Part shown: piece by piece, positions 1 through 64,000 of the stretch
Position numbering within the stretch: the first letter of the stretch is position 1
Layout of the letters: each line of letters opens with the position of its first letter
Source of the DNA: Clostridia bacterium
GTDB lineage: Bacteria; Bacillota; Clostridia; Christensenellales; Aristaeellaceae
Assembly: GCA_017428385.1 (NCBI GenBank)
Contig: JAFRQX010000045.1
Span: 1-64,000, forward strand
Direction of reading: 5' to 3'
Length of the DNA: 64,000 nucleotides
Notes under the pieces: model-generated
The model's database searches: none
Told to the model about the DNA's origin: nothing
Seen by the model: the letters and a program-made list of their open reading frames with translations, nothing else
Position numbers and translations under genes: made by a program

Positions 1-174
1 GGGAAGGAACGTAAGTCCAACCTCACGCAGGGAAAGAACACTGTCGTGAATCCAGCCGACAGCCTGCCCGTCACAATACAGGCAATAGCAGCCGAACATC
101 TTTTTCGTGCTGACGTTCAGATCTTTGAGACGATCCATCCATTCGGCCACAACGGATTCCTCTTCATATGGCAT
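1..174 (-). CDS. TfoX/Sxy N-terminal-domain protein, 3' part outside window
   Basis: Partial gene: 58 codons from an ATG at 174 run off the left edge. The translation has the pattern KKMFGCYCLYCDG about 25 residues in, followed by a short hydrophobic strand. This matches the first half of the small TfoX N-terminal domain family (related to competence regulators, but in Clostridia usually a stand-alone protein of about 100 residues with no proven role). A GGAGG ribosome site sits 8-12 bases before the ATG. The downstream part cannot be seen. Family assignment rests on this one motif, so it is moderate. Confidence 0.55.
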   Translation of the reverse strand, partial: MPYEEESVVAEWMDRLKDLNVSTKKMFGCYCLYCDGQAVGWIHDSVLSLREVGLTFLP

Positions 175-207
175 ATGTGCAACTCAAACCTCCGTATTGT
201 CTATCTG

Positions 208-280
208 TTACCGCTTGCTCCAAAGCAGGCAATCTATCTTCTTTGTATCGCTGACCCATGTATATTCCGGAAGCAGCCGA
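208..280. repeat. Direct repeat, copy A (flanks the tandem GNAT gene)
   Basis: A 73-bp segment that matches 1202-1274 without gaps at roughly 80 % identity, in the same orientation. Read on the minus strand both copies encode the same protein tail (TWVSDTKK...LLWSKR then stop). Here the tail has no convincing start and overlaps the 3' end of the acetyltransferase gene. It looks like the remnant end of a duplicated gene. Confidence 0.7.
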
Positions 281-298
281 AATTTGCAGAAATCCATA

Positions 299-1165
299 TC
301 AAAGCGACTTCTGCATGCAATACATTACATGCCCTCTCGGATAATCTTCAAGCATGCCGGTTACTCTTTCATAGCCATTCTTTTTGAAAAACCCCACATT
401 CCAATCATATGCCTCAAGAAAAACGGTACCGGCGCCGTTTTCCTTTGCCTCCCTCTCAAACTCACCGAGGAGCCGAGAACCGATCCCCCTGTTGCGGTGC
501 GTTTCTTCGACCCAGACGGCAATGTCCGTGTCATTCCAGCCATTGATGCCTCCGACAAATCCTGCAATGATTCTTCCGTTTTCGTCCACGATTTTTTTGC
601 TCAGAGGGATGTATTCATGCTCGCGAGGAGCAATGGCACTGTCATATCCGCGCAATTTGCCTGAAAAGATTTCTGCGTCCTTTTCGTCACCACGCTTGAT
701 CTCATATTGTTGGCAATTTGACGGTATATATTCTGCGGAAGAACAGTCAAGCCGCTTTGTCAAAAAATAGTGTTCATGCCCCTTCGGCGCACCCGACATC
801 GTGTCATTGAGCATATAGCCATGTTTCATATAGAACGGCTTTGCCTGCCAGTCAAAGGTTCCGACCATTGCGAGATAGCAGCCGTATTCCCTTGCTTTCC
901 GCTCAGCCTCCCAGATGAGTGCAGAGGCCATACCCTGTCTGCGAAACGCTTCTTCCACCCACAGGTCATAGATCGAAGCCGTCTTCAGACCGTCTACAGA
1001 CAAAATGCATCCACCGAGGAGGTTACCGCTTTCATCGGTGACTTTATAAACAAATTCTTCCTCCGCATCTTCTTCCGGTTGTGCAATTGCGTTGAAAGCA
1101 TTGTCAGACTGTTCTTCGATAAACTCTGTGTCGTCTCCTGAGCAGGGTATCATTTCGTATTTCAT
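299..1165 (-). CDS. Tandem-domain GNAT N-acetyltransferase
   Basis: Two GNAT acetyltransferase folds in one chain of 288 residues. The first has the acetyl-CoA loop FRRQGMASALI near residue 80 and ends at an FYMKHGY strand; the second has HRNRGIGSRLL near residue 230 and ends at FFKKNGY. Each domain therefore keeps its R-x-x-G-x-G/A pyrophosphate-binding turn. GNAT enzymes move an acetyl group from acetyl-CoA to an amine on a small molecule or protein; the substrate is unknown. I chose the ATG at 1165 because GGAG lies about 9 bases upstream; a GTG at 1180 would place that GGAG inside the coding region. The gene is bracketed by a 73-bp direct repeat. Confidence 0.85.
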   Translation of the reverse strand: MKYEMIPCSGDDTEFIEEQSDNAFNAIAQPEEDAEEEFVYKVTDESGNLLGGCILSVDGLKTASIYDLWVEEAFRRQGMASALIWEAERKAREYGCYLAMVGTFDWQAKPFYMKHGYMLNDTMSGAPKGHEHYFLTKRLDCSSAEYIPSNCQQYEIKRGDEKDAEIFSGKLRGYDSAIAPREHEYIPLSKKIVDENGRIIAGFVGGINGWNDTDIAVWVEETHRNRGIGSRLLGEFEREAKENGAGTVFLEAYDWNVGFFKKNGYERVTGMLEDYPRGHVMYCMQKSL

Positions 1166-1201
1166 TTCTGTTTTCTCCACAAATCCCGATTTGTCTGCTT
1201 G

Positions 1202-1351
1202 TTACCGCTTGCTCCACAGCAAGCAGTCGTTTTTCTTGGTGTCGCTGACCCATGCATATTCCTGAAACAACCGATCAAATTCCTCAATGTTCTCCCGGGC
1301 CTCGTTAGTGATCAGATAATCGACGTACCATGTAATAATCCGTGCATGCGG
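1202..1351 (-). pseudogene. C-terminal gene fragment (direct repeat copy B)
   Basis: An open stretch of about 49 codons with no start, bounded upstream by an in-frame TGA at 1352-1354. It ends in the same VSDTKK...CLLWSKR tail as the copy at 208-280. The part further upstream reads ITWYVDYLITNEARENIEE, which looks like real protein sequence. I do not recognise the family. It is best read as the broken end of a gene whose other copy ends beside the TfoX-like gene. Confidence 0.5.
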
Positions 1352-1470
1352 TCAGCTGCTTTGCTTAACTAATATTTTATATATCACAAGATCGCTTTTT
1401 TTCAAGCAAAGCGCACCCCGGGAAGCAAGGTGGGGTGCAGTGGTATCCATATTAGCGTGATTTGCCACAA

Positions 1471-1505
1471 AAGGACGCTGATATTGATACGATGTCAGCG
1501 TCCTT
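1471..1505. terminator. Hairpin, bidirectional terminator-like
   Basis: AAGGACGCTGA pairs perfectly with TCAGCGTCCTT across a 13-base loop, with A-rich sequence on the left and a T-rich stretch on the right. It lies in a 350-bp stretch without a recognisable gene (1355-1720). Confidence 0.5.
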
Positions 1506-1540
1506 CCTTTTGCCCCAAAGTGCCCAGAAATAAAGGGTTT

Positions 1541-1587
1541 CCGGCCATCAGGCTCTTCCGGAGGGAAGTCCCGGTGGCCGGTTTTTT
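1541..1587 (+). terminator. Rho-independent terminator-like hairpin
   Basis: CCGGCCA at 1541-1547 pairs with TGGCCGG at 1575-1581, followed directly by six T. The loop is long (27 bases) but contains further pairing. No plus-strand gene upstream is recognised, so what it would end is unclear. Confidence 0.4.
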
Positions 1588-1609
1588 CTTTTCTCCCCCA
1601 GTTGCAAGC

Positions 1610-1717
1610 CGTGTAAATGTACACGATTGTCCTTTGGAATCGTGTACATTTACACGATTCTGACCCGGAAACATGTATCTTTACACGATTCTCCCGAGTT
1701 CCGTGTAAAAATACACG
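1610..1717. repeat. Four 16-bp dyads at 30-31 bp spacing
   Basis: Copies start at 1610, 1641, 1672 and 1702. The form is CGTGTA-4 bases-TACACG; copies 1, 2 and 4 are intact or nearly so and copy 3 (CATGTATCTTTACACG) is degenerate in its left arm. Copies 1 and 2 also pair with each other as an 18-bp perfect stem around a 9-base loop. The spacing is about three helical turns, so all four sites would face the same side of the DNA. This fits an operator array or a set of transposase/recombinase sites. A short ORF ends at 1720. Confidence 0.75.
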
Positions 1718-1719
1718 TT

Positions 1720-1830
1720 TCAATCCCAGTTGATAAACTCTGTGAATAACAGCTTGGCCTTACAGGAGGGGCATGGGATTTCGCTTGACATCTCGCCGTT
1801 TCTGTAACCCGACATCTCTTTTTCTTGCAT
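1720..1830 (-). CDS. Possible small protein with CPSC motif, or gene fragment
   Basis: A 36-residue frame from ATG 1830 to TGA 1720. It contains a PCPSCKAKLLF segment, as in one half of a zinc knuckle, and ends FINWD. The same frame stays open upstream of the ATG (…CHRATTNVITSKD), and no ribosome site is seen before the ATG. It may therefore be the C-terminal end of a lost, longer gene. Its stop codon lies directly beside the dyad array. No function is proposed. Confidence 0.25.
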   Translation of the reverse strand: MQEKEMSGYRNGEMSSEIPCPSCKAKLLFTEFINWD

Positions 1831-1913
1831 ATCTTTTGAGGTGATGACATTTGTCGTAGCACGATGGCACTCTAAGGTCGCCACACAGAAAAAACAGAAA
1901 AAATTTTAGAAAA

Positions 1914-1955
1914 CTAGCACTCACCTCTTGACAGTGCTAACAAAAGTACTACAAT
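1914..1955 (+). promoter_or_regulatory. CIRCE operator overlapping the hsp20 sigma-A promoter
   Basis: CTAGCACTC at 1914-1922, a 9-base spacer, then CAGTGCTAA at 1932-1940. This matches the HrcA operator consensus TTAGCACTC-N9-GAGTGCTAA at 16 of 18 positions with the exact spacer. A TTGACA (1928-1933) and TACAAT (1950-1955) 16 bases apart form the promoter, so the right arm of the operator lies just behind the -35 box and HrcA binding would block transcription. Confidence 0.9.
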
Positions 1956-2060
1956 ATGTGTCGAACAAAGGAACAGCGATCCAATAAACCACCGTCCCAA
2001 TGCTCAAAATCAACATGGCGTGGCTGCCACAGCAGCCCAACACCCGAGGAGGTAAGAGTT

Positions 2061-2498
2061 ATGTTGATACCGAGTATTATTGCTGAGAATTTGTTCGATG
2101 ACTGGTTCGATTTCCCGTCTTTCCGGAACATGGATCGTCAGCTCTACGGCAGGCACTTTGCCCGTGAGATGAAGACCGATGTGCATGAGCATGATGACCA
2201 TTACGAAGTGGACATTGACCTGCCCGGCTTCCAGAAGGATCAGATTCAGTTGAGTCTTGAGAATGGTTATCTGACCATCACGGCCACGAAAGAGGTCGAG
2301 AAGGATAAGACGAAGAAGGGCAAGACCATACGTCAGGAGCGTTACGACGGAACGCTGCAGCGGAGCTTCTATGTGGGCGATGCGCTTACGGAGGAAGATA
2401 TCACCGCAAAGCTGGAGCATGGTGTGCTGAGCTTGAACATCCCGAAGAAAAACGAGAAAAAGCTTCCTGAAAAGAAGCTGATCGCGATTGAAGGATAA
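2061..2498 (+). CDS. hsp20: Small heat-shock protein, Hsp20/alpha-crystallin family
   Basis: A 145-residue ATP-independent chaperone that holds unfolding proteins. The alpha-crystallin domain covers about residues 38-140. It begins KTDVHEHDDHYEVDIDLPGF, contains ENGYLTITATKE, and has the conserved A-x-x-x-x-GVL form as AKLEHGVLSLNIPK. The N-terminal part is rich in Phe and Asp-Trp, as usual for the family. The ATG at 2061 follows AGGAGGT by 7 bases; an upstream in-frame ATG at 1956 lies at the promoter -10 and is rejected. The roughly 100-base leader and the CIRCE element point to heat induction through HrcA. hrcA itself is not in the window. Confidence 0.95.
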   Translation: MLIPSIIAENLFDDWFDFPSFRNMDRQLYGRHFAREMKTDVHEHDDHYEVDIDLPGFQKDQIQLSLENGYLTITATKEVEKDKTKKGKTIRQERYDGTLQRSFYVGDALTEEDITAKLEHGVLSLNIPKKNEKKLPEKKLIAIEG

Positions 2499-2534
2499 TG
2501 GGCTCTCATCCCAAGCAAGCTAAACCAACCGCAT

Positions 2535-2567
2535 GGCTCATCATGGAAACATGGTGAGCCCTTTTTC
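2535..2567 (+). terminator. Terminator of hsp20
   Basis: GGCTCATCATG and CATGGTGAGCC form an 11-bp stem with one G-T wobble around a GAAA tetraloop, followed by CTTTTTCT. Confidence 0.85.
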
Positions 2568-2622
2568 TATAAAAGAAAGCGTATTAATTATATAATGCAA
2601 ATATTGTTACTGATTGATGCTT

Positions 2623-3570
2623 CTATTTCCTTATAATATTCTCGATCTTAGTAATGGGTCTGTTCTCCAGCCTTTCCAGATCCGCATCTATTGTTGCTTT
2701 CAGAGCTTTTACTTCCTCGTTCGCCGTTTTTTCATCGTATAACAATGCAATCAAATTTCCCTGTCGCTCAATCAGACTGGCTTTAACCAAAGCTGTTGGC
2801 TCAGCGATTTGCTCAACCTTTTTCGTCAGGTCCTGTGCTCTTTGTTCTGCCTCCTTCTTAAGCATTTCTGTCTCTGCTTTTATTTCAGCCAACCGCGCCT
2901 TTATGCGGTCAGTCCTATAAATCACGTCTGGATAGGCTTCAGCAAAGCGGCGATAAAAAACAGATTTATCTGTGAGCGTACGTCTGATCTCCAAACTTAT
3001 TTCCTCTGTATTGTCTGCCTGACTACACTCAACGCTCGTTTTCACCAGTTTCAGGATAAAGTGAGTCATGGCATAGTCCGAAGCACAGACCGCGGCCAGC
3101 ACTCCAACTGCAATTTCTTTTGTCAGCAGAGCAATCCTATCCAGTATTGTAAAAAGTACCGGATTAAAGAAATGGACGATCGCAACACCACCCAATCCAA
3201 ACAGAATCAAATTTCCTATCCATACCCGACCATGCAGATTCATGGGCTTTTGACTATAATCCCACCAACGGGCATGAAAGCGTTTCTCCAAATACCAGCT
3301 TGTAAAATACTCTACTCCACCGCACAATAGAAATGATATGACAAAGGTTGTACCAAAGGCTTCTTCAAAGGGAGTCAAGAGGTGTACCGCAACGGTGATC
3401 AGTACTGCCCCGGTTCCATAGATAGGGCAGATCGGCCCTGTAAGGAATCCACGGTTGATAAAACGGTGATACTGGATATATTTTAGACAAACCTCAATAC
3501 ACCATCCCGTAAGAGAATAAATGAAAAACAGAAGAACAAGATCTATCAGCATTGTGCCTGTCGCATTCAT
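2623..3570 (-). CDS. Putative ABC-transporter type IV (CmpB-like) membrane protein
   Basis: A 315-residue protein with about five hydrophobic segments in the first 180 residues and a long charged, coiled-coil-like tail (roughly 200-300, rich in Glu, Lys and Ala). The segment GFLTGPICPIYGTGAV near residue 42 is the signature of the PF06541 family, annotated as putative ABC-transporter type IV or CmpB; its biochemical role is not established. The ATG at 3570 follows AAGGAGGAG. It ends with TAG, the only TAG stop among the intact genes checked here. A repeated promoter cassette ends about 65 bases upstream of the start. Confidence 0.7.
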   Translation of the reverse strand: MNATGTMLIDLVLLFFIYSLTGWCIEVCLKYIQYHRFINRGFLTGPICPIYGTGAVLITVAVHLLTPFEEAFGTTFVISFLLCGGVEYFTSWYLEKRFHARWWDYSQKPMNLHGRVWIGNLILFGLGGVAIVHFFNPVLFTILDRIALLTKEIAVGVLAAVCASDYAMTHFILKLVKTSVECSQADNTEEISLEIRRTLTDKSVFYRRFAEAYPDVIYRTDRIKARLAEIKAETEMLKKEAEQRAQDLTKKVEQIAEPTALVKASLIERQGNLIALLYDEKTANEEVKALKATIDADLERLENRPITKIENIIRK

Positions 3571-3595
3571 GATGGCGCTCCTCCTTAACCGGAAG

Positions 3596-3949
3596 TCAAG
3601 GTTGTCTGTTTATGCCTAACAATGGTTCCCGGTTCCAATGATAGCATATCCTGGTGAATTTTTCAGAAAATTTTCGCCGCTGGCATTCATCAACAGAAGA
3701 ATGCCAGCGGCTTTCCGTCATGAAAACATGACGTCCAGCTCGCTGCTGCTGGGTGAGCTTGTTGCCCAGCATGGACAGCTTGGCTTCCGTGCCCGCGATG
3801 GTCTTTTCATAGTTTTCAACGCCAGCCCCGGCCAGACGGAAGGTGGGCTCGGCTTCCTTGATCTGCTGGTTGATGGTGCGCATATTGCGCGAGAAATTGC
3901 TGGAGTCCAGCGACAGCGCGACTACCAGTTCGCGCAGGGTTTCAGCCAT
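3596..3949 (-). pseudogene. Phage tail tape-measure protein, truncated N-terminus
   Basis: The first 70 or so residues (MAETLRELVVALSLDSSNFS...NQQIKEAEPTFRLAG...KLSMLGNKLTQQQ) match the start of TP901-type tail tape-measure proteins, which run to many hundreds of residues. After that the frame carries unrelated sequence and ends in a region occupied by the promoter cassette, so the remainder is lost. The start lies at 3949. No other phage gene is nearby. This is a stub of a decayed prophage. Confidence 0.7.
3635..3710 (-). promoter_or_regulatory. Repeated promoter cassette, copy 1
   Basis: Read on the minus strand: a 12-bp perfect hairpin (CCGCTGGCATTC family, arms 3677-3688 and 3699-3710), an A/T-rich link, then GATATGCTATCATTGG. 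The last block contains an extended -10 form, TGC-TATCAT. Copies 2 and 3 lie at 7547 and 10769. In each case the block sits 62-69 bases before the start codon of a minus-strand gene, here the CmpB-like gene at 3570. Confidence 0.6.
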
Positions 3950-4214
3950 AAAGTTTCACTTTGATTGCAGGAGATTCGGGAAAGATGGCAGAATACTGGT
4001 TAGGAACATCGGTTCGACAACTCGGGATCTGAAAAACCACTTAACTTTGAATTCAAAGAACTGTCGACAAATCAAAACTTCCTTTTGCAATTGACCTCTG
4101 AGGAATATATTTCCTTCTTTCCTTTTCAGAGAAAAGAAGTATAATGATTCAGCGGAATCGAAAGACCGTCCGGTTGGCCTTTTATTCTGATTCACACTCT
4201 TGAGAGGCAGCCTT

Positions 4215-5096
4215 ATGAATCGATTTTTTATTGACTCACTGAAGATGATGCGGGAAAATTACATCCGTGCCTTCGGGGGAAAATACGACACGGAGATGTG
4301 TCCAATCAAAGATGTGGAAGTGGACGAGCGGGACGCGGCGGGCATCGTGACTGCTTCTACGGGATTTCTTCGGGGGCTGACGATCGACGGCGTCAGCAGT
4401 CTGAAGAAAATCTACACAAATGACGTAAACGGAAAAACAGAGGAAATTCTTGATATTCGGGAGCGGGATGGAAGTGAACACGAATACAGGGATCTGGCGC
4501 TGACGAGATACCGCTGTTCCCTGATGACGGTTTTCGCGATGGAACAGCTGATGCGAAAAAAACCGAAAAACGTGGGATTCATCGGGACAGGCCGCACGAA
4601 CCTAGCGAACTGCATCGGAATCTGCGAGCGCTTCTCTCCCTTGGGAATCGTAATCCGCGGAAGCAAAAGGAACGTCGACAAGAACATCGGGGATTTCCTG
4701 CTGGTTAACGGAAAAACGAAAGTGGATGACACGGAGGATATGATTCATCTTAACGCCTGCGATACCGTGATTATCTGCACTTCCGCCACAAGGCGGGAGG
4801 AAATGATAAGCGCCAACCTTCTGATGGGCCCGGATTTGATCATCGTTCTGGATAGCGGGTATTACCTGGATGAATCCTTCCGGAAAACCCGGGATAATTA
4901 TTCGGACAGCCCGGAACAACTGGAAGCTCATTTCCGGGATGAATTTCCCTGGGATGAAAAAGACTATACCTTTAAAACACTGCTGGATAAACGGGACGCC
5001 AGAAAATGCACGGCCTACCTGTACGGCATCGGCCTGGCCGACGCCGTGGCGGGGGAGGAGATCACGAACCGCATTGAAAAATCTCACAGGAAATAA
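4215..5096 (+). CDS. Ornithine cyclodeaminase / mu-crystallin family-like protein
   Basis: A 293-residue protein with a Rossmann nucleotide loop, VGFIGTGRTNLANC, near residue 118, then strands typical of an NAD(P)-binding domain (DTVIICTSATRREE near residue 182, LIIVLDSGYY near 202). The layout resembles the ornithine cyclodeaminase/mu-crystallin family: an N-terminal substrate domain, then a GxGxxx dinucleotide domain. The substrate-binding residues of true ornithine cyclodeaminase are not clearly present, so the reaction is unknown. The ATG at 4215 follows GAGAGG by 7 bases; a TTG at 4200 is in frame but lacks such a site. Monocistronic, with a hairpin 200 bases downstream. Confidence 0.5.
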   Translation: MNRFFIDSLKMMRENYIRAFGGKYDTEMCPIKDVEVDERDAAGIVTASTGFLRGLTIDGVSSLKKIYTNDVNGKTEEILDIRERDGSEHEYRDLALTRYRCSLMTVFAMEQLMRKKPKNVGFIGTGRTNLANCIGICERFSPLGIVIRGSKRNVDKNIGDFLLVNGKTKVDDTEDMIHLNACDTVIICTSATRREEMISANLLMGPDLIIVLDSGYYLDESFRKTRDNYSDSPEQLEAHFRDEFPWDEKDYTFKTLLDKRDARKCTAYLYGIGLADAVAGEEITNRIEKSHRK

Positions 5097-5296
5097 AGGC
5101 ATCCTCTAGAACAAAAATTCTTCATCAAAAACAGGATGCGTCTCCGCATTCAGAGACCAAAATATTTCTCGGAATATAATCTTGTCCGAGAGTCGCCAAA
5201 GGGAATACATATGATCCTGTACCGTTCCCTTCCCTTTTTGAGATGAACGGTATGGATAAATCGGGGTAAATAATTGCCCTTCGAGTGTCATGTGAA

Positions 5297-5334
5297 AACC
5301 CGCAGAGCTTATCACAATCTGCTCTGCGGGTTTT
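5297..5334. terminator. Bidirectional terminator hairpin
   Basis: AAACCCGCAGAGC (5297-5309) pairs perfectly with GCTCTGCGGGTTT (5322-5334), A-rich before and T-rich after. It may end the gene at 4215-5096. The 190 bases between them hold no convincing ORF. Confidence 0.75.
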
Positions 5335-5363
5335 CGTCATCTTTGGGTTTAAGCAGCAATCAC

Positions 5364-5489
5364 TTATGGCGATGTATGTATTGACAAGAAGAATGTATAT
5401 AATGAAACCGTAAATGAATACAGGGGGCTAATCTTAGAACTCTTTACAATAGATATCTCTTCCTCTGTAAACTTTGAATCTCTAGCCAT
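5364..5489 (-). other. Short ORF beside transposon-end-like repeats, doubtful
   Basis: A 41-residue frame starting MARDSKFTEEEISIVK. That opening resembles the start of small HTH or transposase-subunit proteins, but the sequence soon becomes hydrophobic and stops. GAAAGGAAGG lies 15-24 bases upstream. It is probably the broken start of an insertion-sequence gene whose end repeats lie at 5534-5686. Confidence 0.2.
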
Positions 5490-5533
5490 TGTCAACTATC
5501 CTTCCTTTCGTTTGGTATATCACCTCCATCCTT

Positions 5534-5686
5534 TGTCCAGCAAGCATTCTGCATTGCTTTTCTTGTTAGTGTGCTATTTCCATTGTCCAGGTATGAGGAC
5601 TCTGTGTTAATAGTCTTGTCCATTTTTGAGGATTTCGGCTATTTTATCTGTCCACAAACCGGGATCGGGTTAAATTCATCTGTCCA
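5534..5686. repeat. TGTCCA array, transposon-end-like
   Basis: TGTCCA occurs at 5534, 5584, 5617, 5649 and 5681. The last four are 33, 32 and 32 bases apart. Two copies extend the match as TGTCCA-4 bases-TGAGGA. Regularly spaced repeats like these are known at the ends of IS21-type and Tn7-like elements, where they bind transposase. No intact transposase is present within several kilobases. Confidence 0.45.
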
Positions 5687-5719
5687 TTCTATGGGGAGTA
5701 TTTTACACTCCTGGCCCGT

Positions 5720-5762
5720 GAACACCCCCTGAACACCCCTGAACACCTTTTCATTGAACACC
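5720..5762. repeat. GAACACC short direct repeats
   Basis: GAACACC at 5720, 5731, 5741 and 5756, followed 40 bases later by the inverted form GGTGTGTTC at 5802. No function is seen. Confidence 0.5.
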
Positions 5763-5773
5763 TCCGAAAATAG

Positions 5774-5799
5774 AAAAAGCCTTTATTTTAAAGGCTTTT
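5774..5799. terminator. Hairpin terminator, A/T-flanked
   Basis: AAAAGCCTTTA and TAAAGGCTTTT form an 11-bp stem with a three-base loop. It works in either direction by composition. Confidence 0.65.
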
Positions 5800-5807
5800 C
5801 AGGTGTG

Positions 5808-6095
5808 TTCACGTCCACATTTCAGTTTGACAACTTGACCGGTAGCCCAGAGCACATCGTTCACATCGACGGGGCAAACGAAGGAAACGTCTCCCCAGTG
5901 GGGAGTGTCGAAGACAAGTGACTTGAGTTTGTTGGCGTGAAAGGAAGAATGAAGCCTGCTCCAAAGGATTCAGGCAACCATTGAACGAACGGAACACTGG
6001 TTCGAGTCCACTGGACATAGATTTGAGTTCGGACGATGACAGAACGGACTGTCCCTGCAGTCACGTCCTCGAGTCCGGTACAGACCACACGGAAT
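5808..6095 (+). other. Gene-free stretch ending at a terminator, possible RNA
   Basis: About 290 bases with no believable ORF. It contains a D-arm-like piece (GGTAGCCCAGAGC near 5841), a CTCCCCAGTGGGGAG hairpin near 5894 and two T-loop-like pieces (GGTTCGAGTCC near 6000, CCTCGAGTCCGG near 6067). None folds as a complete tRNA, because partner stems do not pair. A strong plus-strand terminator follows at 6096, so a small RNA is possible. Confidence 0.25.
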
Positions 6096-6125
6096 AAGGA
6101 TCACCTTCGTGGTGATCCTTTTTTC
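6096..6125 (+). terminator. Strong rho-independent terminator
   Basis: AAGGATCACC-TTCGT-GGTGATCCTT followed by a run of T. The same GGATCACC/GGTGATCC stem recurs at 8731-8757 in the opposite direction. Confidence 0.8.
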
Positions 6126-6142
6126 GTATCCTTGAAGGAAGC

Positions 6143-6667
6143 TCATTGTTTTTCATGGGTAATCATACATTCCATCTGCAGATCATAAGGCTCTGCCTCA
6201 GCAAGGGAAGGAACAGGGTCGGAACTGAGGCGGAACCCCAGGGCGGAGTAGAAGTTTATTGTTTCTTCAGAAGAGCAGCAGGATGCATACAAAGCATGAG
6301 CTCCCCTCTTCAGGGCTTCCTGTCTGGCGGCTTCAAACAAGGCCCTGCCGATTCCATGACGGCGGTAATCCCTGGAAACATGGAAGCTGTCAATGATGAG
6401 CCGGCCTTTGTTCAGCCTGGGAATCAGCATGATTTCGCCAACCACACGATTTCCTTCATAAGCGCAATATGTCACGTACCGCCCGCTGAGAATCTCTTCC
6501 GCTTTTTCGATAAGACGCACAGCATCCCAATCCTCAGTGAAGGGATTGTAAACCAGTGTCAGATTCCCATCCTGCAGGCGATACACATTTTTGACTTCCT
6601 GATACCGCTGAAAGCCTTTCAGCGAATCCCGGGTGAAGTTATTACTGTCAACAAGCTTTATTTCCAA
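6143..6667 (-). CDS. GNAT N-acetyltransferase
   Basis: A GNAT-fold enzyme of 174 residues. The acetyl-CoA loop is DYRRHGIGRALFEAARQEA in the second half, followed by the C-terminal NFYSALGF strand typical of the fold. The longest frame starts at 6739 inside the preceding gene. The TTG at 6667 is better placed: GAAAGG lies 8 bases before it, and it begins 32 bases after the stop of the DUF5131 gene, so the two form an operon. The substrate is unknown. The start codon is the least certain point. Confidence 0.8.
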   Translation of the reverse strand: MEIKLVDSNNFTRDSLKGFQRYQEVKNVYRLQDGNLTLVYNPFTEDWDAVRLIEKAEEILSGRYVTYCAYEGNRVVGEIMLIPRLNKGRLIIDSFHVSRDYRRHGIGRALFEAARQEALKRGAHALYASCCSSEETINFYSALGFRLSSDPVPSLAEAEPYDLQMECMITHEKQ

Positions 6668-6698
6668 AGTATTATGCCTTTCATCCTTAACGCTGTTG

Positions 6699-7478
6699 TC
6701 ATAAAGTATCCTGCGCCTCAATATCCGGTATAAACCCATCCACGATTTTGTAGTCGATCCCCGCTTTGCGGGCCTGGGACGTCTGGAAGCGGCGGGGGAC
6801 CCGGTGCAGTTTGCCGTCTTTGATAAAATACGCTCCTGTCTGGTGAAACTGAAAAGGGACGCCTTTGTTCATACACTGGCGGCGGACGTCCAGCACCCAT
6901 TCGTAATCAAGCGGCCGCACGTTGATGCCCGATTCGCCGGAGCAGGCTACCTCGCAGATACTGCCGTTAAGATACTTCTCAAGGTTGATTGGGCCGAGCA
7001 TGGGGCCGAGGATAATCGTTTTGTACCGGATCGGGAGCTCCGCGAAGATCGGCAGCCGGAAATCCGCCCGGTCCTGGTTTTCACAGGTGCAGCCTACGAT
7101 CACATTACCATAGCCGTCGCCCCAGTCAGGGGGCATACATTCCACAAAGCGTTCGATGCGCTTTGTGAAAAAGTAAAACATACAATCGCTGCGGGCTTTG
7201 ATCATTTTCCAGCATTCATCACGCCATTCATCCGCGTCCTTCAGCAGAAAATCCGAGGTAAAGCAGGTCATGACGACAGAACCGGACGCGATCTTCGGCG
7301 TTCCGTCCCGCTTTGTTTTGACCGGCAGATTGAAATTCTGTGTTTTGCGGCATTGCTCTGACGATACCGTGCTGCCGTATGCTTCATCCTGCCGGTAAAC
7401 ATAGCAGTAACGGCAGCCTTCGGAATACTTCGTGCAGCCATGCCAGGGGTTCCAGCTTGCGTATTTCTGTTCGCTCAT
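6699..7478 (-). CDS. DUF5131 (phage Gp37/Gp68-like) protein
   Basis: A 259-residue protein starting with the family signature WNPWHGCTKYSEGCRYCYV (residues 9-27). Its three cysteines have spacing close to that of a radical-SAM-like site. Also conserved are the TKR and GESG turns (TKRIERF, ACSGESGIN). The family is phage-derived and common in chromosomes; its activity has not been shown. Its start is about 70 bases downstream of copy 2 of the repeated promoter cassette. A GNAT gene follows 32 bases after its stop and is probably cotranscribed. Confidence 0.85.
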   Translation of the reverse strand: MSEQKYASWNPWHGCTKYSEGCRYCYVYRQDEAYGSTVSSEQCRKTQNFNLPVKTKRDGTPKIASGSVVMTCFTSDFLLKDADEWRDECWKMIKARSDCMFYFFTKRIERFVECMPPDWGDGYGNVIVGCTCENQDRADFRLPIFAELPIRYKTIILGPMLGPINLEKYLNGSICEVACSGESGINVRPLDYEWVLDVRRQCMNKGVPFQFHQTGAYFIKDGKLHRVPRRFQTSQARKAGIDYKIVDGFIPDIEAQDTL

Positions 7479-7546
7479 TTTTTTGACACTTATAATCCTG
7501 CAATTCTGAGTTGTTGCTTGTCATTTATCCGGTATTGGTACCTGAC

Positions 7547-7623
7547 CCAATCATAGCATATCTTCCTGCTTTTTGGCAGGGAATTTCTGCCGCCGGCATA
7601 CATCAACAGAAGAATGCCAGAGG
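7547..7623 (-). promoter_or_regulatory. Repeated promoter cassette, copy 2
   Basis: On the minus strand: an imperfect version of the copy 1 hairpin (GCCTCTGGCATT…GTATGCCGGCGGC, with the same TTCTGTTGAT loop), an A/T-rich link, then GATATGCTATGATTGG. The extended -10 is TGC-TATGAT, 69 bases before the DUF5131 start. Confidence 0.6.
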
Positions 7624-7739
7624 CTTTTCATTGCGGCGAATGATCCCTTTGCTTGCTTTACGCACAGGCCGCAGGAATGCTATAATCACCCCATCAGGAG
7701 AATCTTTGGTGCATATATGATTTATAAAGGAGAAGACAC

Positions 7740-8606
7740 ATGCAATTCAAATATGAGTTCAAATGGATATCTGTTCTGCTGTCGGTCCTGGTTCTGTGTG
7801 TTCCGGTTCTGCCTTCCGCCGCTGAAACTGCCGTTCCGGAATATGATCCCGGCAGCCTGAACTATGAACTGGTCTGGGCAGACGAGTTTGATACTGACGG
7901 ACTGCCGGATCCTGCCCGCTGGGCCTATAACACCGGGGGAAACGGCTGGGGAAACGGTGAACAGCAATACTATATGGCCGAAGGAAACGCGGCCATTGAA
8001 AACGGAATCCTGACCATTGAACTGAGGGAAGAAAAAAGCAGCTATTATACTTCCGCCCGGATGATTACCAAAAACCTCGGGGACTGGTTGTACGGCAAAA
8101 TTGAGGTCCGCGCGAAACTGCCTTCCGGCAGGGGAACCTGGCCCGCCATCTGGATGCTGCCGACGGACCGGGTTTACGGAGACTGGCCGGCTTCCGGAGA
8201 GATCGACATTATGGAACACGTGGGATATGATCCCGACGTGGTTGTACAGAGCGTCCACACAAAGAAAACGAACGGAGGTTCAGCAGTCAGCAAGAGCACG
8301 CTCGTTCCCGGAGCGAGGGAAGAATTCCATGTTTACGGACTGGAATGGCTGCCGGACCGGCTCATCTTTACCATCGACGGGGAACAGACGCATGTATATG
8401 AAAAGCCGGAGGCGGCTGAAGACGAAAAGGTCTCAAACGTGTGGCCGTTTGACCAGCGCATGCATCTGCTGATGAATCTTGCCTGGGGCGGGACCTGGGG
8501 CGGCCGCGAAGGGACAGACAAGAAATGCCTTCCGGCAAAGCTTGAAGTGGACTATGTCCGCGTATACCAGAGCCCAGAGATTATGGCACTGACCGGGCAG
8601 GAATGA
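7740..8606 (+). CDS. Secreted GH16 endo-beta-1,3(4)-glucanase
   Basis: A 288-residue enzyme that hydrolyses internal bonds in laminarin- or lichenan-type beta-glucans outside the cell. Residues 1-28 are a signal peptide ending SAA. The GH16 catalytic box GEIDIMEHVG has its nucleophile Glu154, Asp156 and acid/base Glu159 in the canonical E-x-D-x-x-E order. Aromatic substrate-cleft segments (WGNGEQQYY, WPAIWMLP, MNLAWGG) are present, and the chain ends DYVRVYQ as in the family. No carbohydrate-binding module is attached. AAAGGAGA precedes the ATG, and a TATAAT lies at 7681-7686. Monocistronic. Confidence 0.92.
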   Translation: MQFKYEFKWISVLLSVLVLCVPVLPSAAETAVPEYDPGSLNYELVWADEFDTDGLPDPARWAYNTGGNGWGNGEQQYYMAEGNAAIENGILTIELREEKSSYYTSARMITKNLGDWLYGKIEVRAKLPSGRGTWPAIWMLPTDRVYGDWPASGEIDIMEHVGYDPDVVVQSVHTKKTNGGSAVSKSTLVPGAREEFHVYGLEWLPDRLIFTIDGEQTHVYEKPEAAEDEKVSNVWPFDQRMHLLMNLAWGGTWGGREGTDKKCLPAKLEVDYVRVYQSPEIMALTGQE

Positions 8607-8670
8607 AGAGGCGAACCTTATGCCGGACTGGAATCGAATGAAAACCAGGCTTTTATTTGCGGGAAAGGCT

Positions 8671-8708
8671 CGCTAGCGTGACAGGGGGACGGTTCTTCTG
8701 TCATGCGC
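8671..8708. repeat. GGGGACGGTTCT-family inverted repeat
   Basis: GCGTGACAG...CTGTCATGCGC around GGGGGACGGTTCTT. This is one member of a family also found at 17668, 19519, 21418 and 27448. Confidence 0.6.
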
Positions 8709-8727
8709 CTGAACCGCGGCTTCAGGG

Positions 8728-8757
8728 AAAAAAGGATCACCTTTACGGTGATCCTTT
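8728..8757 (-). terminator. Terminator overlapping a stop codon
   Basis: On the minus strand AAAGGATCACC-GTAAA-GGTGATCC runs into six T. The TAA stop of the methyltransferase is in the loop, so the last three codons (Gly-Ser-Pro) are encoded by the left arm. Confidence 0.85.
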
Positions 8758-9510
8758 CTTCGTGAGATAAATTGTTTTGTCAGTTGAGCAGTCATCCTTG
8801 TCCAGCGGGTATAGGTCGCCGGGGGAGATGGGACCTTTTCTTGTGGCCACGGTTTCACTGCCGGTGCAGGTAAAACCAACCGATTCACAAAACCGGACGA
8901 AGTCTTCGTATGACGCCCAGATCTTTTCCTGCTTCGCCAGAGCTGCCTGTGTTTTCGAACCCTGGTCAAAGAACATTTCAATCACGGCCAGTCTGCCGCC
9001 GGGCTTCAGGCACCGGCAGGCTTCTCTGATCAGCCCGGGGTAATTCTCCACATTGTTCAGCAGGTTTCCCGTGAAAAGATTCACGGATTCATCTTTGAAG
9101 GGGAGCCCTTTATCCAGGTCCACGTCAAAGATATAGAAATTGTCTTTTTTGCAGGCGTCCGCGTGCGCCTTGATAATGGCGGGGCAGGCGTCTGTAATGA
9201 TCAGGCAGTCGTCATCCTTTAAGGTGTCCAGGAACGGTGCGAAATACCCGGAGGGGCCGCTGGCCAGGTCCACCTTGATACCGCCGGACGCGGAAACAAA
9301 TTCAACAAAATGCCGGAGGGCGTCGTTTGAATTCATTCTCCGCTTCTGGCCGGAATATCTTCTTTTCATCATCAGGTTGACCTGGTTGCCGGTCAGATAC
9401 TCGTCCAGCGCCTTTGACCAGGCGGGACGGGTGGCTTCGTCTGTCACAAAGTGGAAGACGTTTCCCTCCCGGACATAATCCATATCTTCTTTGAGCAGTT
9501 CTCGAATCAT
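8743..9510 (-). CDS. Class I SAM-dependent methyltransferase
   Basis: A 255-residue protein with a Rossmann methyltransferase core in the middle. Motif I is VDLASGPSGYF (about residues 79-89), an acidic strand LIITDAC follows, and motif III/post-motif is CLKPGGRLAVIE. An N-terminal extension of about 75 residues (MIRELLKEDMDYV...) precedes the core and probably recognises the substrate. The substrate is unknown. The final residues lie in the terminator hairpin. It is separated from the next upstream gene by about 50 bases. Confidence 0.8.
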   Translation of the reverse strand: MIRELLKEDMDYVREGNVFHFVTDEATRPAWSKALDEYLTGNQVNLMMKRRYSGQKRRMNSNDALRHFVEFVSASGGIKVDLASGPSGYFAPFLDTLKDDDCLIITDACPAIIKAHADACKKDNFYIFDVDLDKGLPFKDESVNLFTGNLLNNVENYPGLIREACRCLKPGGRLAVIEMFFDQGSKTQAALAKQEKIWASYEDFVRFCESVGFTCTGSETVATRKGPISPGDLYPLDKDDCSTDKTIYLTKKGSP

Positions 9511-9558
9511 TCTCCGGTTTCCCCTGTTGTCAGTGAATCATCTTTATCATTATTGAGT

Positions 9559-10707
9559 TTAAAACGCACCTAACGCAGATAATGCAACCTGCAGAATGGA
9601 ACCCTGTCCGTAGGTACCAGCGTCAGAAGAACAGGAAGCGATGAAATAGATCCTGCCAAACTGCTCGGATTCAATGATGACGTTCTCCGTGGTATAGGTA
9701 CCGTCTCTTCCGGAATGACCGTATGCATGCTTTTGATAAGGATACAGGCCGCATCCGTAATCCATTTCAAAAAGGGTCATTTCTTCAAAAGAACTGCGGG
9801 ACGTCAGCCGGCAGGAAACCAGGGCTTTATCAAAGGCCCAGAGATCCGCGACGCATGTGTGGACACCGCCGGCTCCGCGTTCATAATTCGGCGCCATGGT
9901 ATAACCGTTCTCGTCGACCATTCCGTCTGCAAGAAGATCCCCGAAGACCGTGGGAACGCTGGTCTCATTGCCAACAATCAAGGCTGTTGTATGTTCCATT
10001 CCACACGGATCGAAAATGTGTTCCTGCAGATAGTCACCCAGCGGTATCCCGGATACCTGCTCGACGATCATACCCAGAAGATGATAATTGGTATTACTGT
10101 ATTCCTGCTGAGTGCCCGGCGTAAATTCCAGCGGGGCGGCATAAAGATTATCCAGGAATTCCTCGTCTGATACTTCATCCCGGAAGGAACGGCGTATGAA
10201 TGGCTCCAGATCCTCATCGCTGACATTGACCCAGAAGTCCCTGGGATTGTTGACATAGTCGACGATTCCCGACTGCATATGCAGCAGGTGCCGTATTGTA
10301 ATTGCTTTGCCGGTTTCATATTCCGGGAAGAAGCTGCTGACCGGATCCTCCAGCGTGAGCTGCCCTGCCTCAATCAGCTGAAAAACAGCTACAGCCGTAA
10401 ATACTTTTGAACAGGAACCAATGTTGTAGGTCGTATATTGGTCTACTGGCAGACCTTCTCTTGTCTTAACCTTAGGCCCGCCGAAAAGGATGATTTCATC
10501 GTCCGTTGCAAGCAGAACCGCTCCCCGATAGCTGTCGCTGTGAGCAGACTTCTCCACACGTTCAATGATCTTCTCATACCGTTCATCCGGATTGGCAAAG
10601 AAGTTGTCAGCATCTTCCCTTAAGTCCTGAAGGGCATACGCATTGCCTGTGATGAACAGAACGATCACTGCCAGGAAAGGCAGCAGCTTCAACGAGAACT
10701 TTTTCAT
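9559..10707 (-). CDS. Secreted serine hydrolase, beta-lactamase/PBP class C fold
   Basis: A 382-residue exported protein with a signal peptide at residues 1-25 (…GNAYA). The active-site set of the class C beta-lactamase/D-Ala-D-Ala peptidase fold is visible: S98-C-S-K101, a Y-S-N motif in QQEYSNTNYHLLG, and H-S-G in YGHSGRDG. In this broad family members may be peptidases, esterases or beta-lactamases, so the substrate cannot be named. AAAGGAGAGA precedes the ATG, and copy 3 of the repeated promoter cassette ends 62 bases upstream. Confidence 0.87.
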   Translation of the reverse strand: MKKFSLKLLPFLAVIVLFITGNAYALQDLREDADNFFANPDERYEKIIERVEKSAHSDSYRGAVLLATDDEIILFGGPKVKTREGLPVDQYTTYNIGSCSKVFTAVAVFQLIEAGQLTLEDPVSSFFPEYETGKAITIRHLLHMQSGIVDYVNNPRDFWVNVSDEDLEPFIRRSFRDEVSDEEFLDNLYAAPLEFTPGTQQEYSNTNYHLLGMIVEQVSGIPLGDYLQEHIFDPCGMEHTTALIVGNETSVPTVFGDLLADGMVDENGYTMAPNYERGAGGVHTCVADLWAFDKALVSCRLTSRSSFEEMTLFEMDYGCGLYPYQKHAYGHSGRDGTYTTENVIIESEQFGRIYFIASCSSDAGTYGQGSILQVALSALGAF

Positions 10708-10768
10708 TTGAATCTCTCCTTTTTTGATGAGATCCTATATGCCTGTCAGCTTGTATCGTATTCCAGCT

Positions 10769-10818
10769 CCAATGATAGCATATCATTGGCAAATTTGGCA
10801 GTTTATTTTGCTGCCGGC
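10769..10818 (-). promoter_or_regulatory. Repeated promoter cassette, copy 3 (shortened)
   Basis: On the minus strand: CTTGCCGGCAGCAAAATAAA, then the block GATATGCTATCATTGG 62 bases before the hydrolase start. A TTGCCA 18 bases before TATCAT could serve as the -35. The hairpin of copies 1 and 2 is reduced to its right half. Confidence 0.6.
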
Positions 10819-10826
10819 AAGAATAA

Positions 10827-10849
10827 AACCCGCCCCTGGCGGGCGGGTT
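10827..10849 (-). terminator. Terminator of the 10909-11139 gene
   Basis: AACCCGCC and GGCGGGTT pair around a 7-base loop, followed on the minus strand by TTTATTC. Confidence 0.7.
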
Positions 10850-10908
10850 GTTGTGTTTGCCTGACAGAACAATCGTTCATGTCTGACATCGATAAAGTGA
10901 GCCCCGGC

Positions 10909-11139
10909 TTATTTTTCTTTGCGGAACAGATCAATAAGCACCAGGACCAGGCCAAGTACTGTGATCAGGGTGGTGATGACAAACAGAGGCATTAATTTCA
11001 GATCAACTACATTTGACCAGAATTTTCCAAGATTGGTATACCAGGAGTCGGGGAGATTGTTTCCCGCGATACAAATAATCGCTACAGACCAAATAGTGCC
11101 TAACAGTGCCAAAAACCCGCCTGCCCATGTTTTCTTCAT
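10909..11139 (-). CDS. Small two-span membrane protein
   Basis: A 76-residue protein with one hydrophobic helix at residues 6-27 (FLALLGTIWSVAIICIAG) and a second at 50-70 (LFVITTLITVLGLVLVLID). A Trp/Asn-rich loop lies between them and a basic DLFRKEK tail follows. I chose the ATG at 11139 because AAGGAGAA lies about 7 bases upstream; a longer frame reaching 11220 has no such site. I do not recognise the family. Its own terminator lies 60 bases downstream, so it is monocistronic. Confidence 0.7.
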   Translation of the reverse strand: MKKTWAGGFLALLGTIWSVAIICIAGNNLPDSWYTNLGKFWSNVVDLKLMPLFVITTLITVLGLVLVLIDLFRKEK

Positions 11140-11261
11140 ACAATCATTCTCCTTTGTTGAATTCAGATTTGCCGGCAGAAAAGAAATGTTGGAAAGCTTC
11201 TGTGTGTATCTGGAGAGCATATCTTCCGGCTCTTTGATTCCCCTCCTGCACCTGGCCCGCT

Positions 11262-11816
11262 TTACAGAATCCCGTGTTTATTCCATTTCAGGATGGTTTT
11301 GTAGCCGAGCTTGGCATACCAGGGGGCGACTCCCGTGTAATGAATATAGCTGAGATCGTATCCTTCTTCTTTCAGGATCCTGGTTACGTCCCTGACCATC
11401 ACCAGGCCGAGGCCCCTGTTCCGGTATTCAGGCACGGTTCCCACACATCCGGGACCGCCGATCTTTATCTTCTGTCCCTCCAGCAGGTGTTCGCCCATGT
11501 CCTCAATCATACAGAAGCTGGCGATATTTCCATTGACAAACCCGCAGTATACTCTGCTTTTTCCGTCATACAGTTTCACCCAGTCCGGGATCACCTGGTT
11601 CACAGCCGCGTGCAGTTCATCCATGCTGCCTTGGAAAAGGCCGAATGAAATATCGCTGTCAAATGTTTTCTGATACGCGTCTGGATCAAATTCATCCAGC
11701 GGGAGGATCATCTCTTCATAGCTCCACTCTTCGTTTATGGAACGGATGTATTCCCTTTCAAAAAATCCAGGATGCATCTCTCCAAACAGTGTTTCGTAAT
11801 CCTTCCTGTCTGCCAT
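11262..11816 (-). CDS. GNAT N-acetyltransferase
   Basis: A 184-residue protein with the GNAT acetyl-CoA segment VGTVPEYRNRGLGLVMVRDVTRIL near residue 125 and the closing strand APWYAKLGY. The first 60 residues are acidic and unlike other GNAT proteins in the window. AGGAGA lies 6 bases before the ATG at 11816. The substrate is unknown; the sequence places it with the larger single-gene acetyltransferases that act on small amines. Confidence 0.82.
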   Translation of the reverse strand: MADRKDYETLFGEMHPGFFEREYIRSINEEWSYEEMILPLDEFDPDAYQKTFDSDISFGLFQGSMDELHAAVNQVIPDWVKLYDGKSRVYCGFVNGNIASFCMIEDMGEHLLEGQKIKIGGPGCVGTVPEYRNRGLGLVMVRDVTRILKEEGYDLSYIHYTGVAPWYAKLGYKTILKWNKHGIL

Positions 11817-11931
11817 GTGTTTTCTCCTGCGTTTTTATTTTCAAGGTTATATGCCTTGCAGAATTAAGTTTCGCCGCCGTGATCACAGATATCGGGGCGG
11901 CAGCCTGCAGAAAACTTCCGGGATTGCCGGT

Positions 11932-13446
11932 TTATCCGTGATCCGCTTCCGGATTCTGCGATCTGTCATACGGAACATATCCTGCGCCGCCTTCCCAACA
12001 GGTCAGGCCGAAGCCTTCGTCCGTCAGTTCCAGCCCGCATACGATTGCGCGGCCGTTGCCGAACAGCAGGGTCAGCTCATAAGACGGTTCATTCCAGTAA
12101 AGATTCATGAATGGATTGTATTTCGTCACATACCATGTTCCGGAGGAGGCGCCTTCTTCCGCGACCTCGTCCATCATTCCCGGCGCGGTAAACGAGCCGT
12201 CAGCTTCCAGATTCAGAATATCCGGAGCCAGGTTGCCGCCGGCATCGAACTGCCATGCTCCGGCAAGTTTTTCCATTGCTTCCGGCGCTTTTTCCTGTTC
12301 CATGGGTTCCAGGTCCCGGACCGGGACAAAGCCCCATACAATGGCACCTCCGTCCGCAAACTTTCCGTTCTTTACTTCTGCGGTAACATAAGCATAGTTG
12401 TAGTTATACAATCCCAGGCAGGAAAACTGTGTTCCCTTCGGAACAGAAAACTGGCGGAATTGGCCGACGTCGGGATCGTCTGTCAGGAAGGTGTCTGTAG
12501 TCGCTTCTACATCGATATGGACAAAGGACCGGCCGGGCTCGCTGCTCTGCTCGCTGATTTCCGGCAGGCCGAGATCCTTACACAGCGCATAGCCGATTCT
12601 CTGCGTGCGTTCGCTGACATTGTACCGGATGCAGGCATAGGATTGTCCGTCTTCGTTTTTATACTGCGAAAGCACCCACAGATCACCGTTCAGACCGACA
12701 GCCGCTTTTCCCTTTCCGGCACGCCATGCGGATTTACCGTAAGGAGCGCTGTATACAGCGGCTGTCCCTTTCTTTTTCGGCTGAAGGAGTTCTTCCGGGT
12801 GGTCAGGATTATATACGTCACCGGAACCTGCGGCGGTTCCCGGCACATTCAGTCCGCTGTCAAACCGGGCACGCATATAATTCAGGCGGCATACTTCATC
12901 CACGGAACGCGGAAACAGATCGATGTTGAAATCAGCGAGCATGATTTTTTCAGGCCAGACCACGGCTTCATCATGATCGTCGTCCGTCGCCTGATACTGC
13001 CAGGAAAAGCCGTATTCACCGGGGATACCGGTCAGCTCGAATCCGTTTATGACCGCGTCTGACAGCTGGAATTCTCCGCTGCCCTCATTCCATTCACAGA
13101 ACGTATAATACTCAAATTCATCGTATTCGATGGTCAGGTAGTGTCCGTCCCAATACAGCTTCGGTGCTTTTCTTTTCGCTTCCGGCTGATAGACCGCTGT
13201 TGTATAGACGTGGAGACGCTCCCGGCTGTCCGCAAAAAACAGTGCGTGATGATAGCGTGATTTCATCACCGCGAAGGGATCTTCCTGATTGCTGAGCGTT
13301 GAATAATCATCCCAGGTGTGGTCCGCCATGACAGCCGCCAGCAGCTTTCCCTTCAGTCCCCAGCTGTTGGCGGAGGCTGTACCGCAGAGCAGGAGAGAGC
13401 CGGCAAGCAATGCGGCGGCAAGAATAACGCAAACGCTCTTTTTCAT
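11932..13446 (-). CDS. Large secreted protein of unknown function
   Basis: A 504-residue protein. Residues 1-27 form a signal peptide (KKSVCVILAAALLAGSLLLC...ASA). Three parts can be made out: an N-terminal domain rich in Trp/Tyr and Asp; two SH3-like stretches (a GTAAVYSAPYGKSAW segment near 240, and a second ending VWGFVPVRDLEP near 380); and a C-terminal lipocalin-like domain starting LAGAWQFDAGG with a central TGTWYVTKYN-like strand. No catalytic motif is seen. I chose the ATG at 13446 because GGAGGTG lies 7 bases upstream; an upstream frame adds 10 residues without a ribosome site. Confidence 0.75.
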   Translation of the reverse strand: MKKSVCVILAAALLAGSLLLCGTASANSWGLKGKLLAAVMADHTWDDYSTLSNQEDPFAVMKSRYHHALFFADSRERLHVYTTAVYQPEAKRKAPKLYWDGHYLTIEYDEFEYYTFCEWNEGSGEFQLSDAVINGFELTGIPGEYGFSWQYQATDDDHDEAVVWPEKIMLADFNIDLFPRSVDEVCRLNYMRARFDSGLNVPGTAAGSGDVYNPDHPEELLQPKKKGTAAVYSAPYGKSAWRAGKGKAAVGLNGDLWVLSQYKNEDGQSYACIRYNVSERTQRIGYALCKDLGLPEISEQSSEPGRSFVHIDVEATTDTFLTDDPDVGQFRQFSVPKGTQFSCLGLYNYNYAYVTAEVKNGKFADGGAIVWGFVPVRDLEPMEQEKAPEAMEKLAGAWQFDAGGNLAPDILNLEADGSFTAPGMMDEVAEEGASSGTWYVTKYNPFMNLYWNEPSYELTLLFGNGRAIVCGLELTDEGFGLTCWEGGAGYVPYDRSQNPEADHG

Positions 13447-13542
13447 TACAATACACCTCCGATATGTCCATTGCATACAAAACGGGATGCAAACCGGTTA
13501 TCATCCTCAATGAAGCGGAAAACCGCAGGACGGCAATCCATG

Positions 13543-13905
13543 TCAATCTGTGAACAGCTCCAGGTAGGACTGGATTTTTGCCTTGCCGTACAGCTTGTCT
13601 GTAAGGCCGAACTCCGGATCGTAATATTTTCCATGACAGTATAATACCCAGTGGCTGTACCCGGGGAGCAGGACCTTCAATATGCATACCGGCGGCAGCG
13701 GCGTATTGTTATCTGCCTTTGTCATCGTCTTGGCCTGCCTGATCCCGTAATGCTCCAATGCCCGCTCAATATCTTTTTTCCCGGTTGCTTTATCATTTTT
13801 CATGACCCGGATCACATCATCCACGGACACGCTGGCAATCATGGCGACGCACGCCTGCCCGCACAGGTATTCTGTCGGCTGCTGAATATAGTGTATTTCC
13901 TTCAT
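13543..13905 (-). CDS. C39-like papain-fold cysteine peptidase
   Basis: A 120-residue protein made of one peptidase C39-like domain. Its triad is in the family order: Cys15 in EYLCGQACVAM, His in GYSHWVLY, and Asp in YYDPEFG. C39 domains elsewhere cut double-glycine leaders when fused to ABC exporters; this stand-alone cytosolic form has no transporter and no signal peptide, so its substrate is open. I chose the ATG at 13905 because TTTGGAGGA lies 7 bases upstream. Confidence 0.78.
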   Translation of the reverse strand: MKEIHYIQQPTEYLCGQACVAMIASVSVDDVIRVMKNDKATGKKDIERALEHYGIRQAKTMTKADNNTPLPPVCILKVLLPGYSHWVLYCHGKYYDPEFGLTDKLYGKAKIQSYLELFTD

Positions 13906-13992
13906 GCTTTGTCCTCCAAATGGCAGATCAGTTTCCATGCTGCGATTTTTTCCGGGATTGCTGACTGTCAATCGTTCCGGCAAGCATGTTTA

Positions 13993-14925
13993 TTATTCCG
14001 CGCGAACCATTTGTTTCAGCCTTTGGGCTTCATTTGCGAAAAACCCGAACTGTTCATAAAAGGGAATCTTGTCGGGCATTGCGCACAGCTCGGTAAAAAT
14101 CTCCGTATCACGGATCCCGTTCTGCCGGACAAAAGAAAGCAGTTCACGGATCAGCAGTTTCCCGACGCCCCGGCGCTGGTATTCCGGCCTGACGACAACG
14201 TCTTTGATATAGTAATCCAGGCCAAGATCCCCGATCATCCGGGCCATGGCTATGATCCTGTCCCCGTCAAAGACTGACACACGGAAAAGCGTGTTTTCCA
14301 TCGCAAGAGCGGTTTGTTCCGGAGACGGGCCGTCTCCCCAAACGCTTTCCCACAATTCGATAAACTGCTCAGCGGTCAGATCATTATACCTGACAGTATA
14401 CCGGCCGCATGCATGCGTTTCGGAACCCGGGCGTCTGATGACCATACTGGTCCGTCCCCAGGATTCCTCCTGATAGGTGAAGGCGTTCCTGTCAGTCTTC
14501 TCTTCTGTAAATCCAACGCTTTCATAACACCTGACAGCCTGTGTGTTTTCTGAGAAGACCCGCAGATAAACCGCGTCCGCTTTGCTGATTCTGAAAGCAT
14601 ATTCCACTGCCAGCCGAAGCATGGTTTTCCCGACGCCCTGCCCGCGTCTGGCCGGATCAACCACCACGAATTTGAACAAGCCCTCTTTTGTGTCCGGCTG
14701 AAGGGAGTAGCAAAAGAAACCTGCCGGTCTGCCGTCGTCGTCGAGAGCAACAAACGGGCTGTCACCATTCCGGACGCGGATACTCTGCAGGATCTCATCA
14801 AAGTTGTCCCCGGACAGCGGATAAGCAAACCGGTTGGCGCACCAAAAAGCATGTGTTTTCGGGTCTGTGATCCAGTTTTTGATTGTATCAAAATCCTTTT
14901 CCGGAATATAAGGTCTCAGTCTCAC
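13993..14925 (-). CDS. Tandem-domain GNAT N-acetyltransferase
   Basis: A 310-residue chain with two complete GNAT domains. Domain 1 (about 1-160) has ARRGQGVGKTMLRLAVEYA and the closing AVRCYESVGF. Domain 2 (about 170-310) has EYQRRGVGKLLIRELLSF and ends FYEQFGFFANEAQRL. It differs in sequence from the other double-GNAT gene at 299-1165, so it is not a simple duplicate. The start is GTG at 14925, preceded by AGAGGTG. A DinB-like gene lies 31 bases upstream, suggesting a short operon. Confidence 0.85.
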   Translation of the reverse strand: MRLRPYIPEKDFDTIKNWITDPKTHAFWCANRFAYPLSGDNFDEILQSIRVRNGDSPFVALDDDGRPAGFFCYSLQPDTKEGLFKFVVVDPARRGQGVGKTMLRLAVEYAFRISKADAVYLRVFSENTQAVRCYESVGFTEEKTDRNAFTYQEESWGRTSMVIRRPGSETHACGRYTVRYNDLTAEQFIELWESVWGDGPSPEQTALAMENTLFRVSVFDGDRIIAMARMIGDLGLDYYIKDVVVRPEYQRRGVGKLLIRELLSFVRQNGIRDTEIFTELCAMPDKIPFYEQFGFFANEAQRLKQMVRAE

Positions 14926-14955
14926 GATTCACACCTCTCTATACTCTGCATGTAT

Positions 14956-15615
14956 TCAGGCCGGTTTTATCCTGTCCCGTATCCGCAGGATGGCCTCAAT
15001 ATGCATAATCCAATGCCGGGAAAAAGGCATCTGGATCAGCCCCCGGATATCCTTCCCGCACCAGTAATCAATCAGCCAGTATGCTTCTTCGTCCGTGCTG
15101 ACGGTTTTCAATGATTTCAGGATTTCTTTCCTTTCTTCCGACGGCTTCTGTTTCAGCATACTGTACGGCAGATCCTCAAGGATCTTCTCTGTACCGGTTT
15201 TCACTTCCGCGATATAGGCATACAGTTCCTCCAGGTCCAGCTGTTTTGAAAAATCGGCGATCTGTTGCTTCACAAGCTCGTTGCCGGTGGTAATGATGGG
15301 GGAGTGGATTCGCTGCTGATATTTTCCGGAGAAGAAAACCTGGTCATCCCCGGCAATCAGGGTATGGGCCACAATGTCCTCAATCCGGAAAATATGCCAG
15401 ATGGAGTAGGCGATCGTTTTGCTGTGGTACCCGTCGGCGTTGATAAAGGGAATGGCGTTGAAATCCTCCCTGGACAGCTCTTTTTTCAGCGTATAAAGGG
15501 TATCCATGAGCTGATTCCGCAGGCCGGCAAGCGTGCGGAGCCCTTCCGGCCAGGTCGCTTCTTTTTTGATCTGCGTCTGCATTGCCTTATTCAGTTCAGA
15601 CCACTGCTTATTCAT
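14956..15615 (-). CDS. DinB-like four-helix-bundle protein
   Basis: A 219-residue, all-helical protein with histidines placed as in the DinB/DfsB-like metal-binding families: SIWHIFRIEDIVAH near residue 75 and RHWIMHIEAI near the C-terminus. The family includes thiol-dependent S-transferases and many proteins of unknown role. It is paralogous to 19705-20418, which has FWHTYRIEDLV and HHMMHLPACI at the same places. I chose the ATG at 15615 because GGAGG lies about 5 bases upstream; the longer frame to 15639 lacks one. Confidence 0.7.
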   Translation of the reverse strand: MNKQWSELNKAMQTQIKKEATWPEGLRTLAGLRNQLMDTLYTLKKELSREDFNAIPFINADGYHSKTIAYSIWHIFRIEDIVAHTLIAGDDQVFFSGKYQQRIHSPIITTGNELVKQQIADFSKQLDLEELYAYIAEVKTGTEKILEDLPYSMLKQKPSEERKEILKSLKTVSTDEEAYWLIDYWCGKDIRGLIQMPFSRHWIMHIEAILRIRDRIKPA

Positions 15616-15714
15616 ATTTCCTCCATATGGTTGTTTCAAATAGTGAACGCTGTAAAACGATCATACCAAAGCACGGATTTCCAGTCAAACAGGAAAGGAA
15701 GAAAGAGAAACCTG

Positions 15715-16704
15715 TCACACGATCAGCGGAAGCACCTGCTTTTCGATAAACTCGACCCTGTCGAATATCCTGGGCTTGAATGTGCCGGTTATCCCTACGG
15801 CAACATTGCATTCTTTGCTGACATAGATAATGTTTCCGCAGTCGCCGATGGCGGCATATACGGGTCTGTTCTCATAAGGCTTATACCATAAATATCCGTA
15901 TTCCATGTTGCCGAACATCTGTCCGAGCTTGAGATACGGCGTGGTCATCTGCCGGATCCAGGTATCTGAGACAATCTGTTTTCCGCCATATTGTCCTTCG
16001 TGCAGAACCAGGTCGCCGAGCTTTGCCAGGTCCCTTCCGGTCAGGCAAAGCCCCCAGCCGGCGGTCACCGTGTCCTGTGGGTCCGAATACCACTCGTTTT
16101 TCCGGGGACCCTTGTTCATGAAAAAGTTGAACTGGTCTTCCTTGCTGCTGTCGCCGTGGAGCGTGTGTTCGGGAATCTCCAGGGGAAGGAACAGGTTCCT
16201 GTTGGCAAAATCGATACACTTTTCTCCTGTGGCGCGTTCAATGATCCCGGCAAGGATCTGGATGCCGAGGGTGGCATACCTGAATTCCCTGGTGATGCCT
16301 TTGCGGCCGCCCAGGAAATCCAGCGCCGCCTTTGTCCAGTCCTCCGAAGTGCATACCTTTTTCCAGGGCTCGGATTTTCCTTTATATGGTGCCGTCATGG
16401 TGAGCAGGTGCTTCAGCGTAACGTCGTAGATGGTTTTCTCGCCCTTTTTCACCTGGTAATCCGGAAAGAAACTGATGACCTTCTCATCAAGGCTTTTGAT
16501 AAAGCCCTTGTCCACCGCAATTCCGGCCAGTAAAGCCATGACGCCCTTGGTTACGGAATTGACGTTGACGGGATCCTCCGTCCGGAAGCCGCGCCAGCTG
16601 GCTTCATAGGCAGTCCGGCCGTCTTTGATCGCATAAATCTGGCAGATGTTGCTTTCGTTTCCTGTGCTTTCGGAAACGAGCCTGTAAAACGCTTCCTTGT
16701 TCAT
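15715..16704 (-). CDS. Cytosolic beta-lactamase-fold serine hydrolase
   Basis: A 329-residue protein of the class C beta-lactamase/esterase fold. The S-x-x-K motif is S50-V-T-K53, with helix 2 partner sequence YATLGIQILAGIIERATG. The C-terminal region (IGDCGNIIYVS) holds the usual H/G-x-G strand as G-D-C-G, so the third motif is atypical. There is no signal peptide, unlike the exported relative at 9559. The chosen ATG at 16704 follows GGAGG by 5-6 bases; the frame four codons longer overlaps that site. Confidence 0.82.
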   Translation of the reverse strand: MNKEAFYRLVSESTGNESNICQIYAIKDGRTAYEASWRGFRTEDPVNVNSVTKGVMALLAGIAVDKGFIKSLDEKVISFFPDYQVKKGEKTIYDVTLKHLLTMTAPYKGKSEPWKKVCTSEDWTKAALDFLGGRKGITREFRYATLGIQILAGIIERATGEKCIDFANRNLFLPLEIPEHTLHGDSSKEDQFNFFMNKGPRKNEWYSDPQDTVTAGWGLCLTGRDLAKLGDLVLHEGQYGGKQIVSDTWIRQMTTPYLKLGQMFGNMEYGYLWYKPYENRPVYAAIGDCGNIIYVSKECNVAVGITGTFKPRIFDRVEFIEKQVLPLIV

Positions 16705-16803
16705 TTCAGCCTCCATGATGATGTTTCCGGACGTCCTGATAAGATGCTAAATGAATTAAAAATTGTTTTCAAGAAAAATCTTAAAATCAGGAAAAACAGG
16801 ACG

Positions 16804-16837
16804 TAAAAAGCCGCGCACCGTTTTCCGGCGCACGGCT
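16804..16837 (-). terminator. Terminator of the amber GNAT gene
   Basis: On the minus strand AGCCGTGCGCCG pairs with CGGTGCGCGGCT (two G-T wobbles) around GAAAA, then TTTTT. The stem is perfect only as minus-strand RNA, which gives the direction. Confidence 0.8.
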
Positions 16838-16874
16838 GTGAATGGCAAATCGGGATACAGCTGTATTAGGGGTA

Positions 16875-17372
16875 TCAGATGGTTTTTACGTATCTGATTT
16901 CACGCTTACCCCAGCGCTTGAAGATCTTGTCCCTGCCGTCGAAATGGTAGTGGTTCTTTTCATAGCAGTTCCGGCCCATTCCGTTTTCTTCCAGGACCCA
17001 GATCACAAACTCCCTGCAGCCTTTTTCCCTGCCTTTTTCCTCAAAGAACCGGATCATTTCGGAACCGATGCCCTGTCTCACATAGGCGGGATCGACATAA
17101 ATGAAATGGAGTTCAAAGGCATTCTCCTTATCCTCATCCTCATTCATGCCGATGCCCATCATGGCCTTGACGATCCCGGTATCAGGATCTTCGTACACGT
17201 ACATATCAAACCGTTTTTCGGAGATCTAGCGGGTGTGGACCGGGACGCGGCTCTCCACGGTTAAGTCTTTTAAGAGTTCTTCCGAAAGAATATTCTGATA
17301 AGCATACCGGCTGCTGATCACATCGATCTCAGCAGTCCGGACTGCATCATGAATGGTGGCCTCACGAATCAT
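16875..17372 (-). pseudogene. GNAT N-acetyltransferase with in-frame TAG
   Basis: From ATG 17372 (GAGGTG upstream) the frame reads 48 residues of a normal GNAT N-terminus (MIREATIHDAV...YAYQNILSEELL). It meets TAG at 17226-17228 and continues in the same frame through EKRFDMYVYEDPDTGIVK to the acetyl-CoA loop DPAYVRQGIGSEMIRFF and the stop at 16875. The total of 165 codons is the usual family length. There is no frameshift; only the single amber codon breaks it. It is either a recent pseudogene, a read-through gene or a sequencing error. An internal ATG at 17204 would lack strand 1 and helix 1. Confidence 0.75.
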
Positions 17373-17457
17373 TCTGCATTCACCTCATTATGTAATTTTG
17401 ATATATGAACAGTCAGAAAGACCAGTTATATTCCGATTTGCCGATTATCACCGTAAA

Positions 17458-17577
17458 TTAAAGGCGGCAACAACAGCAGTTCCTGTCAATCGAACATTCT
17501 CCGGCCTTCCATGCCTTGTGACAACACAGATCATCCAGACGTTCGATATAGAGAGATGTGGTTTCGTATGCTGACAT
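17458..17577 (-). CDS. Cysteine-rich small protein (39 residues)
   Basis: From ATG 17577 to TAA 17458. GGGAGGT lies 9 bases before the ATG, as strong as the sites of long genes here. The peptide starts MSAYETTSLYIERLDD and carries seven cysteines: a CC pair at 18-19, one at 28 and a run of four at 34-37, just before the C-terminus RL. It lies 85 bases upstream of the amber GNAT gene on the same strand. I recognise no family. It could be a metal-binding peptide, a leader peptide or a modified-peptide precursor; a chance ORF cannot be excluded. Confidence 0.45.
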   Translation of the reverse strand: MSAYETTSLYIERLDDLCCHKAWKAGECSIDRNCCCCRL

Positions 17578-17667
17578 GGCTACCGGACCTCCCTTCAGGA
17601 ACATCGAAATTTGGGTTGCTTGAGTTGCGTTATCCTATCACAAATGAGAGGTGAATTCAACACAAAA

Positions 17668-17718
17668 GTGGACACCGGGGACAGTGGACACCGGGGACAG
17701 TCCCCAGTGTCCACTGTC
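17668..17718. repeat. GGGGAC-family repeat with tandem and inverted parts
   Basis: A 17-bp unit (gtggacaccggggacag) occurs twice in tandem, then GACAGTGGACAC (17680-17691) pairs with GTGTCCACTGTC (17707-17718) with GGGGAC/CCCC pairing inside. It lies just downstream of the sigma-factor gene. Confidence 0.7.
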
Positions 17719-17744
17719 GGGAAAAGACAAATGAGGAAAACGGC

Positions 17745-19412
17745 TTACTCCTCTGCGACGACCATCAGCACGGCGGGGACGGGGCCGTCACAGCCTTTCA
17801 GGAAGCGGCCCCGGGTCCTGGCTTCATAGAGCAGGGCGGTGGGGAAGTAGCAGCAGGTGTTCAGGTAGCGGAGGAAGCCCGGCACGTCGCCCTGGATCTG
17901 CTTCGGAACCTCCACGGGATTCCGGATCATCCGGGCATAGTCCCCGCGGAAGGAAGCCAGCAGCTTGTCCGCGTATTCATTCGTCAGGCTGAAGAAGGCG
18001 TTCCGGTTCTCTTCATTCAGGACAGGAACCTTCAGCTTCAGTTTTCCTTCAGGAGAACGCTCCAGGAAATCCAGGTTCAGGAAGACGTCCACGTTCTCCA
18101 GCATCTTGCCGGGAATGCCGGAAAGCAGGCTTTCATCGTCACGGTAGACGGCGTACAGGAGCTTCATCACAAATTCTGCCGACTCGGGGGAATCCACCGC
18201 TTCCTGATAGACCCGGTGCGCTTTGCCCAGGATTTCGTCGTCCACGTCATAATCACAGAGCACGACGTACTTGGCTCCCGGGAGATGCTCGATCATTCTG
18301 CTCGCTTCGCCGCTGATGTTGTACAGGGCATAGGGGCTGTGATCATAATCATAATCCGCGGGATACCGGTTGCCCATGGCATACCATTTGCCGCCGTTCT
18401 TCCGGTCCGGATACTCCTTGATGGACAGCAGGCCGGCGACTTCGTCCCGCGCCCTCAGCACAGACATGTAGACGGACCGGAGGGCGAAATACCCTTCCAG
18501 CTTCAGGCGGGCGGAAGCATTCTGTTCCTGGTAGTATTTTGTGCCGCGCAGGGTATTCAGGCCTTCCTCCACCTGCTGCCAGATGCCGTCAAACAGTTCC
18601 GCTGCCAGTCCTTTCTGGATGTCCAGGGTGGCGAGGCGGTCCTCCTCCGTGTAGATGATGAAATCCGTGAAGACTTTGTCGCCTGTCCGCTTCATCAGTT
18701 CCCCATTCACAAGGCGCTCCACAATGGGTTCCACATAGGCTGTGGAGATGCCGATGGCGTCCGCCAGCTCGGGCAGGGTGACCGGCTTTTCATAGGCCAG
18801 GATCAGGAGGTTCATGGCGATTTTGTCGTCTTTGACCAGGGTGTACGGTTCATCTTCTAATCCGGGAATCCCGGTGGTTGCCATCCACAGAGTCTCCGGC
18901 TCAAAGCTTTGCTTTTGATATTTTTCCATGGTTAAATCCTTTCTCAGTATGTCCCTGCCAAGGCGAAGGCGGCTCTTTACGGTGTTTTCCGGGAGGGAGA
19001 GCTTTTCCGCGATTTCCCGGACGCCCTGTCCCCGGAAATAATGCCGTGTCAGCACTTCCCGGTACTGCTTCGTCATGCGCGCGACCAGGCGGCGGAGGTT
19101 TTCCTCTTCCGTCAGGTCTCCGGCCTCCGGAAGATCCGGAGCTTCGACAGTATCGCGGGCCAGGGCATAGTCCACGCCGCAGAACACCAGGGGTTTCCGG
19201 TATTTACTGCGCAGCATGTCATAAAAGCGCCGGTTCAGCACCGTGACAAGCCAGTTCCGGGCGTTGTCGATCTGCTTTCCTTTCCGGATGGCCAGAAGAC
19301 CTTCCAGAAGCGCAGCCTGTACCAGGTCCTGGGCGTCATCCCAGGAGTCGCACTTGCCGGCCGCTACGCCCAGCAGGTAATCCGCATGTTCCAGTAATTC
19401 TTCCGTTCTCAT
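17745..19412 (-). CDS. ECF-like sigma factor with long winged-helix C-terminal region
   Basis: A 555-residue protein. Residues 5-70 are sigma-70 region 2 (…SWDDAQDLVQAALLEGL...NWLVTVLNRRFYDMLR). Residues 110-165 are region 4 with its helix-turn-helix (YREVLTRHYFRGQGVREIAE…NTVKSRLRLGRD). About 390 residues follow, first a winged-helix-like segment (KPVTLPELADAIGISTAYVE) and then an alpha/beta region ending in a Cys-Cys-containing tail. Normal ECF factors stop after region 4. The extension may sense a ligand and control the sigma part, but that is inference; no anti-sigma gene is adjacent. I chose the ATG at 19412 because GAGGGACC precedes it. Confidence 0.8.
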   Translation of the reverse strand: MRTEELLEHADYLLGVAAGKCDSWDDAQDLVQAALLEGLLAIRKGKQIDNARNWLVTVLNRRFYDMLRSKYRKPLVFCGVDYALARDTVEAPDLPEAGDLTEEENLRRLVARMTKQYREVLTRHYFRGQGVREIAEKLSLPENTVKSRLRLGRDILRKDLTMEKYQKQSFEPETLWMATTGIPGLEDEPYTLVKDDKIAMNLLILAYEKPVTLPELADAIGISTAYVEPIVERLVNGELMKRTGDKVFTDFIIYTEEDRLATLDIQKGLAAELFDGIWQQVEEGLNTLRGTKYYQEQNASARLKLEGYFALRSVYMSVLRARDEVAGLLSIKEYPDRKNGGKWYAMGNRYPADYDYDHSPYALYNISGEASRMIEHLPGAKYVVLCDYDVDDEILGKAHRVYQEAVDSPESAEFVMKLLYAVYRDDESLLSGIPGKMLENVDVFLNLDFLERSPEGKLKLKVPVLNEENRNAFFSLTNEYADKLLASFRGDYARMIRNPVEVPKQIQGDVPGFLRYLNTCCYFPTALLYEARTRGRFLKGCDGPVPAVLMVVAEE

Positions 19413-19518
19413 CTGAGGTCCCTCTGACAGTGTTTTTTGAAGCTTCACCTGATAGTCGCAGAATAATGGGAAAGGTTCAGTGGGGGAAATGGTTTTTTAT
19501 CATAATAGCAGATTATCA

Positions 19519-19619
19519 GCGCGTGACAAGGGGACGGTTCTGTTGTCACACTTCCGAACTGATTATCTGAGATAAAAAAGCGGAAATGGTACAACAGAAG
19601 CCGTCCCCTGGTCACGCGC
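19519..19619. repeat. Large GGGGACGG-family inverted repeat
   Basis: GCGCGTGACAAGGGGACGG and onward (19519-19543) pairs with 19594-19619 at about 25 positions with few mismatches, around a loop of about 50 bases. It lies between two minus-strand genes and is the most complete copy of the family. Confidence 0.75.
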
Positions 19620-19664
19620 CAGCGCTGCGGTCACATTGTTTTCCGTCGCGTGTTTCCACGCAAC

Positions 19665-19702
19665 AAAAAAACAAGCACTTCTGAAGAAATGCTTGTTTTT
19701 TT
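19665..19702. terminator. Bidirectional terminator
   Basis: Seven A, CAAGCA, a 12-base loop, TGCTTG, seven T. It directly follows the stop of the DinB-like gene (minus strand). Confidence 0.8.
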
Positions 19703-19704
19703 CA

Positions 19705-20418
19705 TCACTCGATGATGGAGAGATGATCAATGCAGGCGGGAAGGTGCATCATATGATGATAGGTCATGGGAGTCAGGATCATGCCGGCGCGGGTCAGCCT
19801 GCCCCAGAAGACCAGCAGCCAAACGGAGCGGAAGTCTGTGGTAACGCCGCCGACTTCCAGGATCCGCATGACCCACTCTTCGGGCACCATGGACTTGATC
19901 TCGTCCAGGGTCAGCTTCTCCAGGATGGTACGGGTGTTTTTGCCCACGGTGATCATGTAGTCCCGCAGGGCTTCCGCGTTGATCTTTTCGCCGAAGTCCT
20001 TCACTTCGTCCGGCTCCAGGGCGTTGCCGGTGTCCGTAATCGTGGCGCCGATTTTCTTCTGCCATTCGTCATTGAAGATCTGGTCCCGGTTGGCCATCAG
20101 GATGTTGCTGACCAGGTCCTCAATGCGGTAGGTGTGCCAGAACTGCCAGCAGAGCGGCACCATATCCGTTCCGGCGTAGTGTAAATCCGTATCCCAGATC
20201 TGCCGGGGAACCAGCTTGTTCTGGTTTCCGGCCAGCATATAATCCAGCACATAATCGGCAACTGTCTTTTCGGACGCGCCGGAAACTTCCGCCGGATGCA
20301 CCATGGCGTGCACTTCCAGCGTCAGCTGTTTCATCTTCTCCAGGTCGTCCCCGGCCAGTGCTGCCTTCAGTTCTTCGTATTTTGTTTCAAAAGCTTTGTA
20401 CAGTTCTGCCTTGTTCAT
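19705..20418 (-). CDS. DinB-like four-helix-bundle protein
   Basis: A 237-residue helical protein, paralogue of 14956-15615. Shared features are the FWHTYRIEDLVSNIL helix (metal-ligand His), the VGKNTRTILEKL segment against VKTGTEKILEDL in the other, and the final MTYHHMMHLPACIDHL helix. Identity outside these helices is low, so the duplication is old. I chose the ATG at 20418 because AAAGGATA lies about 7 bases upstream; an upstream frame adds 32 residues of poor quality. The terminator at 19665 ends it. Confidence 0.7.
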   Translation of the reverse strand: MNKAELYKAFETKYEELKAALAGDDLEKMKQLTLEVHAMVHPAEVSGASEKTVADYVLDYMLAGNQNKLVPRQIWDTDLHYAGTDMVPLCWQFWHTYRIEDLVSNILMANRDQIFNDEWQKKIGATITDTGNALEPDEVKDFGEKINAEALRDYMITVGKNTRTILEKLTLDEIKSMVPEEWVMRILEVGGVTTDFRSVWLLVFWGRLTRAGMILTPMTYHHMMHLPACIDHLSIIE

Positions 20419-20523
20419 GGAGTATCCTTTCTGTTTTCCGTGGGTTTCAGTTGTGTATGTGACGGCCGTCACTGAAAGGATAAACCACAGGCGAACAGGA
20501 GGCAAGGGGAACAAAAACTTTTT

Positions 20524-21351
20524 TTACTTCAGCGGCGGAAGCTCGTGGATATCGTAGGTTTCGTAGTAGATCTCAAAGGCGGTCTCCACGTCTCCGGACA
20601 GTTCAATCAGGGCGCCGGCCTGGAACATGGCGGACAGGGATCCGCTTGGCGCCTGCCAGGCCGCGTTGCTTACGATGGTCACAGGGCTGTCCCGGAGGAT
20701 GGCTTCGGCGCCGAACAGGAGTACGCCGGTGGCAATGTGGTAATCGCTGGAGATAATCGCGATCCGGTTCACCTGCGGACAGGTCGCGGACAGGATATCG
20801 AAGGTGTAAATGGCGTTCTGCGCGGTGGTCAGGGAGCGGTCCTCCACCAGGATCCGGGCGGGATCGACGCCGTTTTCCTCCAGCCATTCCGCCATTTTGC
20901 CTGCCTCGGTGGCGTCGGGGTTATCCGCCGCTGTGCCGCCGCCGGTGCAGGCAATGAAGGCCTGCGGGTACTGCTGCGAGGCGGCCAGGGCGACCTTCAG
21001 CCGTTCCACCAGTTCCTCCCGGACGGTGCCGTCCGGATTCAGCTGGAAGCCCAGCACAACCAGGCAGAGGGTATCATCATCGGGCAGATCATCCGGGAGC
21101 TCCGCATGGACTTCCACCGGGGCTTCCCACAGGTCCATGATCTGCTCCCATTTTCCGGCCAGGTCGGGATCCGCCGCCTTCAGTTCCTCCAGTGCCTCCG
21201 CGTCCCGGCCGCCGTATGCGGCGTGGGAAACCACCATCCGCTCAATCATCTCCTGCGCGGGGGAGAGATCTTCCGCGGACGTGGGGAAACAGGCACAGAG
21301 CAGCAGTGCCGTGATACAGACGATGGACAGAATTTGCTTTGTGATACGCAT
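20524..21351 (-). CDS. Secreted YdcF/SanA-like DUF218 protein
   Basis: A 275-residue exported protein. Signal peptide residues 1-26 end CFPTSAED. The DUF218 domain covers about 95-240, with TLCLVVLGFQLNPDG as strand 1, FIACTGGGTAADNPD as the glycine-rich turn, EAGKMAEWLEENGVDPARI, the conserved EDRSLTTAQNA, and IISSDYHIATG. DUF218 proteins bind nucleotide-like ligands or act in cell-envelope maintenance; the precise role is unknown. The ATG at 21351 follows AGGAGGTA. Secretion is unusual compared with the membrane-anchored SanA type. Confidence 0.82.
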   Translation of the reverse strand: MRITKQILSIVCITALLLCACFPTSAEDLSPAQEMIERMVVSHAAYGGRDAEALEELKAADPDLAGKWEQIMDLWEAPVEVHAELPDDLPDDDTLCLVVLGFQLNPDGTVREELVERLKVALAASQQYPQAFIACTGGGTAADNPDATEAGKMAEWLEENGVDPARILVEDRSLTTAQNAIYTFDILSATCPQVNRIAIISSDYHIATGVLLFGAEAILRDSPVTIVSNAAWQAPSGSLSAMFQAGALIELSGDVETAFEIYYETYDIHELPPLK

Positions 21352-21417
21352 TTTCCGTACCTCCTGGTTTGTACAATTGTTTTTTTCAATCATAGCACAA
21401 TTCCGGGAAAAGTTCAT

Positions 21418-21497
21418 GTGTGACAGGGGGGACGGTTCTGTTGTCACATTTTTTGTGACAGAAAGGGGCTTTTTTATCACATTTTCTGTGACAGACG
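21418..21497. repeat. GGGGACGG-family repeat with TGTGACA spacers
   Basis: TGTGACAGGGGGGACGGTTC followed by TTGTCACATTTTTTGTGACAG and a second TCACATTTTCTGTGACAG. These are nested TGTGACA/TGTCACA inverted repeats between two minus-strand genes. Confidence 0.6.
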
Positions 21498-21529
21498 AAA
21501 AAAAACAGGCGCCTCCGGAGAGGCGCCTG
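21498..21529 (-). terminator. Terminator of the 21548-22318 lipoprotein gene
   Basis: CAGGCGCCTC-CGGA-GAGGCGCCTG, perfect 10-bp stem, followed on the minus strand by eight T. Confidence 0.9.
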
Positions 21530-21547
21530 CTTTGGGGAATTGCAGGA

Positions 21548-22318
21548 TTATTGAATAATCTCGAGGGTGTTCAGCATCGCGTCGAAACGCCTGCCAAAGC
21601 CTTCGGCGGCTTCAAAGCTGTAATGCATGGTAGCGATCACGCAGCCGTTGCTCAGCGGGATCACGTACACAGACTGCAGCTGATCGGGGGTCTGGTTGTT
21701 CTTATCGGCGGAAGCGTCGATGTGGGCGCAGGTGCCCGCCTTATCCAGCGTACGGGTATCCTGGTGGATGTTGTAGCTCATGGAAAGGGATTCTGCGATG
21801 GAAGCAGCGGCGGAATCGGCATTTTCATCGCTGTAGATCAGCTCGAGGAAATTCTCGGGAGAATCAGCGTTGTCATATACGGAAATGAAGGATTCGCTGG
21901 CCGGTCCGCTCTGGCGGGTGAAGCTTTCATAGTCGTAGTCCATTTCGATGCCGATGGCAGGGCTCTTGATATGCTCGTATTTGACGGTCTCTTCCATGCC
22001 TTCCATCATGATTGTGCCTTCAAAACGCTCGCCTTCCGGACGGCCTGAAGTGGCGTAGCTCTCCACTTCAGGGGCGGTTCCGGTTTCAAACTGGTCGTCG
22101 GAAGCGTCGGGCATCGGCAGGATTTCCGGCTCGGCCTGGGTGGCGGAATTGTCGGGAATCGGAATCAGTTCCGGCTCGCCCTGGATGGGGGCGGCTTCAT
22201 TTACAATGGGCTCTGCGGGTACGGTGGTAGTATCCTGAGCGCTGCTGCAGCTGCTGAGCATGAGCATCAGCAGGGAAGCCAGCACGAGCATCGCAATCGT
22301 CTTGGTAAGTTTCTTCAT
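21548..22318 (-). CDS. Lipoprotein of unknown function
   Basis: A 256-residue lipoprotein. The signal ends in the lipobox LMLSSC at about residue 23, so Cys would be lipid-modified. Residues 30-75 form a low-complexity Pro/Glu/Ala linker with a repeated EPxxIPxPD motif. A folded domain follows from about 85 (FEGTIMMEGMEETVKYEHI...). No catalytic motif is recognised. The ATG at 22318 follows AGGAGGTACC; the longer frame running to 22546 would bury the signal peptide 76 residues in and is rejected. A strong terminator follows directly. Confidence 0.8.
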   Translation of the reverse strand: MKKLTKTIAMLVLASLLMLMLSSCSSAQDTTTVPAEPIVNEAAPIQGEPELIPIPDNSATQAEPEILPMPDASDDQFETGTAPEVESYATSGRPEGERFEGTIMMEGMEETVKYEHIKSPAIGIEMDYDYESFTRQSGPASESFISVYDNADSPENFLELIYSDENADSAAASIAESLSMSYNIHQDTRTLDKAGTCAHIDASADKNNQTPDQLQSVYVIPLSNGCVIATMHYSFEAAEGFGRRFDAMLNTLEIIQ

Positions 22319-22507
22319 GGTTAAGGTACCTCCTTGTTCTTTGATACAACTATATAACGAAACAAAAGGCTGTATTGTTCCCGAAATACATTTTGCAGCG
22401 CCAGCCGGTGCGTGGCAAGGGATAGGGCGTGACAAGGACCGGCATGATGGAATTTTTTTGCGGTGAATGCGGAAAACGTTCTGTCTGTATGGCCATATTT
22501 TACACGC

Positions 22508-22537
22508 TTGCCTTTCCCGGATCAAGTCCGGTACAAT
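22508..22537 (+). promoter_or_regulatory. Sigma-A promoter of the 22581 gene
   Basis: TTGCCT (22508-22513), 18-base spacer, TACAAT (22532-22537), about 44 bases before the start codon. Confidence 0.6.
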
Positions 22538-22580
22538 ACAGTACAACGGGTACAGCGTTTTCAGGAGGGAAGAGGCACTG

Positions 22581-23477
22581 ATGGAACAGAAGGCGTATTA
22601 TCATCTGCCGGGGCTGTTTGAGTTTTATGATCTTTATAAGGTGTTTCTGCCCCTTTTCCGGGAACACCGGGAATACTTCTATGACTGGTGTGAGATCGGA
22701 TCAATCTACGGCGCGCCCTGCGACTGCATCTGGGGCGGCGGGCGCGTGGGTTTCGGGGACGCGGAGGCGGAAGAAGTGCTGGCCCTGATGAAGGAGCATG
22801 CCGTTTCCGCAAGGCTGACCTTCAGCAACTCCCTGCTGAGGGAGGAACACCTGGCGGACAGGAAATGCAACGCCCTCTGCGCCATGTTTGAAAACAGCGG
22901 GGACGTGCGGAACGGGATCATCGTCACTTCAGACCTGCTGCTGGAATATCTCCGGAAAAAGTACCCGGGGTTTGACTTCGTTTCTTCCACAACGAAGGTG
23001 CTGACGGACGTGCGGGACTGTGTGGAGGAACTGGACCGGGAGGAGTTTACCTATGTGGTGCCGGACTTCCGGCTGAACAAGGTGCTCCCGGAGTGCGGAC
23101 TGACCGATGCGCAGAAGGCCAAGGTTGAGTTCCTGTGCAATGAATGCTGCTGGTTCGACTGCTATGACCGGAAGAACTGTTATGAAAATGTCAGCCGCAA
23201 GAGCCTGGGGGAAGACGTGGCGGATCATGTCTGCGTTTCTCCGGACGCGGCGAAGGGATACCGGTTTTCGGACGCAATGAAAAATCCCGGATTCATCGGA
23301 ATCCGGGAGATTCAGGAGACTTACCTTCCGAAGGGTTTTCGTCATTTCAAGATTGAGGGACGGGGCCTGGGAAGCGCCATCGTGCTGGAGTTCCTGCTGT
23401 ACTACATGACGAAGCCGGAATACCAGCTGAAGGTCAGGGAAGAGATCTACCTGGACAGCATGCTGGATCTGTTTTAA
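22581..23477 (+). CDS. Possible U32-peptidase-like protein, unassigned
   Basis: A 298-residue cytosolic protein. Its middle part alternates strands and helices as in a TIM-barrel. The segment EFLCNECCWFDCYDRKNCYE (about residues 190-210) resembles the cysteine-bearing end of the U32 peptidase/UbiU-type domain, where cysteines bind an iron-sulfur cluster. Other parts (ARLTFSNSLLREEHL, TYVVPDFRLNKV) fit that fold, but I cannot confirm it by eye. AGGAGGG lies 9-14 bases before the ATG at 22581; the longer frame from 22467 covers the promoter and is rejected. A hairpin string follows 3 bases after its stop. Confidence 0.4.
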   Translation: MEQKAYYHLPGLFEFYDLYKVFLPLFREHREYFYDWCEIGSIYGAPCDCIWGGGRVGFGDAEAEEVLALMKEHAVSARLTFSNSLLREEHLADRKCNALCAMFENSGDVRNGIIVTSDLLLEYLRKKYPGFDFVSSTTKVLTDVRDCVEELDREEFTYVVPDFRLNKVLPECGLTDAQKAKVEFLCNECCWFDCYDRKNCYENVSRKSLGEDVADHVCVSPDAAKGYRFSDAMKNPGFIGIREIQETYLPKGFRHFKIEGRGLGSAIVLEFLLYYMTKPEYQLKVREEIYLDSMLDLF

Positions 23478-23479
23478 AA

Positions 23480-23583
23480 ATGAAATATCGCTGTCGCGAT
23501 GTGAAATATTGATCTTCGATCAATATGAAATAAATCAGCTTCGCTGATTTGTGAAATATCCGCCTTACGGCGAATGTGATGAT
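23480..23583 (+). repeat. Hairpin string, locus 1 (GAAATAT type)
   Basis: Four short palindromes joined by tGAAATA(T): TCGC-TGTC-GCGA, TTGATC-TTC-GATCAA, ATCAGC-TTC-GCTGAT and a degenerate CCGCC-TTA-CGGCG, ending GTGATGATTACT. Confidence 0.85.
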
Positions 23584-23609
23584 TACTCTATTAAAATGAG
23601 GAAAAGGAA

Positions 23610-23635
23610 AACCGCCGGCATTTCTGCCGGCGGTT
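23610..23635. terminator. Terminator between convergent genes
   Basis: ACCGCCGGCA-TTTC-TGCCGGCGGT, perfect 10-bp stem. A-rich on the left, so it can end trpS on the minus strand. Confidence 0.8.
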
Positions 23636-23649
23636 GTTATGTGGCTGAA

Positions 23650-24759
23650 TTACTGCTTTGCGGCTTTCAGCAGCTTGTCCCATTCCTTGATGATGGAACG
23701 GTCTTCGAAGTAGTTGATCCGCATGGCTTTCCGGACACGAGCCAGGGTGGCGTTGGTGGTTTCCACGGCCTTGGCGGTGCCGGCCTGCAGGATGTCATAG
23801 ACGGCGCCGATATCATTTTCCCACTTAGCCCGCTCCGCACGGATGGGGCTCAGGGTTTCTTCCAGGATGTTGATGAGGAACTTCTTGCAGGTGCCGTCTC
23901 CGAGACCGCCGCGGCGGTAATGATCCTTCATTTCCTCCAGGTTGGCGTAGTCCGGCAGGAATTCGGCAAAGTGTGCGTCGGTGCAGAGGGCGTCCAGGTA
24001 GGTGAACACCACGTTGCCTTCGATATGGCCGGGATCGGAGATCTGCAGGTGCTGCGGGTCCGTGAACATATGGCCGTTGACCTGCTTTTTCACGGTCTTG
24101 GGGTCATCGGACAGGTAGATGCAGTTGCCCAGGGACTTGCTCATCTTGGCCTTGCCGTCCACGCCGGGCAGGCGGCGCTGGGTTTCATTTTCCGGAATCA
24201 CGGCCTTGGGCAGCACCAGGGTTTCACCGTAGACTTTGTTGAACTTTTCCACGATTTCCCGGGTCTGTTCGATCATGGGCAGCTGATCCTCGCCGACGGG
24301 AACCACGTTGGCGTCAAAGGCGGTGATGTCCGCGGCCTGGGATACGGGATAGCAGAAGAAACCGGCCGGGAGGCCTTCATCCGCGAAACCGCGCATCTGG
24401 ATTTCAGCCTTGACGGTGGGATTGCGGGAAAGGCGGGCCGTGGTGACCAGGTTCAGGTAATAGAAGGTCAGCGCGTGGAGCGCCGGCAGGGCGGACTGGA
24501 CGCAGATGGTGACCTTCTCCGGGTCGAGACCCACGGAGAGGTAGTCCAGCACGACGTTGATGATGTTATCCCGGATCTTGGCGGGGTTGTCCGCGTTATC
24601 CGTCAGGGCCTGGTCGTCGGCGATGAGGATGTTGATCTCATCGTACAGGCCGGAGTTCTGCAGCTCCACCCGACGCTTCAGGGAACCTACATAATGACCC
24701 AGGTGCAGCCGTCCAGTGGGACGGTCACCGGTAAGAATAATCTGTTTCTGATCAGCCAT
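23650..24759 (-). CDS. trpS: Tryptophan-tRNA ligase
   Basis: A cytosolic class I aminoacyl-tRNA synthetase of 369 residues that charges tRNA-Trp. The HIGH motif is HLGH at residues 19-22, after LTGDRPTGRL. The KMSKS loop is intact (DGKAKMSKSLGN, about residue 205). The conserved PVGEDQLPMIEQTREI helix identifies the Trp rather than Tyr enzyme. I chose the ATG at 24759 (MADQKQ) because GGAAGGA lies about 11 bases upstream; an ATG four codons earlier overlaps that site. The gene stands alone, flanked by hairpin strings on both sides. Confidence 0.95.
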   Translation of the reverse strand: MADQKQIILTGDRPTGRLHLGHYVGSLKRRVELQNSGLYDEINILIADDQALTDNADNPAKIRDNIINVVLDYLSVGLDPEKVTICVQSALPALHALTFYYLNLVTTARLSRNPTVKAEIQMRGFADEGLPAGFFCYPVSQAADITAFDANVVPVGEDQLPMIEQTREIVEKFNKVYGETLVLPKAVIPENETQRRLPGVDGKAKMSKSLGNCIYLSDDPKTVKKQVNGHMFTDPQHLQISDPGHIEGNVVFTYLDALCTDAHFAEFLPDYANLEEMKDHYRRGGLGDGTCKKFLINILEETLSPIRAERAKWENDIGAVYDILQAGTAKAVETTNATLARVRKAMRINYFEDRSIIKEWDKLLKAAKQ

Positions 24760-24863
24760 GACACACGTCATCCTTCCGTACTCACTTTCTGCATATTCTA
24801 CTACAAGAAAGGAACGGGGGCAAGTACAATGCTTGTACTGAAAGGGCGGAAGCAGTGCAAGAA

Positions 24864-24947
24864 AATGAAATATCGATCAGCGATCGATGTGAAATATTGT
24901 CCCTTCGGGTCAATGTGAAATATTCGTCTGCGACGAATATGATAGTT
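24864..24947 (+). repeat. Hairpin string, locus 2 (GAAATAT type)
   Basis: Three hairpins: CGATC-AGC-GATCG, TTGtCCC-TTC-GGGtCAA and TTCGTC-TGC-GACGAA, joined by TGTGAAATAT and ending TATGATAGTTTG. It lies upstream of both trpS (minus) and the secreted protein at 25105 (plus). Confidence 0.85.
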
Positions 24948-24987
24948 TGTTTACAGCCGAAGAGCAGGGTGATCGCAGCTATGCGTA

Positions 24988-25015
24988 TTGCTGAATGGCG
25001 GGAATCATGTATAAT
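24988..25015 (+). promoter_or_regulatory. Promoter of the 25105-25812 operon
   Basis: TTGCTG (24988-24993), 16-base spacer, TATAAT (25010-25015). Confidence 0.6.
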
Positions 25016-25104
25016 GACTGTAAAGCGGCCAATCAAGACAGAACAATATGCGCTACCACCGTCCGACAGAACTCACTGACAAAACGAAAGGCAGGGCAGA
25101 CAAA

Positions 25105-25491
25105 ATGAAAAAGACAATCGCTCTTTTGATCACGATCGTTCTTCTGGCAGCCTGTGTCTGTGCGCTTGCGGAAGAAGCGCGTTTCGTGACGATCAACGAA
25201 TGGCTGGACGCCAAGGGAGAATGCGGCGACTGTTATATGGTCGTGCAGGTTGTGCAGGTGCTGAATCCCGTGCTGGCACTCGTCGGGGACGAAACCGGAA
25301 CAGTCAATCTTTACACCGGGGGAGAAACAGAACTGCTGTTTGACTTCAGCGATCACCAGGACGCCGAATACTACCGGAACTGGATCTTTGTGATTTCCAA
25401 TCCGCAGTATAACGTGTTTGAAGGCACCGTGGAGCTGAAAAACTGGAAGCTGGAACGCTTCATGCCCTGCGTTTCCGGAATGGAAATGTAA
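25105..25491 (+). CDS. Small secreted protein, OB-fold-like
   Basis: A 128-residue exported protein with signal peptide residues 1-22 (KKTIALLITIVLLAACVCALA, then EE). The mature part reads as a small beta-barrel: CYMVVQVVQVLNPVLALVGD, then ETGTVNLYTG and NVFEGTVELKNWKLERF. That order resembles secreted OB-fold (single-strand DNA-binding-like) proteins. A Cys pair near residues 38-41 may form a disulfide. The ATG at 25105 is the first that gives a signal peptide; the ribosome site GGGCAG is weak. The monooxygenase-like gene follows after 30 bases. Confidence 0.65.
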   Translation: MKKTIALLITIVLLAACVCALAEEARFVTINEWLDAKGECGDCYMVVQVVQVLNPVLALVGDETGTVNLYTGGETELLFDFSDHQDAEYYRNWIFVISNPQYNVFEGTVELKNWKLERFMPCVSGMEM

Positions 25492-25521
25492 GGGTTTGCC
25501 AGATATCAAAGGAGAAAAAGC

Positions 25522-25812
25522 ATGATTGTATTGAACGTAACCTATCAGTGCAGGCCCGGCATGAGGAACCGGTTCCTGGAACAGATTACCGCGGAGGGGA
25601 TCGACGCCGCTTCCCGGGGAGAGAAAGGGAATATCCGGTATGACTATTTCCTGCCGGCAGCCGAAAAGGATGAACTGCTGCTGGTTGAAAAATGGCAGGA
25701 TGCGGACGCGCTGACTGAACATGGCCATCAGCCGCACTACGCGAGGCTGAAGGAAATCAAGGCGGAATATGTGACCGAAACCATTATCGAGCGGTTCGAT
25801 ACCGGGGAGTAA
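25522..25812 (+). CDS. ABM-domain (YgiN-like) monooxygenase-fold protein
   Basis: A 96-residue ferredoxin-like alpha+beta protein of the antibiotic biosynthesis monooxygenase family (quinol monooxygenase YgiN type). It begins with the family strand MIVLNVTYQCRPGM, has the conserved NIRYDYFLPA strand and LLLVEKWQDADALTEH, and ends ETIIERF. Such proteins form dimers; some oxidise quinols or degrade haem, and the substrate here is unknown. AAAGGAG lies 8 bases before the ATG. Beyond its TAA the frame stays open and encodes a fragment of a different protein. Confidence 0.82.
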   Translation: MIVLNVTYQCRPGMRNRFLEQITAEGIDAASRGEKGNIRYDYFLPAAEKDELLLVEKWQDADALTEHGHQPHYARLKEIKAEYVTETIIERFDTGE

Positions 25813-25929
25813 ACCGATGGGGGAAGAACCTGGACCCGGCTGCCGTATGATTATCCGTACAAAACGGAAGACGGGAAAACCGTCACGATCCCGTTCGCGT
25901 ATCTGGTGATCGGGGAAGGCATAAAGTGA
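25813..25929 (+). pseudogene. C-terminal fragment with Asp-box (BNR repeat)
   Basis: Directly after the TAA of the ABM gene and in the same frame, 38 codons read TDGGRTWTRLPYDYPYK... and end LVIGEGIK. DGGRTW is the Asp-box (S/T-x-D-x-G-x-T-W) of sialidase/BNR beta-propellers. There is no start codon or ribosome site. It is a remnant of an extracellular propeller gene fused by deletion to the end of the ABM gene. Confidence 0.5.
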
Positions 25930-25932
25930 AGT

Positions 25933-25962
25933 AAACAGGGACGACAGACGTCCCTGTTTTTT
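25933..25962 (+). terminator. Terminator of the 25105-25812 operon
   Basis: AACAGGGACG...CGTCCCTGTT followed by six T in total. Confidence 0.85.
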
Positions 25963-25970
25963 ATATGCCC

Positions 25971-26010
25971 TGCTGATTTGTGAAATACACGCCTGAGCTG
26001 AATGTGATGA
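25971..26010 (+). repeat. Hairpin string, locus 3 (decayed)
   Basis: A relic of the GAAATAT family: GCTGATTTGTGAAATACAC and CTGAATGTGATGATGG without intact stems. Confidence 0.5.
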
Positions 26011-26118
26011 TGGCTGCCGGCAGCCGAGGACATGGTTCAACTGTCATTTTTTGGAACAAAACCGCCTTGAAAGTCGTTGTATTGACAACGGGGAACGCCC
26101 CGGAAAGGAGTTGGTACA

Positions 26119-27372
26119 ATGACAAACAAGACGAAGACGAACGGAATGAAGATGATCAGACGCACGCTGGCGCTTGGCCTGTGCCTGGTGCTGCTGGCCG
26201 GGGCCGCCTGCGCGGAGAATATGACGGTTCTTTCCTCCGGCGCGGAGGACTGGCTGAACTATGAGTGCACGCTCCCGGACGGCCGGATCCTGCTGACCGG
26301 CGGAAAGATGGAAAACGGAAAAGACGGGAACTTTGTCCCGTGGATTGTCTGCCTGAATGCCGACCGGACGACAAGCTGGGAACTGATTGACCGGCAGCAG
26401 GACGGCAGCGTCTCTGCCGGACGGGCGGCGGTGCTGGAAGACGGCACCATCGCGATCAATGTCGGCGAGCATACGGAAAGCGAAGTCATTAAGTTCTATA
26501 CCAAGGACGGAGACCAGGCCCGGGAAGACCTGGTGCTGTCCCCGAACGCGATTGTGGAAGCGGCGGAAGCGAACTACCTGATGCTGACCGGTGCGGAGGA
26601 CGGAAACGAATCGACCACCGTGATTGACTATGAAGGCAAGGAACTGCTCCGGTATGACGGCGTATGCCTGCCCAACGGATACGGCTTCAAGGTAAAGGGC
26701 GAGGCGGATCCCGTGGTATACGGCACGAATGCCGCGACGGACGGCAGCGCAAAAATCATAAAGCTGTACGGCATGGAGAACAAGGCGGTCTGGGAAACCG
26801 TGCTGGATTTCCAGATGGATGAAACGGACACCGCCACCCTGTGCGAAGCCGTGAAGACCAATGACGGCGGATACGCGGCCTGGCTGCGGGAATCCTGCTT
26901 TACCCAGGGCGAGAACGGATATGAGGACGTGGATATCCTGGTGAAGTTTGACGCGGACGGCAAGCTCAAGTGGACGAGCGGCGACAGCTTCAAGAAGGAT
27001 AACCAGTATATCGGCAAGATCTTTGCTTATAACGGAAAGATTGCCGTGCTGTGCGTAACCAAGGGCGACGACGCCTATGACGACATGAATAAGCCCCAGG
27101 TGATCCGCTGGTTCGGCGATGAGGGAACGGAACGGGGTACGACGGAACTGAAGCTGAACCCCGAAGAGCTGACCGCACTGAAGGAATACCTGACCCCGAA
27201 GGATCCCGGAACGACCCGGACGCCTTCTGTTTACGGCGTGCAGCTGATCCCCATGGAGGACGGGCTGTGGGCGCTGGTTTCCTGCGGCGTGTGGGAAAAC
27301 GAAGGCGAGGAGAGCGCGGACACCATCTTTGAAAGCCATGAGCTGGTGCTGGTGAAGGTGGAAGAGAAGTAA
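26119..27372 (+). CDS. Secreted beta-propeller-like protein, unknown role
   Basis: A 417-residue exported protein with signal peptide residues 1-32 (…LVLLAGAACA, then EN). The mature chain is a series of strand pairs with recurrent D-x-x-G turns (LPDGRILLTGG, LEDGTIAINVGE, DYEGKELLRYDG, FDADGKLKWTSG, MEDGLWALVSC). These suggest a six- to eight-bladed propeller of the PQQ/WD type. No active-site or metal motif is obvious. GGAAAGGAG lies 9 bases before the ATG. A hairpin string begins at its stop codon. Confidence 0.7.
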   Translation: MTNKTKTNGMKMIRRTLALGLCLVLLAGAACAENMTVLSSGAEDWLNYECTLPDGRILLTGGKMENGKDGNFVPWIVCLNADRTTSWELIDRQQDGSVSAGRAAVLEDGTIAINVGEHTESEVIKFYTKDGDQAREDLVLSPNAIVEAAEANYLMLTGAEDGNESTTVIDYEGKELLRYDGVCLPNGYGFKVKGEADPVVYGTNAATDGSAKIIKLYGMENKAVWETVLDFQMDETDTATLCEAVKTNDGGYAAWLRESCFTQGENGYEDVDILVKFDADGKLKWTSGDSFKKDNQYIGKIFAYNGKIAVLCVTKGDDAYDDMNKPQVIRWFGDEGTERGTTELKLNPEELTALKEYLTPKDPGTTRTPSVYGVQLIPMEDGLWALVSCGVWENEGEESADTIFESHELVLVKVEEK

Positions 27373-27449
27373 GCTGCTTCGCAGCAATGAAATATCGATC
27401 AAAGATCGATGTGAAATATTCGATTTTATCGAATGTGATAGTAACTGAA
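27373..27449 (+). repeat. Hairpin string, locus 4 (GAAATAT type)
   Basis: GCTGC-TTC-GCAGC, CGATC-AAA-GATCG and TTCGAT-TTT-ATCGAA, joined by ATGAAATAT and TGTGAAATAT, ending GTGATAGTAACTGAA. Confidence 0.85.
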
Positions 27450-27551
27450 ACGCGGAGCGTATGACTGCTGGGGACTGAACCTCTGTCACTGTTCTTGAAA
27501 AGAATGTGACTGAGGGTCTGTCCCCCTGTCATGCGCTCCGCGCTTTTTTCT
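27450..27551 (+). repeat. GGGGAC-family 50-bp hairpin with T-run
   Basis: The left half (from ACGCGGAGCGTATGAC) and the right half (ending GTCATGCGCTCCGCG) pair over about 48 bases at roughly three positions in four, with GTCAC...GTGAC at the tip. It ends in CTTTTTTCTG, so it can also act as a terminator. Confidence 0.75.
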
Positions 27552-27569
27552 GTTTGTTATACTGCTTGC

Positions 27570-28112
27570 TTATTTTTTCTCAAACAGCGCTTTGTATTCA
27601 AAGAGCTTTTGCTCGATGAGGGCTTTGTGGCTGGTGAAGAAATCCACCACCTGGCCGGCTGTGTTGAGGGCCAGGTCATACTCCTCCCGGGTGATGACGC
27701 CGCCGGAGAGGGCTTCTTCCAGCTCTTCCCGGTCCAGGATGCGGGGCGTGCCGTCGCTCAGGACAACCACGTCCAGCAGCAGGTCATAGAAGACGGCGTC
27801 TCCGTTTTCAGCCACCTCATTGCGGAGGGTGATGTCCGTATACTGCTCGAAGAGGGTGCCGTCATGGAACATGGCGGTGAGGGCGAAATGTCCGCCCTCC
27901 GGCACCAGCTCCAGCCACTGATAGCCGTTGGCCGCAATGCACAGCGGGCCCTCCGGGGAGTCCACGGACTCCGGCTCCTTCAGCCCGGTAAAGGTGAGCA
28001 GGCCGATGCTGCCCCGGAAACAGTCGTCCCGGTGATAAATGCAGGTATATTCATAATCGGAAGCGGCAAACCATTCCCGCCGGTCCATGTGCTTTTTCCT
28101 GATCGTTTTCAC
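27570..28112 (-). CDS. DUF402-family protein (Ntdp-like)
   Basis: A 180-residue protein of the DUF402 family, which includes phosphatases of nucleoside di/triphosphates and FomD-type hydrolases. Signs are WLELVPEGGHFALTAMFHD and the metal-site region YDLLLDVVVLSDGTPRILDR followed by ELEEALSGGVITREEYDLA. The Asp residues in DVVVLSDG and LDREEL are the expected metal ligands. The GTG at 28112 follows AAAGAGG by about 7 bases. It lies downstream of an LCM-type methyltransferase gene, 72 bases apart. Confidence 0.72.
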   Translation of the reverse strand: MKTIRKKHMDRREWFAASDYEYTCIYHRDDCFRGSIGLLTFTGLKEPESVDSPEGPLCIAANGYQWLELVPEGGHFALTAMFHDGTLFEQYTDITLRNEVAENGDAVFYDLLLDVVVLSDGTPRILDREELEEALSGGVITREEYDLALNTAGQVVDFFTSHKALIEQKLFEYKALFEKK

Positions 28113-28184
28113 AGTAAGCCTCTTTTTCCAAAGGATCACCGGCTGGATGCCGATACCCTTATTGTACAGGGAGCCGGGAAATCT

Positions 28185-29066
28185 TCAAGTGCTTTTTCTG
28201 ACGGCAAGGAGATAGCAGACACCCTTCGGGGCTTCCAGGGGATGATCCGGGCAGGAACGGTTGTATTCCGTGAAGTACTGTCCGGTCATGGCTGTATGGT
28301 CCAGGTGTTCATAAACCAGGAAGCCGCATTCCGTCAGGAGGGTCTCCATTTCCCGGGAAGTGTATTGCGCCTTCATCTGTTCCCCGGCGCCCTGGGCCAG
28401 GGTCTGGTTGGTCCGGGTTTCATGGCCGTCTTCCGTGGAGGGATAGTCCAGGCAGAGGGCGGAACCGTCACACAACAGGCTGGACAGGGCGGTGAGCAGG
28501 CTCCGGAAGGCGTCTTTATCCAGGTAGTAGCTGATGCCCAGCAGGCTGCAGAAGGCCTTCTGCCCGGGATCGAAGCCGCTTTCTGTGAGCCGGTCTTTCC
28601 ACGCGGGATCCGCCAGGTCGCAGGGGACGTATACCGCGCTTGATTCCAGGCCCGCTTTGGCGATGCGGGCCTGCTTGTCGGCCAGCATGTCCGGCAGGTC
28701 CAGTTCATACACGGAAAGGGCGGCGCTTTTGTTCCGGATGGCGAAGGTGTCGTACCCGGAGGCAAAGAGGACAACCTGGCGGCAGCCGAGCCGCTGCTCA
28801 CCGGCAAGCATCTTTTCGCAGTACGCGCTCCGGCCGAGCACGGAAGGGGAAAGCTGCCTGTCCACGATCCGGCGCAGGCCCTCCTCCGGACTGCCGTGAA
28901 AGTCCGGCAGGAAGAAAGGGATTCCCCGGGCCATGCTCTGCGCGATCTGCTGATAGTCTTCTCCCAGGAGCTGTTCTGCGGCGCTGTCCGCAAAGACGGG
29001 TACGAGGGTGTTCAGGTAATGATATGCCCTTGCGAAGCAGCTGACTTTTGCTGTCATGTGATCCAT
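28185..29066 (-). CDS. LCM-family (Ppm1-like) SAM methyltransferase
   Basis: A 293-residue class I methyltransferase of the leucine carboxyl methyltransferase type. Such bacterial proteins act on small molecules or protein C-termini, and the substrate is unknown. Features are the family glycine segment RQVVLFASGYDTFAIR, the acidic residue in VYELDLPDML, SYYLDKDAFRSLL, and LCLDYPS. An N-terminal helical lid (ARAYHYLNTLVPVFADSAAEQLL) precedes the core. The ATG at 29066 follows GAAGGAGG by 8 bases. Confidence 0.78.
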   Translation of the reverse strand: MDHMTAKVSCFARAYHYLNTLVPVFADSAAEQLLGEDYQQIAQSMARGIPFFLPDFHGSPEEGLRRIVDRQLSPSVLGRSAYCEKMLAGEQRLGCRQVVLFASGYDTFAIRNKSAALSVYELDLPDMLADKQARIAKAGLESSAVYVPCDLADPAWKDRLTESGFDPGQKAFCSLLGISYYLDKDAFRSLLTALSSLLCDGSALCLDYPSTEDGHETRTNQTLAQGAGEQMKAQYTSREMETLLTECGFLVYEHLDHTAMTGQYFTEYNRSCPDHPLEAPKGVCYLLAVRKST

Positions 29067-29215
29067 ACACAAGGCCTCCTTCATCGGTGATGGATGCTTA
29101 ATACACCTTGCGCGGAAAGATTACAAGACTTGAATTTTGAACCAAAATATGGTAATATACAGCCACCGGAGGAAGCAAAATCCTCTGTTTTTGTTATCAA
29201 AGAAAAAACGACATA

Positions 29216-29407
29216 AAGAGGGCGGAGATCCCGGATCTGTTTGACCCGATCATACTGCAGTACAAAATGATCCTGCGGTTCTTCAAGCTGGAGGACGCGG
29301 GCATGGTCCTGGTGCCCGGCGTGAAGGAGAAGGGCGATGTGGCCGGGACAGGGGGAATGGAGCATGCAAGGAAAATGGGCGAGGCGTTGGCGGCTGTGAC
29401 GCAATGA
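29216..29407 (+). pseudogene. FMN-reductase C-terminal fragment
   Basis: 63 codons ending at TGA 29405-29407. The stretch LEDAGMVLVPGVKEKGDVAG followed by EHARKMGEAL is the C-terminus of NAD(P)H-dependent FMN-reductase/flavodoxin-fold proteins. The N-terminal two-thirds, including the FMN-binding loop, is missing, and no start is seen. The stop overlaps the start of a hairpin string, ATGAAATAT. Confidence 0.65.
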
Positions 29408-29531
29408 AATATCGCTTCGCGAGGTGAAATATCGCTTCGCGAGGTGAAATATTGGCTTTCAGCCAATGTGAAATAAATCAGCTGCGCTGATTTGTGAAAT
29501 ATTCGACTTCGTCGAATGTGACAGTTACTGA
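29403..29531 (+). repeat. Hairpin string, locus 5 (GAAATAT type)
   Basis: TCGC-TTC-GCGA twice in tandem, TTGGCT-TTC-AGCCAA, ATCAGC-TGC-GCTGAT and TTCGAC-TTC-GTCGAA, joined by GTGAAATAT and ending TGTGACAGTTACTGAAA. Confidence 0.9.
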
Positions 29532-29544
29532 AACCTTGTGGACA

Positions 29545-29580
29545 TAAAAAAGAACCGCTAGTATCAGCGGTTCTCTTTTT
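29545..29580. terminator. Terminator of the 29595-30698 gene
   Basis: AGAACCGCT-AGTATC-AGCGGTTCT with six A before and CTTTTTAT after. Confidence 0.85.
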
Positions 29581-29594
29581 ATTTCTTAGTTGGA

Positions 29595-30698
29595 TTATTC
29601 CGGCAGGCCGGGGAACTGGACAGTCTGAGCCAGGGTGTTCAGATCGGCCTTGAAGGCGTCCAGGTCAGCCCAGACCATGCCTCCCTGGCCAACAGTGAGC
29701 TGGTAGGTGAAGTAGAGGGTCTTGTCATCTTTGGAGGACAGCACGCGGGAAGCGTACACGGAGTAGGGCTTGCCGTCCTTGTCGTTGGCGACGTACAGGC
29801 CCCATTCGCTGCCGTCATCCAGGGTAACCATGGTGTATTCAGACGCATCCCGGTCATAGAACACGTAGGAGAAGGAATTGATTTCCGCTTCAATGCGGAC
29901 GGACTTGCTGCGGTCTTCCGCGGCGGCATAAATGGAGTATTTTTCACAATCAACATGGGAAATGAAGGGCTTGGCGGTGAAGGTTTCGCTGTCGAAGTGG
30001 AAGTCGATGGAAGCGGGCAGATCCTGAACAATAGTCATGCCGGGGATGGAAACGCTGTAGAGCTTCGCACCCTTGCAGGCGTCTACGGTCCAGAACTTAT
30101 CCTTGACGACGCAGGTCATATTGGTTTTGATGCGTTCGATTTCAGCCATGAGGAGGTCGGTCAGCGTCTGTGCGCGGCTGTCTTCCGGCAGCTTCCGGTA
30201 CAAGTCCATGGAGACGCTGACATACAGCTTGGCGCCGCGTTTGATCTCATCCAGACCGAACAGCGCGAATGCGTTGCCGTAATCGGGAACAATATAGGCG
30301 GCAATCTTGTCCGAACCGTCCAGGAGGATGTTGTTCTCATCCGGGCATTTGTTCAGGAAGGTTTCATAGCTGTAGGAATCAGCACCATGGTATGAATACG
30401 AATAAGCATTGCTGACGTCCAGAAAGACGCAGTTGTTCACGCCGAACTCGCAGCACTGGGCGCCTTCGGGGCCGGGGAAGGTAACATACCAGGGTTCTTC
30501 ATATGTGCTTTCAAACAGGGAGTAGGCGGAGAAAGGAGAAATGCAGACCTGAGGATAAGACTCACTCGTCAGCAGGGTCTTGTTGAAATACATATTCTGA
30601 TCGACGGTCTCCAGGTAAGGCAGTTCAGCTTCCGCACTGGCGGCGGCGATGCCGCACAGCAGCATGAGTCCCATGAGTAAAGCGAGCAACTTTTTCAT
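29595..30698 (-). CDS. Secreted protein, tandem paralogue 1
   Basis: A 367-residue exported protein with signal peptide residues 1-21 (KKLLALLMGLMLLCGIAAASA, then EAE). The mature part has an N-terminal domain that opens LPYLETVDQNMYFNKTLL and a C-terminal domain with SIYAAAEDRSKSVRIEAEI and SEWGLYVANDKDGKPYSVYA. It closes GGMVWADLDAFKADLNTLAQ. No enzymatic motif is recognised. It is highly similar along its whole length to 31063-32166, the next gene upstream, so the pair arose by tandem duplication. Of two adjacent ATGs the second (30698) has the better distance to GGGAGG. Confidence 0.75.
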   Translation of the reverse strand: MKKLLALLMGLMLLCGIAAASAEAELPYLETVDQNMYFNKTLLTSESYPQVCISPFSAYSLFESTYEEPWYVTFPGPEGAQCCEFGVNNCVFLDVSNAYSYSYHGADSYSYETFLNKCPDENNILLDGSDKIAAYIVPDYGNAFALFGLDEIKRGAKLYVSVSMDLYRKLPEDSRAQTLTDLLMAEIERIKTNMTCVVKDKFWTVDACKGAKLYSVSIPGMTIVQDLPASIDFHFDSETFTAKPFISHVDCEKYSIYAAAEDRSKSVRIEAEINSFSYVFYDRDASEYTMVTLDDGSEWGLYVANDKDGKPYSVYASRVLSSKDDKTLYFTYQLTVGQGGMVWADLDAFKADLNTLAQTVQFPGLPE

Positions 30699-30798
30699 CA
30701 TAATCCTCCCGTTCATCTTTTTCGCAGGAATCTTTTCTGTTCACTGTATACGACGTTAATTATATGGAGGGGTTCCGTAACTGTCAAATTTTGTATAC

Positions 30799-30999
30799 AA
30801 TCGATCGCAGATCGATGTGACAAGGGGGACGACTGCTGCGCGACAATGAAATATCGATGTGACAAGGGGATAAGCTGCCGCGCGACAATGAAATATCGAT
30901 CGGAGATCGATGTGAAATATTGGCTTTCAGCCAATGTGAAATAAATCAGCTTCGCTGATTTGTGAAATATTCGACTTCGTCGAATGTGATAGTTACTGA
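30799..30999 (+). repeat. Hairpin string, locus 6 (GAAATAT type, with GGGGAC pieces)
   Basis: ATCGATC-GCA-GATCGAT, then two pieces of the GTGACAAGGGGG family, each followed by CGCGACAATGAAATATCGAT. Next come CGATC-GGA-GATCG, TTGGCT-TTC-AGCCAA, ATCAGC-TTC-GCTGAT and TTCGAC-TTC-GTCGAA, ending GTGATAGTTACTGAA. The last four repeat the order seen at locus 5. Confidence 0.88.
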
Positions 31000-31013
31000 A
31001 GCTTTTAGTGCAC

Positions 31014-31049
31014 AAAAAAGAGAACCGTTGAGTGCAACGGTTCTCTTTT
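31014..31049. terminator. Terminator of the 31063-32166 gene
   Basis: AAAAGAGAACCGTT-GAGTGC-AACGGTTCTCTTTT, perfect 14-bp stem including the A/T flanks. Confidence 0.9.
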
Positions 31050-31062
31050 GCGCTCTAAAAAC

Positions 31063-32166
31063 TTATTCCGGCAGGCCGGGGAACTGGAGCGTCTGGGCGA
31101 GGGTGTTCAGATCGCCCTTGAAGGCGTCCAGGTCAGCCCAGACCATGCCTCCCTGGCCAACAGTGAGCTGATAGGTGAAGTAAAGGGTCTTGTCTTCGCT
31201 GCCGGTCAGCACGCGGGAAGCGTACACGGAGTAGGGCTTGCCTTCCTTGTCGTTGGCAACGTACAGGCCCCATTCGCTGCCGTCATCCAGGGTAACCATG
31301 GTGTATTCGGACGCCTCCCGGTTGTAGAACACGTAGGAGTAGGAATTGATTTCCGCTTGGATGCGGACGGACTTGCTGCGGTCTTCCGCGGCGGCGTAAA
31401 CGGTGAATTCCTGACCGTCAACCCGGGTGATGAAGGGCTTGGCGGTGAAGGTCTCGCCGTCAAAGTGGAAATCGATGGAAGCGGGCAGATCCTGCACCAG
31501 GGTCATGCCGGGGATGGAAACGCTGTACAGCTTCACACCCTTGCAGGCGTCCACGGTCCAGAACTTGTTATTGACAGCGCAGGTCATATTGGCCTGGAGA
31601 CGTTCCACTTCAGCCTTGATGAAGTCGGTCAGCGTCTGGGCGCGGCTGTCTTCCGGCAGCTTCCGGTACATGTCCATGGAGACGCTGACATACAGCTTGG
31701 CGCCGCGCTTGATCTCGTCCAGGCCCAGCAGGGCGTAGGCGTTGCCGCGGTCGGGGCTGATGTAGGCGGCAGCCTTGTCGGAACCGTCCAGGATGATGTT
31801 GCTTTCATCCTCGCACTTGTTCAGGAAGGTTTCGTAGCTGTAGGAATCAGTGGCCTGGTAGTAATACTGATAGGCGTTGTTCACATCCAGGAAGGTGGCG
31901 CTGTCCACGCTGAACTCGTTGCACTGGGCGCCTTCGGGGCAGGGGAAGGTAACATACCAGGGCTCATCATAGGTGCTCTCAAACAGGGAGTAGGCGGAGA
32001 AGGGAGAAATGCAGACCTGGGGATAGGATTCAGCCGTCAGCAGGGTCTGGTTGATATACATATCCTGATCGACGGTCTCCAGGTAAGGCAGTTCAGCTTC
32101 CGCAGTGGCAGTGGCAATACCGCACAGCAGCATGAGGCTCATGAGCAGAGCAAGTAACTTTTTCAT
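31063..32166 (-). CDS. Secreted protein, tandem paralogue 2
   Basis: A 367-residue exported protein, the upstream twin of 29595-30698. Signal peptide ends CGIATATAEAE. Most differences lie in the N-terminal third (YQYYYQATDSYSYET against YSYSYHGADSYSYET) and in surface positions, while VTLDDGSEWGLYVANDK and the C-terminus are unchanged. AGGAGG precedes the ATG at 32166. Each copy has its own terminator, so the duplication included the transcription unit. The function is unknown. Confidence 0.75.
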   Translation of the reverse strand: MKKLLALLMSLMLLCGIATATAEAELPYLETVDQDMYINQTLLTAESYPQVCISPFSAYSLFESTYDEPWYVTFPCPEGAQCNEFSVDSATFLDVNNAYQYYYQATDSYSYETFLNKCEDESNIILDGSDKAAAYISPDRGNAYALLGLDEIKRGAKLYVSVSMDMYRKLPEDSRAQTLTDFIKAEVERLQANMTCAVNNKFWTVDACKGVKLYSVSIPGMTLVQDLPASIDFHFDGETFTAKPFITRVDGQEFTVYAAAEDRSKSVRIQAEINSYSYVFYNREASEYTMVTLDDGSEWGLYVANDKEGKPYSVYASRVLTGSEDKTLYFTYQLTVGQGGMVWADLDAFKGDLNTLAQTLQFPGLPE

Positions 32167-32320
32167 CTTTTTAATCCTCCTGATTTTTTTCCGCAGGATT
32201 TCTTTCCTGTTCATATATATTCGACGATTATTATAGGAAGAGAGGCCAAATAAGTCAAATTTTGTATACAGAATGCCCCGGAAAAGCCGTTTATTTGTTT
32301 CTTTTTAAGGCCGTGGAGGA

Positions 32321-32375
32321 TATAATGGAACATGCTTCGGGACATCGGTTTCTCATGGGACAAGGTGTGTCCCAT
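32321..32375 (+). promoter_or_regulatory. -10 box and dyad upstream of the XRE gene
   Basis: TATAAT at 32321-32326 (weak TTTCTT 17 bases upstream). ATGGGACA (32355-32362) and TGTCCCAT (32368-32375) form a perfect 8-bp dyad with a 5-base spacer in the leader, a plausible self-regulation site for the HTH protein encoded next. Confidence 0.45.
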
Positions 32376-32461
32376 CGGTGAAATAAGGGCTTTTGCTCAC
32401 TTTATGTCCTGTTCACCGGGAGCGGATTCAGGTACACTCGCCATCGAAAGGAGACACCGAC

Positions 32462-32983
32462 ATGGATCTGCAGAAGATCGGAACATTCCTGAAAGACCTG
32501 CGGAAGGAAAAAGGATTAACACAGGAACAGCTGGCGGAATCCCTGAACGTTTCCAGGAGAACAGTATCCCGCTGGGAAACGGGGATGAACATGCCGGACC
32601 TGGATCTGCTGATGGAGCTTTCGGATCTCTATGCGGTGGATCTGCGGGAAATGCTCAACGGAGAAAGGAAAAGTGAGGACAAAATGAACAAGGAAATGCA
32701 GGAAACAGTATTGCAGGTTGCGGAATACAGCAACGCGGAAAAAGAGCGGGGCGCTAAGGTAGTATGCATCTACTTTATCGTCGGCATTATCGCCCTGATT
32801 GTGAACATCATCATGGATCTTTTTATGGACATGCAGGAAACCTTCTGGGCCGGATTCCTGGAAGGCGGTACGATCGGGCTGGCCATCGCCGCCATGATCA
32901 TGGGCATCCTGTACGCGACGGGAGCGCTGAGGAAGGTCTATGCCTTCAAGATGCGGCTGATCGGAAAAGGAAAGGCGGAATAA
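32462..32983 (+). CDS. XRE-type HTH regulator with two-span membrane tail
   Basis: A 173-residue protein. Residues 1-65 are a Cro/C1-type helix-turn-helix (IGTFLKDLRKEKGLTQEQLA...SRRTVSRWETG). A charged linker follows, then two membrane helices (VVCIYFIVGIIALIVNIIM at about 100-120 and GLAIAAMIMGILYATGA at about 135-155). It is therefore a membrane-tethered DNA-binding protein. AAAGGAGAC lies about 7 bases before the ATG at 32462; the frame from 32393 is rejected. A 61-residue membrane protein follows after 4 bases, so the pair is an operon. Confidence 0.85.
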   Translation: MDLQKIGTFLKDLRKEKGLTQEQLAESLNVSRRTVSRWETGMNMPDLDLLMELSDLYAVDLREMLNGERKSEDKMNKEMQETVLQVAEYSNAEKERGAKVVCIYFIVGIIALIVNIIMDLFMDMQETFWAGFLEGGTIGLAIAAMIMGILYATGALRKVYAFKMRLIGKGKAE

Positions 32984-32987
32984 GACG

Positions 32988-33173
32988 ATGGAAAAGAAAA
33001 CCCTGGATAAGCTGATCATGATTGTGACGCTGCTGCTGGGTATCGCGGGACTGACCCTGATCCTGATCTCGGTGTTCGTGGAAGACGCGCCGCGCTCGGT
33101 GATGACAGCCGGAATGATCGCCGTAGCACTTGGAACCATCCTGAATGTGGTTGTGAGAGGCAGAAGAAAGTAA
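32988..33173 (+). CDS. Small two-span membrane protein, partner of the XRE gene
   Basis: A 61-residue protein with two hydrophobic helices (LIMIVTLLLGIAGLTLILI at about 9-27 and VMTAGMIAVALGTILNVVV at about 38-56) and a basic RGRRK tail. It starts four bases after the stop of the XRE regulator, so it is translated from the same mRNA. In similar gene pairs such peptides accompany membrane HTH proteins; a direct partner role is inference. A terminator follows 22 bases after its stop. Confidence 0.75.
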   Translation: MEKKTLDKLIMIVTLLLGIAGLTLILISVFVEDAPRSVMTAGMIAVALGTILNVVVRGRRK

Positions 33174-33194
33174 GAAATAAGGGATTAGGCCAAT

Positions 33195-33223
33195 GAAAAG
33201 AGCGCCGGAATGGCGCTCTTTTT
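33195..33223 (+). terminator. Terminator of the XRE/membrane operon
   Basis: AAGAGCGCC-GGAAT-GGCGCTCTT then TTT. Confidence 0.8.
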
Positions 33224-33230
33224 CGTTGGT

Positions 33231-33363
33231 GCTGCTTCGCAGCAATGATATGTTGATCTCCGATCAACATGATATATTTGACTGACGTCAAATATGATAG
33301 ATTGCTTTGCAATATGATATATTCGCCTTCGGCGAATGTGATCAATAGTGTTTCGGCCAATAG
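33231..33363 (+). repeat. Hairpin string, locus 7 (GATATAT type)
   Basis: GCTGC-TTC-GCAGC, TTGATC-TCC-GATCAA, TTTGAC-TGAC-GTCAAA, TTGC-TTT-GCAA and TTCGCC-TTC-GGCGAA, joined by ATGATATAT and ending GTGATCAATAGTGTTTCGGC. Confidence 0.88.
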
Positions 33364-33408
33364 ATGGACTATCGGGAAATATGCGCTCCGCGCTATTTTA
33401 TCCAATCC

Positions 33409-34407
33409 TTATTTCCGTTCCAGCGCTTTGATGATTCCCGCGACGGCGACATAGCCGACGGCGGCGACGGGCCAGATGATCCAGGTGTTCCTCCAGTCAT
33501 TGGTCAGGAAGCTCCAGAGGAGGAAGATGGCGACAACCAGGCACCAGTAAGCGGTGGTGAGGAGGCTGGTATGCTTGTTGCTTTCCTTGCTTTCGCGGGT
33601 ATAATCCCCTTCTTCCAGCAGGATCTGGTAGCTGCCCCAGATGATGGATACCCGGACGATCAGCATGACGCCGATGGCGGCAAGCACCAGGATGGCGGCA
33701 ATGCCGATGACCTGCAGGAAGGATTCACCCTTGGAGAAAACCAGGCTGACGAACAGCGGGATGAGGGACGCGATGCAGAGCAGGACGCCGATGATCAGGT
33801 AGCGATTGCGCAGGGGCAGGAACTTCTCCTGGCGGGATTTCACCATGCCGGTGACGCCGTACAGGGTTTCCAGGGGCTCCTTTTCCAACCGCTCATAGGG
33901 AGCGATCCGGAGTCCGGCGGTGATGAACAGGCCGACTGCCGGGAGAATCATCAGCAGCATAACCAGGAGGCCGACGCCGCCTACTGCTTCCTCAGACCAG
34001 TTCCAGAGCTTAAATTCACGAAGGCCGCCCAGCAGGATCAGGGCCACCGGGGAAAGGATGCAGAGCAGTACGCCCAGCGCCACCCGGCGGGAGTTTTCTT
34101 CCTTAATCTTCAGGAAGGCGTTGGCTTCTTCCATGCCGATGGTCCGGGCAGGAACGTCCGGCACGGCGTCCTGGGCCAGGTCGGTGCTGGCGGAGGCTTC
34201 CGTCTGCTCCAGGTTATCCTTCAGCAGGTAATCGGTGCTGACGCCGAACAGCTCAGACAGCTGGATAATCCGCGCCATATCCGGGATGGACTGGGCGCCT
34301 TCCCATTTGGAAACAGCCTGCCGGCTGACGTTCAGTTTCTCGGCCAGCTCTTCCTGAGACCAGCCGTTCTTCTTTCTGAGATCTACTAATTTGTCCGCAA
34401 AGATCAT
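33409..34407 (-). CDS. XRE-type HTH regulator with multi-span membrane domain
   Basis: A 332-residue protein. Residues 1-65 form a Cro/C1 helix-turn-helix (KKNGWSQEELAEKLNVSRQA...VSKWEGAQSIPD). After a linker rich in Ala/Asp come about six membrane helices in two groups (RVALGVLLCILSPVALILLG, LLVMLLMILPAVGLFITAG, YLIIGVLLCIASLIPLFVSL and others). The layout, DNA-binding head plus membrane body, suggests a regulator that senses an envelope signal. AAGGAGG lies 8 bases before the ATG at 34407. It is not closely related to the gene at 32462. Confidence 0.85.
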   Translation of the reverse strand: MIFADKLVDLRKKNGWSQEELAEKLNVSRQAVSKWEGAQSIPDMARIIQLSELFGVSTDYLLKDNLEQTEASASTDLAQDAVPDVPARTIGMEEANAFLKIKEENSRRVALGVLLCILSPVALILLGGLREFKLWNWSEEAVGGVGLLVMLLMILPAVGLFITAGLRIAPYERLEKEPLETLYGVTGMVKSRQEKFLPLRNRYLIIGVLLCIASLIPLFVSLVFSKGESFLQVIGIAAILVLAAIGVMLIVRVSIIWGSYQILLEEGDYTRESKESNKHTSLLTTAYWCLVVAIFLLWSFLTNDWRNTWIIWPVAAVGYVAVAGIIKALERK

Positions 34408-34558
34408 TTAAGTTTTCCTCCTTGGCTTTGTCCCTTTCGGGCAAGCCCAGATTACCTGATCCGGCTGTTGCAGGCTATCAAACGGAGCTGGAAATTCCGC
34501 AACCGGCAGTTGCAATTGTTGATTTTTCGCGGTTTCCCGGCCATCCGGGAAGATTTTT

Positions 34559-35242
34559 TTACTCCAGTACGATTTCTTCCCCGGCGGGGATGATCAGCAG
34601 GTTCGGAGCCTGGAAAAGCTCTGCCCGGGCCTGGTCAAACCGGGCGCTGGGGATCGTATGATAGGGAATATTGTGCCGGGCGTTCACCAGCTCCACGCAG
34701 GCGATCGCTTCGTCCATTTCCATATTGAAGATGCCGTCCACCGGGAAGAAGGCATAATGCAGATCCCGTTCTCCCAGTTCGGCCATCTGCTCTGTTGTGG
34801 AGGTATCGCCGGCCGCGTAGACGGTGACTCCGCCGGAAAGCGTGATGACCCAGCCGACGCATTCCTTGATGTCATGATTCCGGTTGTTGCCGGCCTGAAC
34901 CGCTTCCACGGTGGCATAGCCCAGGTCAAAGGTCTGGTATTCCCCGTCGACAAGGCCTTCTTTCCAGGTGATGACCTGGCAGCCTTCATTCCGGTTTTTG
35001 ATTTTGTGGACAGCGTTGTGGTCATCATGCCGGTGGGTGACCAGGATCAGGTCTGCGGGAACGTCATATCCATCGCCGGAATAGGGATCAACGTAAATGA
35101 CTTTGCCTTCCGCCGTGGTGATCCGGAGGCTGGCATGTCCCTGGTAATAAAGCGTATGGCTGCCGGAAACGTCTCCGGCGAAAACACTGCAGGCAGAAAA
35201 AAGCAGCAAAAGGGATAAAACGGCACTGATGAGCTTCTTCAT
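34559..35242 (-). CDS. Secreted MBL-fold metallo-hydrolase (UlaG-like)
   Basis: A 227-residue exported protein with signal residues 1-22 (…LLLLFSACSVFA). The metallo-beta-lactamase motif THRHDDH is intact, followed by the family strand GYATVEAVQAGNNRNHD and VYAAGDTSTTEQM, in which Asp bridges two metals. The last His comes from PYHTIPSA. It resembles UlaG/RomA-type hydrolases of the superfamily. Secretion is unusual for that group. The ATG at 35242 follows GGAGGAA; an upstream extension to 35452 covers its promoter and is rejected. Confidence 0.83.
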   Translation of the reverse strand: MKKLISAVLSLLLLFSACSVFAGDVSGSHTLYYQGHASLRITTAEGKVIYVDPYSGDGYDVPADLILVTHRHDDHNAVHKIKNRNEGCQVITWKEGLVDGEYQTFDLGYATVEAVQAGNNRNHDIKECVGWVITLSGGVTVYAAGDTSTTEQMAELGERDLHYAFFPVDGIFNMEMDEAIACVELVNARHNIPYHTIPSARFDQARAELFQAPNLLIIPAGEEIVLE

Positions 35243-35285
35243 ATTCTGTTCCTCCGGACGGGGAATATCCCCGGATTGATATGTC

Positions 35286-35308
35286 ATGTTACCGTCAGAT
35301 TGTAACAT
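35286..35308 (-). promoter_or_regulatory. Perfect dyad over the MBL-gene promoter
   Basis: ATGTTAC-N9-GTAACAT (35286-35292 and 35302-35308). On the minus strand a TACAAT -10 box (35299-35304 on the plus coordinates) lies inside it, about 57 bases before the MBL start. A bound regulator would block the -10. Confidence 0.5.
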
Positions 35309-35343
35309 ACTTTCGGCGTTTGGAACAGGAGAATGCGGCAGGA

Positions 35344-35372
35344 TTGAGCGGCGGGACAGTTTCTGGTACAAT
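35344..35372 (+). promoter_or_regulatory. Sigma-A promoter of the arsR-like gene
   Basis: TTGAGC (35344-35349), 17-base spacer, TACAAT (35367-35372). Confidence 0.65.
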
Positions 35373-35433
35373 GAAGGTAACAGAAAACAGGCGGCGCGGA
35401 TAATCGCCGGAGACAGAACGGAGGGACGCGGCA

Positions 35434-35724
35434 ATGGAAAGCCAGTACGCAAAGATGGCGAAGATGTTTAAGGCCCTGTCTGACCCGAAGCGGGTCAAGA
35501 TTGTGGACATGCTTTCCTGCGGGGATATGTGCGGCTGCGTCCTGCTGAAATGCTTTGAGATTACCCAGCCCACCCTGGCCCACGATATGAAGGTGCTGAC
35601 GGAGGCCGGGATTGTGACCAGCCGGCGGGACGGGAAAAAGACCATTTATTCCCTGGACCGGAAAGCCCTGGAAAAGATGAATATCAAGCTGCAGAACATG
35701 GTGAAGGCGGACTGCGGCGACTGA
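35434..35724 (+). CDS. ArsR/SmtB-family metalloregulator
   Basis: A 96-residue winged-helix repressor. LSDPKRVKIVDMLSCGDMCG starts helix alpha-3, whose cysteine cluster (C-x3-C-x-C) corresponds to the ELCVCDL metal site of arsenic-responsive ArsR proteins. The DNA-reading helix is ITQPTLAHDMKVL, and the wing is IVTSRRDGKKTIYSL. Binding of As(III) or a soft metal would release DNA. GGAGGG lies 9 bases before the ATG. No arsenic-resistance gene is adjacent; the next gene is a secreted protein behind a dyad-bearing promoter. Confidence 0.9.
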   Translation: MESQYAKMAKMFKALSDPKRVKIVDMLSCGDMCGCVLLKCFEITQPTLAHDMKVLTEAGIVTSRRDGKKTIYSLDRKALEKMNIKLQNMVKADCGD

Positions 35725-35766
35725 GGAATATCAAGGGTTGTAAAACTGTATACCGGATCCGTTTCT

Positions 35767-35820
35767 CAATAGAAATATAGAAATATTTCTATTGATTTTT
35801 TGTGTGCGTTCGGATAGAAT
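35767..35820 (+). promoter_or_regulatory. Promoter with overlapping dyad, possible ArsR operator
   Basis: CAATAGAAATA (35767-35777), 6-base spacer, TATTTCTATTG (35784-35794): an 11-bp perfect dyad. It overlaps the -35 TTGATT (35792-35797), which is 17 bases before TAGAAT (35815-35820). The dyad ends in the -35, so occupancy would prevent transcription of the secreted protein gene. Confidence 0.6.
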
Positions 35821-35860
35821 GAAGCCGGGACGAGGTCCCGTGAAAAGGAGGGAAAAACCC

Positions 35861-36709
35861 ATGAAGAAGATTACTGCCCTGTTTCTTTCCCTGGTGCTCC
35901 TGCTGACCGCGGCTGCCGCCCTCGCGGAGGGTGAGATCCTGATGGGCCAGGTGGACTATGCCGCCCATGGCGACAAGGCCTTTGCCGTGATTACCGTAGC
36001 GGTGCAGGATGACGTGATCCTGGCTGCGAAGATCGATGAATTCCAGTTCATGGCTGACCGTGAGGACCTGAAGGCTGTCGGCGTGCCGAACAGCGACGGC
36101 GGTTTCGGCCAGAGCTATCCGGAAGGCCAGGTGCTGGGCTCCAAGCGGGCGAACAGCGACCTGTACAGCCTGAACATGCAGCGTGCCGGTTCCACTGTGC
36201 AGATCGCCGCGAACTTCAACGCGATCGAAGCCTACGCGAAGGGCAAGACCATCGCGGAGCTGGAAGCCGCTGTGAACGGATATACCGAGGAAACCAAGGC
36301 GGAGTTCATTGACGCCGTCACCGGCGCCACCACCGCCGACACCTGGGGCTACATGCGGGGCATTGTGGCCGCTGCCAAGGCCGCGAAAGCCCAGACCGGC
36401 ACCTACACCTTCTGCAACAAGACCGGCGAGACGGTCACGGAGCTGTACCTGATCGACAACCTGACCGGCGAAAAGGGTCCCAACTACGCGGTGAACGGTT
36501 TTGCTGCCGACGCCACCTACGTGGTGACCCGCACCGTATCCGCGGAAGAAATTGAAGCCGGCTACAGCATGACGGTTGCTTTCAAAACCGAGGGCGGCTA
36601 TGAAGCGAAGTTCGAAACCCTGCACATCGAGGTGGCTCCGATCACCCTGCTGGCGCAGGACGCCCTGACCGGCGCAACCCCGATCAGCTTCTTCGCTCCG
36701 GAAAAATAA
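35861..36709 (+). CDS. Secreted FMN-binding-like protein with ApbE-type motifs
   Basis: A 282-residue exported protein with signal residues 1-22 (…LLLTAAAALA, then EGE). The segment from VAVQDDVILAAKIDEFQFM to DAVTGATTADTW (residues 151-162) fits an FMN-bind domain of the PplA/NqrC type, in which ApbE attaches FMN to the Thr of D-x-x-S/T-G-A-T. A second DALTGAT motif is at about 267. It could be an extracellular electron carrier. No apbE is in the window. AAAGGAGGG precedes the ATG at 35861. The upstream ArsR gene and promoter dyad suggest metal- or redox-linked control. Confidence 0.6.
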   Translation: MKKITALFLSLVLLLTAAAALAEGEILMGQVDYAAHGDKAFAVITVAVQDDVILAAKIDEFQFMADREDLKAVGVPNSDGGFGQSYPEGQVLGSKRANSDLYSLNMQRAGSTVQIAANFNAIEAYAKGKTIAELEAAVNGYTEETKAEFIDAVTGATTADTWGYMRGIVAAAKAAKAQTGTYTFCNKTGETVTELYLIDNLTGEKGPNYAVNGFAADATYVVTRTVSAEEIEAGYSMTVAFKTEGGYEAKFETLHIEVAPITLLAQDALTGATPISFFAPEK

Positions 36710-36736
36710 TAACGGAACGGTATTCACAGACAAAAG

Positions 36737-36770
36737 AACCGGGAGACTGATTTTTCGTCTCCCGGTTTCA
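36737..36770. terminator. Bidirectional terminator
   Basis: AACCGGGAGAC-TGATTTTTC-GTCTCCCGGTT then TCATATG; AAAAG before. It serves the convergent genes on both sides. Confidence 0.8.
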
Positions 36771-36775
36771 TATGT

Positions 36776-37243
36776 TTACAGCACTTTGCGGACCATGACC
36801 ACTTCATCGTCCCGGGAACTGATCTCAAATCCGTTTTTGAGGAACAGCTTCCAGGAGGGATTGTCCGCGGCGATGTCGTCATACAGGATGGCGATCCCGC
36901 TCCTTTTCGCCGCTTCGCAGAGCAGCCGGATGCCTTCCGAGCCGTAGCCGCGGTTTCTGTATCTGGCGAGGATGATCACGTCGCAGATATGGATGTTCCG
37001 CTTTTCATCCAGGTGCCAGGCAATCTCGCCTACAAATTCCCCGGTCTCTTCATCCTGCAAGTAGCGGTAAAACCGCTTTCCTTCCGGGTTTCCGATCCAG
37101 TATTGATACCAGCTTTCCCATTTTTCCCGGGGAAAGGGAATGGTTCCGCCCCAGGCGTTGTTGTAGGACATGGTGTCCGGATCGGCCAGCAGGCTTTCCC
37201 GGAATCCCAGGTCTTCCAGGGCCGGTTGATAACATTTGATCAT
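36776..37243 (-). CDS. GNAT N-acetyltransferase (RimJ/RimL-like)
   Basis: A 155-residue acetyltransferase. It has a Trp-rich N-terminal part (FPREKWESWYQYWIG) and the segment DVIILARYRNRGYGSEGIRL, which holds the R-x-x-G-x-G acetyl-CoA turn; it closes with DNPSWKLFLKNGFE. This layout is that of GNATs acting on small amines or N-termini. TGAGG lies 8 bases before the ATG at 37243. It is the last gene of a minus-strand trio with a TlpA-like gene (27 bases upstream) and another GNAT. Confidence 0.85.
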   Translation of the reverse strand: MIKCYQPALEDLGFRESLLADPDTMSYNNAWGGTIPFPREKWESWYQYWIGNPEGKRFYRYLQDEETGEFVGEIAWHLDEKRNIHICDVIILARYRNRGYGSEGIRLLCEAAKRSGIAILYDDIAADNPSWKLFLKNGFEISSRDDEVVMVRKVL

Positions 37244-37269
37244 TTGGTTTCCTCACAGGTACGGGATGC

Positions 37270-37797
37270 TCAGATTTCCACCGGAATGTCGGCCAGCAGG
37301 CTGTCGAAGAGTTCGGTGAATTCCTCGACGGACATTTTCGCCCCGACGTCCACGGAGACAACCTTTCCGGTCCGGTCCACGATCAGGGTGGTGGGGATGG
37401 CGTCACCCCTCATCTTATCCAGCAGCTTTTTCTCGTCCCGGCCGATGGAGAAGGTGAGGCCGTATTCTTTCGCAAAGTTTTTGAGCACTTTGTCGGTATC
37501 GCTTCTCTCAACGCTCATGGCGATGACGTCTACCCGGTCAGCGTATTTTTCCCAGGCTTCCTGGAGGAAGGGGAACTCCATGCAGCAGGGTCCGCACCAG
37601 GTGGCCCAGAAGTTGATTACAACCAGGTCATGGGTTTTCAGGGATTCAGACAGGGTAAAGTCCTCACCGGAGATGGTTTTCACCGTGAAATCCGGGAAGG
37701 TTTTCCCGTACATGGCTTCCGGATCCGCGTGGGCGCCGGAGACCATCAGGGTGAATACCATGACCAGTACCAGGGCGATGGTTGTCAGCTTCTTCAT
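37270..37797 (-). CDS. Exported TlpA/ResA-like thioredoxin
   Basis: A 175-residue extracytoplasmic thiol-disulfide protein of the TlpA/ResA type, which reduces disulfides in envelope proteins or peroxides. Signal residues 1-24 end SGAHA. The active site is WCGPC (67-71) in VVINFWATWCGPCCMEFPFL, with an extra Cys directly after it. The cis-Pro strand is DAIPTTLIVDRTGK. The ATG at 37797 follows AAGGAGG by about 8 bases. The GNAT gene follows 27 bases downstream and another GNAT lies 17 bases upstream. Confidence 0.88.
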   Translation of the reverse strand: MKKLTTIALVLVMVFTLMVSGAHADPEAMYGKTFPDFTVKTISGEDFTLSESLKTHDLVVINFWATWCGPCCMEFPFLQEAWEKYADRVDVIAMSVERSDTDKVLKNFAKEYGLTFSIGRDEKKLLDKMRGDAIPTTLIVDRTGKVVSVDVGAKMSVEEFTELFDSLLADIPVEI

Positions 37798-37813
37798 GTT
37801 AGTGCCTCCTTCA

Positions 37814-38209
37814 TTATCTTCTTTCCATGGACCGGCCGACAGCCAGCTGGAAACCGTACTGCTCATACAGGCCGTGGGCGTCCCGGGTGAACAGGAAGCC
37901 ATGCAGGCCCGCGTACTCCGGACGGGAGACGATGTGGGAAACCAGGGCTTTGCCCAGGCCGCTGCCCCGGTACTCCGGATCGATGATCACGTCGCAGAGA
38001 TAGTAGGCCGTGGCGTGGTCGGTGATCACCCGGGCGAAGCCGATGAGTTTGTCTGAACCGTCGGCACAGATGCCGAAGCAGTCAGATTCACGGATGGATT
38101 TGGCGATGGTTTCTTCGGGCCGCTTGTCCGCCCAGTAGCTCATTCTCAAAAGCCGGACGATATCCTCCAGCTTCATGTTTTCTGCGTTTTCAATAATCCT
38201 GTAGTTCAT
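37814..38209 (-). CDS. GNAT N-acetyltransferase
   Basis: A 131-residue compact GNAT. LCDVIIDPEYRGSGLGKALVSHIVSRPEYAGL carries the acetyl-CoA turn, and GLYEQYGFQLAVGRSMERR is the closing strand with a GNAT-typical tail. The N-terminal half (NMKLEDIVRLLRMSYWADKR) is that of the small YjcK/ElaA-like group. I chose the ATG at 38209 because CAGGAGAA lies about 9 bases upstream; a 33-residue longer frame has no ribosome site. It probably starts the operon with the TlpA-like and RimJ-like genes. Confidence 0.87.
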   Translation of the reverse strand: MNYRIIENAENMKLEDIVRLLRMSYWADKRPEETIAKSIRESDCFGICADGSDKLIGFARVITDHATAYYLCDVIIDPEYRGSGLGKALVSHIVSRPEYAGLHGFLFTRDAHGLYEQYGFQLAVGRSMERR

Positions 38210-38299
38210 GGTTCTGTTTCTCCTGAAGGGTAATGCTTTTTCTTTTTCGATAAAGAGAGGGTTAAGTCCTGCCGGGGAACGGAGGGAAACTCCGTTCCC

Positions 38300-38447
38300 A
38301 ATTAACAATTAACAATTTATAATTAACAATTATAGATGGTCAGAGGCTGTCATTCCGACCGGAGGCGCAGCCGGAGTGGAGGAATCCCTTACTACGTCCG
38401 AAGGACGCAATGTTAATTATGAATTATGAATTGTGAATTATGAATTA
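38300..38447. mobile_element. Heptamer-ended element 1 (MITE-like)
   Basis: Left end: four or five 7-base units ATTAACA/ATTTATA (38305-38334). Right end: AATTATG-type units (38412-38447), inverted relative to the left. The middle carries TGTCATTCCGACCGGAGGCG. The same ends and TGTCATTCCGA motif (inverted) recur at 56623-56876. No coding capacity. Confidence 0.6.
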
Positions 38448-38459
38448 TTCAGTTATAAT
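38431..38459 (+). promoter_or_regulatory. Promoter provided by the element's right end
   Basis: TTGTGA (38431-38436) inside the heptamer array, 17-base spacer, TATAAT (38454-38459), 30 bases before the 38489 gene. Confidence 0.5.
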
Positions 38460-38488
38460 CCGGTTAAGTTTGATAGGGAGAATAATGT

Positions 38489-38803
38489 ATGGCGACACCG
38501 AATCAGAGAATGTGGGCCCAGGCCCGGGACCGGCTGGCGGGGACGATTAAATCCCTCGGCTTTCCGGAAGAGTTCGCGGACCTGCTGGCAAAGCAGCTGG
38601 GAAGCCCCAAAGCCATCGACCGGATGACGGACTGGCTGTATCACGTCCGTCCCCGCAGTGTGGAAATGGTGGTGGATGAGATGCTGGCCATCTGCTCGGA
38701 TATAGAAGCCTGGAAGAAGAAAAAGGAAAGCCAGGAAGCCCAGTGGGGCTATACCCGCTGGCTGAACAGCGAGACCCGGTGGAAAAATGAGGAAGAGGAA
38801 TAA
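38489..38803 (+). CDS. Small hypothetical protein upstream of MFS gene
   Basis: A 104-residue soluble, helical protein rich in Trp, Lys and Glu: RMWAQARDRLAGTIKSLGFP, then AIDRMTDWLYHVRPRSVEMV, ending in an acidic EEEE tail. No known domain is recognised. GGGAG lies 9 bases before the ATG. Its stop is two bases before the ATG of the MFS transporter gene, so the two are translated as one operon. Similar small proteins made just before a transporter may modulate it, but nothing here proves that. Confidence 0.7.
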   Translation: MATPNQRMWAQARDRLAGTIKSLGFPEEFADLLAKQLGSPKAIDRMTDWLYHVRPRSVEMVVDEMLAICSDIEAWKKKKESQEAQWGYTRWLNSETRWKNEEEE

Positions 38804-38805
38804 GC

Positions 38806-39990
38806 ATGGAAAAGAATTACCGGAAGACCCTGCTGGCGTGCTACCTGGGCTTTATCACCCAGGCGATTGCCGCCAATTTTGCGCCGCTTCTGTTCCTGAA
38901 GCTGCATACGGACTACGCGATCCCGCTGGGCAAGATTGCCCTGATCCCCACGGCGTTCTTCCTGACCCAGCTGCTGGTGGACGTGCTCTGCGCGAAGTTT
39001 GTGGACTCCATCGGCTACCGGCGCAGTATCGTCATGTCTGAGGTTACCTCCTGCCTGGGCCTGGCAGGCCTGGCCTTTATCCCGGACCTGCTCGGGGACC
39101 CCTTCATCGGCATCCTGATCTGTGTGGTGATCTACGCTATCGGCAGCGGCCTGATTGAGGTCCTGGTGAGCCCCATCGTGGAGGCCTGTCCCTTTGACCA
39201 CAAGGACGCGGTGATGAGCCTGCTGCACTCCTTCTACTGCTGGGGCTGCGTGGGCGTGATCCTGCTGTCCACGGCCTTTTTCGCGGTGTTCGGCATCGAC
39301 AACTGGAAATGGCTGGCCTGCATCTGGGCCCTGGTGCCGCTGTATAATATCTTCAACTTTGCCACCTGTCCCATTGAGCGGCTGACGGAGGAAGGAAAGG
39401 GCATGACCATCCGCGGGCTGTTCAAACTGCGGATCTTCTGGATCGCCATTGTGCTGATGGTCTGCGCCGGGGCTTCCGAGCTGGCCATGGCCCAGTGGGC
39501 GTCCGCCTTCACGGAGGCGGCCCTGGGCTTTTCCAAAACTGTGGGTGACCTGATCGGCCCCTGCCTGTTCGCCGTTACCATGGGTATCTGCCGGGTGATC
39601 TACGGGAAGTTCGGCCCGAAGATGGACCTGACAAAGTTCATGATCGGCTCCGGCGTCCTGTGCCTGTGCTGCTACCTGCTGGCCTGCCTGTCCTCCAGCC
39701 CGGTGCTGGGCCTGGTCGGATGCGTATGCTGCGGTTTCTCCGTGGGCATCATGTGGCCGGGAACGATCAGCATTACATCGCCCCGGATTCCTACGGGCGG
39801 TACGGCGCTGTTTGCCCTGCTGGCCATGGCGGGCGACCTGGGCGGCGCCTTCGGCCCCAGCCTGGTGGGCACCGTGACGCAGCAGGCCGGGGACAACCTG
39901 CAGACCGGCATGCTGGCCGGAAGCATCTTCCCGCTGGTACTGATCATCGCGCTGGTGCTGCTGAACAGGAAAGCAAAGGAAAACAAATAA
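38806..39990 (+). CDS. MFS transporter
   Basis: A 394-residue integral membrane protein with about twelve hydrophobic helices in two halves and a hydrophilic loop near 195-210. The cytoplasmic loop after helix 2 reads AKFVDSIGYRRS, the family's G-x-x-x-D/R-x-G-R-R motif in altered form. Proline- and glycine-rich helices (GDLGGAFGPSLVG) near the end are typical. The overall look is of the FucP/sugar-facilitator branch, but the substrate is not inferable. GAGGAAGAGG lies about 6 bases upstream of the ATG. A terminator follows directly. Confidence 0.85.
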   Translation: MEKNYRKTLLACYLGFITQAIAANFAPLLFLKLHTDYAIPLGKIALIPTAFFLTQLLVDVLCAKFVDSIGYRRSIVMSEVTSCLGLAGLAFIPDLLGDPFIGILICVVIYAIGSGLIEVLVSPIVEACPFDHKDAVMSLLHSFYCWGCVGVILLSTAFFAVFGIDNWKWLACIWALVPLYNIFNFATCPIERLTEEGKGMTIRGLFKLRIFWIAIVLMVCAGASELAMAQWASAFTEAALGFSKTVGDLIGPCLFAVTMGICRVIYGKFGPKMDLTKFMIGSGVLCLCCYLLACLSSSPVLGLVGCVCCGFSVGIMWPGTISITSPRIPTGGTALFALLAMAGDLGGAFGPSLVGTVTQQAGDNLQTGMLAGSIFPLVLIIALVLLNRKAKENK

Positions 39991-40000
39991 AGTCAAAGAC

Positions 40001-40032
40001 GGACGATGAGAGTTTGCTCATCGTCCTTTTTT
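40001..40032 (+). terminator. Terminator of the MFS operon
   Basis: GGACGATGAG...CTCATCGTCC then six T. Confidence 0.92.
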
Positions 40033-40122
40033 GTTGTTGACTTAGAGTATACTCCAATGTGTAGTATGGAACTGTGAGAAAAAGCTGCGGAATAAGAAAT
40101 GACGAAAGGGAGTGAGGATTAG

Positions 40123-40752
40123 GTGAGGTATATCTGTTCCGTCTGCGGCTATGTATATGATGAGGCAAAAGAGAAAATCCCCTGGGCGGAGCTGCCGGAG
40201 GACTGGAAATGTCCCCTGTGCGGCGCGGCCAAGTCGGACTTTGTGCCGGAAGGACAAGCTTCCGGCAGCGCGGAAGCGGCTGCCCCGGCGGCTGAAACCG
40301 AGCTGAAGCCCCTGACGGCAGCAGAGGTCAGCGCCCTGTGCTCCAACCTGGCCAAGGGCTGCGAAAAGCAGTACAAGGCGGAGCTGGCGGAAGCCTTTAC
40401 CGGCCTGGCGGCCTGGTTTGGCGGCCAGGAGCGGACGGTGACGGACGCGTCCTTTGAAAAGCTGCTGGAGAAGGTGAATGCCGACCTGGAATCCGGCTTC
40501 CCGGCGGTGAACGCCGTTTCCCGCCAGGAGGGAGACCGGGGCGCGCTGCGGGCCCTCACCTGGAGCGAGAAGGTGACGCGCATCCTCAAGTCCCTGCTGA
40601 CCCGGTACGCGCAGGAGGGAGAGGCGATGCTGGCGGATACGCAGGTGTACGTCTGCACAATCTGCGGCTTCGTCTATGTGGGGAATGATCTTCCCGACGT
40701 CTGCCCGGTCTGCAAGGTGCCGAACTTCAAATTTGAAAAGATCGGAGGGTAA
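40123..40752 (+). CDS. Two-rubredoxin-domain protein
   Basis: A 209-residue redox protein. Residues 1-45 are a rubredoxin domain ([11 protein letters not shown] … [13 protein letters not shown]) with two C-x-x-C pairs binding one iron. A helical middle of about 120 residues follows an Ala/Pro/Glu linker. Residues 175-205 form a second, shorter rubredoxin-like domain ([13 protein letters not shown] … [12 protein letters not shown]) as in rubrerythrin. It would pass electrons to the next gene's rubrerythrin during peroxide reduction. The start is GTG 40123 after GAGG. Three bases separate it from the next gene. Confidence 0.88.
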
Positions 40753-40755
40753 GCG

Positions 40756-41910
40756 ATGAGTGATCGGATAGCGGTCCGGAACGTCCGGAAATGCGAAAAA
40801 GACTGCCTGTGCCTCTACGTCTGCCCTACCGGCGCGTCGGACACGGAAAACAGCGTGATTGACGCTGAAAAGTGCATCGGCTGCGGCGCCTGCGCGGACG
40901 CCTGCCCGGCCGGAGCCATCAGCATGGTGCCGAAGGAGTACCCGCCGCAGCAGGAAAAGAAGGAAGCGGTGATCGCGGCGCTCCGGGGCCTGGTTTCATC
41001 CAAGTCGGAGCAGGAGCAGCTGGCGGCCTTGCTGCCCGGAAAGCTGGCAAAAGCGCTGGAGAGATCCAACCGCATCATGGCGGAGGATCTGCTGCGGGAG
41101 GCAGGCTATATGCTGCCCCAGAGCGGCAATGTGAAGCAGTTCCTGCAGGAGCTGCTGTCCCGGGAAGGGGACGGCTTCCCCGCGGAGGCGGTGAAAACGC
41201 TGCTGGCGAAACTGCCGTTCAATGAACCTGATCATAAAAAGGAGGATATAAAAATGGAAAAATGGAAATGCCCGATCTGCGGATACGTACATGAAGGACC
41301 CCTGCCGGAAGGATTCACCTGCCCGGTGTGCAAACAGCCCGGCTCTGTGTTTGTGAAGGTGGAAGCGGCGAAGAGCAACCCCTACGCGGGCACGCAGACT
41401 GAGAAGAACCTGGAAGCGGCTTTTGCCGGTGAGTCCCAGGCCCGGAACAAATATACCTACTTCGCCTCCAAGGCAAAGAAGGAAGGCTTTGAACAGATTG
41501 CCGCCCTGTTCCTGCAGACCGCGGAGAACGAGAAGGAGCACGCGAAGATCTGGTTCAAGGAGCTGAACGGCATCGGCAACACCGCCGAGAACCTGGCCGC
41601 CGCGGCGGACGGGGAGAACTATGAGTGGACCGATATGTATGAAGGCTTTGCCGTGACCGCGGAGAAGGAAGGCTTTACCGAGCTGGCGGCCAAGTTCCGC
41701 ATGGTGGCGGCTATCGAGAAGCACCATGAGGAGCGCTACCGCGCCCTGCTGCGGAATGTGGAAGCCCAGGAAGTCTTCGCGAAGAGCGAGGTCAAGGTCT
41801 GGGAGTGCCGGAACTGCGGCCACATCGTGGTGGGCACCAAGGCACCGGAAATCTGCCCGGTCTGCGCCCATCCCCAGAGCTATTTCGAGATCCACGCGGA
41901 AAACTATTAA
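40756..41910 (+). CDS. rbr: Ferredoxin-rubrerythrin fusion with internal start
   Basis: A 384-residue fusion. Residues 1-60: ferredoxin region with the 4Fe-4S motif [12 protein letters not shown] and an unusual [12 protein letters not shown]. Residues 60-160: helical. From residue 167: a full reverse-order rubrerythrin, with rubredoxin domain ([12 protein letters not shown]…TCPVCK), diiron four-helix bundle ([29 protein letters not shown]) and a second rubredoxin ([10 protein letters not shown]…CPVCAHP). Met167 (ATG 41254-41256) has an AAAGGAGG site 8 bases before it. Free rubrerythrin is therefore probably also made. It detoxifies hydrogen peroxide in anaerobes. Confidence 0.9.
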
Positions 41911-41923
41911 TGAACCGGAAAGC

Positions 41924-41952
41924 GGCCGGGAGAGCATTCTCCCGGTCTTTAT
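41924..41952 (+). terminator. Terminator of the rubrerythrin operon
   Basis: CCGGGAGA-GCAT-TCTCCCGG then TCTTTATTTG. Confidence 0.75.
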
Positions 41953-41985
41953 TTGTCCAAAATTCACTTTTTGGAAGATTGAGGG

Positions 41986-42013
41986 TTGACATTTGAAATA
42001 TATTTGATAAAAT
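41986..42013 (+). promoter_or_regulatory. Promoter of the glutathione-peroxidase-like gene
   Basis: TTGACA (41986-41991), 16-base spacer, TAAAAT (42008-42013), 34 bases before the start codon. Confidence 0.7.
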
Positions 42014-42046
42014 ACAATCGTATCAAAGATAGCGAAAGGAGCAATC

Positions 42047-42598
42047 ATGCTTATGAAGACTGTATATGATTTCACCGTGAAGGATCGGCAGGGACAGGCT
42101 GTCAGCCTGAAGGACTATGAGGGCAAGGTGCTGCTGATCGTGAACACGGCCACCGGCTGCGGCTTCACCCCGCATTATGAGCCCCTGGAAGCGATGTATA
42201 AGGAACTGAAGGAGAAGGGACTGGAGATCCTGGACTTCCCCTGCAACCAGTTCGCCAACCAGGCACCCGGCAGCGAGGAGGAGATTCACCAGTTCTGCAC
42301 CCTGAAGTACGGTACCGATTTCCCGCAGTTCGCCAAGATTGACGTGAACGGGGAGAACGCTGATCCGCTGTTTGCTTTCCTGGCAACAGAAAAGCCCTTC
42401 ACCGGTTTCGGCAAAGGACTGAAGAACGCAGCCCTGAACAAGTTTGCCGATATGAACAACAAGTCCTTCGGCGACAAGGCGTATATCAAGTGGAATTTCA
42501 CCAAGTTCCTGGTGAACCGGGAAGGCCAGGTTATCGCCCGGTTTGAGCCCACCACCGACATGAAAGATGTGAAGGCAGCGGTCGAAGCCGCACTGTGA
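42047..42598 (+). CDS. Glutathione-peroxidase-family thiol peroxidase
   Basis: A 183-residue peroxidase of the GPx fold, probably thioredoxin-dependent as in most bacteria. The peroxidatic Cys38 lies in IVNTATGCGFTPHYE. The second catalytic region is DFPCNQFANQAPGSEEEI, where Gln and Asn complete the site and the Cys may resolve. The family Trp/Asn segment is YIKWNFTKFLVNREG. It lies directly after the rubrerythrin operon with its own promoter, adding to peroxide defence. AAAGGAG lies 6 bases before the first of two close ATGs. Confidence 0.92.
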   Translation: MLMKTVYDFTVKDRQGQAVSLKDYEGKVLLIVNTATGCGFTPHYEPLEAMYKELKEKGLEILDFPCNQFANQAPGSEEEIHQFCTLKYGTDFPQFAKIDVNGENADPLFAFLATEKPFTGFGKGLKNAALNKFADMNNKSFGDKAYIKWNFTKFLVNREGQVIARFEPTTDMKDVKAAVEAAL

Positions 42599-42633
42599 CG
42601 TGAGACGATTGCGCACAGGAAACCACTAGATCA

Positions 42634-42664
42634 TTGTGCATTGTACATTGTGCATTGTGCATTA
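42634..42664. repeat. Heptamer array (ATTGTGC units)
   Basis: Four units ATTGTGC/ATTGTAC and a final ATTA. The stop codon of azlD (minus strand) falls in its last bases. Confidence 0.7.
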
Positions 42665-42982
42665 AAACACGAAGTGTATCAGTGCCATATAGCACACCGT
42701 TCCCGCTAAAATACTCACCAGCACATTCCTTTTCCAGGCCTGCAGGAGAACCACCAGCAGGGCAGAGATCAGCTCCGGAACGCCGAAAGGCGCGGAGCTG
42801 ATTTTTGTATCCTTGAGGCAGTAGATCACCAGCATGCCGATGATGGCCGGGGGAAGCACCTTGCCCAGGTAGGCAATATAGTCCGGGGTTTTCTTCCGGA
42901 AGACCAGGAAGGGAAGTGCCCGGAGCAGGATGGTTACCAGGGACATGACCGCCACCAGGACGGCGGAATGGGAGACGCTCAT
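42662..42982 (-). CDS. azlD: Branched-chain amino acid exporter, small subunit AzlD
   Basis: A 106-residue membrane protein with four hydrophobic helices. The first motif LRALPFLVFR is the AzlD family signature, followed by LGKVLPPAIIGMLVIYCLKD. With AzlC it forms an exporter for branched-chain amino acids or analogues. Its ATG at 42982 overlaps the TGA of azlC (ATGA), so translation is coupled. The 3' end runs into a heptamer array. Confidence 0.88.
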   Translation of the reverse strand: MSVSHSAVLVAVMSLVTILLRALPFLVFRKKTPDYIAYLGKVLPPAIIGMLVIYCLKDTKISSAPFGVPELISALLVVLLQAWKRNVLVSILAGTVCYMALIHFVF

Positions 42983-43671
42983 TCGCTCACCTTCCTTCTG
43001 GCGGAGATGGTGCTCCTGAACAGGGTCAGCAGCAGGGTGATCAGGCACATGGCGGGGATCAGGAAGCCTTCCGGCCCGAAGACCAGCAGGCACAGCAGGG
43101 TGCCCAGCAGGCCGGTGAGGGCAGGCAGGTGATCCTTTGTTTCGATCCACTGCTCCGTGAAGGACGCGATGAACAGGGCAGTCATGGAAAACTCAATGCC
43201 CGCGGCGGAGAAGGGAAGCACGCTGCCCGCGAGGCTTCCCAGGACGCTGCCCAGCACCCAGTAGGACTGGTTGAAGAGGGAAACCAGGAAGCGGAAACGG
43301 TGCGGATCCATGCCCTCCGGCGTCTTCCCGTCGCAGAGCAGGGAATAGGTTTCGTCCGTCAGGCCGAAAATGAGATAAGGCTTGTACCGTCCGGCGTCTT
43401 TGTAGTGGCCGAACATGGAAATGCTGTAGAACAGATGCCGGGCGTTGACCATGATCGTGGTAAGAATCACGGTGAGCACAGAGGCGCCGCCGGAAAGCAG
43501 GCCGACGCCCACAAACTGCATGGAGCCGGCATAAACCAGCAGGCTCATGGCAAAGGTCCAGGGCAGGCCGTACCCGTTGTTCCAGGCGAGGATGCCGAAG
43601 CCGGTACCCAGGATGAGGTATCCTCCCATCACCGGCAGGGATTTGATAAAAGCGGCTCTGACTGTTTTCAT
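42979..43671 (-). CDS. azlC: Branched-chain amino acid exporter, large subunit AzlC
   Basis: A 230-residue integral membrane protein with seven or eight helices. Family marks are ILGTGFGILAWNNGYGLPW, YAGSMQFVGVGLL, NARHLFYSISM and the acidic GLTDETYSLL. AzlC is the large component of the AzlCD exporter for branched-chain amino acids. The ATG at 43671 follows AAAGGAAC. The two genes overlap by four bases. Confidence 0.9.
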   Translation of the reverse strand: MKTVRAAFIKSLPVMGGYLILGTGFGILAWNNGYGLPWTFAMSLLVYAGSMQFVGVGLLSGGASVLTVILTTIMVNARHLFYSISMFGHYKDAGRYKPYLIFGLTDETYSLLCDGKTPEGMDPHRFRFLVSLFNQSYWVLGSVLGSLAGSVLPFSAAGIEFSMTALFIASFTEQWIETKDHLPALTGLLGTLLCLLVFGPEGFLIPAMCLITLLLTLFRSTISARRKVSE

Positions 43672-43881
43672 CCGAAGGTCAGGTTCCTTTCGGCGGAGGG
43701 ACAGGATTTCCGCTCCGCGATTTCACCCTATGCTATGCCTTGGAGCGTACTCCATGTCAAGTTTTTGTTTTGCATCAAAAAAGCCGCAAAAAATGAACGG
43801 CACCCGGTCAAAAAATGGAAAGCGGCGGACAGGATCGGTTCGGTATACTTTTCCCGGAAACCAAAAAAGGGGGCAGAAAAG

Positions 43882-44598
43882 ATGGCACAGACAGTATTGA
43901 TTACCGGCACGGGCAGGCCTTATGCCCTTGGATTCAATATGGTGAGGCGTTACCTGGAGCACGGGGATACCGTGTTTGCTTCCATCCGCCGCCCGTCGGA
44001 AGCCCTGGAGGCCCTGCGGGAGGAATATCCGGAGCAGCTGCATATCCTGACCATGGACATCGCGGTGACGGAATCCGTGAATGCCGCGGCTGCGGAAGCG
44101 GAAAAGCTGACGGATCACCTGGACCTGATCATCAACAACGCCACGACGGCTTCCGCGGATACCATGAAGGAACTGCCGGACTTTGACCTGGACCTGATCG
44201 CCCCGGCGGTGAACGTGGGCGCGGTAGGCCCCATCCGGGTCCTGAAGGCCTTCCTGCCGCTGCTGAAGAAGAGCGCGATCGGCGGGCTGGTGGTGAACAT
44301 TTCTTCCGAGGCGGGCAGCATCGGCAAGTGCTACCGGACCTTCTACCTGGATTACGGCACGGAGAAGGCCGCCCTGAATATGCTGACCATGACCGTGCAT
44401 AACTATTTCAAGAACGAGCCGAACCTGAACATCATCTGCATTCATCCCGGCTGGATCCGCACGAACCCGGGCAACACCGAGGCGCCCCTGGATCCCTACG
44501 AGCACGCGGAGACCCTGCGGAACCTGTTTGAAACCAAACGGCATGACAAGGAAGGCCCGGTATTCGTCACCTATGAAGGCGCGCCTTATCCCTGGTAA
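43882..44598 (+). CDS. Short-chain dehydrogenase/reductase
   Basis: A 238-residue NAD(P)-dependent oxidoreductase. The N-terminal glycine loop TGTGRPYALGFNMV is atypical compared with TGxxxGIG. The NNA motif (LIINNATTA) and the catalytic set, Ser in VVNISSEAG and Y-x-x-x-K in DYGTEKAAL, are present. The substrate is unknown. GGGGG lies 9 bases before the ATG at 43882. It begins an operon with a VOC-fold protein and an aldo-keto reductase, so a shared pathway on a small carbonyl compound is likely. Confidence 0.82.
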   Translation: MAQTVLITGTGRPYALGFNMVRRYLEHGDTVFASIRRPSEALEALREEYPEQLHILTMDIAVTESVNAAAAEAEKLTDHLDLIINNATTASADTMKELPDFDLDLIAPAVNVGAVGPIRVLKAFLPLLKKSAIGGLVVNISSEAGSIGKCYRTFYLDYGTEKAALNMLTMTVHNYFKNEPNLNIICIHPGWIRTNPGNTEAPLDPYEHAETLRNLFETKRHDKEGPVFVTYEGAPYPW

Positions 44599-44625
44599 AA
44601 TATTAGAAAAACGGAGGAACAGAAA

Positions 44626-45117
44626 ATGGCCGGTGTAGTTGGAACCCATCTGGTAGCCCAGGTTGGATTTATCGTTAAGGATATTGAGGAAACGAAGAAA
44701 AAGTGGGCGGAGTTCCTCGGCGTGGACGTGCCGGAAACGCAGCCCTGCGGCGATTATGAAATCATGCAGACCGTCTTTGAGGGAAAGCCCGCACCGAAGG
44801 CAAACTCCCTGCTGGCGTTTATTGACGTGAACCCCGGCCTGCAGATTGAGCTGATCCAGCCCAATGAGGAGCCGTCCACCTGGCGGAATTTCCTGAACGA
44901 GCATGGCGAAGGCATGCACCACCTGGCCTTCCAGGTAAAGGATTCCGCGGCACAGGTGGCCAATGCTGAGGCGGCGGGCCTGCGGCTGGTGCAGCACGGA
45001 ACCTACGGGGACGGAAACGGGGAGTATAATTACCTGGAAGCCCCGGACCTGAAATGCATTATTGAACTGCTGGAAAGCTACGCGCCCGTGGACAGCCGGA
45101 GGAGGGAAGTAAAATGA
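44626..45117 (+). CDS. VOC-family (glyoxalase/epimerase-like) protein
   Basis: A 163-residue protein of two beta-alpha-beta-beta-beta units. It begins HLVAQVGFIVKDIEETKKKW, has LQIELIQPNEEPS, then GMHHLAFQVKD (metal His), and ends DLKCIIELLE (metal Glu). The order H, E, H, E matches the glyoxalase I/methylmalonyl-CoA epimerase type. The reaction is unknown. GGAGGAA lies 6 bases before the ATG. Its stop overlaps the next gene's ATG by four bases. Confidence 0.83.
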   Translation: MAGVVGTHLVAQVGFIVKDIEETKKKWAEFLGVDVPETQPCGDYEIMQTVFEGKPAPKANSLLAFIDVNPGLQIELIQPNEEPSTWRNFLNEHGEGMHHLAFQVKDSAAQVANAEAAGLRLVQHGTYGDGNGEYNYLEAPDLKCIIELLESYAPVDSRRREVK

Positions 45118-46043
45118 AATATTACAACGTGAAGAACGGACCGCAGAATGCCTCGGCCATCATCCTGGGCTGCATGCGCATGCCCGCACTGGACACGCAG
45201 AAGGCGGCGGACATGATCCGCACCGCGGTGGAAGAGGGCGTCAACTTCTTTGACCACGCCACCTGCTACGGCAAGGACGGCGAGGCGGAAAAGCGCTTCG
45301 GCGACGCGTTCCCGCTGACCGGCCTGAAGCGGGAGGACGTATACCTGCAGAGCAAGTGCGGTATCAGCAGGGATCCGAGAGAATTCAACTGGAGCAGGGA
45401 CTATATCGTGGAAAACGCCGAGGCGAGCCTGCGCCGGCTGAAGACCGACTACCTGGATGCCCTGCTGCTCCACCGCCCGGACCTGCTGTTTGATCCGGAA
45501 GAGGTGGCGGAAGCCTTCGACAAGCTGGCGGCAAGCGGCAAGGTGCGGTACTTCGGCGTGAGCAACGTGACGCCCGGACAGCTGGAACTGCTGAAGAAGT
45601 ATGTGAAGCAGCCCCTGGTGTTCAACCAGCTGCAGTTCTCCCTGGACCAGAGCCAGCTGATTGACGGCGGCCTGTACCTGAACAATCTGACCACCGACCG
45701 GTCCATCAGCCGGGACAACGGTGTGCTGGATTACTGCCGCCTGAACGATATCACCATCCAGGCCTGGTCTCCGCTGCAGTTCGGCATGTTCGGCGGCTGC
45801 TTCGTGGATCATCCGGACTTCCCGGAACTAAACAAGGTACTGGGCAAACTGGGAGAAAAATACGGCGTGACGAAGACCGCCATTGCCATCGCGTGGATCC
45901 TGCGGCACCCGGCAAAGATGCAGGCCATCGCGGGCACCATGAACCCGCAGCACCTGAAAGAGATCTGTGCCGCGGCGAATGTGGAACTGATACACCAGGA
46001 ATGGTACCGGTTATACTTGGCGTCGGGTAAATTCCTGCCGTAA
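45114..46043 (+). CDS. Aldo/keto reductase
   Basis: A 309-residue TIM-barrel oxidoreductase. The catalytic tetrad is in place: Asp in FFDHATCYG, Tyr in the same motif, Lys in LQSKCG and His in LLHRPDLL. Further family marks are RYFGVSNVTPGQLELL, NQLQFSLDQ and a C-terminal NADPH-binding KTAIAIAWILRHPAKMQAI. It resembles the YdhF group. Translational overlap (ATGA) with the VOC gene indicates one pathway with the SDR. A hairpin string begins 13 bases after its stop. Confidence 0.9.
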   Translation: MKYYNVKNGPQNASAIILGCMRMPALDTQKAADMIRTAVEEGVNFFDHATCYGKDGEAEKRFGDAFPLTGLKREDVYLQSKCGISRDPREFNWSRDYIVENAEASLRRLKTDYLDALLLHRPDLLFDPEEVAEAFDKLAASGKVRYFGVSNVTPGQLELLKKYVKQPLVFNQLQFSLDQSQLIDGGLYLNNLTTDRSISRDNGVLDYCRLNDITIQAWSPLQFGMFGGCFVDHPDFPELNKVLGKLGEKYGVTKTAIAIAWILRHPAKMQAIAGTMNPQHLKEICAAANVELIHQEWYRLYLASGKFLP

Positions 46044-46055
46044 GGGTGAAATTGT

Positions 46056-46186
46056 GCTGCTTCGCAGCAATGATATGTTGACTGCGTCAACATGATATAT
46101 TGCTTCGCAATATGATATATTTGACTGATGTCAAATATGATATATTCGTCTTCGACGAATGTGATCATTAGTGTTTCGGCCTATAG
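46056..46186 (+). repeat. Hairpin string, locus 8 (GATATAT type)
   Basis: GCTGC-TTC-GCAGC, TTGAC-TGC-GTCAA, TTGC-TTC-GCAA, TTTGAC-TGAT-GTCAAA and TTCGTC-TTC-GACGAA, joined by ATGATATAT and ending GTGATCATTAGTGTTTCGGC. Order and end match locus 7. Confidence 0.9.
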
Positions 46187-46351
46187 AACAGCTGTCTGGA
46201 AACGTGCAGCGTGTGGATGCGTGTGACTGAGGGAAAGCAAGGGAAACGGCAGCCAGGGTCTGTGAAATGTTAATTTACACGGTTGTTACATTGCGGTGAT
46301 GACATTGATACACCCCTTTTGATATTCTTGTATCGAAAGGGGTGTTCGTTT

Positions 46352-48598
46352 ATGTTCCGCTATACTTACCGGGATCATTGCGTCTCTATGAAAAAGACCG
46401 TCGCTGGTCTTGTGACACTGCTTATGTGTCTGCTGTTGCTGTGCGGCTGTGCCTGCGCGGAGGAAACAGGAGTACGGATTGACGCAGAGCATTTTCCGGA
46501 TGAAGCTTTCCGGGAAGTAGTAAAAGGATATGACAGTAATCAGGACGGTATGCTCAACGGGAATGAAGCGGAGAAAGTCTATACTCTAAAGATAGAAAAT
46601 AAAGGCATTGCATCACTGAAGGGCATTGAATATCTGACGTCGCTTCAGGCACTGTATTGTCAGGATAACCAGCTGACTGAACTGGATGTGAGCCGAAACC
46701 TGAAGCTGGAAGCCTTAAGCTGTGGGAATAACCAGCTGACGGAGTTGGATCTGAACCGGAATACGGAAATGAGAGAACTGTGGTGCAGGGGAAACCGGTT
46801 GACAGAACTGGACGTGAGCGGGAATCTGAAGCTGAAGGTGCTGGATTGTTCATATTGCGGGCTGAAGGAACTGGACGTATCGCGAAATAGAGAACTGACA
46901 TTTTTGAGATGTTCTGTGAACAGCCTGAACGGACTGGACGTGAGCCGGAACACAAAGCTGAAGTCCCTGGATATTCAGATATGCGATCTGACGGAAGTGG
47001 ATGTGAGCCGGTGTACAGAACTGGAGGAACTTCGAGCCAGACATAATTGCCTGACGAAACTGGATTTGAGTCATAATCCGAAACTGGAGACACTGGACTG
47101 TGAGCATAATCAGCTGACAGAACTGGATGTAAGCCGGAACATAAACCTGAAAGATCTTGATTGCGCCTATAATCAGCTCACAGGGTTGGATGTCAGCGGA
47201 ATTACAAAACTTGATCACCTGGAATGCGGGAATAACAGGATCGAAAACCTGGATCTGAGCAATAATACAAACCTGACGTTTATTGAAATCAATAGCTGCC
47301 CGATGATCCGGCTGGATCTTAGCGTCTATCCTGATCTGGACTGGCTGAATTGTGAAAACTGCGGATTGACGAAACTGGATGTAAGCGGCAATCCTGTGCT
47401 TCGTGTGCTCTATTGCGCCGGAAACCAGCTGGAATACCTGGATCTCCGCAATAATCCCTATATCGAATATTTATCCTGTGACGGTAATCCTATGAATAGG
47501 GTAAATATCAGCTATTGTCCGGCCCTTGTGGAAATGGTACGGGATAACGATCCTGAGGAGAAAGATGGCAAGCTGACCTGGATTCAATATCACGAAAAAA
47601 CAGAAGGGGGCGGCCTGATTAAGACCATACTGTCCATAGACCCGGCGATGAAGCTGATTACCGGAATTGATCCGACAGAGACTGACGGAAAACAGCAGAG
47701 CGTGCTGTTTAATACCGGCATTGCGATCGATGAAATCCATTTTCCGGACAGTGTTTTCCGGGAAGCGGTGAGGGATTATGACCTGGATAAGGATGGCGTT
47801 CTCAGGAACGATGAGGTGGCGAATGTTGAGGAGGTTCGGCTCGATTCAAAGGGCATCGAAAACCTTCAGGGTATTGAATACCTGACCGAAGTGAAGAAAC
47901 TGTACTGCTCCCTGAACCAGTTGAAAGATCTGGACGTGAGCCGAAACAAAAAACTGGAGGTTTTATACTGCCACAGCAATCAACTGACAGAGCTGGACGT
48001 GCACCGGAATGTAAAACTGGAGGAACTGTATTGCGTGAAGAACCGGCTGACAGAACTGGATCTGAGCCGGAATACAAACCTGAAGTCTTTATCCTGCCGC
48101 GAAAACAGGTTGAAGGAACTGGACCTGAGCCATAATACCGCGCTCAGGAGTCTGGAGTGCAGCAATGTTAATCTGAAAGACATCAGCATGCTTACCCGTC
48201 TGACAACCCTGGAGATTTCGAATTGCCGGGCAGAAAACCTCGATCTCAGCCTGTATCCCCGCCTGACAGCCCTGGAATGCAGAGAATGTGGACTGACAGA
48301 ACTGGATATAAGCAACAATCTCAATCTTCATACGCTTGACTGCAGCGATAACCAGCTGACAGAACTGGATCTGAGTAAGCATGGCGGTATTCATTACCTG
48401 ACTTGCTGCGGCAATCAGCTGACAAAGCTGGACATCAGCTCTTGCTCCGCACTTGTAGAACTGGTGAGAGACACTGAATGTGAAACGGGTGTCTGGGGAA
48501 CAGGGTGGCGAAAACTGAGGAGGCAGAGTAACGGATGGGATGTCATTGACGCTATGATGTATGTTGATCCGGATGTGGAACTGATCACAGGTAACTGA
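46352..48598 (+). CDS. Secreted two-module EF-hand/leucine-rich-repeat protein
   Basis: A 748-residue exported protein, signal ending CGCACA then EE. Two modules share one plan: an EF-hand-like unit (FPDEAFREVVKGYDSNQDGM and FPDSVFREAVRDYDLDKDGV, with D-x-N/D-x-D-G calcium loops), a GIEYLT cap, then 21-residue leucine-rich repeats of type LTELDVSRNxKLEALxCxxNQ, about 15 in module 1 and ten in module 2. Cys recurs at one position of each repeat. Each module ends in the same ALVEMVRD/ALVELVRD cap. It may bind ligands or partner cells. ATG 46352 follows AAAGGGGTG; ATG 46388 is an alternative. Confidence 0.85.
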   Translation: MFRYTYRDHCVSMKKTVAGLVTLLMCLLLLCGCACAEETGVRIDAEHFPDEAFREVVKGYDSNQDGMLNGNEAEKVYTLKIENKGIASLKGIEYLTSLQALYCQDNQLTELDVSRNLKLEALSCGNNQLTELDLNRNTEMRELWCRGNRLTELDVSGNLKLKVLDCSYCGLKELDVSRNRELTFLRCSVNSLNGLDVSRNTKLKSLDIQICDLTEVDVSRCTELEELRARHNCLTKLDLSHNPKLETLDCEHNQLTELDVSRNINLKDLDCAYNQLTGLDVSGITKLDHLECGNNRIENLDLSNNTNLTFIEINSCPMIRLDLSVYPDLDWLNCENCGLTKLDVSGNPVLRVLYCAGNQLEYLDLRNNPYIEYLSCDGNPMNRVNISYCPALVEMVRDNDPEEKDGKLTWIQYHEKTEGGGLIKTILSIDPAMKLITGIDPTETDGKQQSVLFNTGIAIDEIHFPDSVFREAVRDYDLDKDGVLRNDEVANVEEVRLDSKGIENLQGIEYLTEVKKLYCSLNQLKDLDVSRNKKLEVLYCHSNQLTELDVHRNVKLEELYCVKNRLTELDLSRNTNLKSLSCRENRLKELDLSHNTALRSLECSNVNLKDISMLTRLTTLEISNCRAENLDLSLYPRLTALECRECGLTELDISNNLNLHTLDCSDNQLTELDLSKHGGIHYLTCCGNQLTKLDISSCSALVELVRDTECETGVWGTGWRKLRRQSNGWDVIDAMMYVDPDVELITGN

Positions 48599-48606
48599 AC
48601 AGGAAG

Positions 48607-48639
48607 AACGGAGGGAATGATTCCCTCCGTTCCTTTTTT
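48607..48639 (+). terminator. Terminator of the LRR gene
   Basis: AACGGAGGGAA-TGA-TTCCCTCCGTT then CCTTTTTT. Confidence 0.92.
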
Positions 48640-48690
48640 GCCCTGCCTGGCGTATAATACCTTTAATCAAAGAAGGAAGCGGGAACAAAC

Positions 48691-49059
48691 ATGAAGCTGA
48701 AGAAACTGCCCTGGGCGCTGACGGTGTGCAAACTGGATTCCACAGAGCATATTGACCTGAACGCGGATTTCTATTTTATCGGCAGGACGGATGAAGAACT
48801 TTCCCTGGTATGCAGGACGGAAAGCACACCGGAGAATACCATTGCCCGGGAGGATGGATGGCGGGGATTCCGGATTGAAGGGACGCTGGACTTTTCCCTG
48901 ATCGGTATCCTGGCCCCGATTACCGTCATTCTGGCGGAAAACAAAATCGGCATCTTCGCCGTTTCCACCTACAATACGGATTATGTGCTTGTGAAAGAAG
49001 AGAACTATGAAAAAGCCCTGGCTGCGCTGAGTGCGGCCGGATATGATGTGACAGACTGA
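48691..49059 (+). CDS. ACT-domain (CASTOR-like) protein
   Basis: A 122-residue protein of the CASTOR/ACT_7 type, with the marks FYFIGRTDEELSLVCRTE, then GWRGFRIEGTLDFSLIGILA and IFAVSTYNTDYVLVKEENYE. ACT domains bind amino acids as regulators; what this stand-alone form controls is unknown. GAAGGAAG lies about 10 bases before the ATG. Its stop codon is inside the stem of the terminator that follows. Confidence 0.85.
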   Translation: MKLKKLPWALTVCKLDSTEHIDLNADFYFIGRTDEELSLVCRTESTPENTIAREDGWRGFRIEGTLDFSLIGILAPITVILAENKIGIFAVSTYNTDYVLVKEENYEKALAALSAAGYDVTD

Positions 49060-49089
49060 AAGAAGCGGAGATTATTCTCCGCTTCTTTC
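49058..49089. terminator. Terminator overlapping the ACT-gene stop
   Basis: GAAAGAAGCGGAG-ATTATT-CTCCGCTTCTTTC, perfect 13-bp stem. Confidence 0.75.
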
Positions 49090-49094
49090 AGTCT

Positions 49095-49130
49095 GCAATG
49101 AATAATGAAAAATGAACAATGAAAAATTTA
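49095..49130. repeat. Heptamer array (AATGAAN units)
   Basis: CAATGAATAATGAAAAATGA and on: five 7-base units of the form AATGAAx, between two convergent genes. Confidence 0.65.
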
Positions 49131-49169
49131 TATGCTGAAAACTAAAGTGCAGTCATGCTAAAGAATTGT

Positions 49170-49811
49170 TTAATCGGGTTTTTTGACATATTTATCCCAG
49201 GTTCGATTATAGAACCGGATGATATTCCCAATCAGCAATGCCGCGATGATGCTGCCTTCCCGGACTCCGGCGAACTTTCCGAGGAAGACCAGGGAGAGGA
49301 TCCCGGAGACCACAATATAGAACACGTCAAAGAAAATCTTGATATTCTCATAGCGCTTGCCGGTAACCTGGCTGATCGCCCGGTTCATGGCTTCACCGGC
49401 CAGCATGGCTGCGCCGCCCTTGTACTGGATCCAGATACCCAGGCCAAGCACCACGCAGCCGACAAGCATCAGGGCAAAGCGGGCCGGATAGGAAACCGGG
49501 TTCAGGCCCTGCAGCAGGCCGCAGCAGAAGTCGGTCAGGGAACCGTAAACAAAGGCGACAATAACCTGTACCAGAATCTCAAAGGGTTTGCACTTTTTCC
49601 GGAGCAGAAGCACCTGCACCAGGATCTGGATGAGGCTCATGATGATCATCCACCAGCCGAAGGAAAGCTGCATAAGAACCAGTGATACGGTATAAGGTAC
49701 GGAAGCCACCGGCGAGGTGCCGAGCCCGGCTTTGGTGGAAAACGCGACGCCCAGGGCGGCGATGAACAGGCCGATCAGGAAAATGCCGTACTGTCTGGCT
49801 TGCTTTATCAT
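49170..49811 (-). CDS. YitT/YczE-like membrane protein
   Basis: A 213-residue membrane protein with about six helices. The first is FLIGLFIAALGVAFSTKAGLGTSPVASVPY, whose GLGTSP motif marks the YczE/YyaS/YitT group. Transport activity is suspected for the group but not established. Its ATG overlaps the stop of the diaminopropionate ammonia-lyase gene by four bases, so it may move that enzyme's substrate or product; this is inference. It ends 40 bases from a heptamer array. Confidence 0.75.
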   Translation of the reverse strand: MIKQARQYGIFLIGLFIAALGVAFSTKAGLGTSPVASVPYTVSLVLMQLSFGWWMIIMSLIQILVQVLLLRKKCKPFEILVQVIVAFVYGSLTDFCCGLLQGLNPVSYPARFALMLVGCVVLGLGIWIQYKGGAAMLAGEAMNRAISQVTGKRYENIKIFFDVFYIVVSGILSLVFLGKFAGVREGSIIAALLIGNIIRFYNRTWDKYVKKPD

Positions 49812-50989
49812 TCCACAACCCTCCTGTATCCGTCAGGATCCGTATCGCCTTCGGTGCTGATCAGGAGCACGACGGAATCTTTGTTGATCCGGAACAGGGA
49901 ACGGAGTTCATCCGACTCCAGGATGGACAAAAGCAATCCGTAGGTGACGGCGCCGGACTCCCCGGAAATGACGGCGGCGTCCGTTCCGGCAGGGTGCGCG
50001 TAGGCGCGCATGCCCTGCTCCGTAACCGCGTCATCACAGGCGCAGAAATAAGCGGAGCAGTCCCGGAGAATGGGCCAGATGGTGCTGCAGGGCGTTCCGC
50101 AGTTCAGCCCGGCCATGATGGTGACGGGATTCCCGGTGACGGTATGCGCTTTTCCGTCCCCGGCCAGCGCGGACTCATAGATGCAGGCGGATGCTTTGGG
50201 CTCCACGATGGAGACCAGCGGCGGGTTTTCCTGACTGCGGTTGATGAAATAAGCCTCGATTCCGGCAGCCATGGAGCCGACGCCGGCCTGCAGGAAAATG
50301 TGTGTCGGGGAAAGGCCGTTCATCTGGCTGACGGCTTCCGCCGCCAGGGTCAGGTAGCCTTCAATGATCCAGGCCGGATACTGCTCGTAACCGTCCCAGG
50401 CGGTATCCTGGATCAGGATCCAGCCGTTCTGTTCCGCCAGGGAGGCAGCATACCGCACTGTGCGGTCATAGTTCCATTCTGTGATTTCCGCGATGGCGGA
50501 ACCGGCTTCCTCAATGGCCCGGCGCCTGGCCTCCACGGTTCCCTTCGGCATGAATACCCGGGCCTTGCAGCCGAACAGCTTCGCCGCCCAGGAGACGCCC
50601 TTGCCGTGGTTGCCGTCCGTGGCGGTGGCAAAGGTGATTTCCCCGCAGGCCTTCCGGATATCCTCCCGGAGGAAGGAAGTATAGTCCGCTTCCGCCGGGT
50701 TCAGGCCGAAACGCTCGCAGAGGATGCGGAACATGCAGTAGCTTCCGCCCAGTCCCTTGAAGGCCTTGAGGCCGAAACGGGAGGATTCGTCCTTGACGAA
50801 TACCGCCTTCACCTGTGCCTGCTTCGCCAGGCTCTGCATGGAGACAAGCCGGGTTTCGGCGTAAACCGGGATGCTTCGGTGGAAACGGAGGGTCTCCGCT
50901 GCCTTTTCATCAGAGAAGGCGGCCATATCCCCGTTGGGAACAGGCTCCTGACCCAGGACGCTGATCCGGTCGAAATGCAGTTCTTTCAC
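49808..50989 (-). CDS. dpaL: Diaminopropionate ammonia-lyase
   Basis: A 393-residue PLP enzyme (YgeX type) that splits 2,3-diaminopropionate to pyruvate and ammonia. The PLP lysine is Lys78 in FGLKAFKGLGGSY. The phosphate-binding and substrate regions follow: TFATATDGNHGKGVSWAAK, the glycine-rich LQAGVGSMAAGI, and the ending STEGDTDPDGYRRVV. The length is normal for the family. Translational overlap with a membrane protein gene makes a two-gene unit. The likely role is use of diaminopropionate as nitrogen or carbon source, or its detoxification. Confidence 0.92.
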   Translation of the reverse strand: MKELHFDRISVLGQEPVPNGDMAAFSDEKAAETLRFHRSIPVYAETRLVSMQSLAKQAQVKAVFVKDESSRFGLKAFKGLGGSYCMFRILCERFGLNPAEADYTSFLREDIRKACGEITFATATDGNHGKGVSWAAKLFGCKARVFMPKGTVEARRRAIEEAGSAIAEITEWNYDRTVRYAASLAEQNGWILIQDTAWDGYEQYPAWIIEGYLTLAAEAVSQMNGLSPTHIFLQAGVGSMAAGIEAYFINRSQENPPLVSIVEPKASACIYESALAGDGKAHTVTGNPVTIMAGLNCGTPCSTIWPILRDCSAYFCACDDAVTEQGMRAYAHPAGTDAAVISGESGAVTYGLLLSILESDELRSLFRINKDSVVLLISTEGDTDPDGYRRVVE

Positions 50990-51011
50990 AGCGGCTTTGC
51001 TCCTTGTCTGT

Positions 51012-51866
51012 TTATTTTTCCCCGCGGACGATCATGGTGACGGAAACGGAGGTGTCCCACTGGCGGAGACCTTCCCGGTACAGGCGGAGGCGCTCGTTGT
51101 ATTTGGCATTGATGGCGGCAACAGCTTCCCGGTCGTTTTCCGCGTGGGCGGAGGCGATTGCTTCCAGGTCGCCCTGGCGATTGGCTTCGATCATCCGCTC
51201 CGCCATTTCGGCGGGATACTTCGGATCATCCGGTGTGAGATCGATAACCGCGTATCCGGTGGAAACATTGCGGAAACCGTGCTGTTCCGCGGAGGCGGGA
51301 ATGCCGGCTTCAGACATGGGATACTTGCAGACACCGTACTTTTCCCGGGGATCCTCGTCCTCCGGAAGACTGTTCCAGAAGGCTTCCTCGGCGGCGGTGG
51401 TTTCCAGGCAGGGAGCTGTGCTGTGCAGGCCTTTCCGGGCGGAGAGACACAGACAGACGCCGCCGGGCTTCAGGACCCGCCGCTGTTCTCCCCAGAAGGC
51501 GGAGGGTTCCACATGCTCCTGCACGGTGTTGGAGATGGTGACGTCAAAAGTATTGTCATCAAAGGGGAGAGCGGTGGCATCGCCTTCCAGGAATTCAACC
51601 CCGGGGATGTTTTCCCGGCCGAAGGCCACGAACCGGCTGTCCCGGTCTATGGCGGTAATCTTCGCGTTGGGATACCACCTGTGGAGGGCGGCGGCGAGGG
51701 CTCCGGGGCCGCAGCCGATTTCCAGGATTTTCAGGTCGGCGTGCCTTTCCAGCCGGAAGGCTTTCTGGTACTGGTCCAGGAACCTGTCGTCGAATCTCAG
51801 CTGGCGGCTCAGGTACAGTGTCATCACGCCCTGGATGTTGTCGGACCAGATGTTGTTGGTGCCCAT
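51012..51866 (-). CDS. Class I SAM-dependent methyltransferase
   Basis: A 284-residue methyltransferase. Motif I is LKILEIGCGPGALAAALHRW (about residues 45-65). The acidic end of strand 2 is ITAIDRDSRF, then EGDATALPFDD, TISNTVQEHVEP and VLKPGGVCLCLS. The C-terminal 110 residues are a helical, acidic domain (AEMAERMIEANRQGDLEAIA). The UbiE/Methyltransf_11 look suggests a small-molecule target. AAAGGAGATG precedes the ATG. It sits 22 bases upstream of dpaL, so the three genes may form one operon. Confidence 0.85.
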   Translation of the reverse strand: MGTNNIWSDNIQGVMTLYLSRQLRFDDRFLDQYQKAFRLERHADLKILEIGCGPGALAAALHRWYPNAKITAIDRDSRFVAFGRENIPGVEFLEGDATALPFDDNTFDVTISNTVQEHVEPSAFWGEQRRVLKPGGVCLCLSARKGLHSTAPCLETTAAEEAFWNSLPEDEDPREKYGVCKYPMSEAGIPASAEQHGFRNVSTGYAVIDLTPDDPKYPAEMAERMIEANRQGDLEAIASAHAENDREAVAAINAKYNERLRLYREGLRQWDTSVSVTMIVRGEK

Positions 51867-51967
51867 GGAACACTCATCTCCTTTGATTTGGAATTAGACT
51901 TGAAATGTTGAGAATCATGATAGCACGAAACGGGACGCAGGGGAAGGAAAAAATAGCCGTTTTACGG

Positions 51968-52070
51968 CAGCGATATGTTGATCTTCGATCAATGCGATAT
52001 ATTCGGCTTTGCCGAATGCGATATATTTGACTGACGTCAAATGTGATATATTCGCCTGCGGTGAATGTTA
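51968..52070 (+). repeat. Hairpin string, locus 9 (GATATAT type)
   Basis: TTGATC-TTC-GATCAA, TTCGGC-TTT-GCCGAA, TTTGAC-TGAC-GTCAAA and a decayed TTCGCC-TGC-GGTGAA, joined by GCGATATAT. It lies between divergent genes and its end abuts a TATAAT at 52074-52079. Confidence 0.88.
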
Positions 52071-52123
52071 TGATATAATGTCAAAAGAAGCTGTACGTAC
52101 TATTCGGGACGGGAGAGGATATT

Positions 52124-52693
52124 ATGCTTTGGAACTTGTTCCTGACCTTTTTCAGGATCGGGGCATTTACCTTCGGCGGAGGGTACGCGATGATCTCCGT
52201 CATCGAGAACATCTGCGTGGAAAAGAAGCACTGGATCACCCATGAAGACCTGGTGAACGTGACAGTTATCGCGGAAAGCACACCGGGGCCGGTGGCCATC
52301 AACTGCGCCACGTTTGTGGGCTTCAAGCAGAAGGGCATCTGGGGTTCCATCGCGGCCACGCTGGGCGTGGTGCTGCCGTCCTTCATTATCATCTGGGTTA
52401 TTTCCATGTTCCTGGATAAGTTCCTGGAGATCGCCTGGGTGGCCAGCGCCTTCCGGGGCATCCGGGTGGCGGTGGGTCTGCTGATCCTGGACGTGGGGAT
52501 CCGGATGGCAAAGAAGATGCCGAAGGAGCCCATCCGGATCATCCTGCTGGTCGCGGCCCTGATCCTGACGGTGCTGATCAGCGTCTTCTCCTGGAAGATC
52601 TCCACGATTACGCTGCTGCTGGCAGCCGCGGCAATCAGTGTGGCTGTGTTCTTTGTCCAGGACCGCAAGGGAAAGGACGGTGAGCAGGCATGA
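52124..52693 (+). CDS. chrA: Chromate-transporter family subunit, half 1
   Basis: A 189-residue membrane protein of the short-chain CHR family (a half-size ChrA that works as a pair). It starts LFLTFFRIGAFTFGGGYAMI, the family motif, followed by ITHEDLVNVTVIAESTPGPVAIN and GSIAATLGVVLPSFII. About six helices. The TATAAT at 52074 is 45 bases before the start. The stop overlaps the second half's ATG by four bases. True chromate export is known for some members; the substrate here could be another anion. Confidence 0.85.
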   Translation: MLWNLFLTFFRIGAFTFGGGYAMISVIENICVEKKHWITHEDLVNVTVIAESTPGPVAINCATFVGFKQKGIWGSIAATLGVVLPSFIIIWVISMFLDKFLEIAWVASAFRGIRVAVGLLILDVGIRMAKKMPKEPIRIILLVAALILTVLISVFSWKISTITLLLAAAAISVAVFFVQDRKGKDGEQA

Positions 52694-53253
52694 TTTATCT
52701 GGAACTGCTGATCGGCTTCCTGAAGGTGGGCCTGTTCTCCTTCGGCGGCGCCTATGCCGCGATTCCGCTGATCCGTGAAGTTGTGCTTTCCTATGGCTGG
52801 GTATCGGAAGAAATGCTGACAGACATGATCGCTGTCAGCGAGAGTACCCCCGGCCCGATCATGGTCAACCTGGCAACCTATGTGGGTACCAGCCAGGCGG
52901 GCATCCCCGGCGCGATTATCGCCACGCTGGCTTCCATCCTGCCCGCTTTTGTGATCATCCTGCTGATCATGGAAGTCATGAAGCATACGCTGAACAACAA
53001 GTATGCCCAGGCGGTCATGCGGGGTCTGCAGAGCTGCGTCATCGGCGTAATCACGGCGGTAGGCGTCCACATGCTGTATAAGAACGCGATCATCCCCCTG
53101 ACCGGTGCGGAAGCAGACTGGCGTCCCCTGGCCCTGGCCGTTGTCCTGGCGGTGATCTACTTCGGATCCAGGAAGATCAAGAAACTCAAAAAGGGAATAT
53201 CGCCAATACTGCTGATAGGAATATCAGCAATACTCGGAATCATTATCTTCTGA
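52690..53253 (+). CDS. chrA: Chromate-transporter family subunit, half 2
   Basis: A 187-residue partner of the preceding gene with the same plan: GFLKVGLFSFGGAYAAIPLI, then MIAVSESTPGPIMVNLATYV and GAIIATLASILPAFVII, ending in a helical KKGISPILLIGISAILGIIIF. The two halves are distant homologues, as in other split ChrA systems, where antiparallel insertion is likely. It overlaps the first gene (ATGA). Confidence 0.85.
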   Translation: MIYLELLIGFLKVGLFSFGGAYAAIPLIREVVLSYGWVSEEMLTDMIAVSESTPGPIMVNLATYVGTSQAGIPGAIIATLASILPAFVIILLIMEVMKHTLNNKYAQAVMRGLQSCVIGVITAVGVHMLYKNAIIPLTGAEADWRPLALAVVLAVIYFGSRKIKKLKKGISPILLIGISAILGIIIF

Positions 53254-53264
53254 TAATGATTCCT

Positions 53265-53520
53265 CCAATTAATACTTAAAACTTTGCGATCGCCGTATTC
53301 CATTTCTACAGCGCCTCCGGCTTGCAGAAATGGACGGCTGTAGCATGGCAGTTGTTACACAAATCAAAGATTTGGACAACTGCTCAATAACTTAAAACTT
53401 AAAAATGGTGGAAAAACTGCTTCCGGAAAAAACCGGAAACAGTTTTCTTTGATCTGATTTCTCAATTGTGGGTTAAACACAATTATTTTTAAGTTTTAAG
53501 TCTTAAGTTTTCAGTATTCA
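53265..53520. mobile_element. Heptamer-ended element 2
   Basis: Left end has CTTAAAA-type units (ACTTAAAACTTT at 53270, again at 53388-53406); right end TTTTAAG, TCTTAAG, TTTTCAG (53490-53512) is inverted. Inside are CCATTTCT...AGAAATGG, GCAGTTGT...ACAACTGC and AAAACTGCTTCCGG...CCGGAAACAGTTTT (53413-53446), the last able to end the chrA transcript. No ORF. Confidence 0.5.
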
Positions 53521-53530
53521 TTAAAGCCAT

Positions 53531-54157
53531 TTATGGCTTATCAACCGTCTGGTAGACATTGGAGTACAAGCGGCCATGAACGGGCGTAACGCCGGCTTCA
53601 GCGAAAAGCTGGGCGCAGGTGACGAAACGGTAGCCCCGCTTTTTCAGTTCCGGTACGATGGTCTTCAGCGCTTCCACGGTGTTGACGTTCCACTGCATAT
53701 CATGGAGGAGAACGATCTGGCCGTCCTCGGCGTTGGCCAGAACCCGCTCGGCACGCTCCTCGGCGGAGACGGTGGGCACCCAGTCCTCACAGCCGGCGCC
53801 GCAGATGAAGGTGTAGTCGATGTTGTCATACATGGTCTGGTTCACGGCGATGAAGGGCGGACGGAAGAACTGGGGCTCCCGGCCGGTAATGGCCACGATC
53901 TGCTCCGTGCAGGCTTTCACTTCAGCGCGGATTTCCTCAGCGGTCATCTTATCCATGAAGCCGTGGGTGAGGGAATGGTTTTCAATATCGCAGCCCTGGG
54001 CAACGGCCCGGCGGACCATTTCCGCCGATTCGGGCGTGATGTTCTGCGCGATGAGGAAGAAGGTGCCGACGGCGCCGTTTTCTTCCAGGATATCCAGCAC
54101 CTGGGGCGTGATGACGGTATTCGGGCCGTCGTCAAAGGTCAGGGCAATGTTCGGCAT
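53531..54157 (-). CDS. Polysaccharide deacetylase (NodB domain), cytosolic form
   Basis: A 208-residue carbohydrate esterase 4 enzyme. All five motifs can be seen: ALTFDDGPN (metal Asp and base), CDIENHSLTHGFM (two His), FFRPPFIAVN, a tryptophan region CGAGCEDWVP, and IVLLHDM. It removes N-acetyl groups from chitin- or peptidoglycan-like substrates. There is no signal peptide, which is odd for an enzyme with an outside target. I chose the ATG at 54157 because GGAGG lies 5 bases upstream. Confidence 0.9.
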   Translation of the reverse strand: MPNIALTFDDGPNTVITPQVLDILEENGAVGTFFLIAQNITPESAEMVRRAVAQGCDIENHSLTHGFMDKMTAEEIRAEVKACTEQIVAITGREPQFFRPPFIAVNQTMYDNIDYTFICGAGCEDWVPTVSAEERAERVLANAEDGQIVLLHDMQWNVNTVEALKTIVPELKKRGYRFVTCAQLFAEAGVTPVHGRLYSNVYQTVDKP

Positions 54158-54179
54158 AGAAACCTCCGGGGGAATATGC

Positions 54180-54200
54180 AATGAAGAATGAAGAATGATG
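54180..54200. repeat. Short heptamer array (AATGAAG units)
   Basis: CAATGAAGAATGAAGAATGA: three 7-base units just upstream of the deacetylase start. Confidence 0.6.
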
Positions 54201-54350
54201 TAGTGTCAGAGCTTTTGTCCGTACAGGTCATATTGTATACAGAAGATTGAGGATGTCAATCATTCGGAGCACCGAATGAGCAGCGGGGAAGAAAAACGTG
54301 CCGGAAAGCGTAAAATATAATGAATCATGGAAGCAGAAAGGGAGGAGAAA

Positions 54351-54785
54351 ATGAAAGCTGATAAAGACTTCAGGCGGGGTGTGATTGTCTTATTGATTAT
54401 CGCGGTCCTGGTTCTTGTCCGGGGTTATTATCGGACAAAACTGGACTGGCTTCAGCTGCCGGAAGGGGCAACGGGTTTCCTGGGAACGAGGATCGTGGCT
54501 AACGATATCTGCTGGAATCATTGCGTTGTGGAGAAAGTGGTCCGCTATGAACAGGGACTGGACGAATTCCGGGAATACCTGAAAGAGCACAATTCACATG
54601 AGCAGCTGGAGGGTGTGAATGTCTGCCCTTTCGACGTGCTGGATGATATGGGTCACTATTGCTATGATAATCTGAAAGAACCTAAGGCCAGTGAAGTCCG
54701 GGAAGACGGTGTTGAGAAATACATTATCATGGAATACTGGGTATACGGCGCCAAAGGGAAAAGCCAGTGGCGCCTTGTGGATTGA
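54351..54785 (+). CDS. Membrane-anchored protein of unknown function
   Basis: A 144-residue protein with one N-terminal membrane helix (VIVLLIIAVLVLVRGYY, about residues 10-27) preceded by Lys/Arg, so the rest would be outside the cell. The outer part has four Cys (ICWNHC, NVCPFD, HYCYD), possibly forming disulfides. It ends with a strand pair YIIMEYWVYGAKGKSQWRLV. No family is recognised. The ATG at 54351 follows GGGAGG; the first in-frame ATG (54327) is rejected. Confidence 0.7.
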   Translation: MKADKDFRRGVIVLLIIAVLVLVRGYYRTKLDWLQLPEGATGFLGTRIVANDICWNHCVVEKVVRYEQGLDEFREYLKEHNSHEQLEGVNVCPFDVLDDMGHYCYDNLKEPKASEVREDGVEKYIIMEYWVYGAKGKSQWRLVD

Positions 54786-54796
54786 TGAAAAGTATA

Positions 54797-54988
54797 ATTA
54801 ATTCACAGTTCATAATTCAGAATTAATATACCTGAAAAGCCGGCTTTGGGGAATCATAAAAGAACACCAAAAAACTTGCAGATATATTATATAAAAAGGT
54901 ATAATAATTTATTGTGAATGTCCTTGGCCCATATGTATTTCAGGGATGGGGCAGGGCAATCATCATTATGAATTATGAATTATTCATT
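54797..54988. mobile_element. Heptamer-ended element 3, carrying a promoter
   Basis: Left end ATTCACAGTTCATAATTCAG (54802-54823) and right end ATTATGAATTATGAATTATT (54966-54985) are inverted. TTGCAG (54876-54881) and TATAAT (54900-54905), 18 bases apart, form a promoter reading into cysE from inside the element. Confidence 0.55.
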
Positions 54989-55003
54989 TCCGGAGGGGAC
55001 AGC

Positions 55004-55855
55004 ATGAAGGAAGTAATCAGAAAGACGGTCAAAGAGCTGAAACAGATCACGGTGGAACAGATCCACTGCAACGCTCATGCCTGTCCCCCGCCGGACCGGC
55101 AGGAGATCGTCAAGGTGATCCACGAGCTGCAGGCCCTGCTGTTTCCCATGGCCTTCCGGCGGGAATATCCGGATATGGCGGATGAAACGCTGCTGAGCCG
55201 GGCCCTGTACCGCCTGCGGGACCAGCTGACGGCGGCCCTGCGTTTCCGCAACGGCCTGGAGGGAGACCCCATGGCCGAGGCGGACAGGATCTGCGAAAAG
55301 CTTTCCGCGCGGCTGCCGGAAGTCAAACGCCTGCTGCTGCTGGACGTGGAAGCCCTGTATGAGGGAGATCCTGCCGCGGGCAGCCGGGAAGAGGTGATGG
55401 TCACCTATCCGGGTTTCCGGGCGATTTCCATCTTCCGCATTGCCCATGAGCTGTATGTGCTGGACGCGCCGCTGATTCCCCGGATCATGACGGAGTACGC
55501 CCATGAGCGGACGGGAATCGACATCCATCCCGGCGCCACGGTCGGGGAGTATTTCTTCATTGACCACGGCACCGGTATTGTCATCGGTGAAACCACCACC
55601 ATCGGAAACCATGTGAAGCTGTACCAGGGCGTGACCCTGGGCGCCAAGAGCTTCGAACTGGACGCCAACGGCAACCCGGTGAAGAAGATCAAGCGGCATC
55701 CGGATATCGGAAACCACGTGGTGATCTACGCCAACGCCACCATCCTCGGCGGCAATACCCGCATCGGGGATAACTGTGTGATCGGCGGTAATACCTGGCT
55801 GACCCACTCTGTGGAGCCGGGCACTGTTGTCACCTTCCGGGAGGGAGAAGTATGA
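55004..55855 (+). CDS. cysE: Serine O-acetyltransferase (EpsC/CysE)
   Basis: A 283-residue enzyme that acetylates serine with acetyl-CoA, the first step of cysteine synthesis. The N-terminal half is helical (residues 1-165). The C-terminal half is a left-handed beta-helix of hexapeptide repeats with the family loop IDIHPGATVGEYFFIDHGTG, then IVIGETTTIGNHVKLYQGVT, and the closing GNTWLTHSVEPGT. GGAGGGG lies 6 bases before the ATG at 55004; a 30-residue longer frame is rejected. A deacetylase gene overlaps its stop by four bases, an unusual partner. Confidence 0.92.
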   Translation: MKEVIRKTVKELKQITVEQIHCNAHACPPPDRQEIVKVIHELQALLFPMAFRREYPDMADETLLSRALYRLRDQLTAALRFRNGLEGDPMAEADRICEKLSARLPEVKRLLLLDVEALYEGDPAAGSREEVMVTYPGFRAISIFRIAHELYVLDAPLIPRIMTEYAHERTGIDIHPGATVGEYFFIDHGTGIVIGETTTIGNHVKLYQGVTLGAKSFELDANGNPVKKIKRHPDIGNHVVIYANATILGGNTRIGDNCVIGGNTWLTHSVEPGTVVTFREGEV

Positions 55856-56622
55856 GGAACCTGCAAAGGATCCTGGCACTGCTGCTGTGCCTGTGCGCGA
55901 TCGCAGGATATGCCTGCGCGGAAAGCAATGAAGAGCTGCTGCAGGAGTTCGTCCTGAACCATGCGGACCGGAATGTCAAGAAGATTGCCATCACAGTGGA
56001 TGACTGCTACAAGAGCGCTACGGAATGGATCAAGCGGGACGTGGAACTGTGCAAGGAGCACGGTATCACGATGACCTTCTTCCCGCTGGTGTATACGGGC
56101 TGCCTGGAGGAAAAATACCGGGAGATGTGGCAGAGCGTACTGGACGCGGGCTGCGAAATCGGTACGCATACCAACCGGCATGTGCAGCTGGGCGGCCGGG
56201 ACAATCAGTCCATCTACGGCGCCCTGGGACGCTGGCAGGAAGCGCTGGACAAAACCCTGGGATATCACTATGAAACCCGCTGGCTGCGTCCGCCCTATGG
56301 AAGCATTGAGGATATCAAGAGCCACAGCAACGGAAACAGCCGGGTTATCAACGCGGTAAAAAGATGCGGATATGATCATGTGGTGCGCTGGGACATCAGC
56401 GAAACCAAAGATCTGAATAAAGCGCTGGACAAGATCCAGAACGGCAGCATCCTGCTCTTCCATACGAAGAAAAAGGATACCCTGTTCATGGAAAAGCTGA
56501 TTCCGGAACTGAAAGAGCGGGGCTTTGAAATGGTCACCGTGAGTGAGCTTTTCGGTTATGAGCTGCCGGGAACGAGCGAAGAACTGTACGTTTTCGATAA
56601 GGAACAGTTTAAAGACAAGTGA
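55852..56622 (+). CDS. Secreted polysaccharide deacetylase-like protein
   Basis: A 256-residue exported CE4-family protein with signal residues 1-22 (…LCAIAGYACA, then ES). Motif 1 is altered to AITVDDCYK; motif 2 GTHTNRHVQLG keeps both metal His; motif 3 is LRPPYGS; motif 5 is LLFHTKKKD. The Asp of motif 1 is kept, so activity is possible. The ATG overlaps the cysE stop (ATGA), which couples translation. Its neighbour's role in serine acetylation gives no clear link. Confidence 0.85.
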   Translation: MRNLQRILALLLCLCAIAGYACAESNEELLQEFVLNHADRNVKKIAITVDDCYKSATEWIKRDVELCKEHGITMTFFPLVYTGCLEEKYREMWQSVLDAGCEIGTHTNRHVQLGGRDNQSIYGALGRWQEALDKTLGYHYETRWLRPPYGSIEDIKSHSNGNSRVINAVKRCGYDHVVRWDISETKDLNKALDKIQNGSILLFHTKKKDTLFMEKLIPELKERGFEMVTVSELFGYELPGTSEELYVFDKEQFKDK

Positions 56623-56876
56623 ATTCACAGTTCATAATTCATAATTCACAATTAAAAGTGTTCAGCAACCAAGAGCATGGGATAATTCCCAGCGTAAGAT
56701 AATATGGGGTTGAAACGGGTAGATGTCCGGGAGACAGTCGCGATGATTGGAGTCGCGGGGTTCGAAACGCTCGGAATGACAGCTGGTATTGAAAGCCGGG
56801 AAGAAGTCATGGCTGAAAACTCCTTGGCGAAAAGTAGTCATAATTATGAATTATGAATTGTGAATTATGAATTAAT
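56623..56876. mobile_element. Heptamer-ended element 4 (MITE-like)
   Basis: Left end ATTCACAGTTCATAATTCAT (56623-56655) and right end CATAATTATGAATTATGAAT to 56876 are inverted. The middle has TTCGAAACGCTCGGAATGACAGC, the reverse of the TGTCATTCCGA motif in element 1. Confidence 0.6.
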
Positions 56877-56899
56877 CTATTATCAGGGGATAGTATCAA

Positions 56900-57826
56900 T
56901 TGAGCAACAAGTCTCTACGGGGCAGCCTTCTGCTGCTCCTTGGCTCCGTGATCTGGGGCGCGGCGTTTGTGGCGCAGCGCGTGGGCATGGATCACATGGG
57001 GCCCTTCACCTTCAATGGGATAAGGATGCTGCTGGCGTGGCTGGTGATGATTCCGGTCACGCTCCTTTTTGAGCGGAAAAACAAAAAGAGCCCTGATTAC
57101 AAGGCTCCGGATCCGAAAGAGCAGCGGCTCAGCGGAGTAATCTGCGGCGCGCTGCTGTTTATTGCCTCCTCCCTGCAGCAGATGGGCCTGGTGTCCACCA
57201 GCGCGGGCAAGGCAGGGTTCATTACGGCTCTGTACGTGGTGCTGGTACCGGTGGCGGCCTGGTTCCTGTTCCGGAAGAACCCGGGCAAGGTGATCTGGCT
57301 GGGCGTGCTCATTGCCGTGGTCGCCCTGTGGCTGCTGTGCATGCCCGCGGGCGGCGGCTTTGAACTCCAGGGCGGAGACCTGCTGGTGCTGGGCTGCGCC
57401 GTATGTTTTACCTTCCAGATCCTGTGCGTGGATCATTACGCGCCGCGGGTCAGCGGGGTGAAACTGGCCCGGGACGAATTCCTGGTGACCGGCGGGCTGT
57501 CCATGCTGATTGCCCTGGCTACGGAACCCATCACCTGCGAAGGCCTCCGGGAAGCACTGATTCCCATCCTGTATGCCGGCATTATGTCCGGCGCGGTGGG
57601 CTACACCCTGCAGGTGCTGGGCCAGCGGGATACGGATCCCACGGTGGCTTCGCTGATCATGTGCATGGAAGCGGTGTTCGCCGTGCTGACAGGCGCCCTG
57701 CTGATAGGCGAAAAAATGACGGTCCGTGAGACCGTCGGTTGTGTGCTTATGTTTTTTGCGGTGATCCTGGCCCAGCTTTCGCCGGTTATATCCAGCATCC
57801 GTCGAAACGGACGATCTCACCGTTGA
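56900..57826 (+). CDS. DMT-superfamily (EamA) permease
   Basis: A 308-residue membrane protein with ten hydrophobic helices arranged as two EamA repeats. The first repeat begins GSLLLLLGSVIWGAAFVAQR, and TSAGKAGFITALYVVLVPVA is the typical helix 3-4 segment. In the second repeat, YAGIMSGAVGYTLQVLGQRD and SLIMCMEAVFAVLTGALLIG are conserved. It probably exports a metabolite. The start is TTG 56900, preceded by GGGGAT at about 10 bases. The last 41 bases overlap the 3' end of the convergent SDR gene. Confidence 0.87.
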   Translation: MSNKSLRGSLLLLLGSVIWGAAFVAQRVGMDHMGPFTFNGIRMLLAWLVMIPVTLLFERKNKKSPDYKAPDPKEQRLSGVICGALLFIASSLQQMGLVSTSAGKAGFITALYVVLVPVAAWFLFRKNPGKVIWLGVLIAVVALWLLCMPAGGGFELQGGDLLVLGCAVCFTFQILCVDHYAPRVSGVKLARDEFLVTGGLSMLIALATEPITCEGLREALIPILYAGIMSGAVGYTLQVLGQRDTDPTVASLIMCMEAVFAVLTGALLIGEKMTVRETVGCVLMFFAVILAQLSPVISSIRRNGRSHR

Positions 57827-58508
57827 AGTATTCCGGCATATCCAGCAGGCGGAGCATGGCCTGTGCTGCCTCTTCAGGAGAAGCAATATAGCCCGCGGGG
57901 ATCTGGTCACGGATCTCCGCGGTTTCTGTTTCTGTCAGGTGCGCGTTCATGCGCGTGCCGATGATGCCCAGGGCAATGGCGTTCACCCGGATATGGGAGG
58001 GCGCCAGTTCTTTTGCCAGGGCTTTGGTGAAGGCGTTCACCGCGCCCTTGGAGGCGCTGTAGGCTACCTCGCAGGAAGCACCGCACAGACCCCAGACGGA
58101 GGAAACGTTCAGGATCTGCCCGCCGCCGTTCGAAACCATGTCCGGCACATAGGTGTGGCAGGTGTTGTACAGGGAGGTCACGTTGACCTTCAGCACCCGG
58201 TCCCATTCCTCCGGGGACATGTCTGTCAGCAGGCCGACGCGGGAGATGCCGGCGTTGTTGACCAGGGTATCCACGGGGCCGAAGCGTTCCCGCAGGCTTT
58301 GCACATAACTGAGGTCGCTGACGTCGCCGACGTCAGAAAGGCAGACAAGATCGCCCGCTGCGGAAACGCGGCGGGCGGTATCCTCCAGGGCGGCTGTATC
58401 ACTGCCGCCGTTCAGGATGATCTTTGAGAAGCGCCCGGACTGTGCGCAGGCAACGGCAAATGCTTTGCCCACGCCATTGGAGGCGCCGGTAATCAGGATG
58501 GTACTCAT
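57786..58508 (-). CDS. SDR-family oxidoreductase (FabG-like)
   Basis: A 240-residue classical short-chain dehydrogenase. TGASNGVGKAFA is the NAD(P) loop, NNAG is present, Ser in LNVSSVWG and Y-x-x-x-K in VAYSASKGAVN are catalytic, and GTRMNAHL follows. The substrate is unknown. Its ATG shares one base with the TGA of the VanY-like gene upstream, so the two are cotranscribed. It overlaps the convergent permease gene by 41 bases, so the two mRNAs can pair at their ends. Confidence 0.9.
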   Translation of the reverse strand: MSTILITGASNGVGKAFAVACAQSGRFSKIILNGGSDTAALEDTARRVSAAGDLVCLSDVGDVSDLSYVQSLRERFGPVDTLVNNAGISRVGLLTDMSPEEWDRVLKVNVTSLYNTCHTYVPDMVSNGGGQILNVSSVWGLCGASCEVAYSASKGAVNAFTKALAKELAPSHIRVNAIALGIIGTRMNAHLTETETAEIRDQIPAGYIASPEEAAQAMLRLLDMPEYFNGEIVRFDGCWI

Positions 58509-59668
58509 CAGAAGTTGAACACGGTGATCAACGCACCCATGTTGTCCAGGGAGGTTTCCCAGCTGTTGGTTTTGCGGGTCAGCTGGACGTCGAAGCTGGG
58601 AGCCTCACCCACGTACTGGCGGTAGATTTCATACTTCAGCACGCCGTTCTCGAACAGGGCGATATGGGGATGCTCCTCCAGGTATTCGATGTACTCTTCC
58701 AGGGTGAAATCCTTGTAGTGCATGATGGCGGCGTTGCCCTTGCCAACATAGCGGTACAGGTTCAGATGGACGGAGACGCCGGTCTTGAAGCTCTTGTCGG
58801 AAGAGGTTTCCAGCGGCCAGGCATTCTGCGGGAAGCGGAAAACGAAGCCGTACTTCCAGCAGTTCTCGTTCATCCACTTGCCTTCCGGCGTGGTGGAGTA
58901 CTTCGGGGCGCCGACGTCGGGATCGTTCCGGTCATACAGACGGAGGTCGAAACCGAAACCGGAGTTGTATTCGCTGGTACCGGGATAGTTAACTTCCTTC
59001 TTCGCGGCTTCGATCAGGGCATCGCCGGTGTATTTGGAAGAGAGCTTGTTGACCTTGTTGTTGAAGAATTCTTCCTGGGTCTTATAGCTGCGGTAGCCGC
59101 CGTCCACCAGGTAATGGGTGTAGCCGGCAGCTTTCGCGTCGGCCAGGGCAGCAGTCAGGGCCTGGATGGCCTTCGGGAAGAGGAGGACGTTGTTGTCCTT
59201 GGCCTGGATCTTCTGGTCTCCCTGGTTGTACTTGGAGACGCTTTTGAGTTCGCTCTCGTCGAAGTCGTTTTCCGGGCGGGAATGCCAGGCGTTCACCAGC
59301 AGCATCTCGTTGCCGTATTTGAACAGATCCGCACGGGTCTTGGTTTCGGCGGTCTGGCTTTCCAGCGGGATATCGGACAGATCCAGGATCTGCCAGGCGG
59401 CATCCGGGTCATGCTCCGGCCAGCTGGGGTTGGTGGGCTCATTGGCCTTGGCTTCCAGCTCGGCGATCAGGGCTTTGTATTCCGCTTCAGCCTGCTTGTT
59501 CCGTTCCTCAACGGCAGCCTTGGCATCGGCGTTGGCCTTGGCGATGGCGGCCTTCTGGGGCTCAATCACCAGGGGCTTGATCAGAAAGCAGAGGATGGCC
59601 AGTGCGGCAATCAGGATCGTCAGGACGATGACAACCGGGACGGCCTTGCTCTTCTTTGTTCTACTCAT
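58508..59668 (-). CDS. VanY-like D,D-carboxypeptidase homologue, possibly inactive
   Basis: A 386-residue membrane-anchored protein with an N-terminal helix (residues 8-33) and a Lys/Ala/Glu coiled region (40-75). The C-terminal VanY/DacB-type M15B domain is recognised by DGGYRSYKTQEEFF and PGTSEYNSGFGFDL. Active enzymes have S-E-H at the first zinc site; here it is S-E-Y. The usual E-x-W-H-x-R-Y-V-G reads SVHLNLYRYVG, so the catalytic Glu is also missing and the spacing is changed. It may bind peptidoglycan without cutting it. A minus-strand promoter lies at 59790-59818. Confidence 0.78.
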   Translation of the reverse strand: MSRTKKSKAVPVVIVLTILIAALAILCFLIKPLVIEPQKAAIAKANADAKAAVEERNKQAEAEYKALIAELEAKANEPTNPSWPEHDPDAAWQILDLSDIPLESQTAETKTRADLFKYGNEMLLVNAWHSRPENDFDESELKSVSKYNQGDQKIQAKDNNVLLFPKAIQALTAALADAKAAGYTHYLVDGGYRSYKTQEEFFNNKVNKLSSKYTGDALIEAAKKEVNYPGTSEYNSGFGFDLRLYDRNDPDVGAPKYSTTPEGKWMNENCWKYGFVFRFPQNAWPLETSSDKSFKTGVSVHLNLYRYVGKGNAAIMHYKDFTLEEYIEYLEEHPHIALFENGVLKYEIYRQYVGEAPSFDVQLTRKTNSWETSLDNMGALITVFNF

Positions 59669-59685
59669 GAATCACACCAACCTTC

Positions 59686-59710
59686 TTCAATGCACAATGC
59701 ATAATGATAG
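59686..59710. repeat. Heptamer array (CAATGCA units)
   Basis: CAATGCACAATGCATAATGA: three 7-base units in the leader of the VanY-like gene. Confidence 0.6.
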
Positions 59711-59789
59711 ATAGTCTACAAAACTGAATAACAAAGGGAATCGATTCGTTCCTTAAACAATTCGTTACATAAAGTTACATTTCCTTCAC

Positions 59790-59818
59790 ATTATAATGGA
59801 ATCAATGTAAAAACGCAA
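59790..59818 (-). promoter_or_regulatory. Promoter of the VanY/SDR operon
   Basis: On the minus strand TTGCGT (59818-59813), 17-base spacer, TATAAT (59795-59790). Just downstream two GTAAC units ten bases apart could be a response-regulator site. Confidence 0.6.
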
Positions 59819-59825
59819 GCATAAA

Positions 59826-59862
59826 GGGGCAGGAAGAAAGGTTTCACCGTTCTTCCTGCCCC
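59826..59862. terminator. Perfect 13-bp hairpin
   Basis: GGGGCAGGAAGAA...TTCTTCCTGCCCC. It lacks a clear T-run; perhaps a back-up terminator for argS. Confidence 0.55.
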
Positions 59863-59896
59863 CAATGAACAATGAATAATGAACAATGAACAATGA
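59863..59896. repeat. Heptamer array (CAATGAA units)
   Basis: CAATGAA, CAATGAA, TAATGAA, CAATGAA, CAATGAT in perfect 7-base register. Confidence 0.75.
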
Positions 59897-59917
59897 TATA
59901 GTCCTTTTACAAGCCAT

Positions 59918-59948
59918 ACAAAAACGCATTGGATTTCTCCAATGCGTT
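59918..59948 (-). terminator. Terminator of argS
   Basis: AACGCATTGGA-TTTC-TCCAATGCGTT, perfect 11-bp stem; on the minus strand it runs into TTTTTG, 60 bases after the argS stop. Confidence 0.85.
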
Positions 59949-60007
59949 GCGGATGAACACTTATATTTTATGTTTTCAGTATTCATTAAGCATGTAATGC
60001 CTTTGCA

Positions 60008-61726
60008 TTACATACGTTCGGGCGCTTCGATCCCAATCAGGTACAGGCCCGTCTTGATGACGGTCTTCGCGGCGTCGGTCAGGGCAACCCTCGCGGCGGC
60101 CTGGGCAGGTTCGCCATCCAGGATCCGGTGCTCGTAGTAGTACTTGTTATACGCCTGGGCGATGTCGGTCACGGCGCGGGTAATCATGCTGGGCTCATAC
60201 TTGGCGGCGGCTTCGCGGATCACGTCCGGGAAGCGGCTGATCAGCCGCAGCAGGGCCTGGGCCTCGTCGTCGGTCAGGGCAGACCAGTCCGGAGTCACGC
60301 CGGAGAAGTCCGGAGCCTTGCGCAGCACGCTGCAGCAACGGGCGTGGGTGTACTGGACGTAGGGGCCGGACTCACCGTCAAAGTTGAGGGCGCGGTCCCA
60401 GCGGAAGTCGATATCCTTGATGCGGTTGTTGCTCAGGTCGGTGTAGACCACGGCGCCGATACCCACCTGGCGGGCAACCTCGTCCTTGTTCTCCAGGTTG
60501 GGGGACTTTTCCTCGATGATATCCCGGGCCTTGGTGACGGCCTGGTTCAGCAGGTCCTCCAGCAGGACCATGTTGCCCTTCCGGGTGGAGAGGGCTTCAC
60601 CCTCGAAGCTGACCATACCGAAGGCAACGTGGACGCAGTCTTTTGCCCAGGGATAGCCCATTTTTTCCAGTACGCGGAAGACCTGACGGAAGTGCAGGTC
60701 CTGCTGGTAGGCAACCACGTACAGGCACTTATCAAAGTGGTAGGTGTTCTGGCGGTAGATGGCAGCGGCCAGGTCGCGGGTAGCATAGATGGTGGCACCG
60801 TCGCTCTTCAGGATCAGGCAGGGAGGCATGTTGTCCTCGCTCAGGTCCACGACCTGGGCTCCCTGGCTTTCCACCAGCAGGTTCTTGTCCCGCAGTTCCT
60901 GCACCACGGGTTCCATCTTGTCATTGTAGAAGCTCTCGCCGGCATAGCTGTCGAAGGAAACGCCGAGAATGTCGTACACCCGGGCGGCGTCCTTCAGGGT
61001 CACTTCCTTGAACCAGCGGAAGATTTCCATGGCTTCGGGATCGTTATCCTCGATCTTCTTGAACCAGGCGCGGCCTTCGTCTTCCAGGGCAGGGTTGGTT
61101 TCAGCTTCTTTATGGAAACGGACGTAGAGTTCAGTCATCGCGTCGATGCCGCGCTCTTCCACGTCTTCCTTTTTGCCCCACTTCTTGTAGGCACAGACCA
61201 TCTTGCCGAACTGGGTGCCCCAGTCGCCCAGGTGGTTGATGCCTACGGTCTCGTAGCCCAGGAAGTCGAAGATCCGCTTCAGGCTGTTACCGATCATGGT
61301 TGTGGACAGGTGGCCGATGTGGAAACGCTTGGCGATATTGATGGAGGAGTAGTCCAGGCATACGGTCTTGCCTTTGCCTTCCTCGCCGGAGCCGAAGCGG
61401 TCCTTCTTCTCCTGCAGCTCAGCCATGATGCCGGCGGCAAAGTTGGCCCGGTTGAGGAAGAAGTTCATGTAGCCGTTCACGGGCTGCACGGAGGCGGTGT
61501 CCTCATTCTTCCAGGCGGCGCAGAGGGCTTCCGCGATCTTCGGCGGGGCGGAGCGCAGGGGCTTGGCCAGGCGGAAGCAGGGGAAGGCATAGTCGCCCAG
61601 GGCCGGATCCGGCGGCACAGCCAGCAGGCCGCGGATTTCATCCGCGACGGGCAGGCCTTCGGCGTCGGGCCATACAGCCTTGATATTCTCAGCGATCAGT
61701 TCGGCGATTCTGGTCATCATGTCCAC
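60008..61726 (-). CDS. argS: Arginine-tRNA ligase
   Basis: A cytosolic class I synthetase of 572 residues that charges tRNA-Arg. The N-terminal Add1 domain covers residues 1-110. The HIGH motif is HIGH in SSINIAKRFHIGHLSTTMIG; the next conserved segment is GINHLGDWGTQFGK. The KMSKS region is GEALSTRKGNMV, as is usual for ArgRS lacking a strict KMSKS. The DALR anticodon domain ends KTGLYLIGIEAPERM. The start is GTG 61726 after GAGGG; the ATG two codons later is possible. Confidence 0.96.
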   Translation of the reverse strand: MDMMTRIAELIAENIKAVWPDAEGLPVADEIRGLLAVPPDPALGDYAFPCFRLAKPLRSAPPKIAEALCAAWKNEDTASVQPVNGYMNFFLNRANFAAGIMAELQEKKDRFGSGEEGKGKTVCLDYSSINIAKRFHIGHLSTTMIGNSLKRIFDFLGYETVGINHLGDWGTQFGKMVCAYKKWGKKEDVEERGIDAMTELYVRFHKEAETNPALEDEGRAWFKKIEDNDPEAMEIFRWFKEVTLKDAARVYDILGVSFDSYAGESFYNDKMEPVVQELRDKNLLVESQGAQVVDLSEDNMPPCLILKSDGATIYATRDLAAAIYRQNTYHFDKCLYVVAYQQDLHFRQVFRVLEKMGYPWAKDCVHVAFGMVSFEGEALSTRKGNMVLLEDLLNQAVTKARDIIEEKSPNLENKDEVARQVGIGAVVYTDLSNNRIKDIDFRWDRALNFDGESGPYVQYTHARCCSVLRKAPDFSGVTPDWSALTDDEAQALLRLISRFPDVIREAAAKYEPSMITRAVTDIAQAYNKYYYEHRILDGEPAQAAARVALTDAAKTVIKTGLYLIGIEAPERM

Positions 61727-61737
61727 GATTAATCCCT

Positions 61738-62030
61738 CAATTCACAATTCATAATTCATAATTCATAATTATATATACTCAACCCCCCGGAAGTTTTCCG
61801 GCAAAGGCATTGTACAAAATAATATTATACAGGGTTTACAGGTTTTTCCGCAATACCAAAATCCCGAATCCTGAGGGGCATTGATACAGGGATAAACAGA
61901 CCGCAATTATGAATTGCTATTTGTCTTGTCTCACACTGACATCCTGCGGCGGGAGAAAACCGGATACGACGGAGGAAAGGCTGGAAAAGCATATCATTGT
62001 GCATTGTGCATTATGCATTGTGCATTATGA
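61738..62030. mobile_element. Heptamer-ended element 5
   Basis: Left end AATTCAC, AATTCAT x3 (61739-61769), right end CATTGTG/CATTATG units (61996-62030), inverted relative to each other. About 225 bases of unrecognised, non-coding sequence lie between. It separates argS and nifJ. Confidence 0.5.
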
Positions 62031-62059
62031 AACTTCATCCGTTTACGGATGAAGTTTCA
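62028..62059. terminator. Perfect 13-bp hairpin before nifJ promoter
   Basis: TGAAACTTCATCC-GTTTAC-GGATGAAGTTTCA. It ends one base before the -35 box, isolating nifJ from upstream transcription or acting as an operator. Confidence 0.7.
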
Positions 62060-62088
62060 TTGACATCTACCTATATAATGCATATAAT
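62060..62088 (+). promoter_or_regulatory. Consensus sigma-A promoter of nifJ
   Basis: TTGACA (62060-62065), exactly 17 bases, TATAAT (62083-62088): a perfect consensus, in keeping with very high expression of PFOR in fermenting anaerobes. Confidence 0.92.
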
Positions 62089-62099
62089 TAACCTCAGAG

Positions 62100-64000
<1,901 letters not shown>

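Follow-up and report, generated by a model that had tools for sequence, protein, structure and literature searches.

The window, i.e., the whole stretch of 64,000 nt of a Clostridia bacterium that was analysed, carries on its minus strand the genes of a CmpB-type membrane protein, a DUF5131 protein, and a secreted serine hydrolase, and the block GATATGCTATSATTGG lies in front of each of them. The block is the core of a non-coding module of about 120 nt, and the three modules of the window are referred to as copies 1, 2, and 3. The features at the locus are as follows, where R1 scores come from a model whose training set included window copies 1, 2, and 3.

1845-5886, no strand: segment judged to be transferred, with hsp20, CmpB, copy 1, and a 293-aa ORF; about 99% identical in three other species
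2623-3570, minus: CmpB-type membrane protein gene, downstream of copy 1 (PF06541, E=5.5e-46)
3606-3712, minus: copy 1, whole module (hairpin, A/T tract, promoter, leader; R1 90 bits, E=2.1e-25 in its own genome)
3635-3650, minus: copy 1, core block (TG at 3646-3645, -10 TATCAT at 3643-3638)
3676-3711, minus: copy 1, hairpin GCCGCTGGCATTC-TTCTGTTGAT-GAATGCCAGCGGC (sequence; dyad covariation across copies)
3740-3949, minus: phage tape-measure gene, truncated N-terminus, fused to the 5' end of copy 1 (phrog_1533, E=4e-12, residues 1-70)
5849-5874, plus: tRNA-Val(CAC) fragment (tRNA nt 21-46; sequence), right end of the segment judged to be transferred
6699-7478, minus: DUF5131 gene, downstream of copy 2 (PF07505, E=3.1e-37; orthologues without the module exist)
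7521-7625, minus: copy 2, whole module (R1 80 bits; leave-out profile E=1.2e-22)
7547-7562, minus: copy 2, core block, exact GATATGCTATSATTGG match
7589-7624, minus: copy 2, hairpin with the loop TTCTGTTGAT as in copy 1 (sequence)
9559-10707, minus: secreted serine hydrolase gene (beta-lactamase fold), downstream of copy 3 (PF00144, E=9.9e-46)
10737-10825, minus: copy 3, module with the hairpin 3' arm alone (GCCGGCAGC; R1 44 bits; leave-out profile E=4.7e-10)
10769-10784, minus: copy 3, core block, exact GATATGCTATSATTGG match

Tape-measure pieces similar to that at 3740-3949 turn up in many genomes of the genus, several of them at contig ends.

Resemblance of the three copies in the window

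A preliminary description of this DNA had reported the block three times on the minus strand, 62-69 nt ahead of the start codons of these three genes, together with a hairpin of identical loop in copies 1 and 2. All three blocks match GATATGCTATSATTGG exactly, the offsets were measured as 65, 69, and 62 nt for copies 1, 2, and 3 (gaps to the ATG of 64, 68, and 61 nt), the gene identities agree with those given, and the loop TTCTGTTGAT was found in both hairpins. The genome-wide block search that it had proposed was performed, and the 3.32-Mb genome has no further GATATGCTATSATTGG site with up to two mismatches. In the window itself, with up to three mismatches allowed, there were four matches versus 0.82 expected from shuffled sequences, the fourth being copy 3 on the opposite strand.

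Copies 1 and 2 have 81 nt in common at 81% identity, and copy 3, whose hairpin is reduced to the 3' arm, shares about 52 nt at 77%. A leave-out profile, which was trained on other species with the window sequence excluded, recovered copy 1 with E=6e-28 and copies 2 and 3 at the values listed above, while the best forward-type match in the window after the three copies reached only E=0.44. Thus, the resemblance exceeds both a -10 box and chance. Recent copying of the window blocks from one another is not borne out, because they are mutually only 68-71% alike across 82 nt, and local tandem copying was rejected as their origin on these values. They are therefore old family members assembled together and not fresh local duplicates. 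Copy 3 also has a perfect inverted repeat over its -10 (CCAATGATA-tgc-TATCATTGG, 10769-10789), a possible operator that is absent from the other copies.

Architecture and distribution of the module

Read in the direction of the promoter, the module consists of a palindrome GTCATGTTTTCATGAC in some copies, the hairpin GCCGCTGGCATTC/GAATGCCAGCGGC, the stretch AAAATTTTCTGCCAAAAA, the core GATATGyTAwnATTGG, and a leader with a small GC-rich hairpin. The 13-bp upstream hairpin is whole in copies 1 and 2, and its 5' arm is absent from several good copies, copy 3 among them. Pairing in the dyad reaches 89% across copies, compared with 20-53% in slid controls, and dyad position 6/31 covaries (T-A, C-G, A-T). 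The promoter elements are a weak CTGCCA-like -35 and an extended -10 of the form TRTGnTAnnAT, and the columns invariant among 24 copies are ATATGnTAnnATT, which is the extended -10, and, within the A/T tract, the two A's of columns 54-55. The extended -10 consensus, the orientation, and the position of the module fit a predicted promoter role, and on these signals the module would be an active promoter of the sigma-A type.

Several other identities were considered and rejected. The modules matched no family in an Rfam search, so that they do not represent a known RNA family, and a role of the upstream hairpin as terminator of the upstream gene was rejected because, in the direction of the promoter, the hairpin lacks a T-run behind it. 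In some copies, an open frame ending in GWTSCFHDGxPLAFFC and a stop codon runs across hairpin and palindrome, but a reading of these as the end of a protein gene is not supported, as other copies have the frame shifted, truncated, or fused to other sequence. The exact hairpin patterns had no match in viral contigs, where the -10 pattern had a single match, inside a coding gene, and blastn of the module against phage and plasmid records found nothing; a phage or plasmid origin was rejected on these searches.

The search for the module covered 200 related genomes and then 45 genomes of the genus, many of which are fragmentary metagenome-assembled genomes (MAGs), and yielded 58-60 copies from about 20 species. 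The module is largely limited to one genus of rumen Clostridia, which we take to belong to the Aristaeellaceae; outside this genus it is rare: a sister genus has a few copies, and a further genus of the family has one. The named records that match the hairpin exactly are MAGs from rumen or gut labelled "Clostridia bacterium", "Clostridiales bacterium", or "Eubacterium sp.". Members scoring below about 30 bits could be ordinary promoters of the genus with a similar extended -10.

Genes behind the module and their promoters

A same-strand ORF lies behind 55 of the 60 copies in the fetched loci. Under a stricter test, which demanded an ORF with a preceding ribosome site and a start within 300 nt, 37 of 46 copies had such an ORF on the promoter side, whereas the opposite side gave 14 and randomly chosen positions within these loci gave 12. 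The preliminary description had named copies at random distances or inside genes as evidence against its reading and had stressed a constant distance to unrelated genes. The placement of the copies upstream of genes in the same direction stands, but the constancy of the distance does not, for over the whole family the gap between module and gene varies between 26 and 285 nt. The 55 downstream proteins fall into 45 sequence clusters, with families as different as GNAT, FMN reductase, metallo-beta-lactamase, methyltransferase, TehB, AzlC, HIT, HAD, DUF1349, DUF4256, DUF554, GDSL, MerR, BrnT, S58 peptidase, and pyridoxamine oxidase. No coherent regulon emerges from these functions; the downstream genes are a mixed pool of small accessory genes rather than a pathway.

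The ancestry of the module can be compared with that of the gene behind it in two cases. In seven other species, DUF5131 orthologues 84-92% identical to the window gene have unrelated upstream DNA; the likeness to the window leader stops about 40 nt before the ATG, and the module in front of this gene is common only to the window and genome G035. The AzlC genes of genomes G022 and G016 are 89% identical and their modules only 68% alike, the G022 module being 95% identical to the modules of a DUF4256 and a DUF1349 gene and the G016 module 94% identical to that of a GNAT gene. This discordance between promoter and gene at AzlC and DUF5131 supports a mobile, exchangeable promoter, and the earlier proposal of a mobile promoter before unrelated genes has been borne out. 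On these alignments, the module has been exchanged independently of the genes behind it. Some shared modules could nevertheless have been inherited together with the gene instead of exchanged; among close copies, CmpB was found only together with its module.

tRNA-Val(CAC)-bounded DNA and the spread of the module

The window segment 1845-5886, which contains hsp20, CmpB, copy 1, the tape-measure fragment, and the 293-aa ORF, is approximately 99% identical in genomes G044 and G001, and in G022 from 2608 onward. The corresponding argS identities are 86% (G044), 92% (G001), and 97% (G022), indicating recent transfer with respect to G044 and G001, and the excess over argS is small in G022. In both G044 and G022, the segment is part of an island of about 6.9 kb that extends from a complete tRNA-Val(CAC) to a direct repeat of its nt 21-76 (L057 3275-3350 and 10070-10125; L055 2283-2358 and 9194-9249), and in the window it terminates in tRNA-Val nt 21-46. 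An integrase of the island's own was sought by Pfam among the L057 ORFs, which gave DUF308 and ABC1 kinase, with hsp20, CmpB, and ORF293 as the remaining genes and no integrase gene. A divergent tRNA-Val(CAC) gene or fragment lies within 250 nt upstream of 14 of 58 modules and one in the same direction of none, compared with a random expectation of 0.59 on average and 4 at most in 1000 trials. By sequence comparison, some module copies travel between species inside tRNA-Val(CAC)-bounded DNA. Gene-sized gains and losses without clean ends also occur, e.g., G035 lacks window 9526-11230, which holds the serine hydrolase gene, copy 3, and a small membrane ORF, and the flanking genes adjoin there.

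In G044, the intact tRNA-Val(CAC) is preceded by an array (L057 2999-3350) in which its first 22 nt occur five times in tandem, 54-55 nt apart and with two kinds of spacers of 30-31 nt, and shorter arrays of this kind were seen in L061, L138, L157, and L158. A tRNA-Val piece with an insert of about 120 nt in the variable loop (window 5849-6009; L134 5894-6071, 6911-7102, and 10784-10944) recurs in the genus, both inside single genomes and from one genome to another.

We consider it likely that the block forms the core of a promoter module, dispersed and about 120 nt long, that serves one small accessory gene per site and is exchanged independently, partly via tRNA-Val-bounded DNA. At each site the module would drive a single small accessory gene. 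Arriving accessory genes may recombine beside existing modules, with the common module serving as homology, or may alternatively come with the module already in place inside tRNA-Val-targeted islands; either way, the newcomer would be expressed at once thanks to the module. Recombination between modules, in which homologous recombination presumably plays a role, would swap gene partners. No dedicated recombinase lies beside the modules, and therefore the module would be a passenger of gene turnover and not self-mobile. Copy 3 is a point against this explanation, as it is the most divergent copy and half of its hairpin is missing.

Chance likeness among promoters of an extended -10 type common in the genus is hardly credible as a substitute for an exchanged module. 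TATGCTATnAT does occur in unrelated promoters, e.g., before tRNA-Val (L157) and before DUF5131 (G040), but the whole genome has only three matching sites, and the leave-out profile finds likeness down to E=6e-28 across about 97 nt, with hairpin and leader in common. Convergence is thus refuted for copies 1 and 2 and is very unlikely for copy 3 (E=5e-10). A regulon, in which a single regulator binds dyad and -10 region and the control region is retained by selection at jointly needed genes, also seems improbable to us. The 13-bp dyad is conserved and covaries at 6/31, which would be expected of a protein site or of a hairpin in RNA or DNA, and the spacing is similar among the window copies. However, the downstream functions are unrelated (about 45 clusters) and differ between species, the 5' arm is missing in several good copies, including copy 3, DUF5131 is intact without the module in seven species, and the likeness extends over 120 nt including the leader, which is beyond the needs of a binding site.

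The tRNA-Val association allows the module to be read differently, as one end of a non-autonomous integrative cassette that targets tRNA-Val(CAC), with the integrase acting in trans and the tRNA 5' half, the divergent promoter, and the cargo gene as the moving unit. This is possible but somewhat unlikely. It accords with the 14 of 58 copies that adjoin divergent tRNA-Val pieces, with the 6.9-kb islands of G044 and G022 between a complete tRNA-Val and its repeated nt 21-76, and with the array in G044, where the first 22 nt of the tRNA stand five times in tandem before the gene. On the other hand, the tRNA remnant is absent beside 44 of the 58 copies, the module boundaries vary, and the PF00589 integrases in five genomes all lie away from the modules, the nearest about 15-19 kb off in G044. 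Going further, we speculate that the module may be the end of an integron-like gene-capture system in which tRNA-Val(CAC) replaces attC/attI as the landing site; the tRNA 5' half of the unit would repair the target, the divergent promoter would switch on the captured gene, a recombinase would act in trans, and the tandem 22-nt tRNA repeats would be insertion scars, all of which we regard as rather unlikely.

Compared with known systems, the independently exchanged module is closest to mobile promoters and to horizontal regulatory transfer, whose testable features it shows. Mobile promoters and promoter propagation (Matus-Garcia et al. 2012; van Passel et al. 2014), as far as the citing paper PMC8049555 describes them, are short repeated promoter sequences before non-homologous genes that spread within and between genomes without a recombinase of their own. 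The present family likewise puts similar non-coding upstream sequence before non-homologous genes (45 clusters among 55) and has spread beyond inheritance with the gene (AzlC and DUF5131); on that comparison, the features new to this family are its hairpin, its leader, its near-confinement to a single genus, and its link with tRNA-Val(CAC). Horizontal regulatory transfer with switched intergenic regions (Oren et al. 2014, as described in PMC5890482 and PMC9944727) resembles our case in that orthologues have non-homologous upstream regions (DUF5131, seven other species) or modules of other ancestry (AzlC), but in those descriptions alternative regions switch at the same gene, whereas here one family serves dozens of accessory genes.

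Other kinds of mobile DNA show partial likeness. Integron gene cassettes likewise line up small accessory genes that are single and unrelated (GNAT, methyltransferase, hydrolase, DUF) beside a folded DNA repeat, but the hairpins of the module contain GTTGATG and not the GTTRRRY core of attC, they lie before the gene and not at its 3' end, no PF00589 protein lies next to the modules in five genomes, and the module copies have 120 nt of promoter and leader in common. Constant ends and terminal inverted repeats, as in MITEs or transposons, were not found either, since the left boundaries vary, and membership of the module in a transposon or integron fails on the features tested. Direct repeats of the tRNA 3' part around a variable segment of about 6.9 kb are shared with tRNA-targeted genomic islands, but here the segment lacks an integrase, and tRNA 5' ends turn up repeatedly as well, both in tandem and next to the module.

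A gene that has just been acquired is often silent for want of a working promoter. An independently exchanged predicted promoter at sites of gene turnover could be a simple route for rumen Clostridia to express incoming genes without delay. Given dozens of copies, and orthologues that have or lack the module, it is directly measurable how gaining the promoter affects expression, and the tRNA-Val link is a concrete lead towards the machinery.

Some further elements were noted in the window. A Gut-1 RNA (RF01706) scores above gathering at 23478-23562 on the plus strand, and an 89-nt repeat (192-280 and 1186-1274, 81% identical) flanks a double-GNAT gene. Four dyad repeats of about 20 nt (CGTGTAnATTTACACGATT) lie at 1609-1720 with a spacing of 30-31 nt, and in L057 tRNA-Val is followed by repeats of a comparable kind (GTACGCA and GTGTACCCC); both sets are perhaps operators or recombinase arm sites.

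Follow-up and report, generated by a model that had tools for sequence, protein, structure and literature searches.

Hairpin–heptad arrays matching the predicted RNA Gut-1 may be a dispersed, REP-like DNA repeat of clostridial genomes

REP/BIME elements are extragenic sequences, often 3′ of genes, that form hairpins and occur in convergent pairs; RAYT transposases belong to these systems, the stems are conserved in sequence, and the elements add hairpins to the 3′ ends of mRNAs. The arrays described here resemble them in being extragenic, often 3′ of genes, hairpin-forming and at times convergently paired, but differ in that most stems differ from one another and Y1 genes do not track the arrays. 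Two further systems are built on a dispersed 7-nt unit that, as in these arrays, is over-represented between genes. Heptameric repeats of Xanthomonas and Nostoc are G-rich, form G-quadruplexes and prefer four units, their sense-strand copies lying within 50 bp of a stop codon and in some cases overlapping it (Rehm et al. 2015, PMC4692102). TAACTGA repeats of Beggiatoaceae lie mostly upstream of start codons, in sets for which horizontal spread has been suggested and no mechanism is described as evident (MacGregor 2015, PMC4679880). In both systems the heptads are directly tandem, whereas here palindromes are interposed and the word is AT-rich. Perfect stems and paired changes can also come about in DNA, through template switching, which can make and mend stems in one step (Monttinen and Loytynoja 2022, PMC8794818); the hairpins studied there lie in RNA genes rather than repeat elements, and the abstract mentions neither heptads nor dispersal. 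Finally, a list of 2010 gives Gut-1 as an RNA standing alone and confined to the human gut, supported by comparative evidence and entered in the table as certainly RNA (‘Y’) and probably not cis-regulatory (‘n’) (Weinberg et al., PMC2864571).

The window, meaning the whole stretch of 64,000 nt that was analysed, carries eight clear arrays between 23.5 and 52.1 kb, all on the + strand. Nine loci of three to six hairpins had been claimed in the initial annotation; the ninth is at most a truncated remnant near 30848-30860, and the detector finds two to five hairpins per array, some arrays having an extra leader hairpin. Every one of the five hairpins listed there for a ‘TTCG slot’ was found in the sequence. 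Neighbouring genes were called with a home-made gene finder.

23481-23587, + strand: array 1, four hairpins with RTGAAAT spacers (Rfam Gut-1, 53.1 bits, and unit detector), starting 3 nt past the stop of the + strand gene 22581-23477; its end is GTGATGATTACT.
24866-24950, + strand: array 2, three hairpins (unit detector; Gut-1, 42.9 bits), within the divergent pair of trpS (− strand; TIGR00233) and gene 25126 (+ strand).
27388-27446, + strand: array 3, two hairpins (unit detector), beginning 15 nt beyond the stop of gene 26119-27372.
29405-29529, + strand: array 4, five hairpins (unit detector).
30889-30997, + strand: array 5, four hairpins (unit detector), flanked by the paralogues 29595-30674 and 31063-32166.
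33230-33349 (units 33246-33349), + strand: array 6, leader hairpin (TGCTGC-TTC-GCAGCA) and four hairpins (detector; Gut-1, 39.8 bits), with RTGATAT-type spacers, one of them ATGATAG.
46055-46172 (units 46071-46172), + strand: array 7, leader and four hairpins with RTGATAT spacers (detector), the first spacer 27 nt past the stop of an aldo/keto reductase gene.
About 51968-52064, + strand: array 8, mostly GCGATAT between hairpins (sub-threshold Gut-1, 29.2 bits), with spacers at 51970, 51994, 52018 and 52043.

Spacer-hairpin units numbered 26 in the 30 kb from 23 to 53 kb, against a mean of 0.23 and a maximum of 2 in 30 dinucleotide shuffles, and 243 in 401 kb of the same genome, where reversing the sequence left 1. 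Positions 23478-23562 match Gut-1 RNA (RF01706) at 53.1 bits under the Rfam covariance model (cut-off 50); the earlier statement that the arrays belong to no repeat family that can be named is to this extent not supported, though Rfam files Gut-1 as an RNA, not a repeat. The other arrays score 26.7-46.4 bits in the search of the window, under the cut-off, and 29402-29479, in the array 4 region, reaches 54.6 bits in the genome-wide search. The genome as a whole has 56 RF01706 matches (20/56 at or over the gathering score), and four array-rich, near-complete genomes have 46 to 56 each; arrays matching RF01706 occur in 8/45 genomes of the genus and 74/297 of the order. E. coli also gives a match under the cut-off (E 0.001), and weak matches alone are therefore not proof. 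Array-bearing records include some titled as gut MAGs of sheep, goat, deer and buffalo, and many of the genomes bear ruminant-gut titles, so that occurrence is not confined to the human gut. In model alignments Gut-1 likewise consists of small hairpins in tandem, separated by UGAAAU, but here the sequence is a multi-copy intergenic repeat of clostridial genomes in which the spacer takes several forms, leader hairpins occur and arrays are swapped. No earlier description of the arrays was found in the library searched, within the words used. Viral carriage was considered for the three-spacer pattern and rejected, the pattern occurring in 8 viral stretches, none with two units.

The commonest form is four palindromes with a 7-mer between them (RTGAAAT, RTGATAT or RTGAATT), and four hairpins is the most frequent size (40/78 groups). 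Within one array the heptad is largely constant while the stems vary. Spacers and ends had been described as fixed. The second spacer is better written RTGATAT, and individual copies deviate from it; the end, GTGAnAnnTACT, is no more than the consensus of most arrays in the RTGAAAT class. This end lacks the U-tract that would follow the hairpin of an intrinsic terminator; neighbouring genes' own terminators may adjoin an array. Loops are mostly TNC or TNNC closed by C-G, which reads as GNA or GNNA on the opposite strand. Single-stranded DNA hairpins with GNNA-type loops are very stable, and the four-base TNNC loops are compatible with UNAC loops in a sense RNA as well. Across 594 hairpins, the bottom strand had the better energy in 197 and the top in 60 with DNA values, and in 175 and 72, respectively, with RNA values. 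Loop rules may suit DNA or RNA: the computed energies differ little, and the TNC and TNNC loops correspond to d(cGNAg)/d(cGNNAg) when the opposite strand is read.

Both arms of the stems vary together, as had been noted from the window. Among 69 distinct 17-nt hairpins of this genome, 98.3% of cells are paired, a figure partly built in because hairpins were chosen by pairing, and 7/7 stem pairs have changed on both sides; the covariation score is 0.768, compared with 0.189 in shuffles (reached by 0/500) and at most 0.141 when slid. Nor are the stems a few copied cassettes, or a palindrome conserved in sequence like that of REP/BIME: 229 chained units of this genome hold 185 distinct hairpins. 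Pairing is Watson–Crick, without wobble preference. Stem pairs in 558 units comprised 20 G.U, 31 A.C and 2516 standard pairs (G.U, 0.8% of interior stem pairs), and 626 distinct hairpins gave 29 G.U against 53 A.C (p 0.01; subsets 21 vs 39 and 8 vs 14), so that G.U does not clearly exceed A.C as in a wobble-tolerant structured RNA. Among 42 tRNAs from the fetched loci, G.U made up 7.5% (66 of the 875 pairs listed by ARAGORN, whose brackets omit mispairs, making this control usable for the G.U share only and not for A.C), and 278 terminator-like hairpins had 48 G.U and 33 A.C, a weak contrast with the arrays (p 0.03).

Arrays turn over, as comparison of related genomes indicates. Array-free, shared and swapped sites are all seen, which fits the suggestion of a non-autonomous element with exchangeable stems. 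Between pgk and tpiA (genes named by NCBIfam), 3/30 loci have an array, two alike and one unrelated, and the spacer is ≤40 nt in 14/30; the Y1 gene whose surroundings were read is situated roughly 1 kb away from the array there (C35:10472). At a second site, an array is present in 5 and absent in 4 of the 9 placeable loci, one array-free case having both flanks >98% identical. Orthologues of array 3 in two genomes (G001 and G031) have four hairpins, including both of those in array 3, and arrays 4 and 5 of the window have three hairpins in common, either exactly or apart from the loop. Where both flanks of orthologous arrays are at least 90% identical (70 pairs), every hairpin is shared in 33 pairs, a part of them in 31 and none in 6. 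In 42 conserved orthologous pairs there were 25 one-sided stem changes against 4 two-sided (four cells from two distinct hairpins), too few of the latter for stepwise compensation of every arm, and equally unsupportive of simple fold-back correction of every mismatch. The proposal that compensatory change marks selection on a folded RNA is thus not borne out, there being no G.U preference and more one-sided than two-sided changes. The rate of change in stems is about a quarter of that in loops (1.4% vs 5.4% per nt), and selection may therefore act on the stems.

The upstream gene is co-oriented with 102/152 arrays, while 50/152 are antisense to it; co-oriented arrays begin a median of 12-17.5 nt past the upstream stop. 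Convergent pairs exist, about 40-90 nt apart. Gaps between divergent genes account for 21/152 arrays and 92/439 gaps (p 0.06), a hint of avoidance only. Many arrays are preceded by a longer leader hairpin, often taking in the end of the host gene: at a score of at least 8, leaders occur at 41/171 arrays and 1/513 control positions. Of the 53 arrays that combine a leader score of at least 5 with a co-oriented gene, 17 have the stop codon in the 5′ arm of the leader, 7 in its loop, 12 in its 3′ arm or the first spacer, and 17 ahead of it. Where sister species have different arrays at one gene, the leaders differ too. Stop-spanning hairpins occur at 25/107 genes with arrays and are also found without them (66/686 genes without a sense array), so that some leaders may pre-date the array. 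Among the 36 stop-spanning genes without a sense array that were listed in this genome's stretches (score at least 7), 3 have a T-tract, 2 are followed by a TGAWWT word and 31 have neither; by eye, many of these continue into plain heptads.

Heptads also occur without hairpins. Tandem tracts with a period of 7 number 45 in 401 kb of this genome, and the remaining periods between 4 and 12 together yield 1; 37/45 of the period-7 tracts are intergenic, and 19/37 of those lie within 60 nt of a stop. The genome thus has intergenic repeats of a 7-nt unit near stop codons, the 7-mers of the arrays being separated by hairpins. Two examples lie in the window.

49052-49125, + strand: heptad element without interposed hairpins, a 20-bp perfect palindrome (49052-49095) whose 5′ arm holds the stop of gene 48691-49059, then the plain 7-mers AATGAAT AATGAAA AATGAAC AATGAAA.
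56842-56874, + strand: plain heptad tract of RTGAATT, with the same grammar as the array spacers.

At least 10 RTGAATT matches are found in 11/45 genomes, including 7/8 array genomes (Fisher p 5e-5, genomes treated as independent of kinship), and in one genome (G027) RTGAATT is the spacer of the array seen there. Plain tracts are scarce at the array-bearing loci of other clostridia (9 in 500 kb), and one genome with a single array match (G043) has no RTGAATT match; the link may therefore hold only in this genus.

On balance, the arrays are probably a dispersed, non-coding, REP-like DNA repeat, placed mainly behind stop codons and the same thing as Rfam's Gut-1 RNA. The many copies and patchy spread, the filled and array-free sites, the differences in hairpins between orthologous sites, the lack of wobble preference, the leader hairpins, and the heptad tracts in most of the same genomes argue for this. 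The palindromes would arise and be renewed in DNA where a single strand forms a fold-back and serves as its own template, by template switching or snap-back synthesis; the array would spread to gene ends by insertion or recombination, with the heptad perhaps the part recognised by a trans-acting factor; and arrays that are transcribed would give the mRNA a 3′ string of hairpins, as a by-product or in a secondary use. Several results pull the other way: two-thirds of arrays share one orientation to the upstream gene, as an RNA role predicts; stems change more slowly than loops; fold-back alone would favour two-sided changes; leader-type stop-spanning hairpins are not specific to arrays; neither a transposase that tracks the arrays nor, in this genome's stretches, a partner gene was found; and array strand obeys no simple replication rule. 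The first two of these count equally for a functional RNA at the mRNA 3′ end, in which hairpins might leave the heptads unpaired and at regular intervals, ready for an RNA-binding protein, or block exonucleases, so that pairing matters and stem sequence does not. The constant heptad among varying stems and the preferred size of four hairpins suit this explanation as well, yet the stems show no G.U preference, where tRNAs have 7.5% G.U among listed pairs, a third of arrays run opposite to the upstream gene, and near-identical loci have the array swapped or missing; we consider it possible but doubtful.

A Y1 (HUH) transposase that moves the palindromes in single-stranded form, as for REP/RAYT, would account for the many extragenic palindromes, the convergent pairs, the class-specific short motif and loops that, as GNA/GNNA on the other strand, suit stable single-stranded DNA hairpins, and Y1 proteins are present in array genomes. 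It is nevertheless unlikely: Y1_Tnp is found in 7/8 array genomes but also in 21/37 others (p 0.13), Y1 gave no match in a genome about 70% complete (G021) that has 14 array matches, 356 predicted proteins from this genome's stretches held no recurrent family beside arrays, and array stems lack the sequence conservation of REP stems. Slighter still is the chance that a dedicated DNA-synthesising activity writes the strings, beginning with a leader made by folding back the 3′ strand to copy the end of the gene and then alternating templated 7-nt words with fold-back hairpins, much as a hybrid of telomerase and the stem-loop-synthesising polymerase theta might do; plain heptad tracts would then be its product without the fold-back steps. 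Very improbable, in our view, is the trans-acting small RNA gene that Rfam and Weinberg et al. take Gut-1 to be. Conserved pairing, a score above the Rfam cut-off and the RNA ‘Y’ and cis-regulatory ‘n’ ratings in the table (PMC2864571) speak for it, but the 46 to 56 matches in each array-rich, near-complete genome lie mostly directly behind different genes, and most hairpins differ between copies. We read the arrays as a DNA-level, REP-like insertion in preference to such an RNA.

A predicted RNA family, Gut-1, is then probably a DNA repeat, in which case events in DNA would account for at least part of its covariation. Covariation is the usual gold standard for functional RNA, and the arrays raise the question of whether covariation tests should include wobble counts. 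Gut-1 hairpins and heptameric intergenic repeats may be one system, which can be compared in related genomes, and the arrays are natural material on the origin and renewal of perfect palindromes. A replication-fork rule for array strand was rejected: with dnaA as a stand-in for the origin, 38 arrays run with the fork and 67 against it (p 0.006, among the matches listed), which is no clean rule. Blocks of like-oriented arrays, which do not switch at dnaA, resembled replichores.

The window (GC content 53.7%) carries eight strings of mini-hairpins joined by 7-nt spacer words, hereafter arrays, all on the + strand and within 23.5–52.1 kb, rather than the nine loci counted in the initial annotation. 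Seven were located by a unit detector (pattern TGAWA[TG]–palindrome–nTGA) and the eighth, in which spacers are mostly GCGATAT, via a sub-threshold Rfam match. The detector returned 26 units at 23–53 kb, whereas 30 dinucleotide shuffles averaged 0.23, and 243 units in 401 kb of the window's genome against one in the reversed sequence. A string comprises an optional leader hairpin, AA, usually four units of 7-mer plus hairpin, and an end with majority consensus GTGAnAnnTACT; four hairpins were present in 40/78 groups and a single unit in 14/78, part of the latter being spurious.

Although the strings had been described as belonging to no known repeat family, array 1 (23481–23587, +) matches Gut-1 RNA (RF01706, Rfam release 15) with 53.1 bits, above the cut-off of 50. 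The remaining arrays matched RF01706 under the cut-off in the window scan; 29402–29479 reached 54.6 bits when the whole genome was searched. With 150/368 candidates scored, that genome held at least 56 matches at E≤0.001 (a few overlapping inside one array), at least 20 of them above the cut-off. In a control search with 14 controls, E. coli also matched, under the cut-off. In its passages on Gut-1, Weinberg et al. 2010 (PMC2864571) consider it certainly RNA and probably not cis-regulatory, class it with non-coding RNAs that most likely have no link to mRNAs, and give its source as ‘human gut only’; here, in contrast, true hits fall in records titled, among others, as MAGs of Clostridia, Christensenellaceae and Oscillospiraceae, several of them from sheep, goat, deer and buffalo. 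Under stricter filters, matches were present in 8/45 genomes of the genus, and in 74/297 genomes and 41/125 genera of the order. A strict three-spacer pattern occurred in at least 103 stretches of named genomes; two or more units were present in 71 of the 111 listed stretches (103 from named genomes, eight viral) and in none of the eight viral ones. One record titled Methanosarcinaceae archaeon (DQIP01000129.1) has four hairpin units, and its title may reflect mis-binning.

The paired change of stem arms reported in the initial annotation was borne out: in 69 distinct 17-nt hairpins, 7/7 pairs vary on both sides, with covariation far above shuffled and slid controls. Its reading of such compensatory change as the mark of selection on a folded RNA or cruciform was not supported for a folded RNA, as interior pairs of 558 chained units (229 from the window's own genome, 75 from the genus, 254 from elsewhere) comprised 2516 Watson-Crick, 20 G.U, 31 A.C and 34 other; the detector penalises other mismatches but not G.U, so that its bias should favour G.U. 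The covariation is therefore genuine, yet without the wobble signature of sense-RNA selection. Distinct hairpins gave 21 G.U versus 39 A.C in the genus (n = 422, two-sided p = 0.03), 8 versus 14 elsewhere (n = 204, p = 0.29) and p = 0.01 when pooled, related sequences not being independent. G.U accounted for 66/875 listed pairs in tRNAs of the fetched loci, and terminator-like hairpins had 48 G.U and 33 A.C. Since an A.C of the array reads as G.T on the complementary strand, the strand favoured, if any, would be the bottom one.

Loops were TNC in 155/266 (genus) and 57/107 (elsewhere) of those of 3 nt, and TNNC in 49/121 and 52/80, respectively, of those of 4 nt, nearly all closed by a C-G pair; on the opposite strand they are GNA and GNNA. 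Under the GNNA rule, such loops make very stable single-stranded DNA hairpins. Because the 4-nt loops are also compatible with UNAC loops in sense RNA, the match to stable bottom-strand DNA hairpins is suggestive only. The d(GCGAAGC) of Hirao et al. appears in the reference list of PMC11292364 as an extraordinarily stable DNA mini-hairpin.

Neighbouring genes, called with a home-made gene finder, were available for 152/157 arrays (≥2 units, three genomes). Relative to the array, upstream and downstream genes were sense/sense in 70, sense/antisense in 32, antisense/sense in 21 and antisense/antisense in 29. Where the upstream gene was sense, arrays began a median of 12 nt (the 70) or 17.5 nt (the 32) past its stop, and in some the first TGA doubles as that stop codon. 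Convergent array pairs recur, ~40–90 nt apart; at one locus (genome G000, C25:1–14000) three such pairs, with gaps of ~48–65 nt, lie between four consecutive same-strand genes. Other features of the window are:

29595–30674 and 31063–32166 (−): adjoining ~360-aa paralogues, each next to arrays; a Pfam/NCBIfam search of the longer ORFs gave no match for them
46283–48598 (+): leucine-rich-repeat protein resembling internalin J (NF033187, under its cut-off), after array 7 (46055–46172, +)
50400–50492 (+): ARAGORN tRNA call, undetermined in type and with an anticodon of two bases; it is probably spurious

Among 171 arrays with at least three units, a leader hairpin scoring ≥5 and ending ≤5 nt from the first heptad preceded 69, against 18/513 controls, and one scoring ≥8 preceded 41, against 1/513. 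Of 53 leader-bearing arrays with a co-oriented upstream gene, 17 have its stop codon within the hairpin's 5′ arm, 7 within the loop and 12 within the 3′ arm or the first spacer; another 17 have it ahead of the hairpin. Examples are:

protein end ..ANEVEE*: CCAATGAAGTAGAAGAA-TAA-TTCTTCTACTTCATTGG
protein end ..MKHTW*: 19 bp, perfect
pgk of genome G002: GAAGTAATTC..GAATTACTTC

At one gene shared by genomes G000 and G031, arrays and last codons both differ, and the leader in each genome pairs with that genome's codons (one mismatch in G031). The leader 5′ arm at pgk–tpiA, TGAGAAAC, is present in array-free G004. In another pair (G000_18/G001_27) both arms differ after nearly identical sequence, and the 5′ arm is thus not always plain host sequence. 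Stop-spanning hairpins, found at 25/107 genes with a sense array and 66/686 without (p = 1.3e-4), are a feature of the genome common to arrays, and part of them may be earlier than their arrays; at genes without a sense array, part are followed by plain 7-mers.

Plain tandem heptads, with words RTGAATT, GCATTGT, AATGAAC and others, lie in the window at:

38409–38448
42632–42663
56842–56874
59863–59896
61736–61770
61995–62026

At 49052–49125 a gene end carries a perfect palindrome of 20 bp, followed by AATGAAn heptads; cmscan gave sub-threshold microRNA matches on both strands there. Of 46 tandem tracts of period 4–12 in 401 kb, 45 had period 7; 37 of these were intergenic, 19 of the 37 being ≤60 nt from a stop, and hairpins scoring ≥8 abutted 18/89 tract ends versus 3 in controls. 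Four array-rich genomes had 7.6–12.8 tracts per 100 kb in the stretches examined, compared with 0.4 for other genus loci (biased, three loci having been resampled) and 1.8 for loci of other clostridia that bear arrays. A genome-wide search (three RTGAATT units, one mismatch allowed, overlapping matches counted) gave, in array genomes, 210 matches in G000 (backward control 3), 331 in G031 (control 1) and, with controls all 0, 284 in G001, 106 in G002, 118 in G021, 221 in G027, 11 in G007 and 0 in G043. Array-negative genomes gave 82 (G036), 70 (G017), 34 (G038), 20 (G030), 1–2 in three more and zero in the other 30. Ten or more matches were found in 7/8 array genomes versus 4/37 others (p = 5e-5), a co-occurrence that could come from shared ancestry, with no common mechanism needed. 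Rehm et al. 2015 (PMC4692102) describe heptads of other phyla that prefer four units and lie near or over stop codons.

Empty sites in relatives, which it had been proposed to look for, do occur: at a second gene end, G001 is array-free with flanks >98% identical to those of array-bearing G000. Of 30 loci retrieved for this site, nine were placeable, with an array in five (G000, G031, G021, G002 and G027, the last with RTGAATT spacers by eye) and none in four. The pgk–tpiA gene end accepts different repeats. Its gap held arrays in 3 of 30 genus loci, alike in G000 and G031 and unrelated in G002; the spacer was ≤40 nt in 14/30, and the rest hold other sequence. G001 and G027 have a long imperfect inverted repeat (GGAGATyCTTCGAC ... 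GTCGAAGrATCTCC) where others have an array or nothing, and a similar sequence lies behind the array in G002. A Y1-transposase domain protein (G000 C35:10472–10801) lies ~1 kb from the pgk–tpiA array.

Matching by both flanks gave 104 orthologous pairs among 194 arrays of four genomes, those among three genomes not being independent. In the 70 pairs with both flanks ≥90% identical, hairpins were all shared in 33, some in 31 and none in 6, although two-array intergenic regions occur and a few ‘none’ pairs may pit neighbours against each other. In one sharp replacement (G001/G031) the preceding terminator, bar one loop base, and the final hairpin are kept, and between them three hairpins and the spacer type differ. 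In other aligned swaps the array-adjacent flank differs as well, a pattern compatible with recombination involving a diverged allele.

Taken together, the wobble-free palindromes, the hairpins reaching into the host gene's end, the heptads and the turnover of arrays speak for a DNA-level repeat system more than for an RNA gene. We infer that the palindromes may have formed by fold-back synthesis; PMC11292364, in its account of stem-loop synthesis, has Pol theta performing this in vitro and the E. coli Klenow fragment not doing so. The strongest rival is that arrays act as RNA at the mRNA 3′ end, because they are biased to the sense of the upstream gene and their stems are slow to change: in 42 fully conserved pairs, divergence per nt was 1.4% in stems and 5.4% in loops, with 25 one-sided and four two-sided pair changes.
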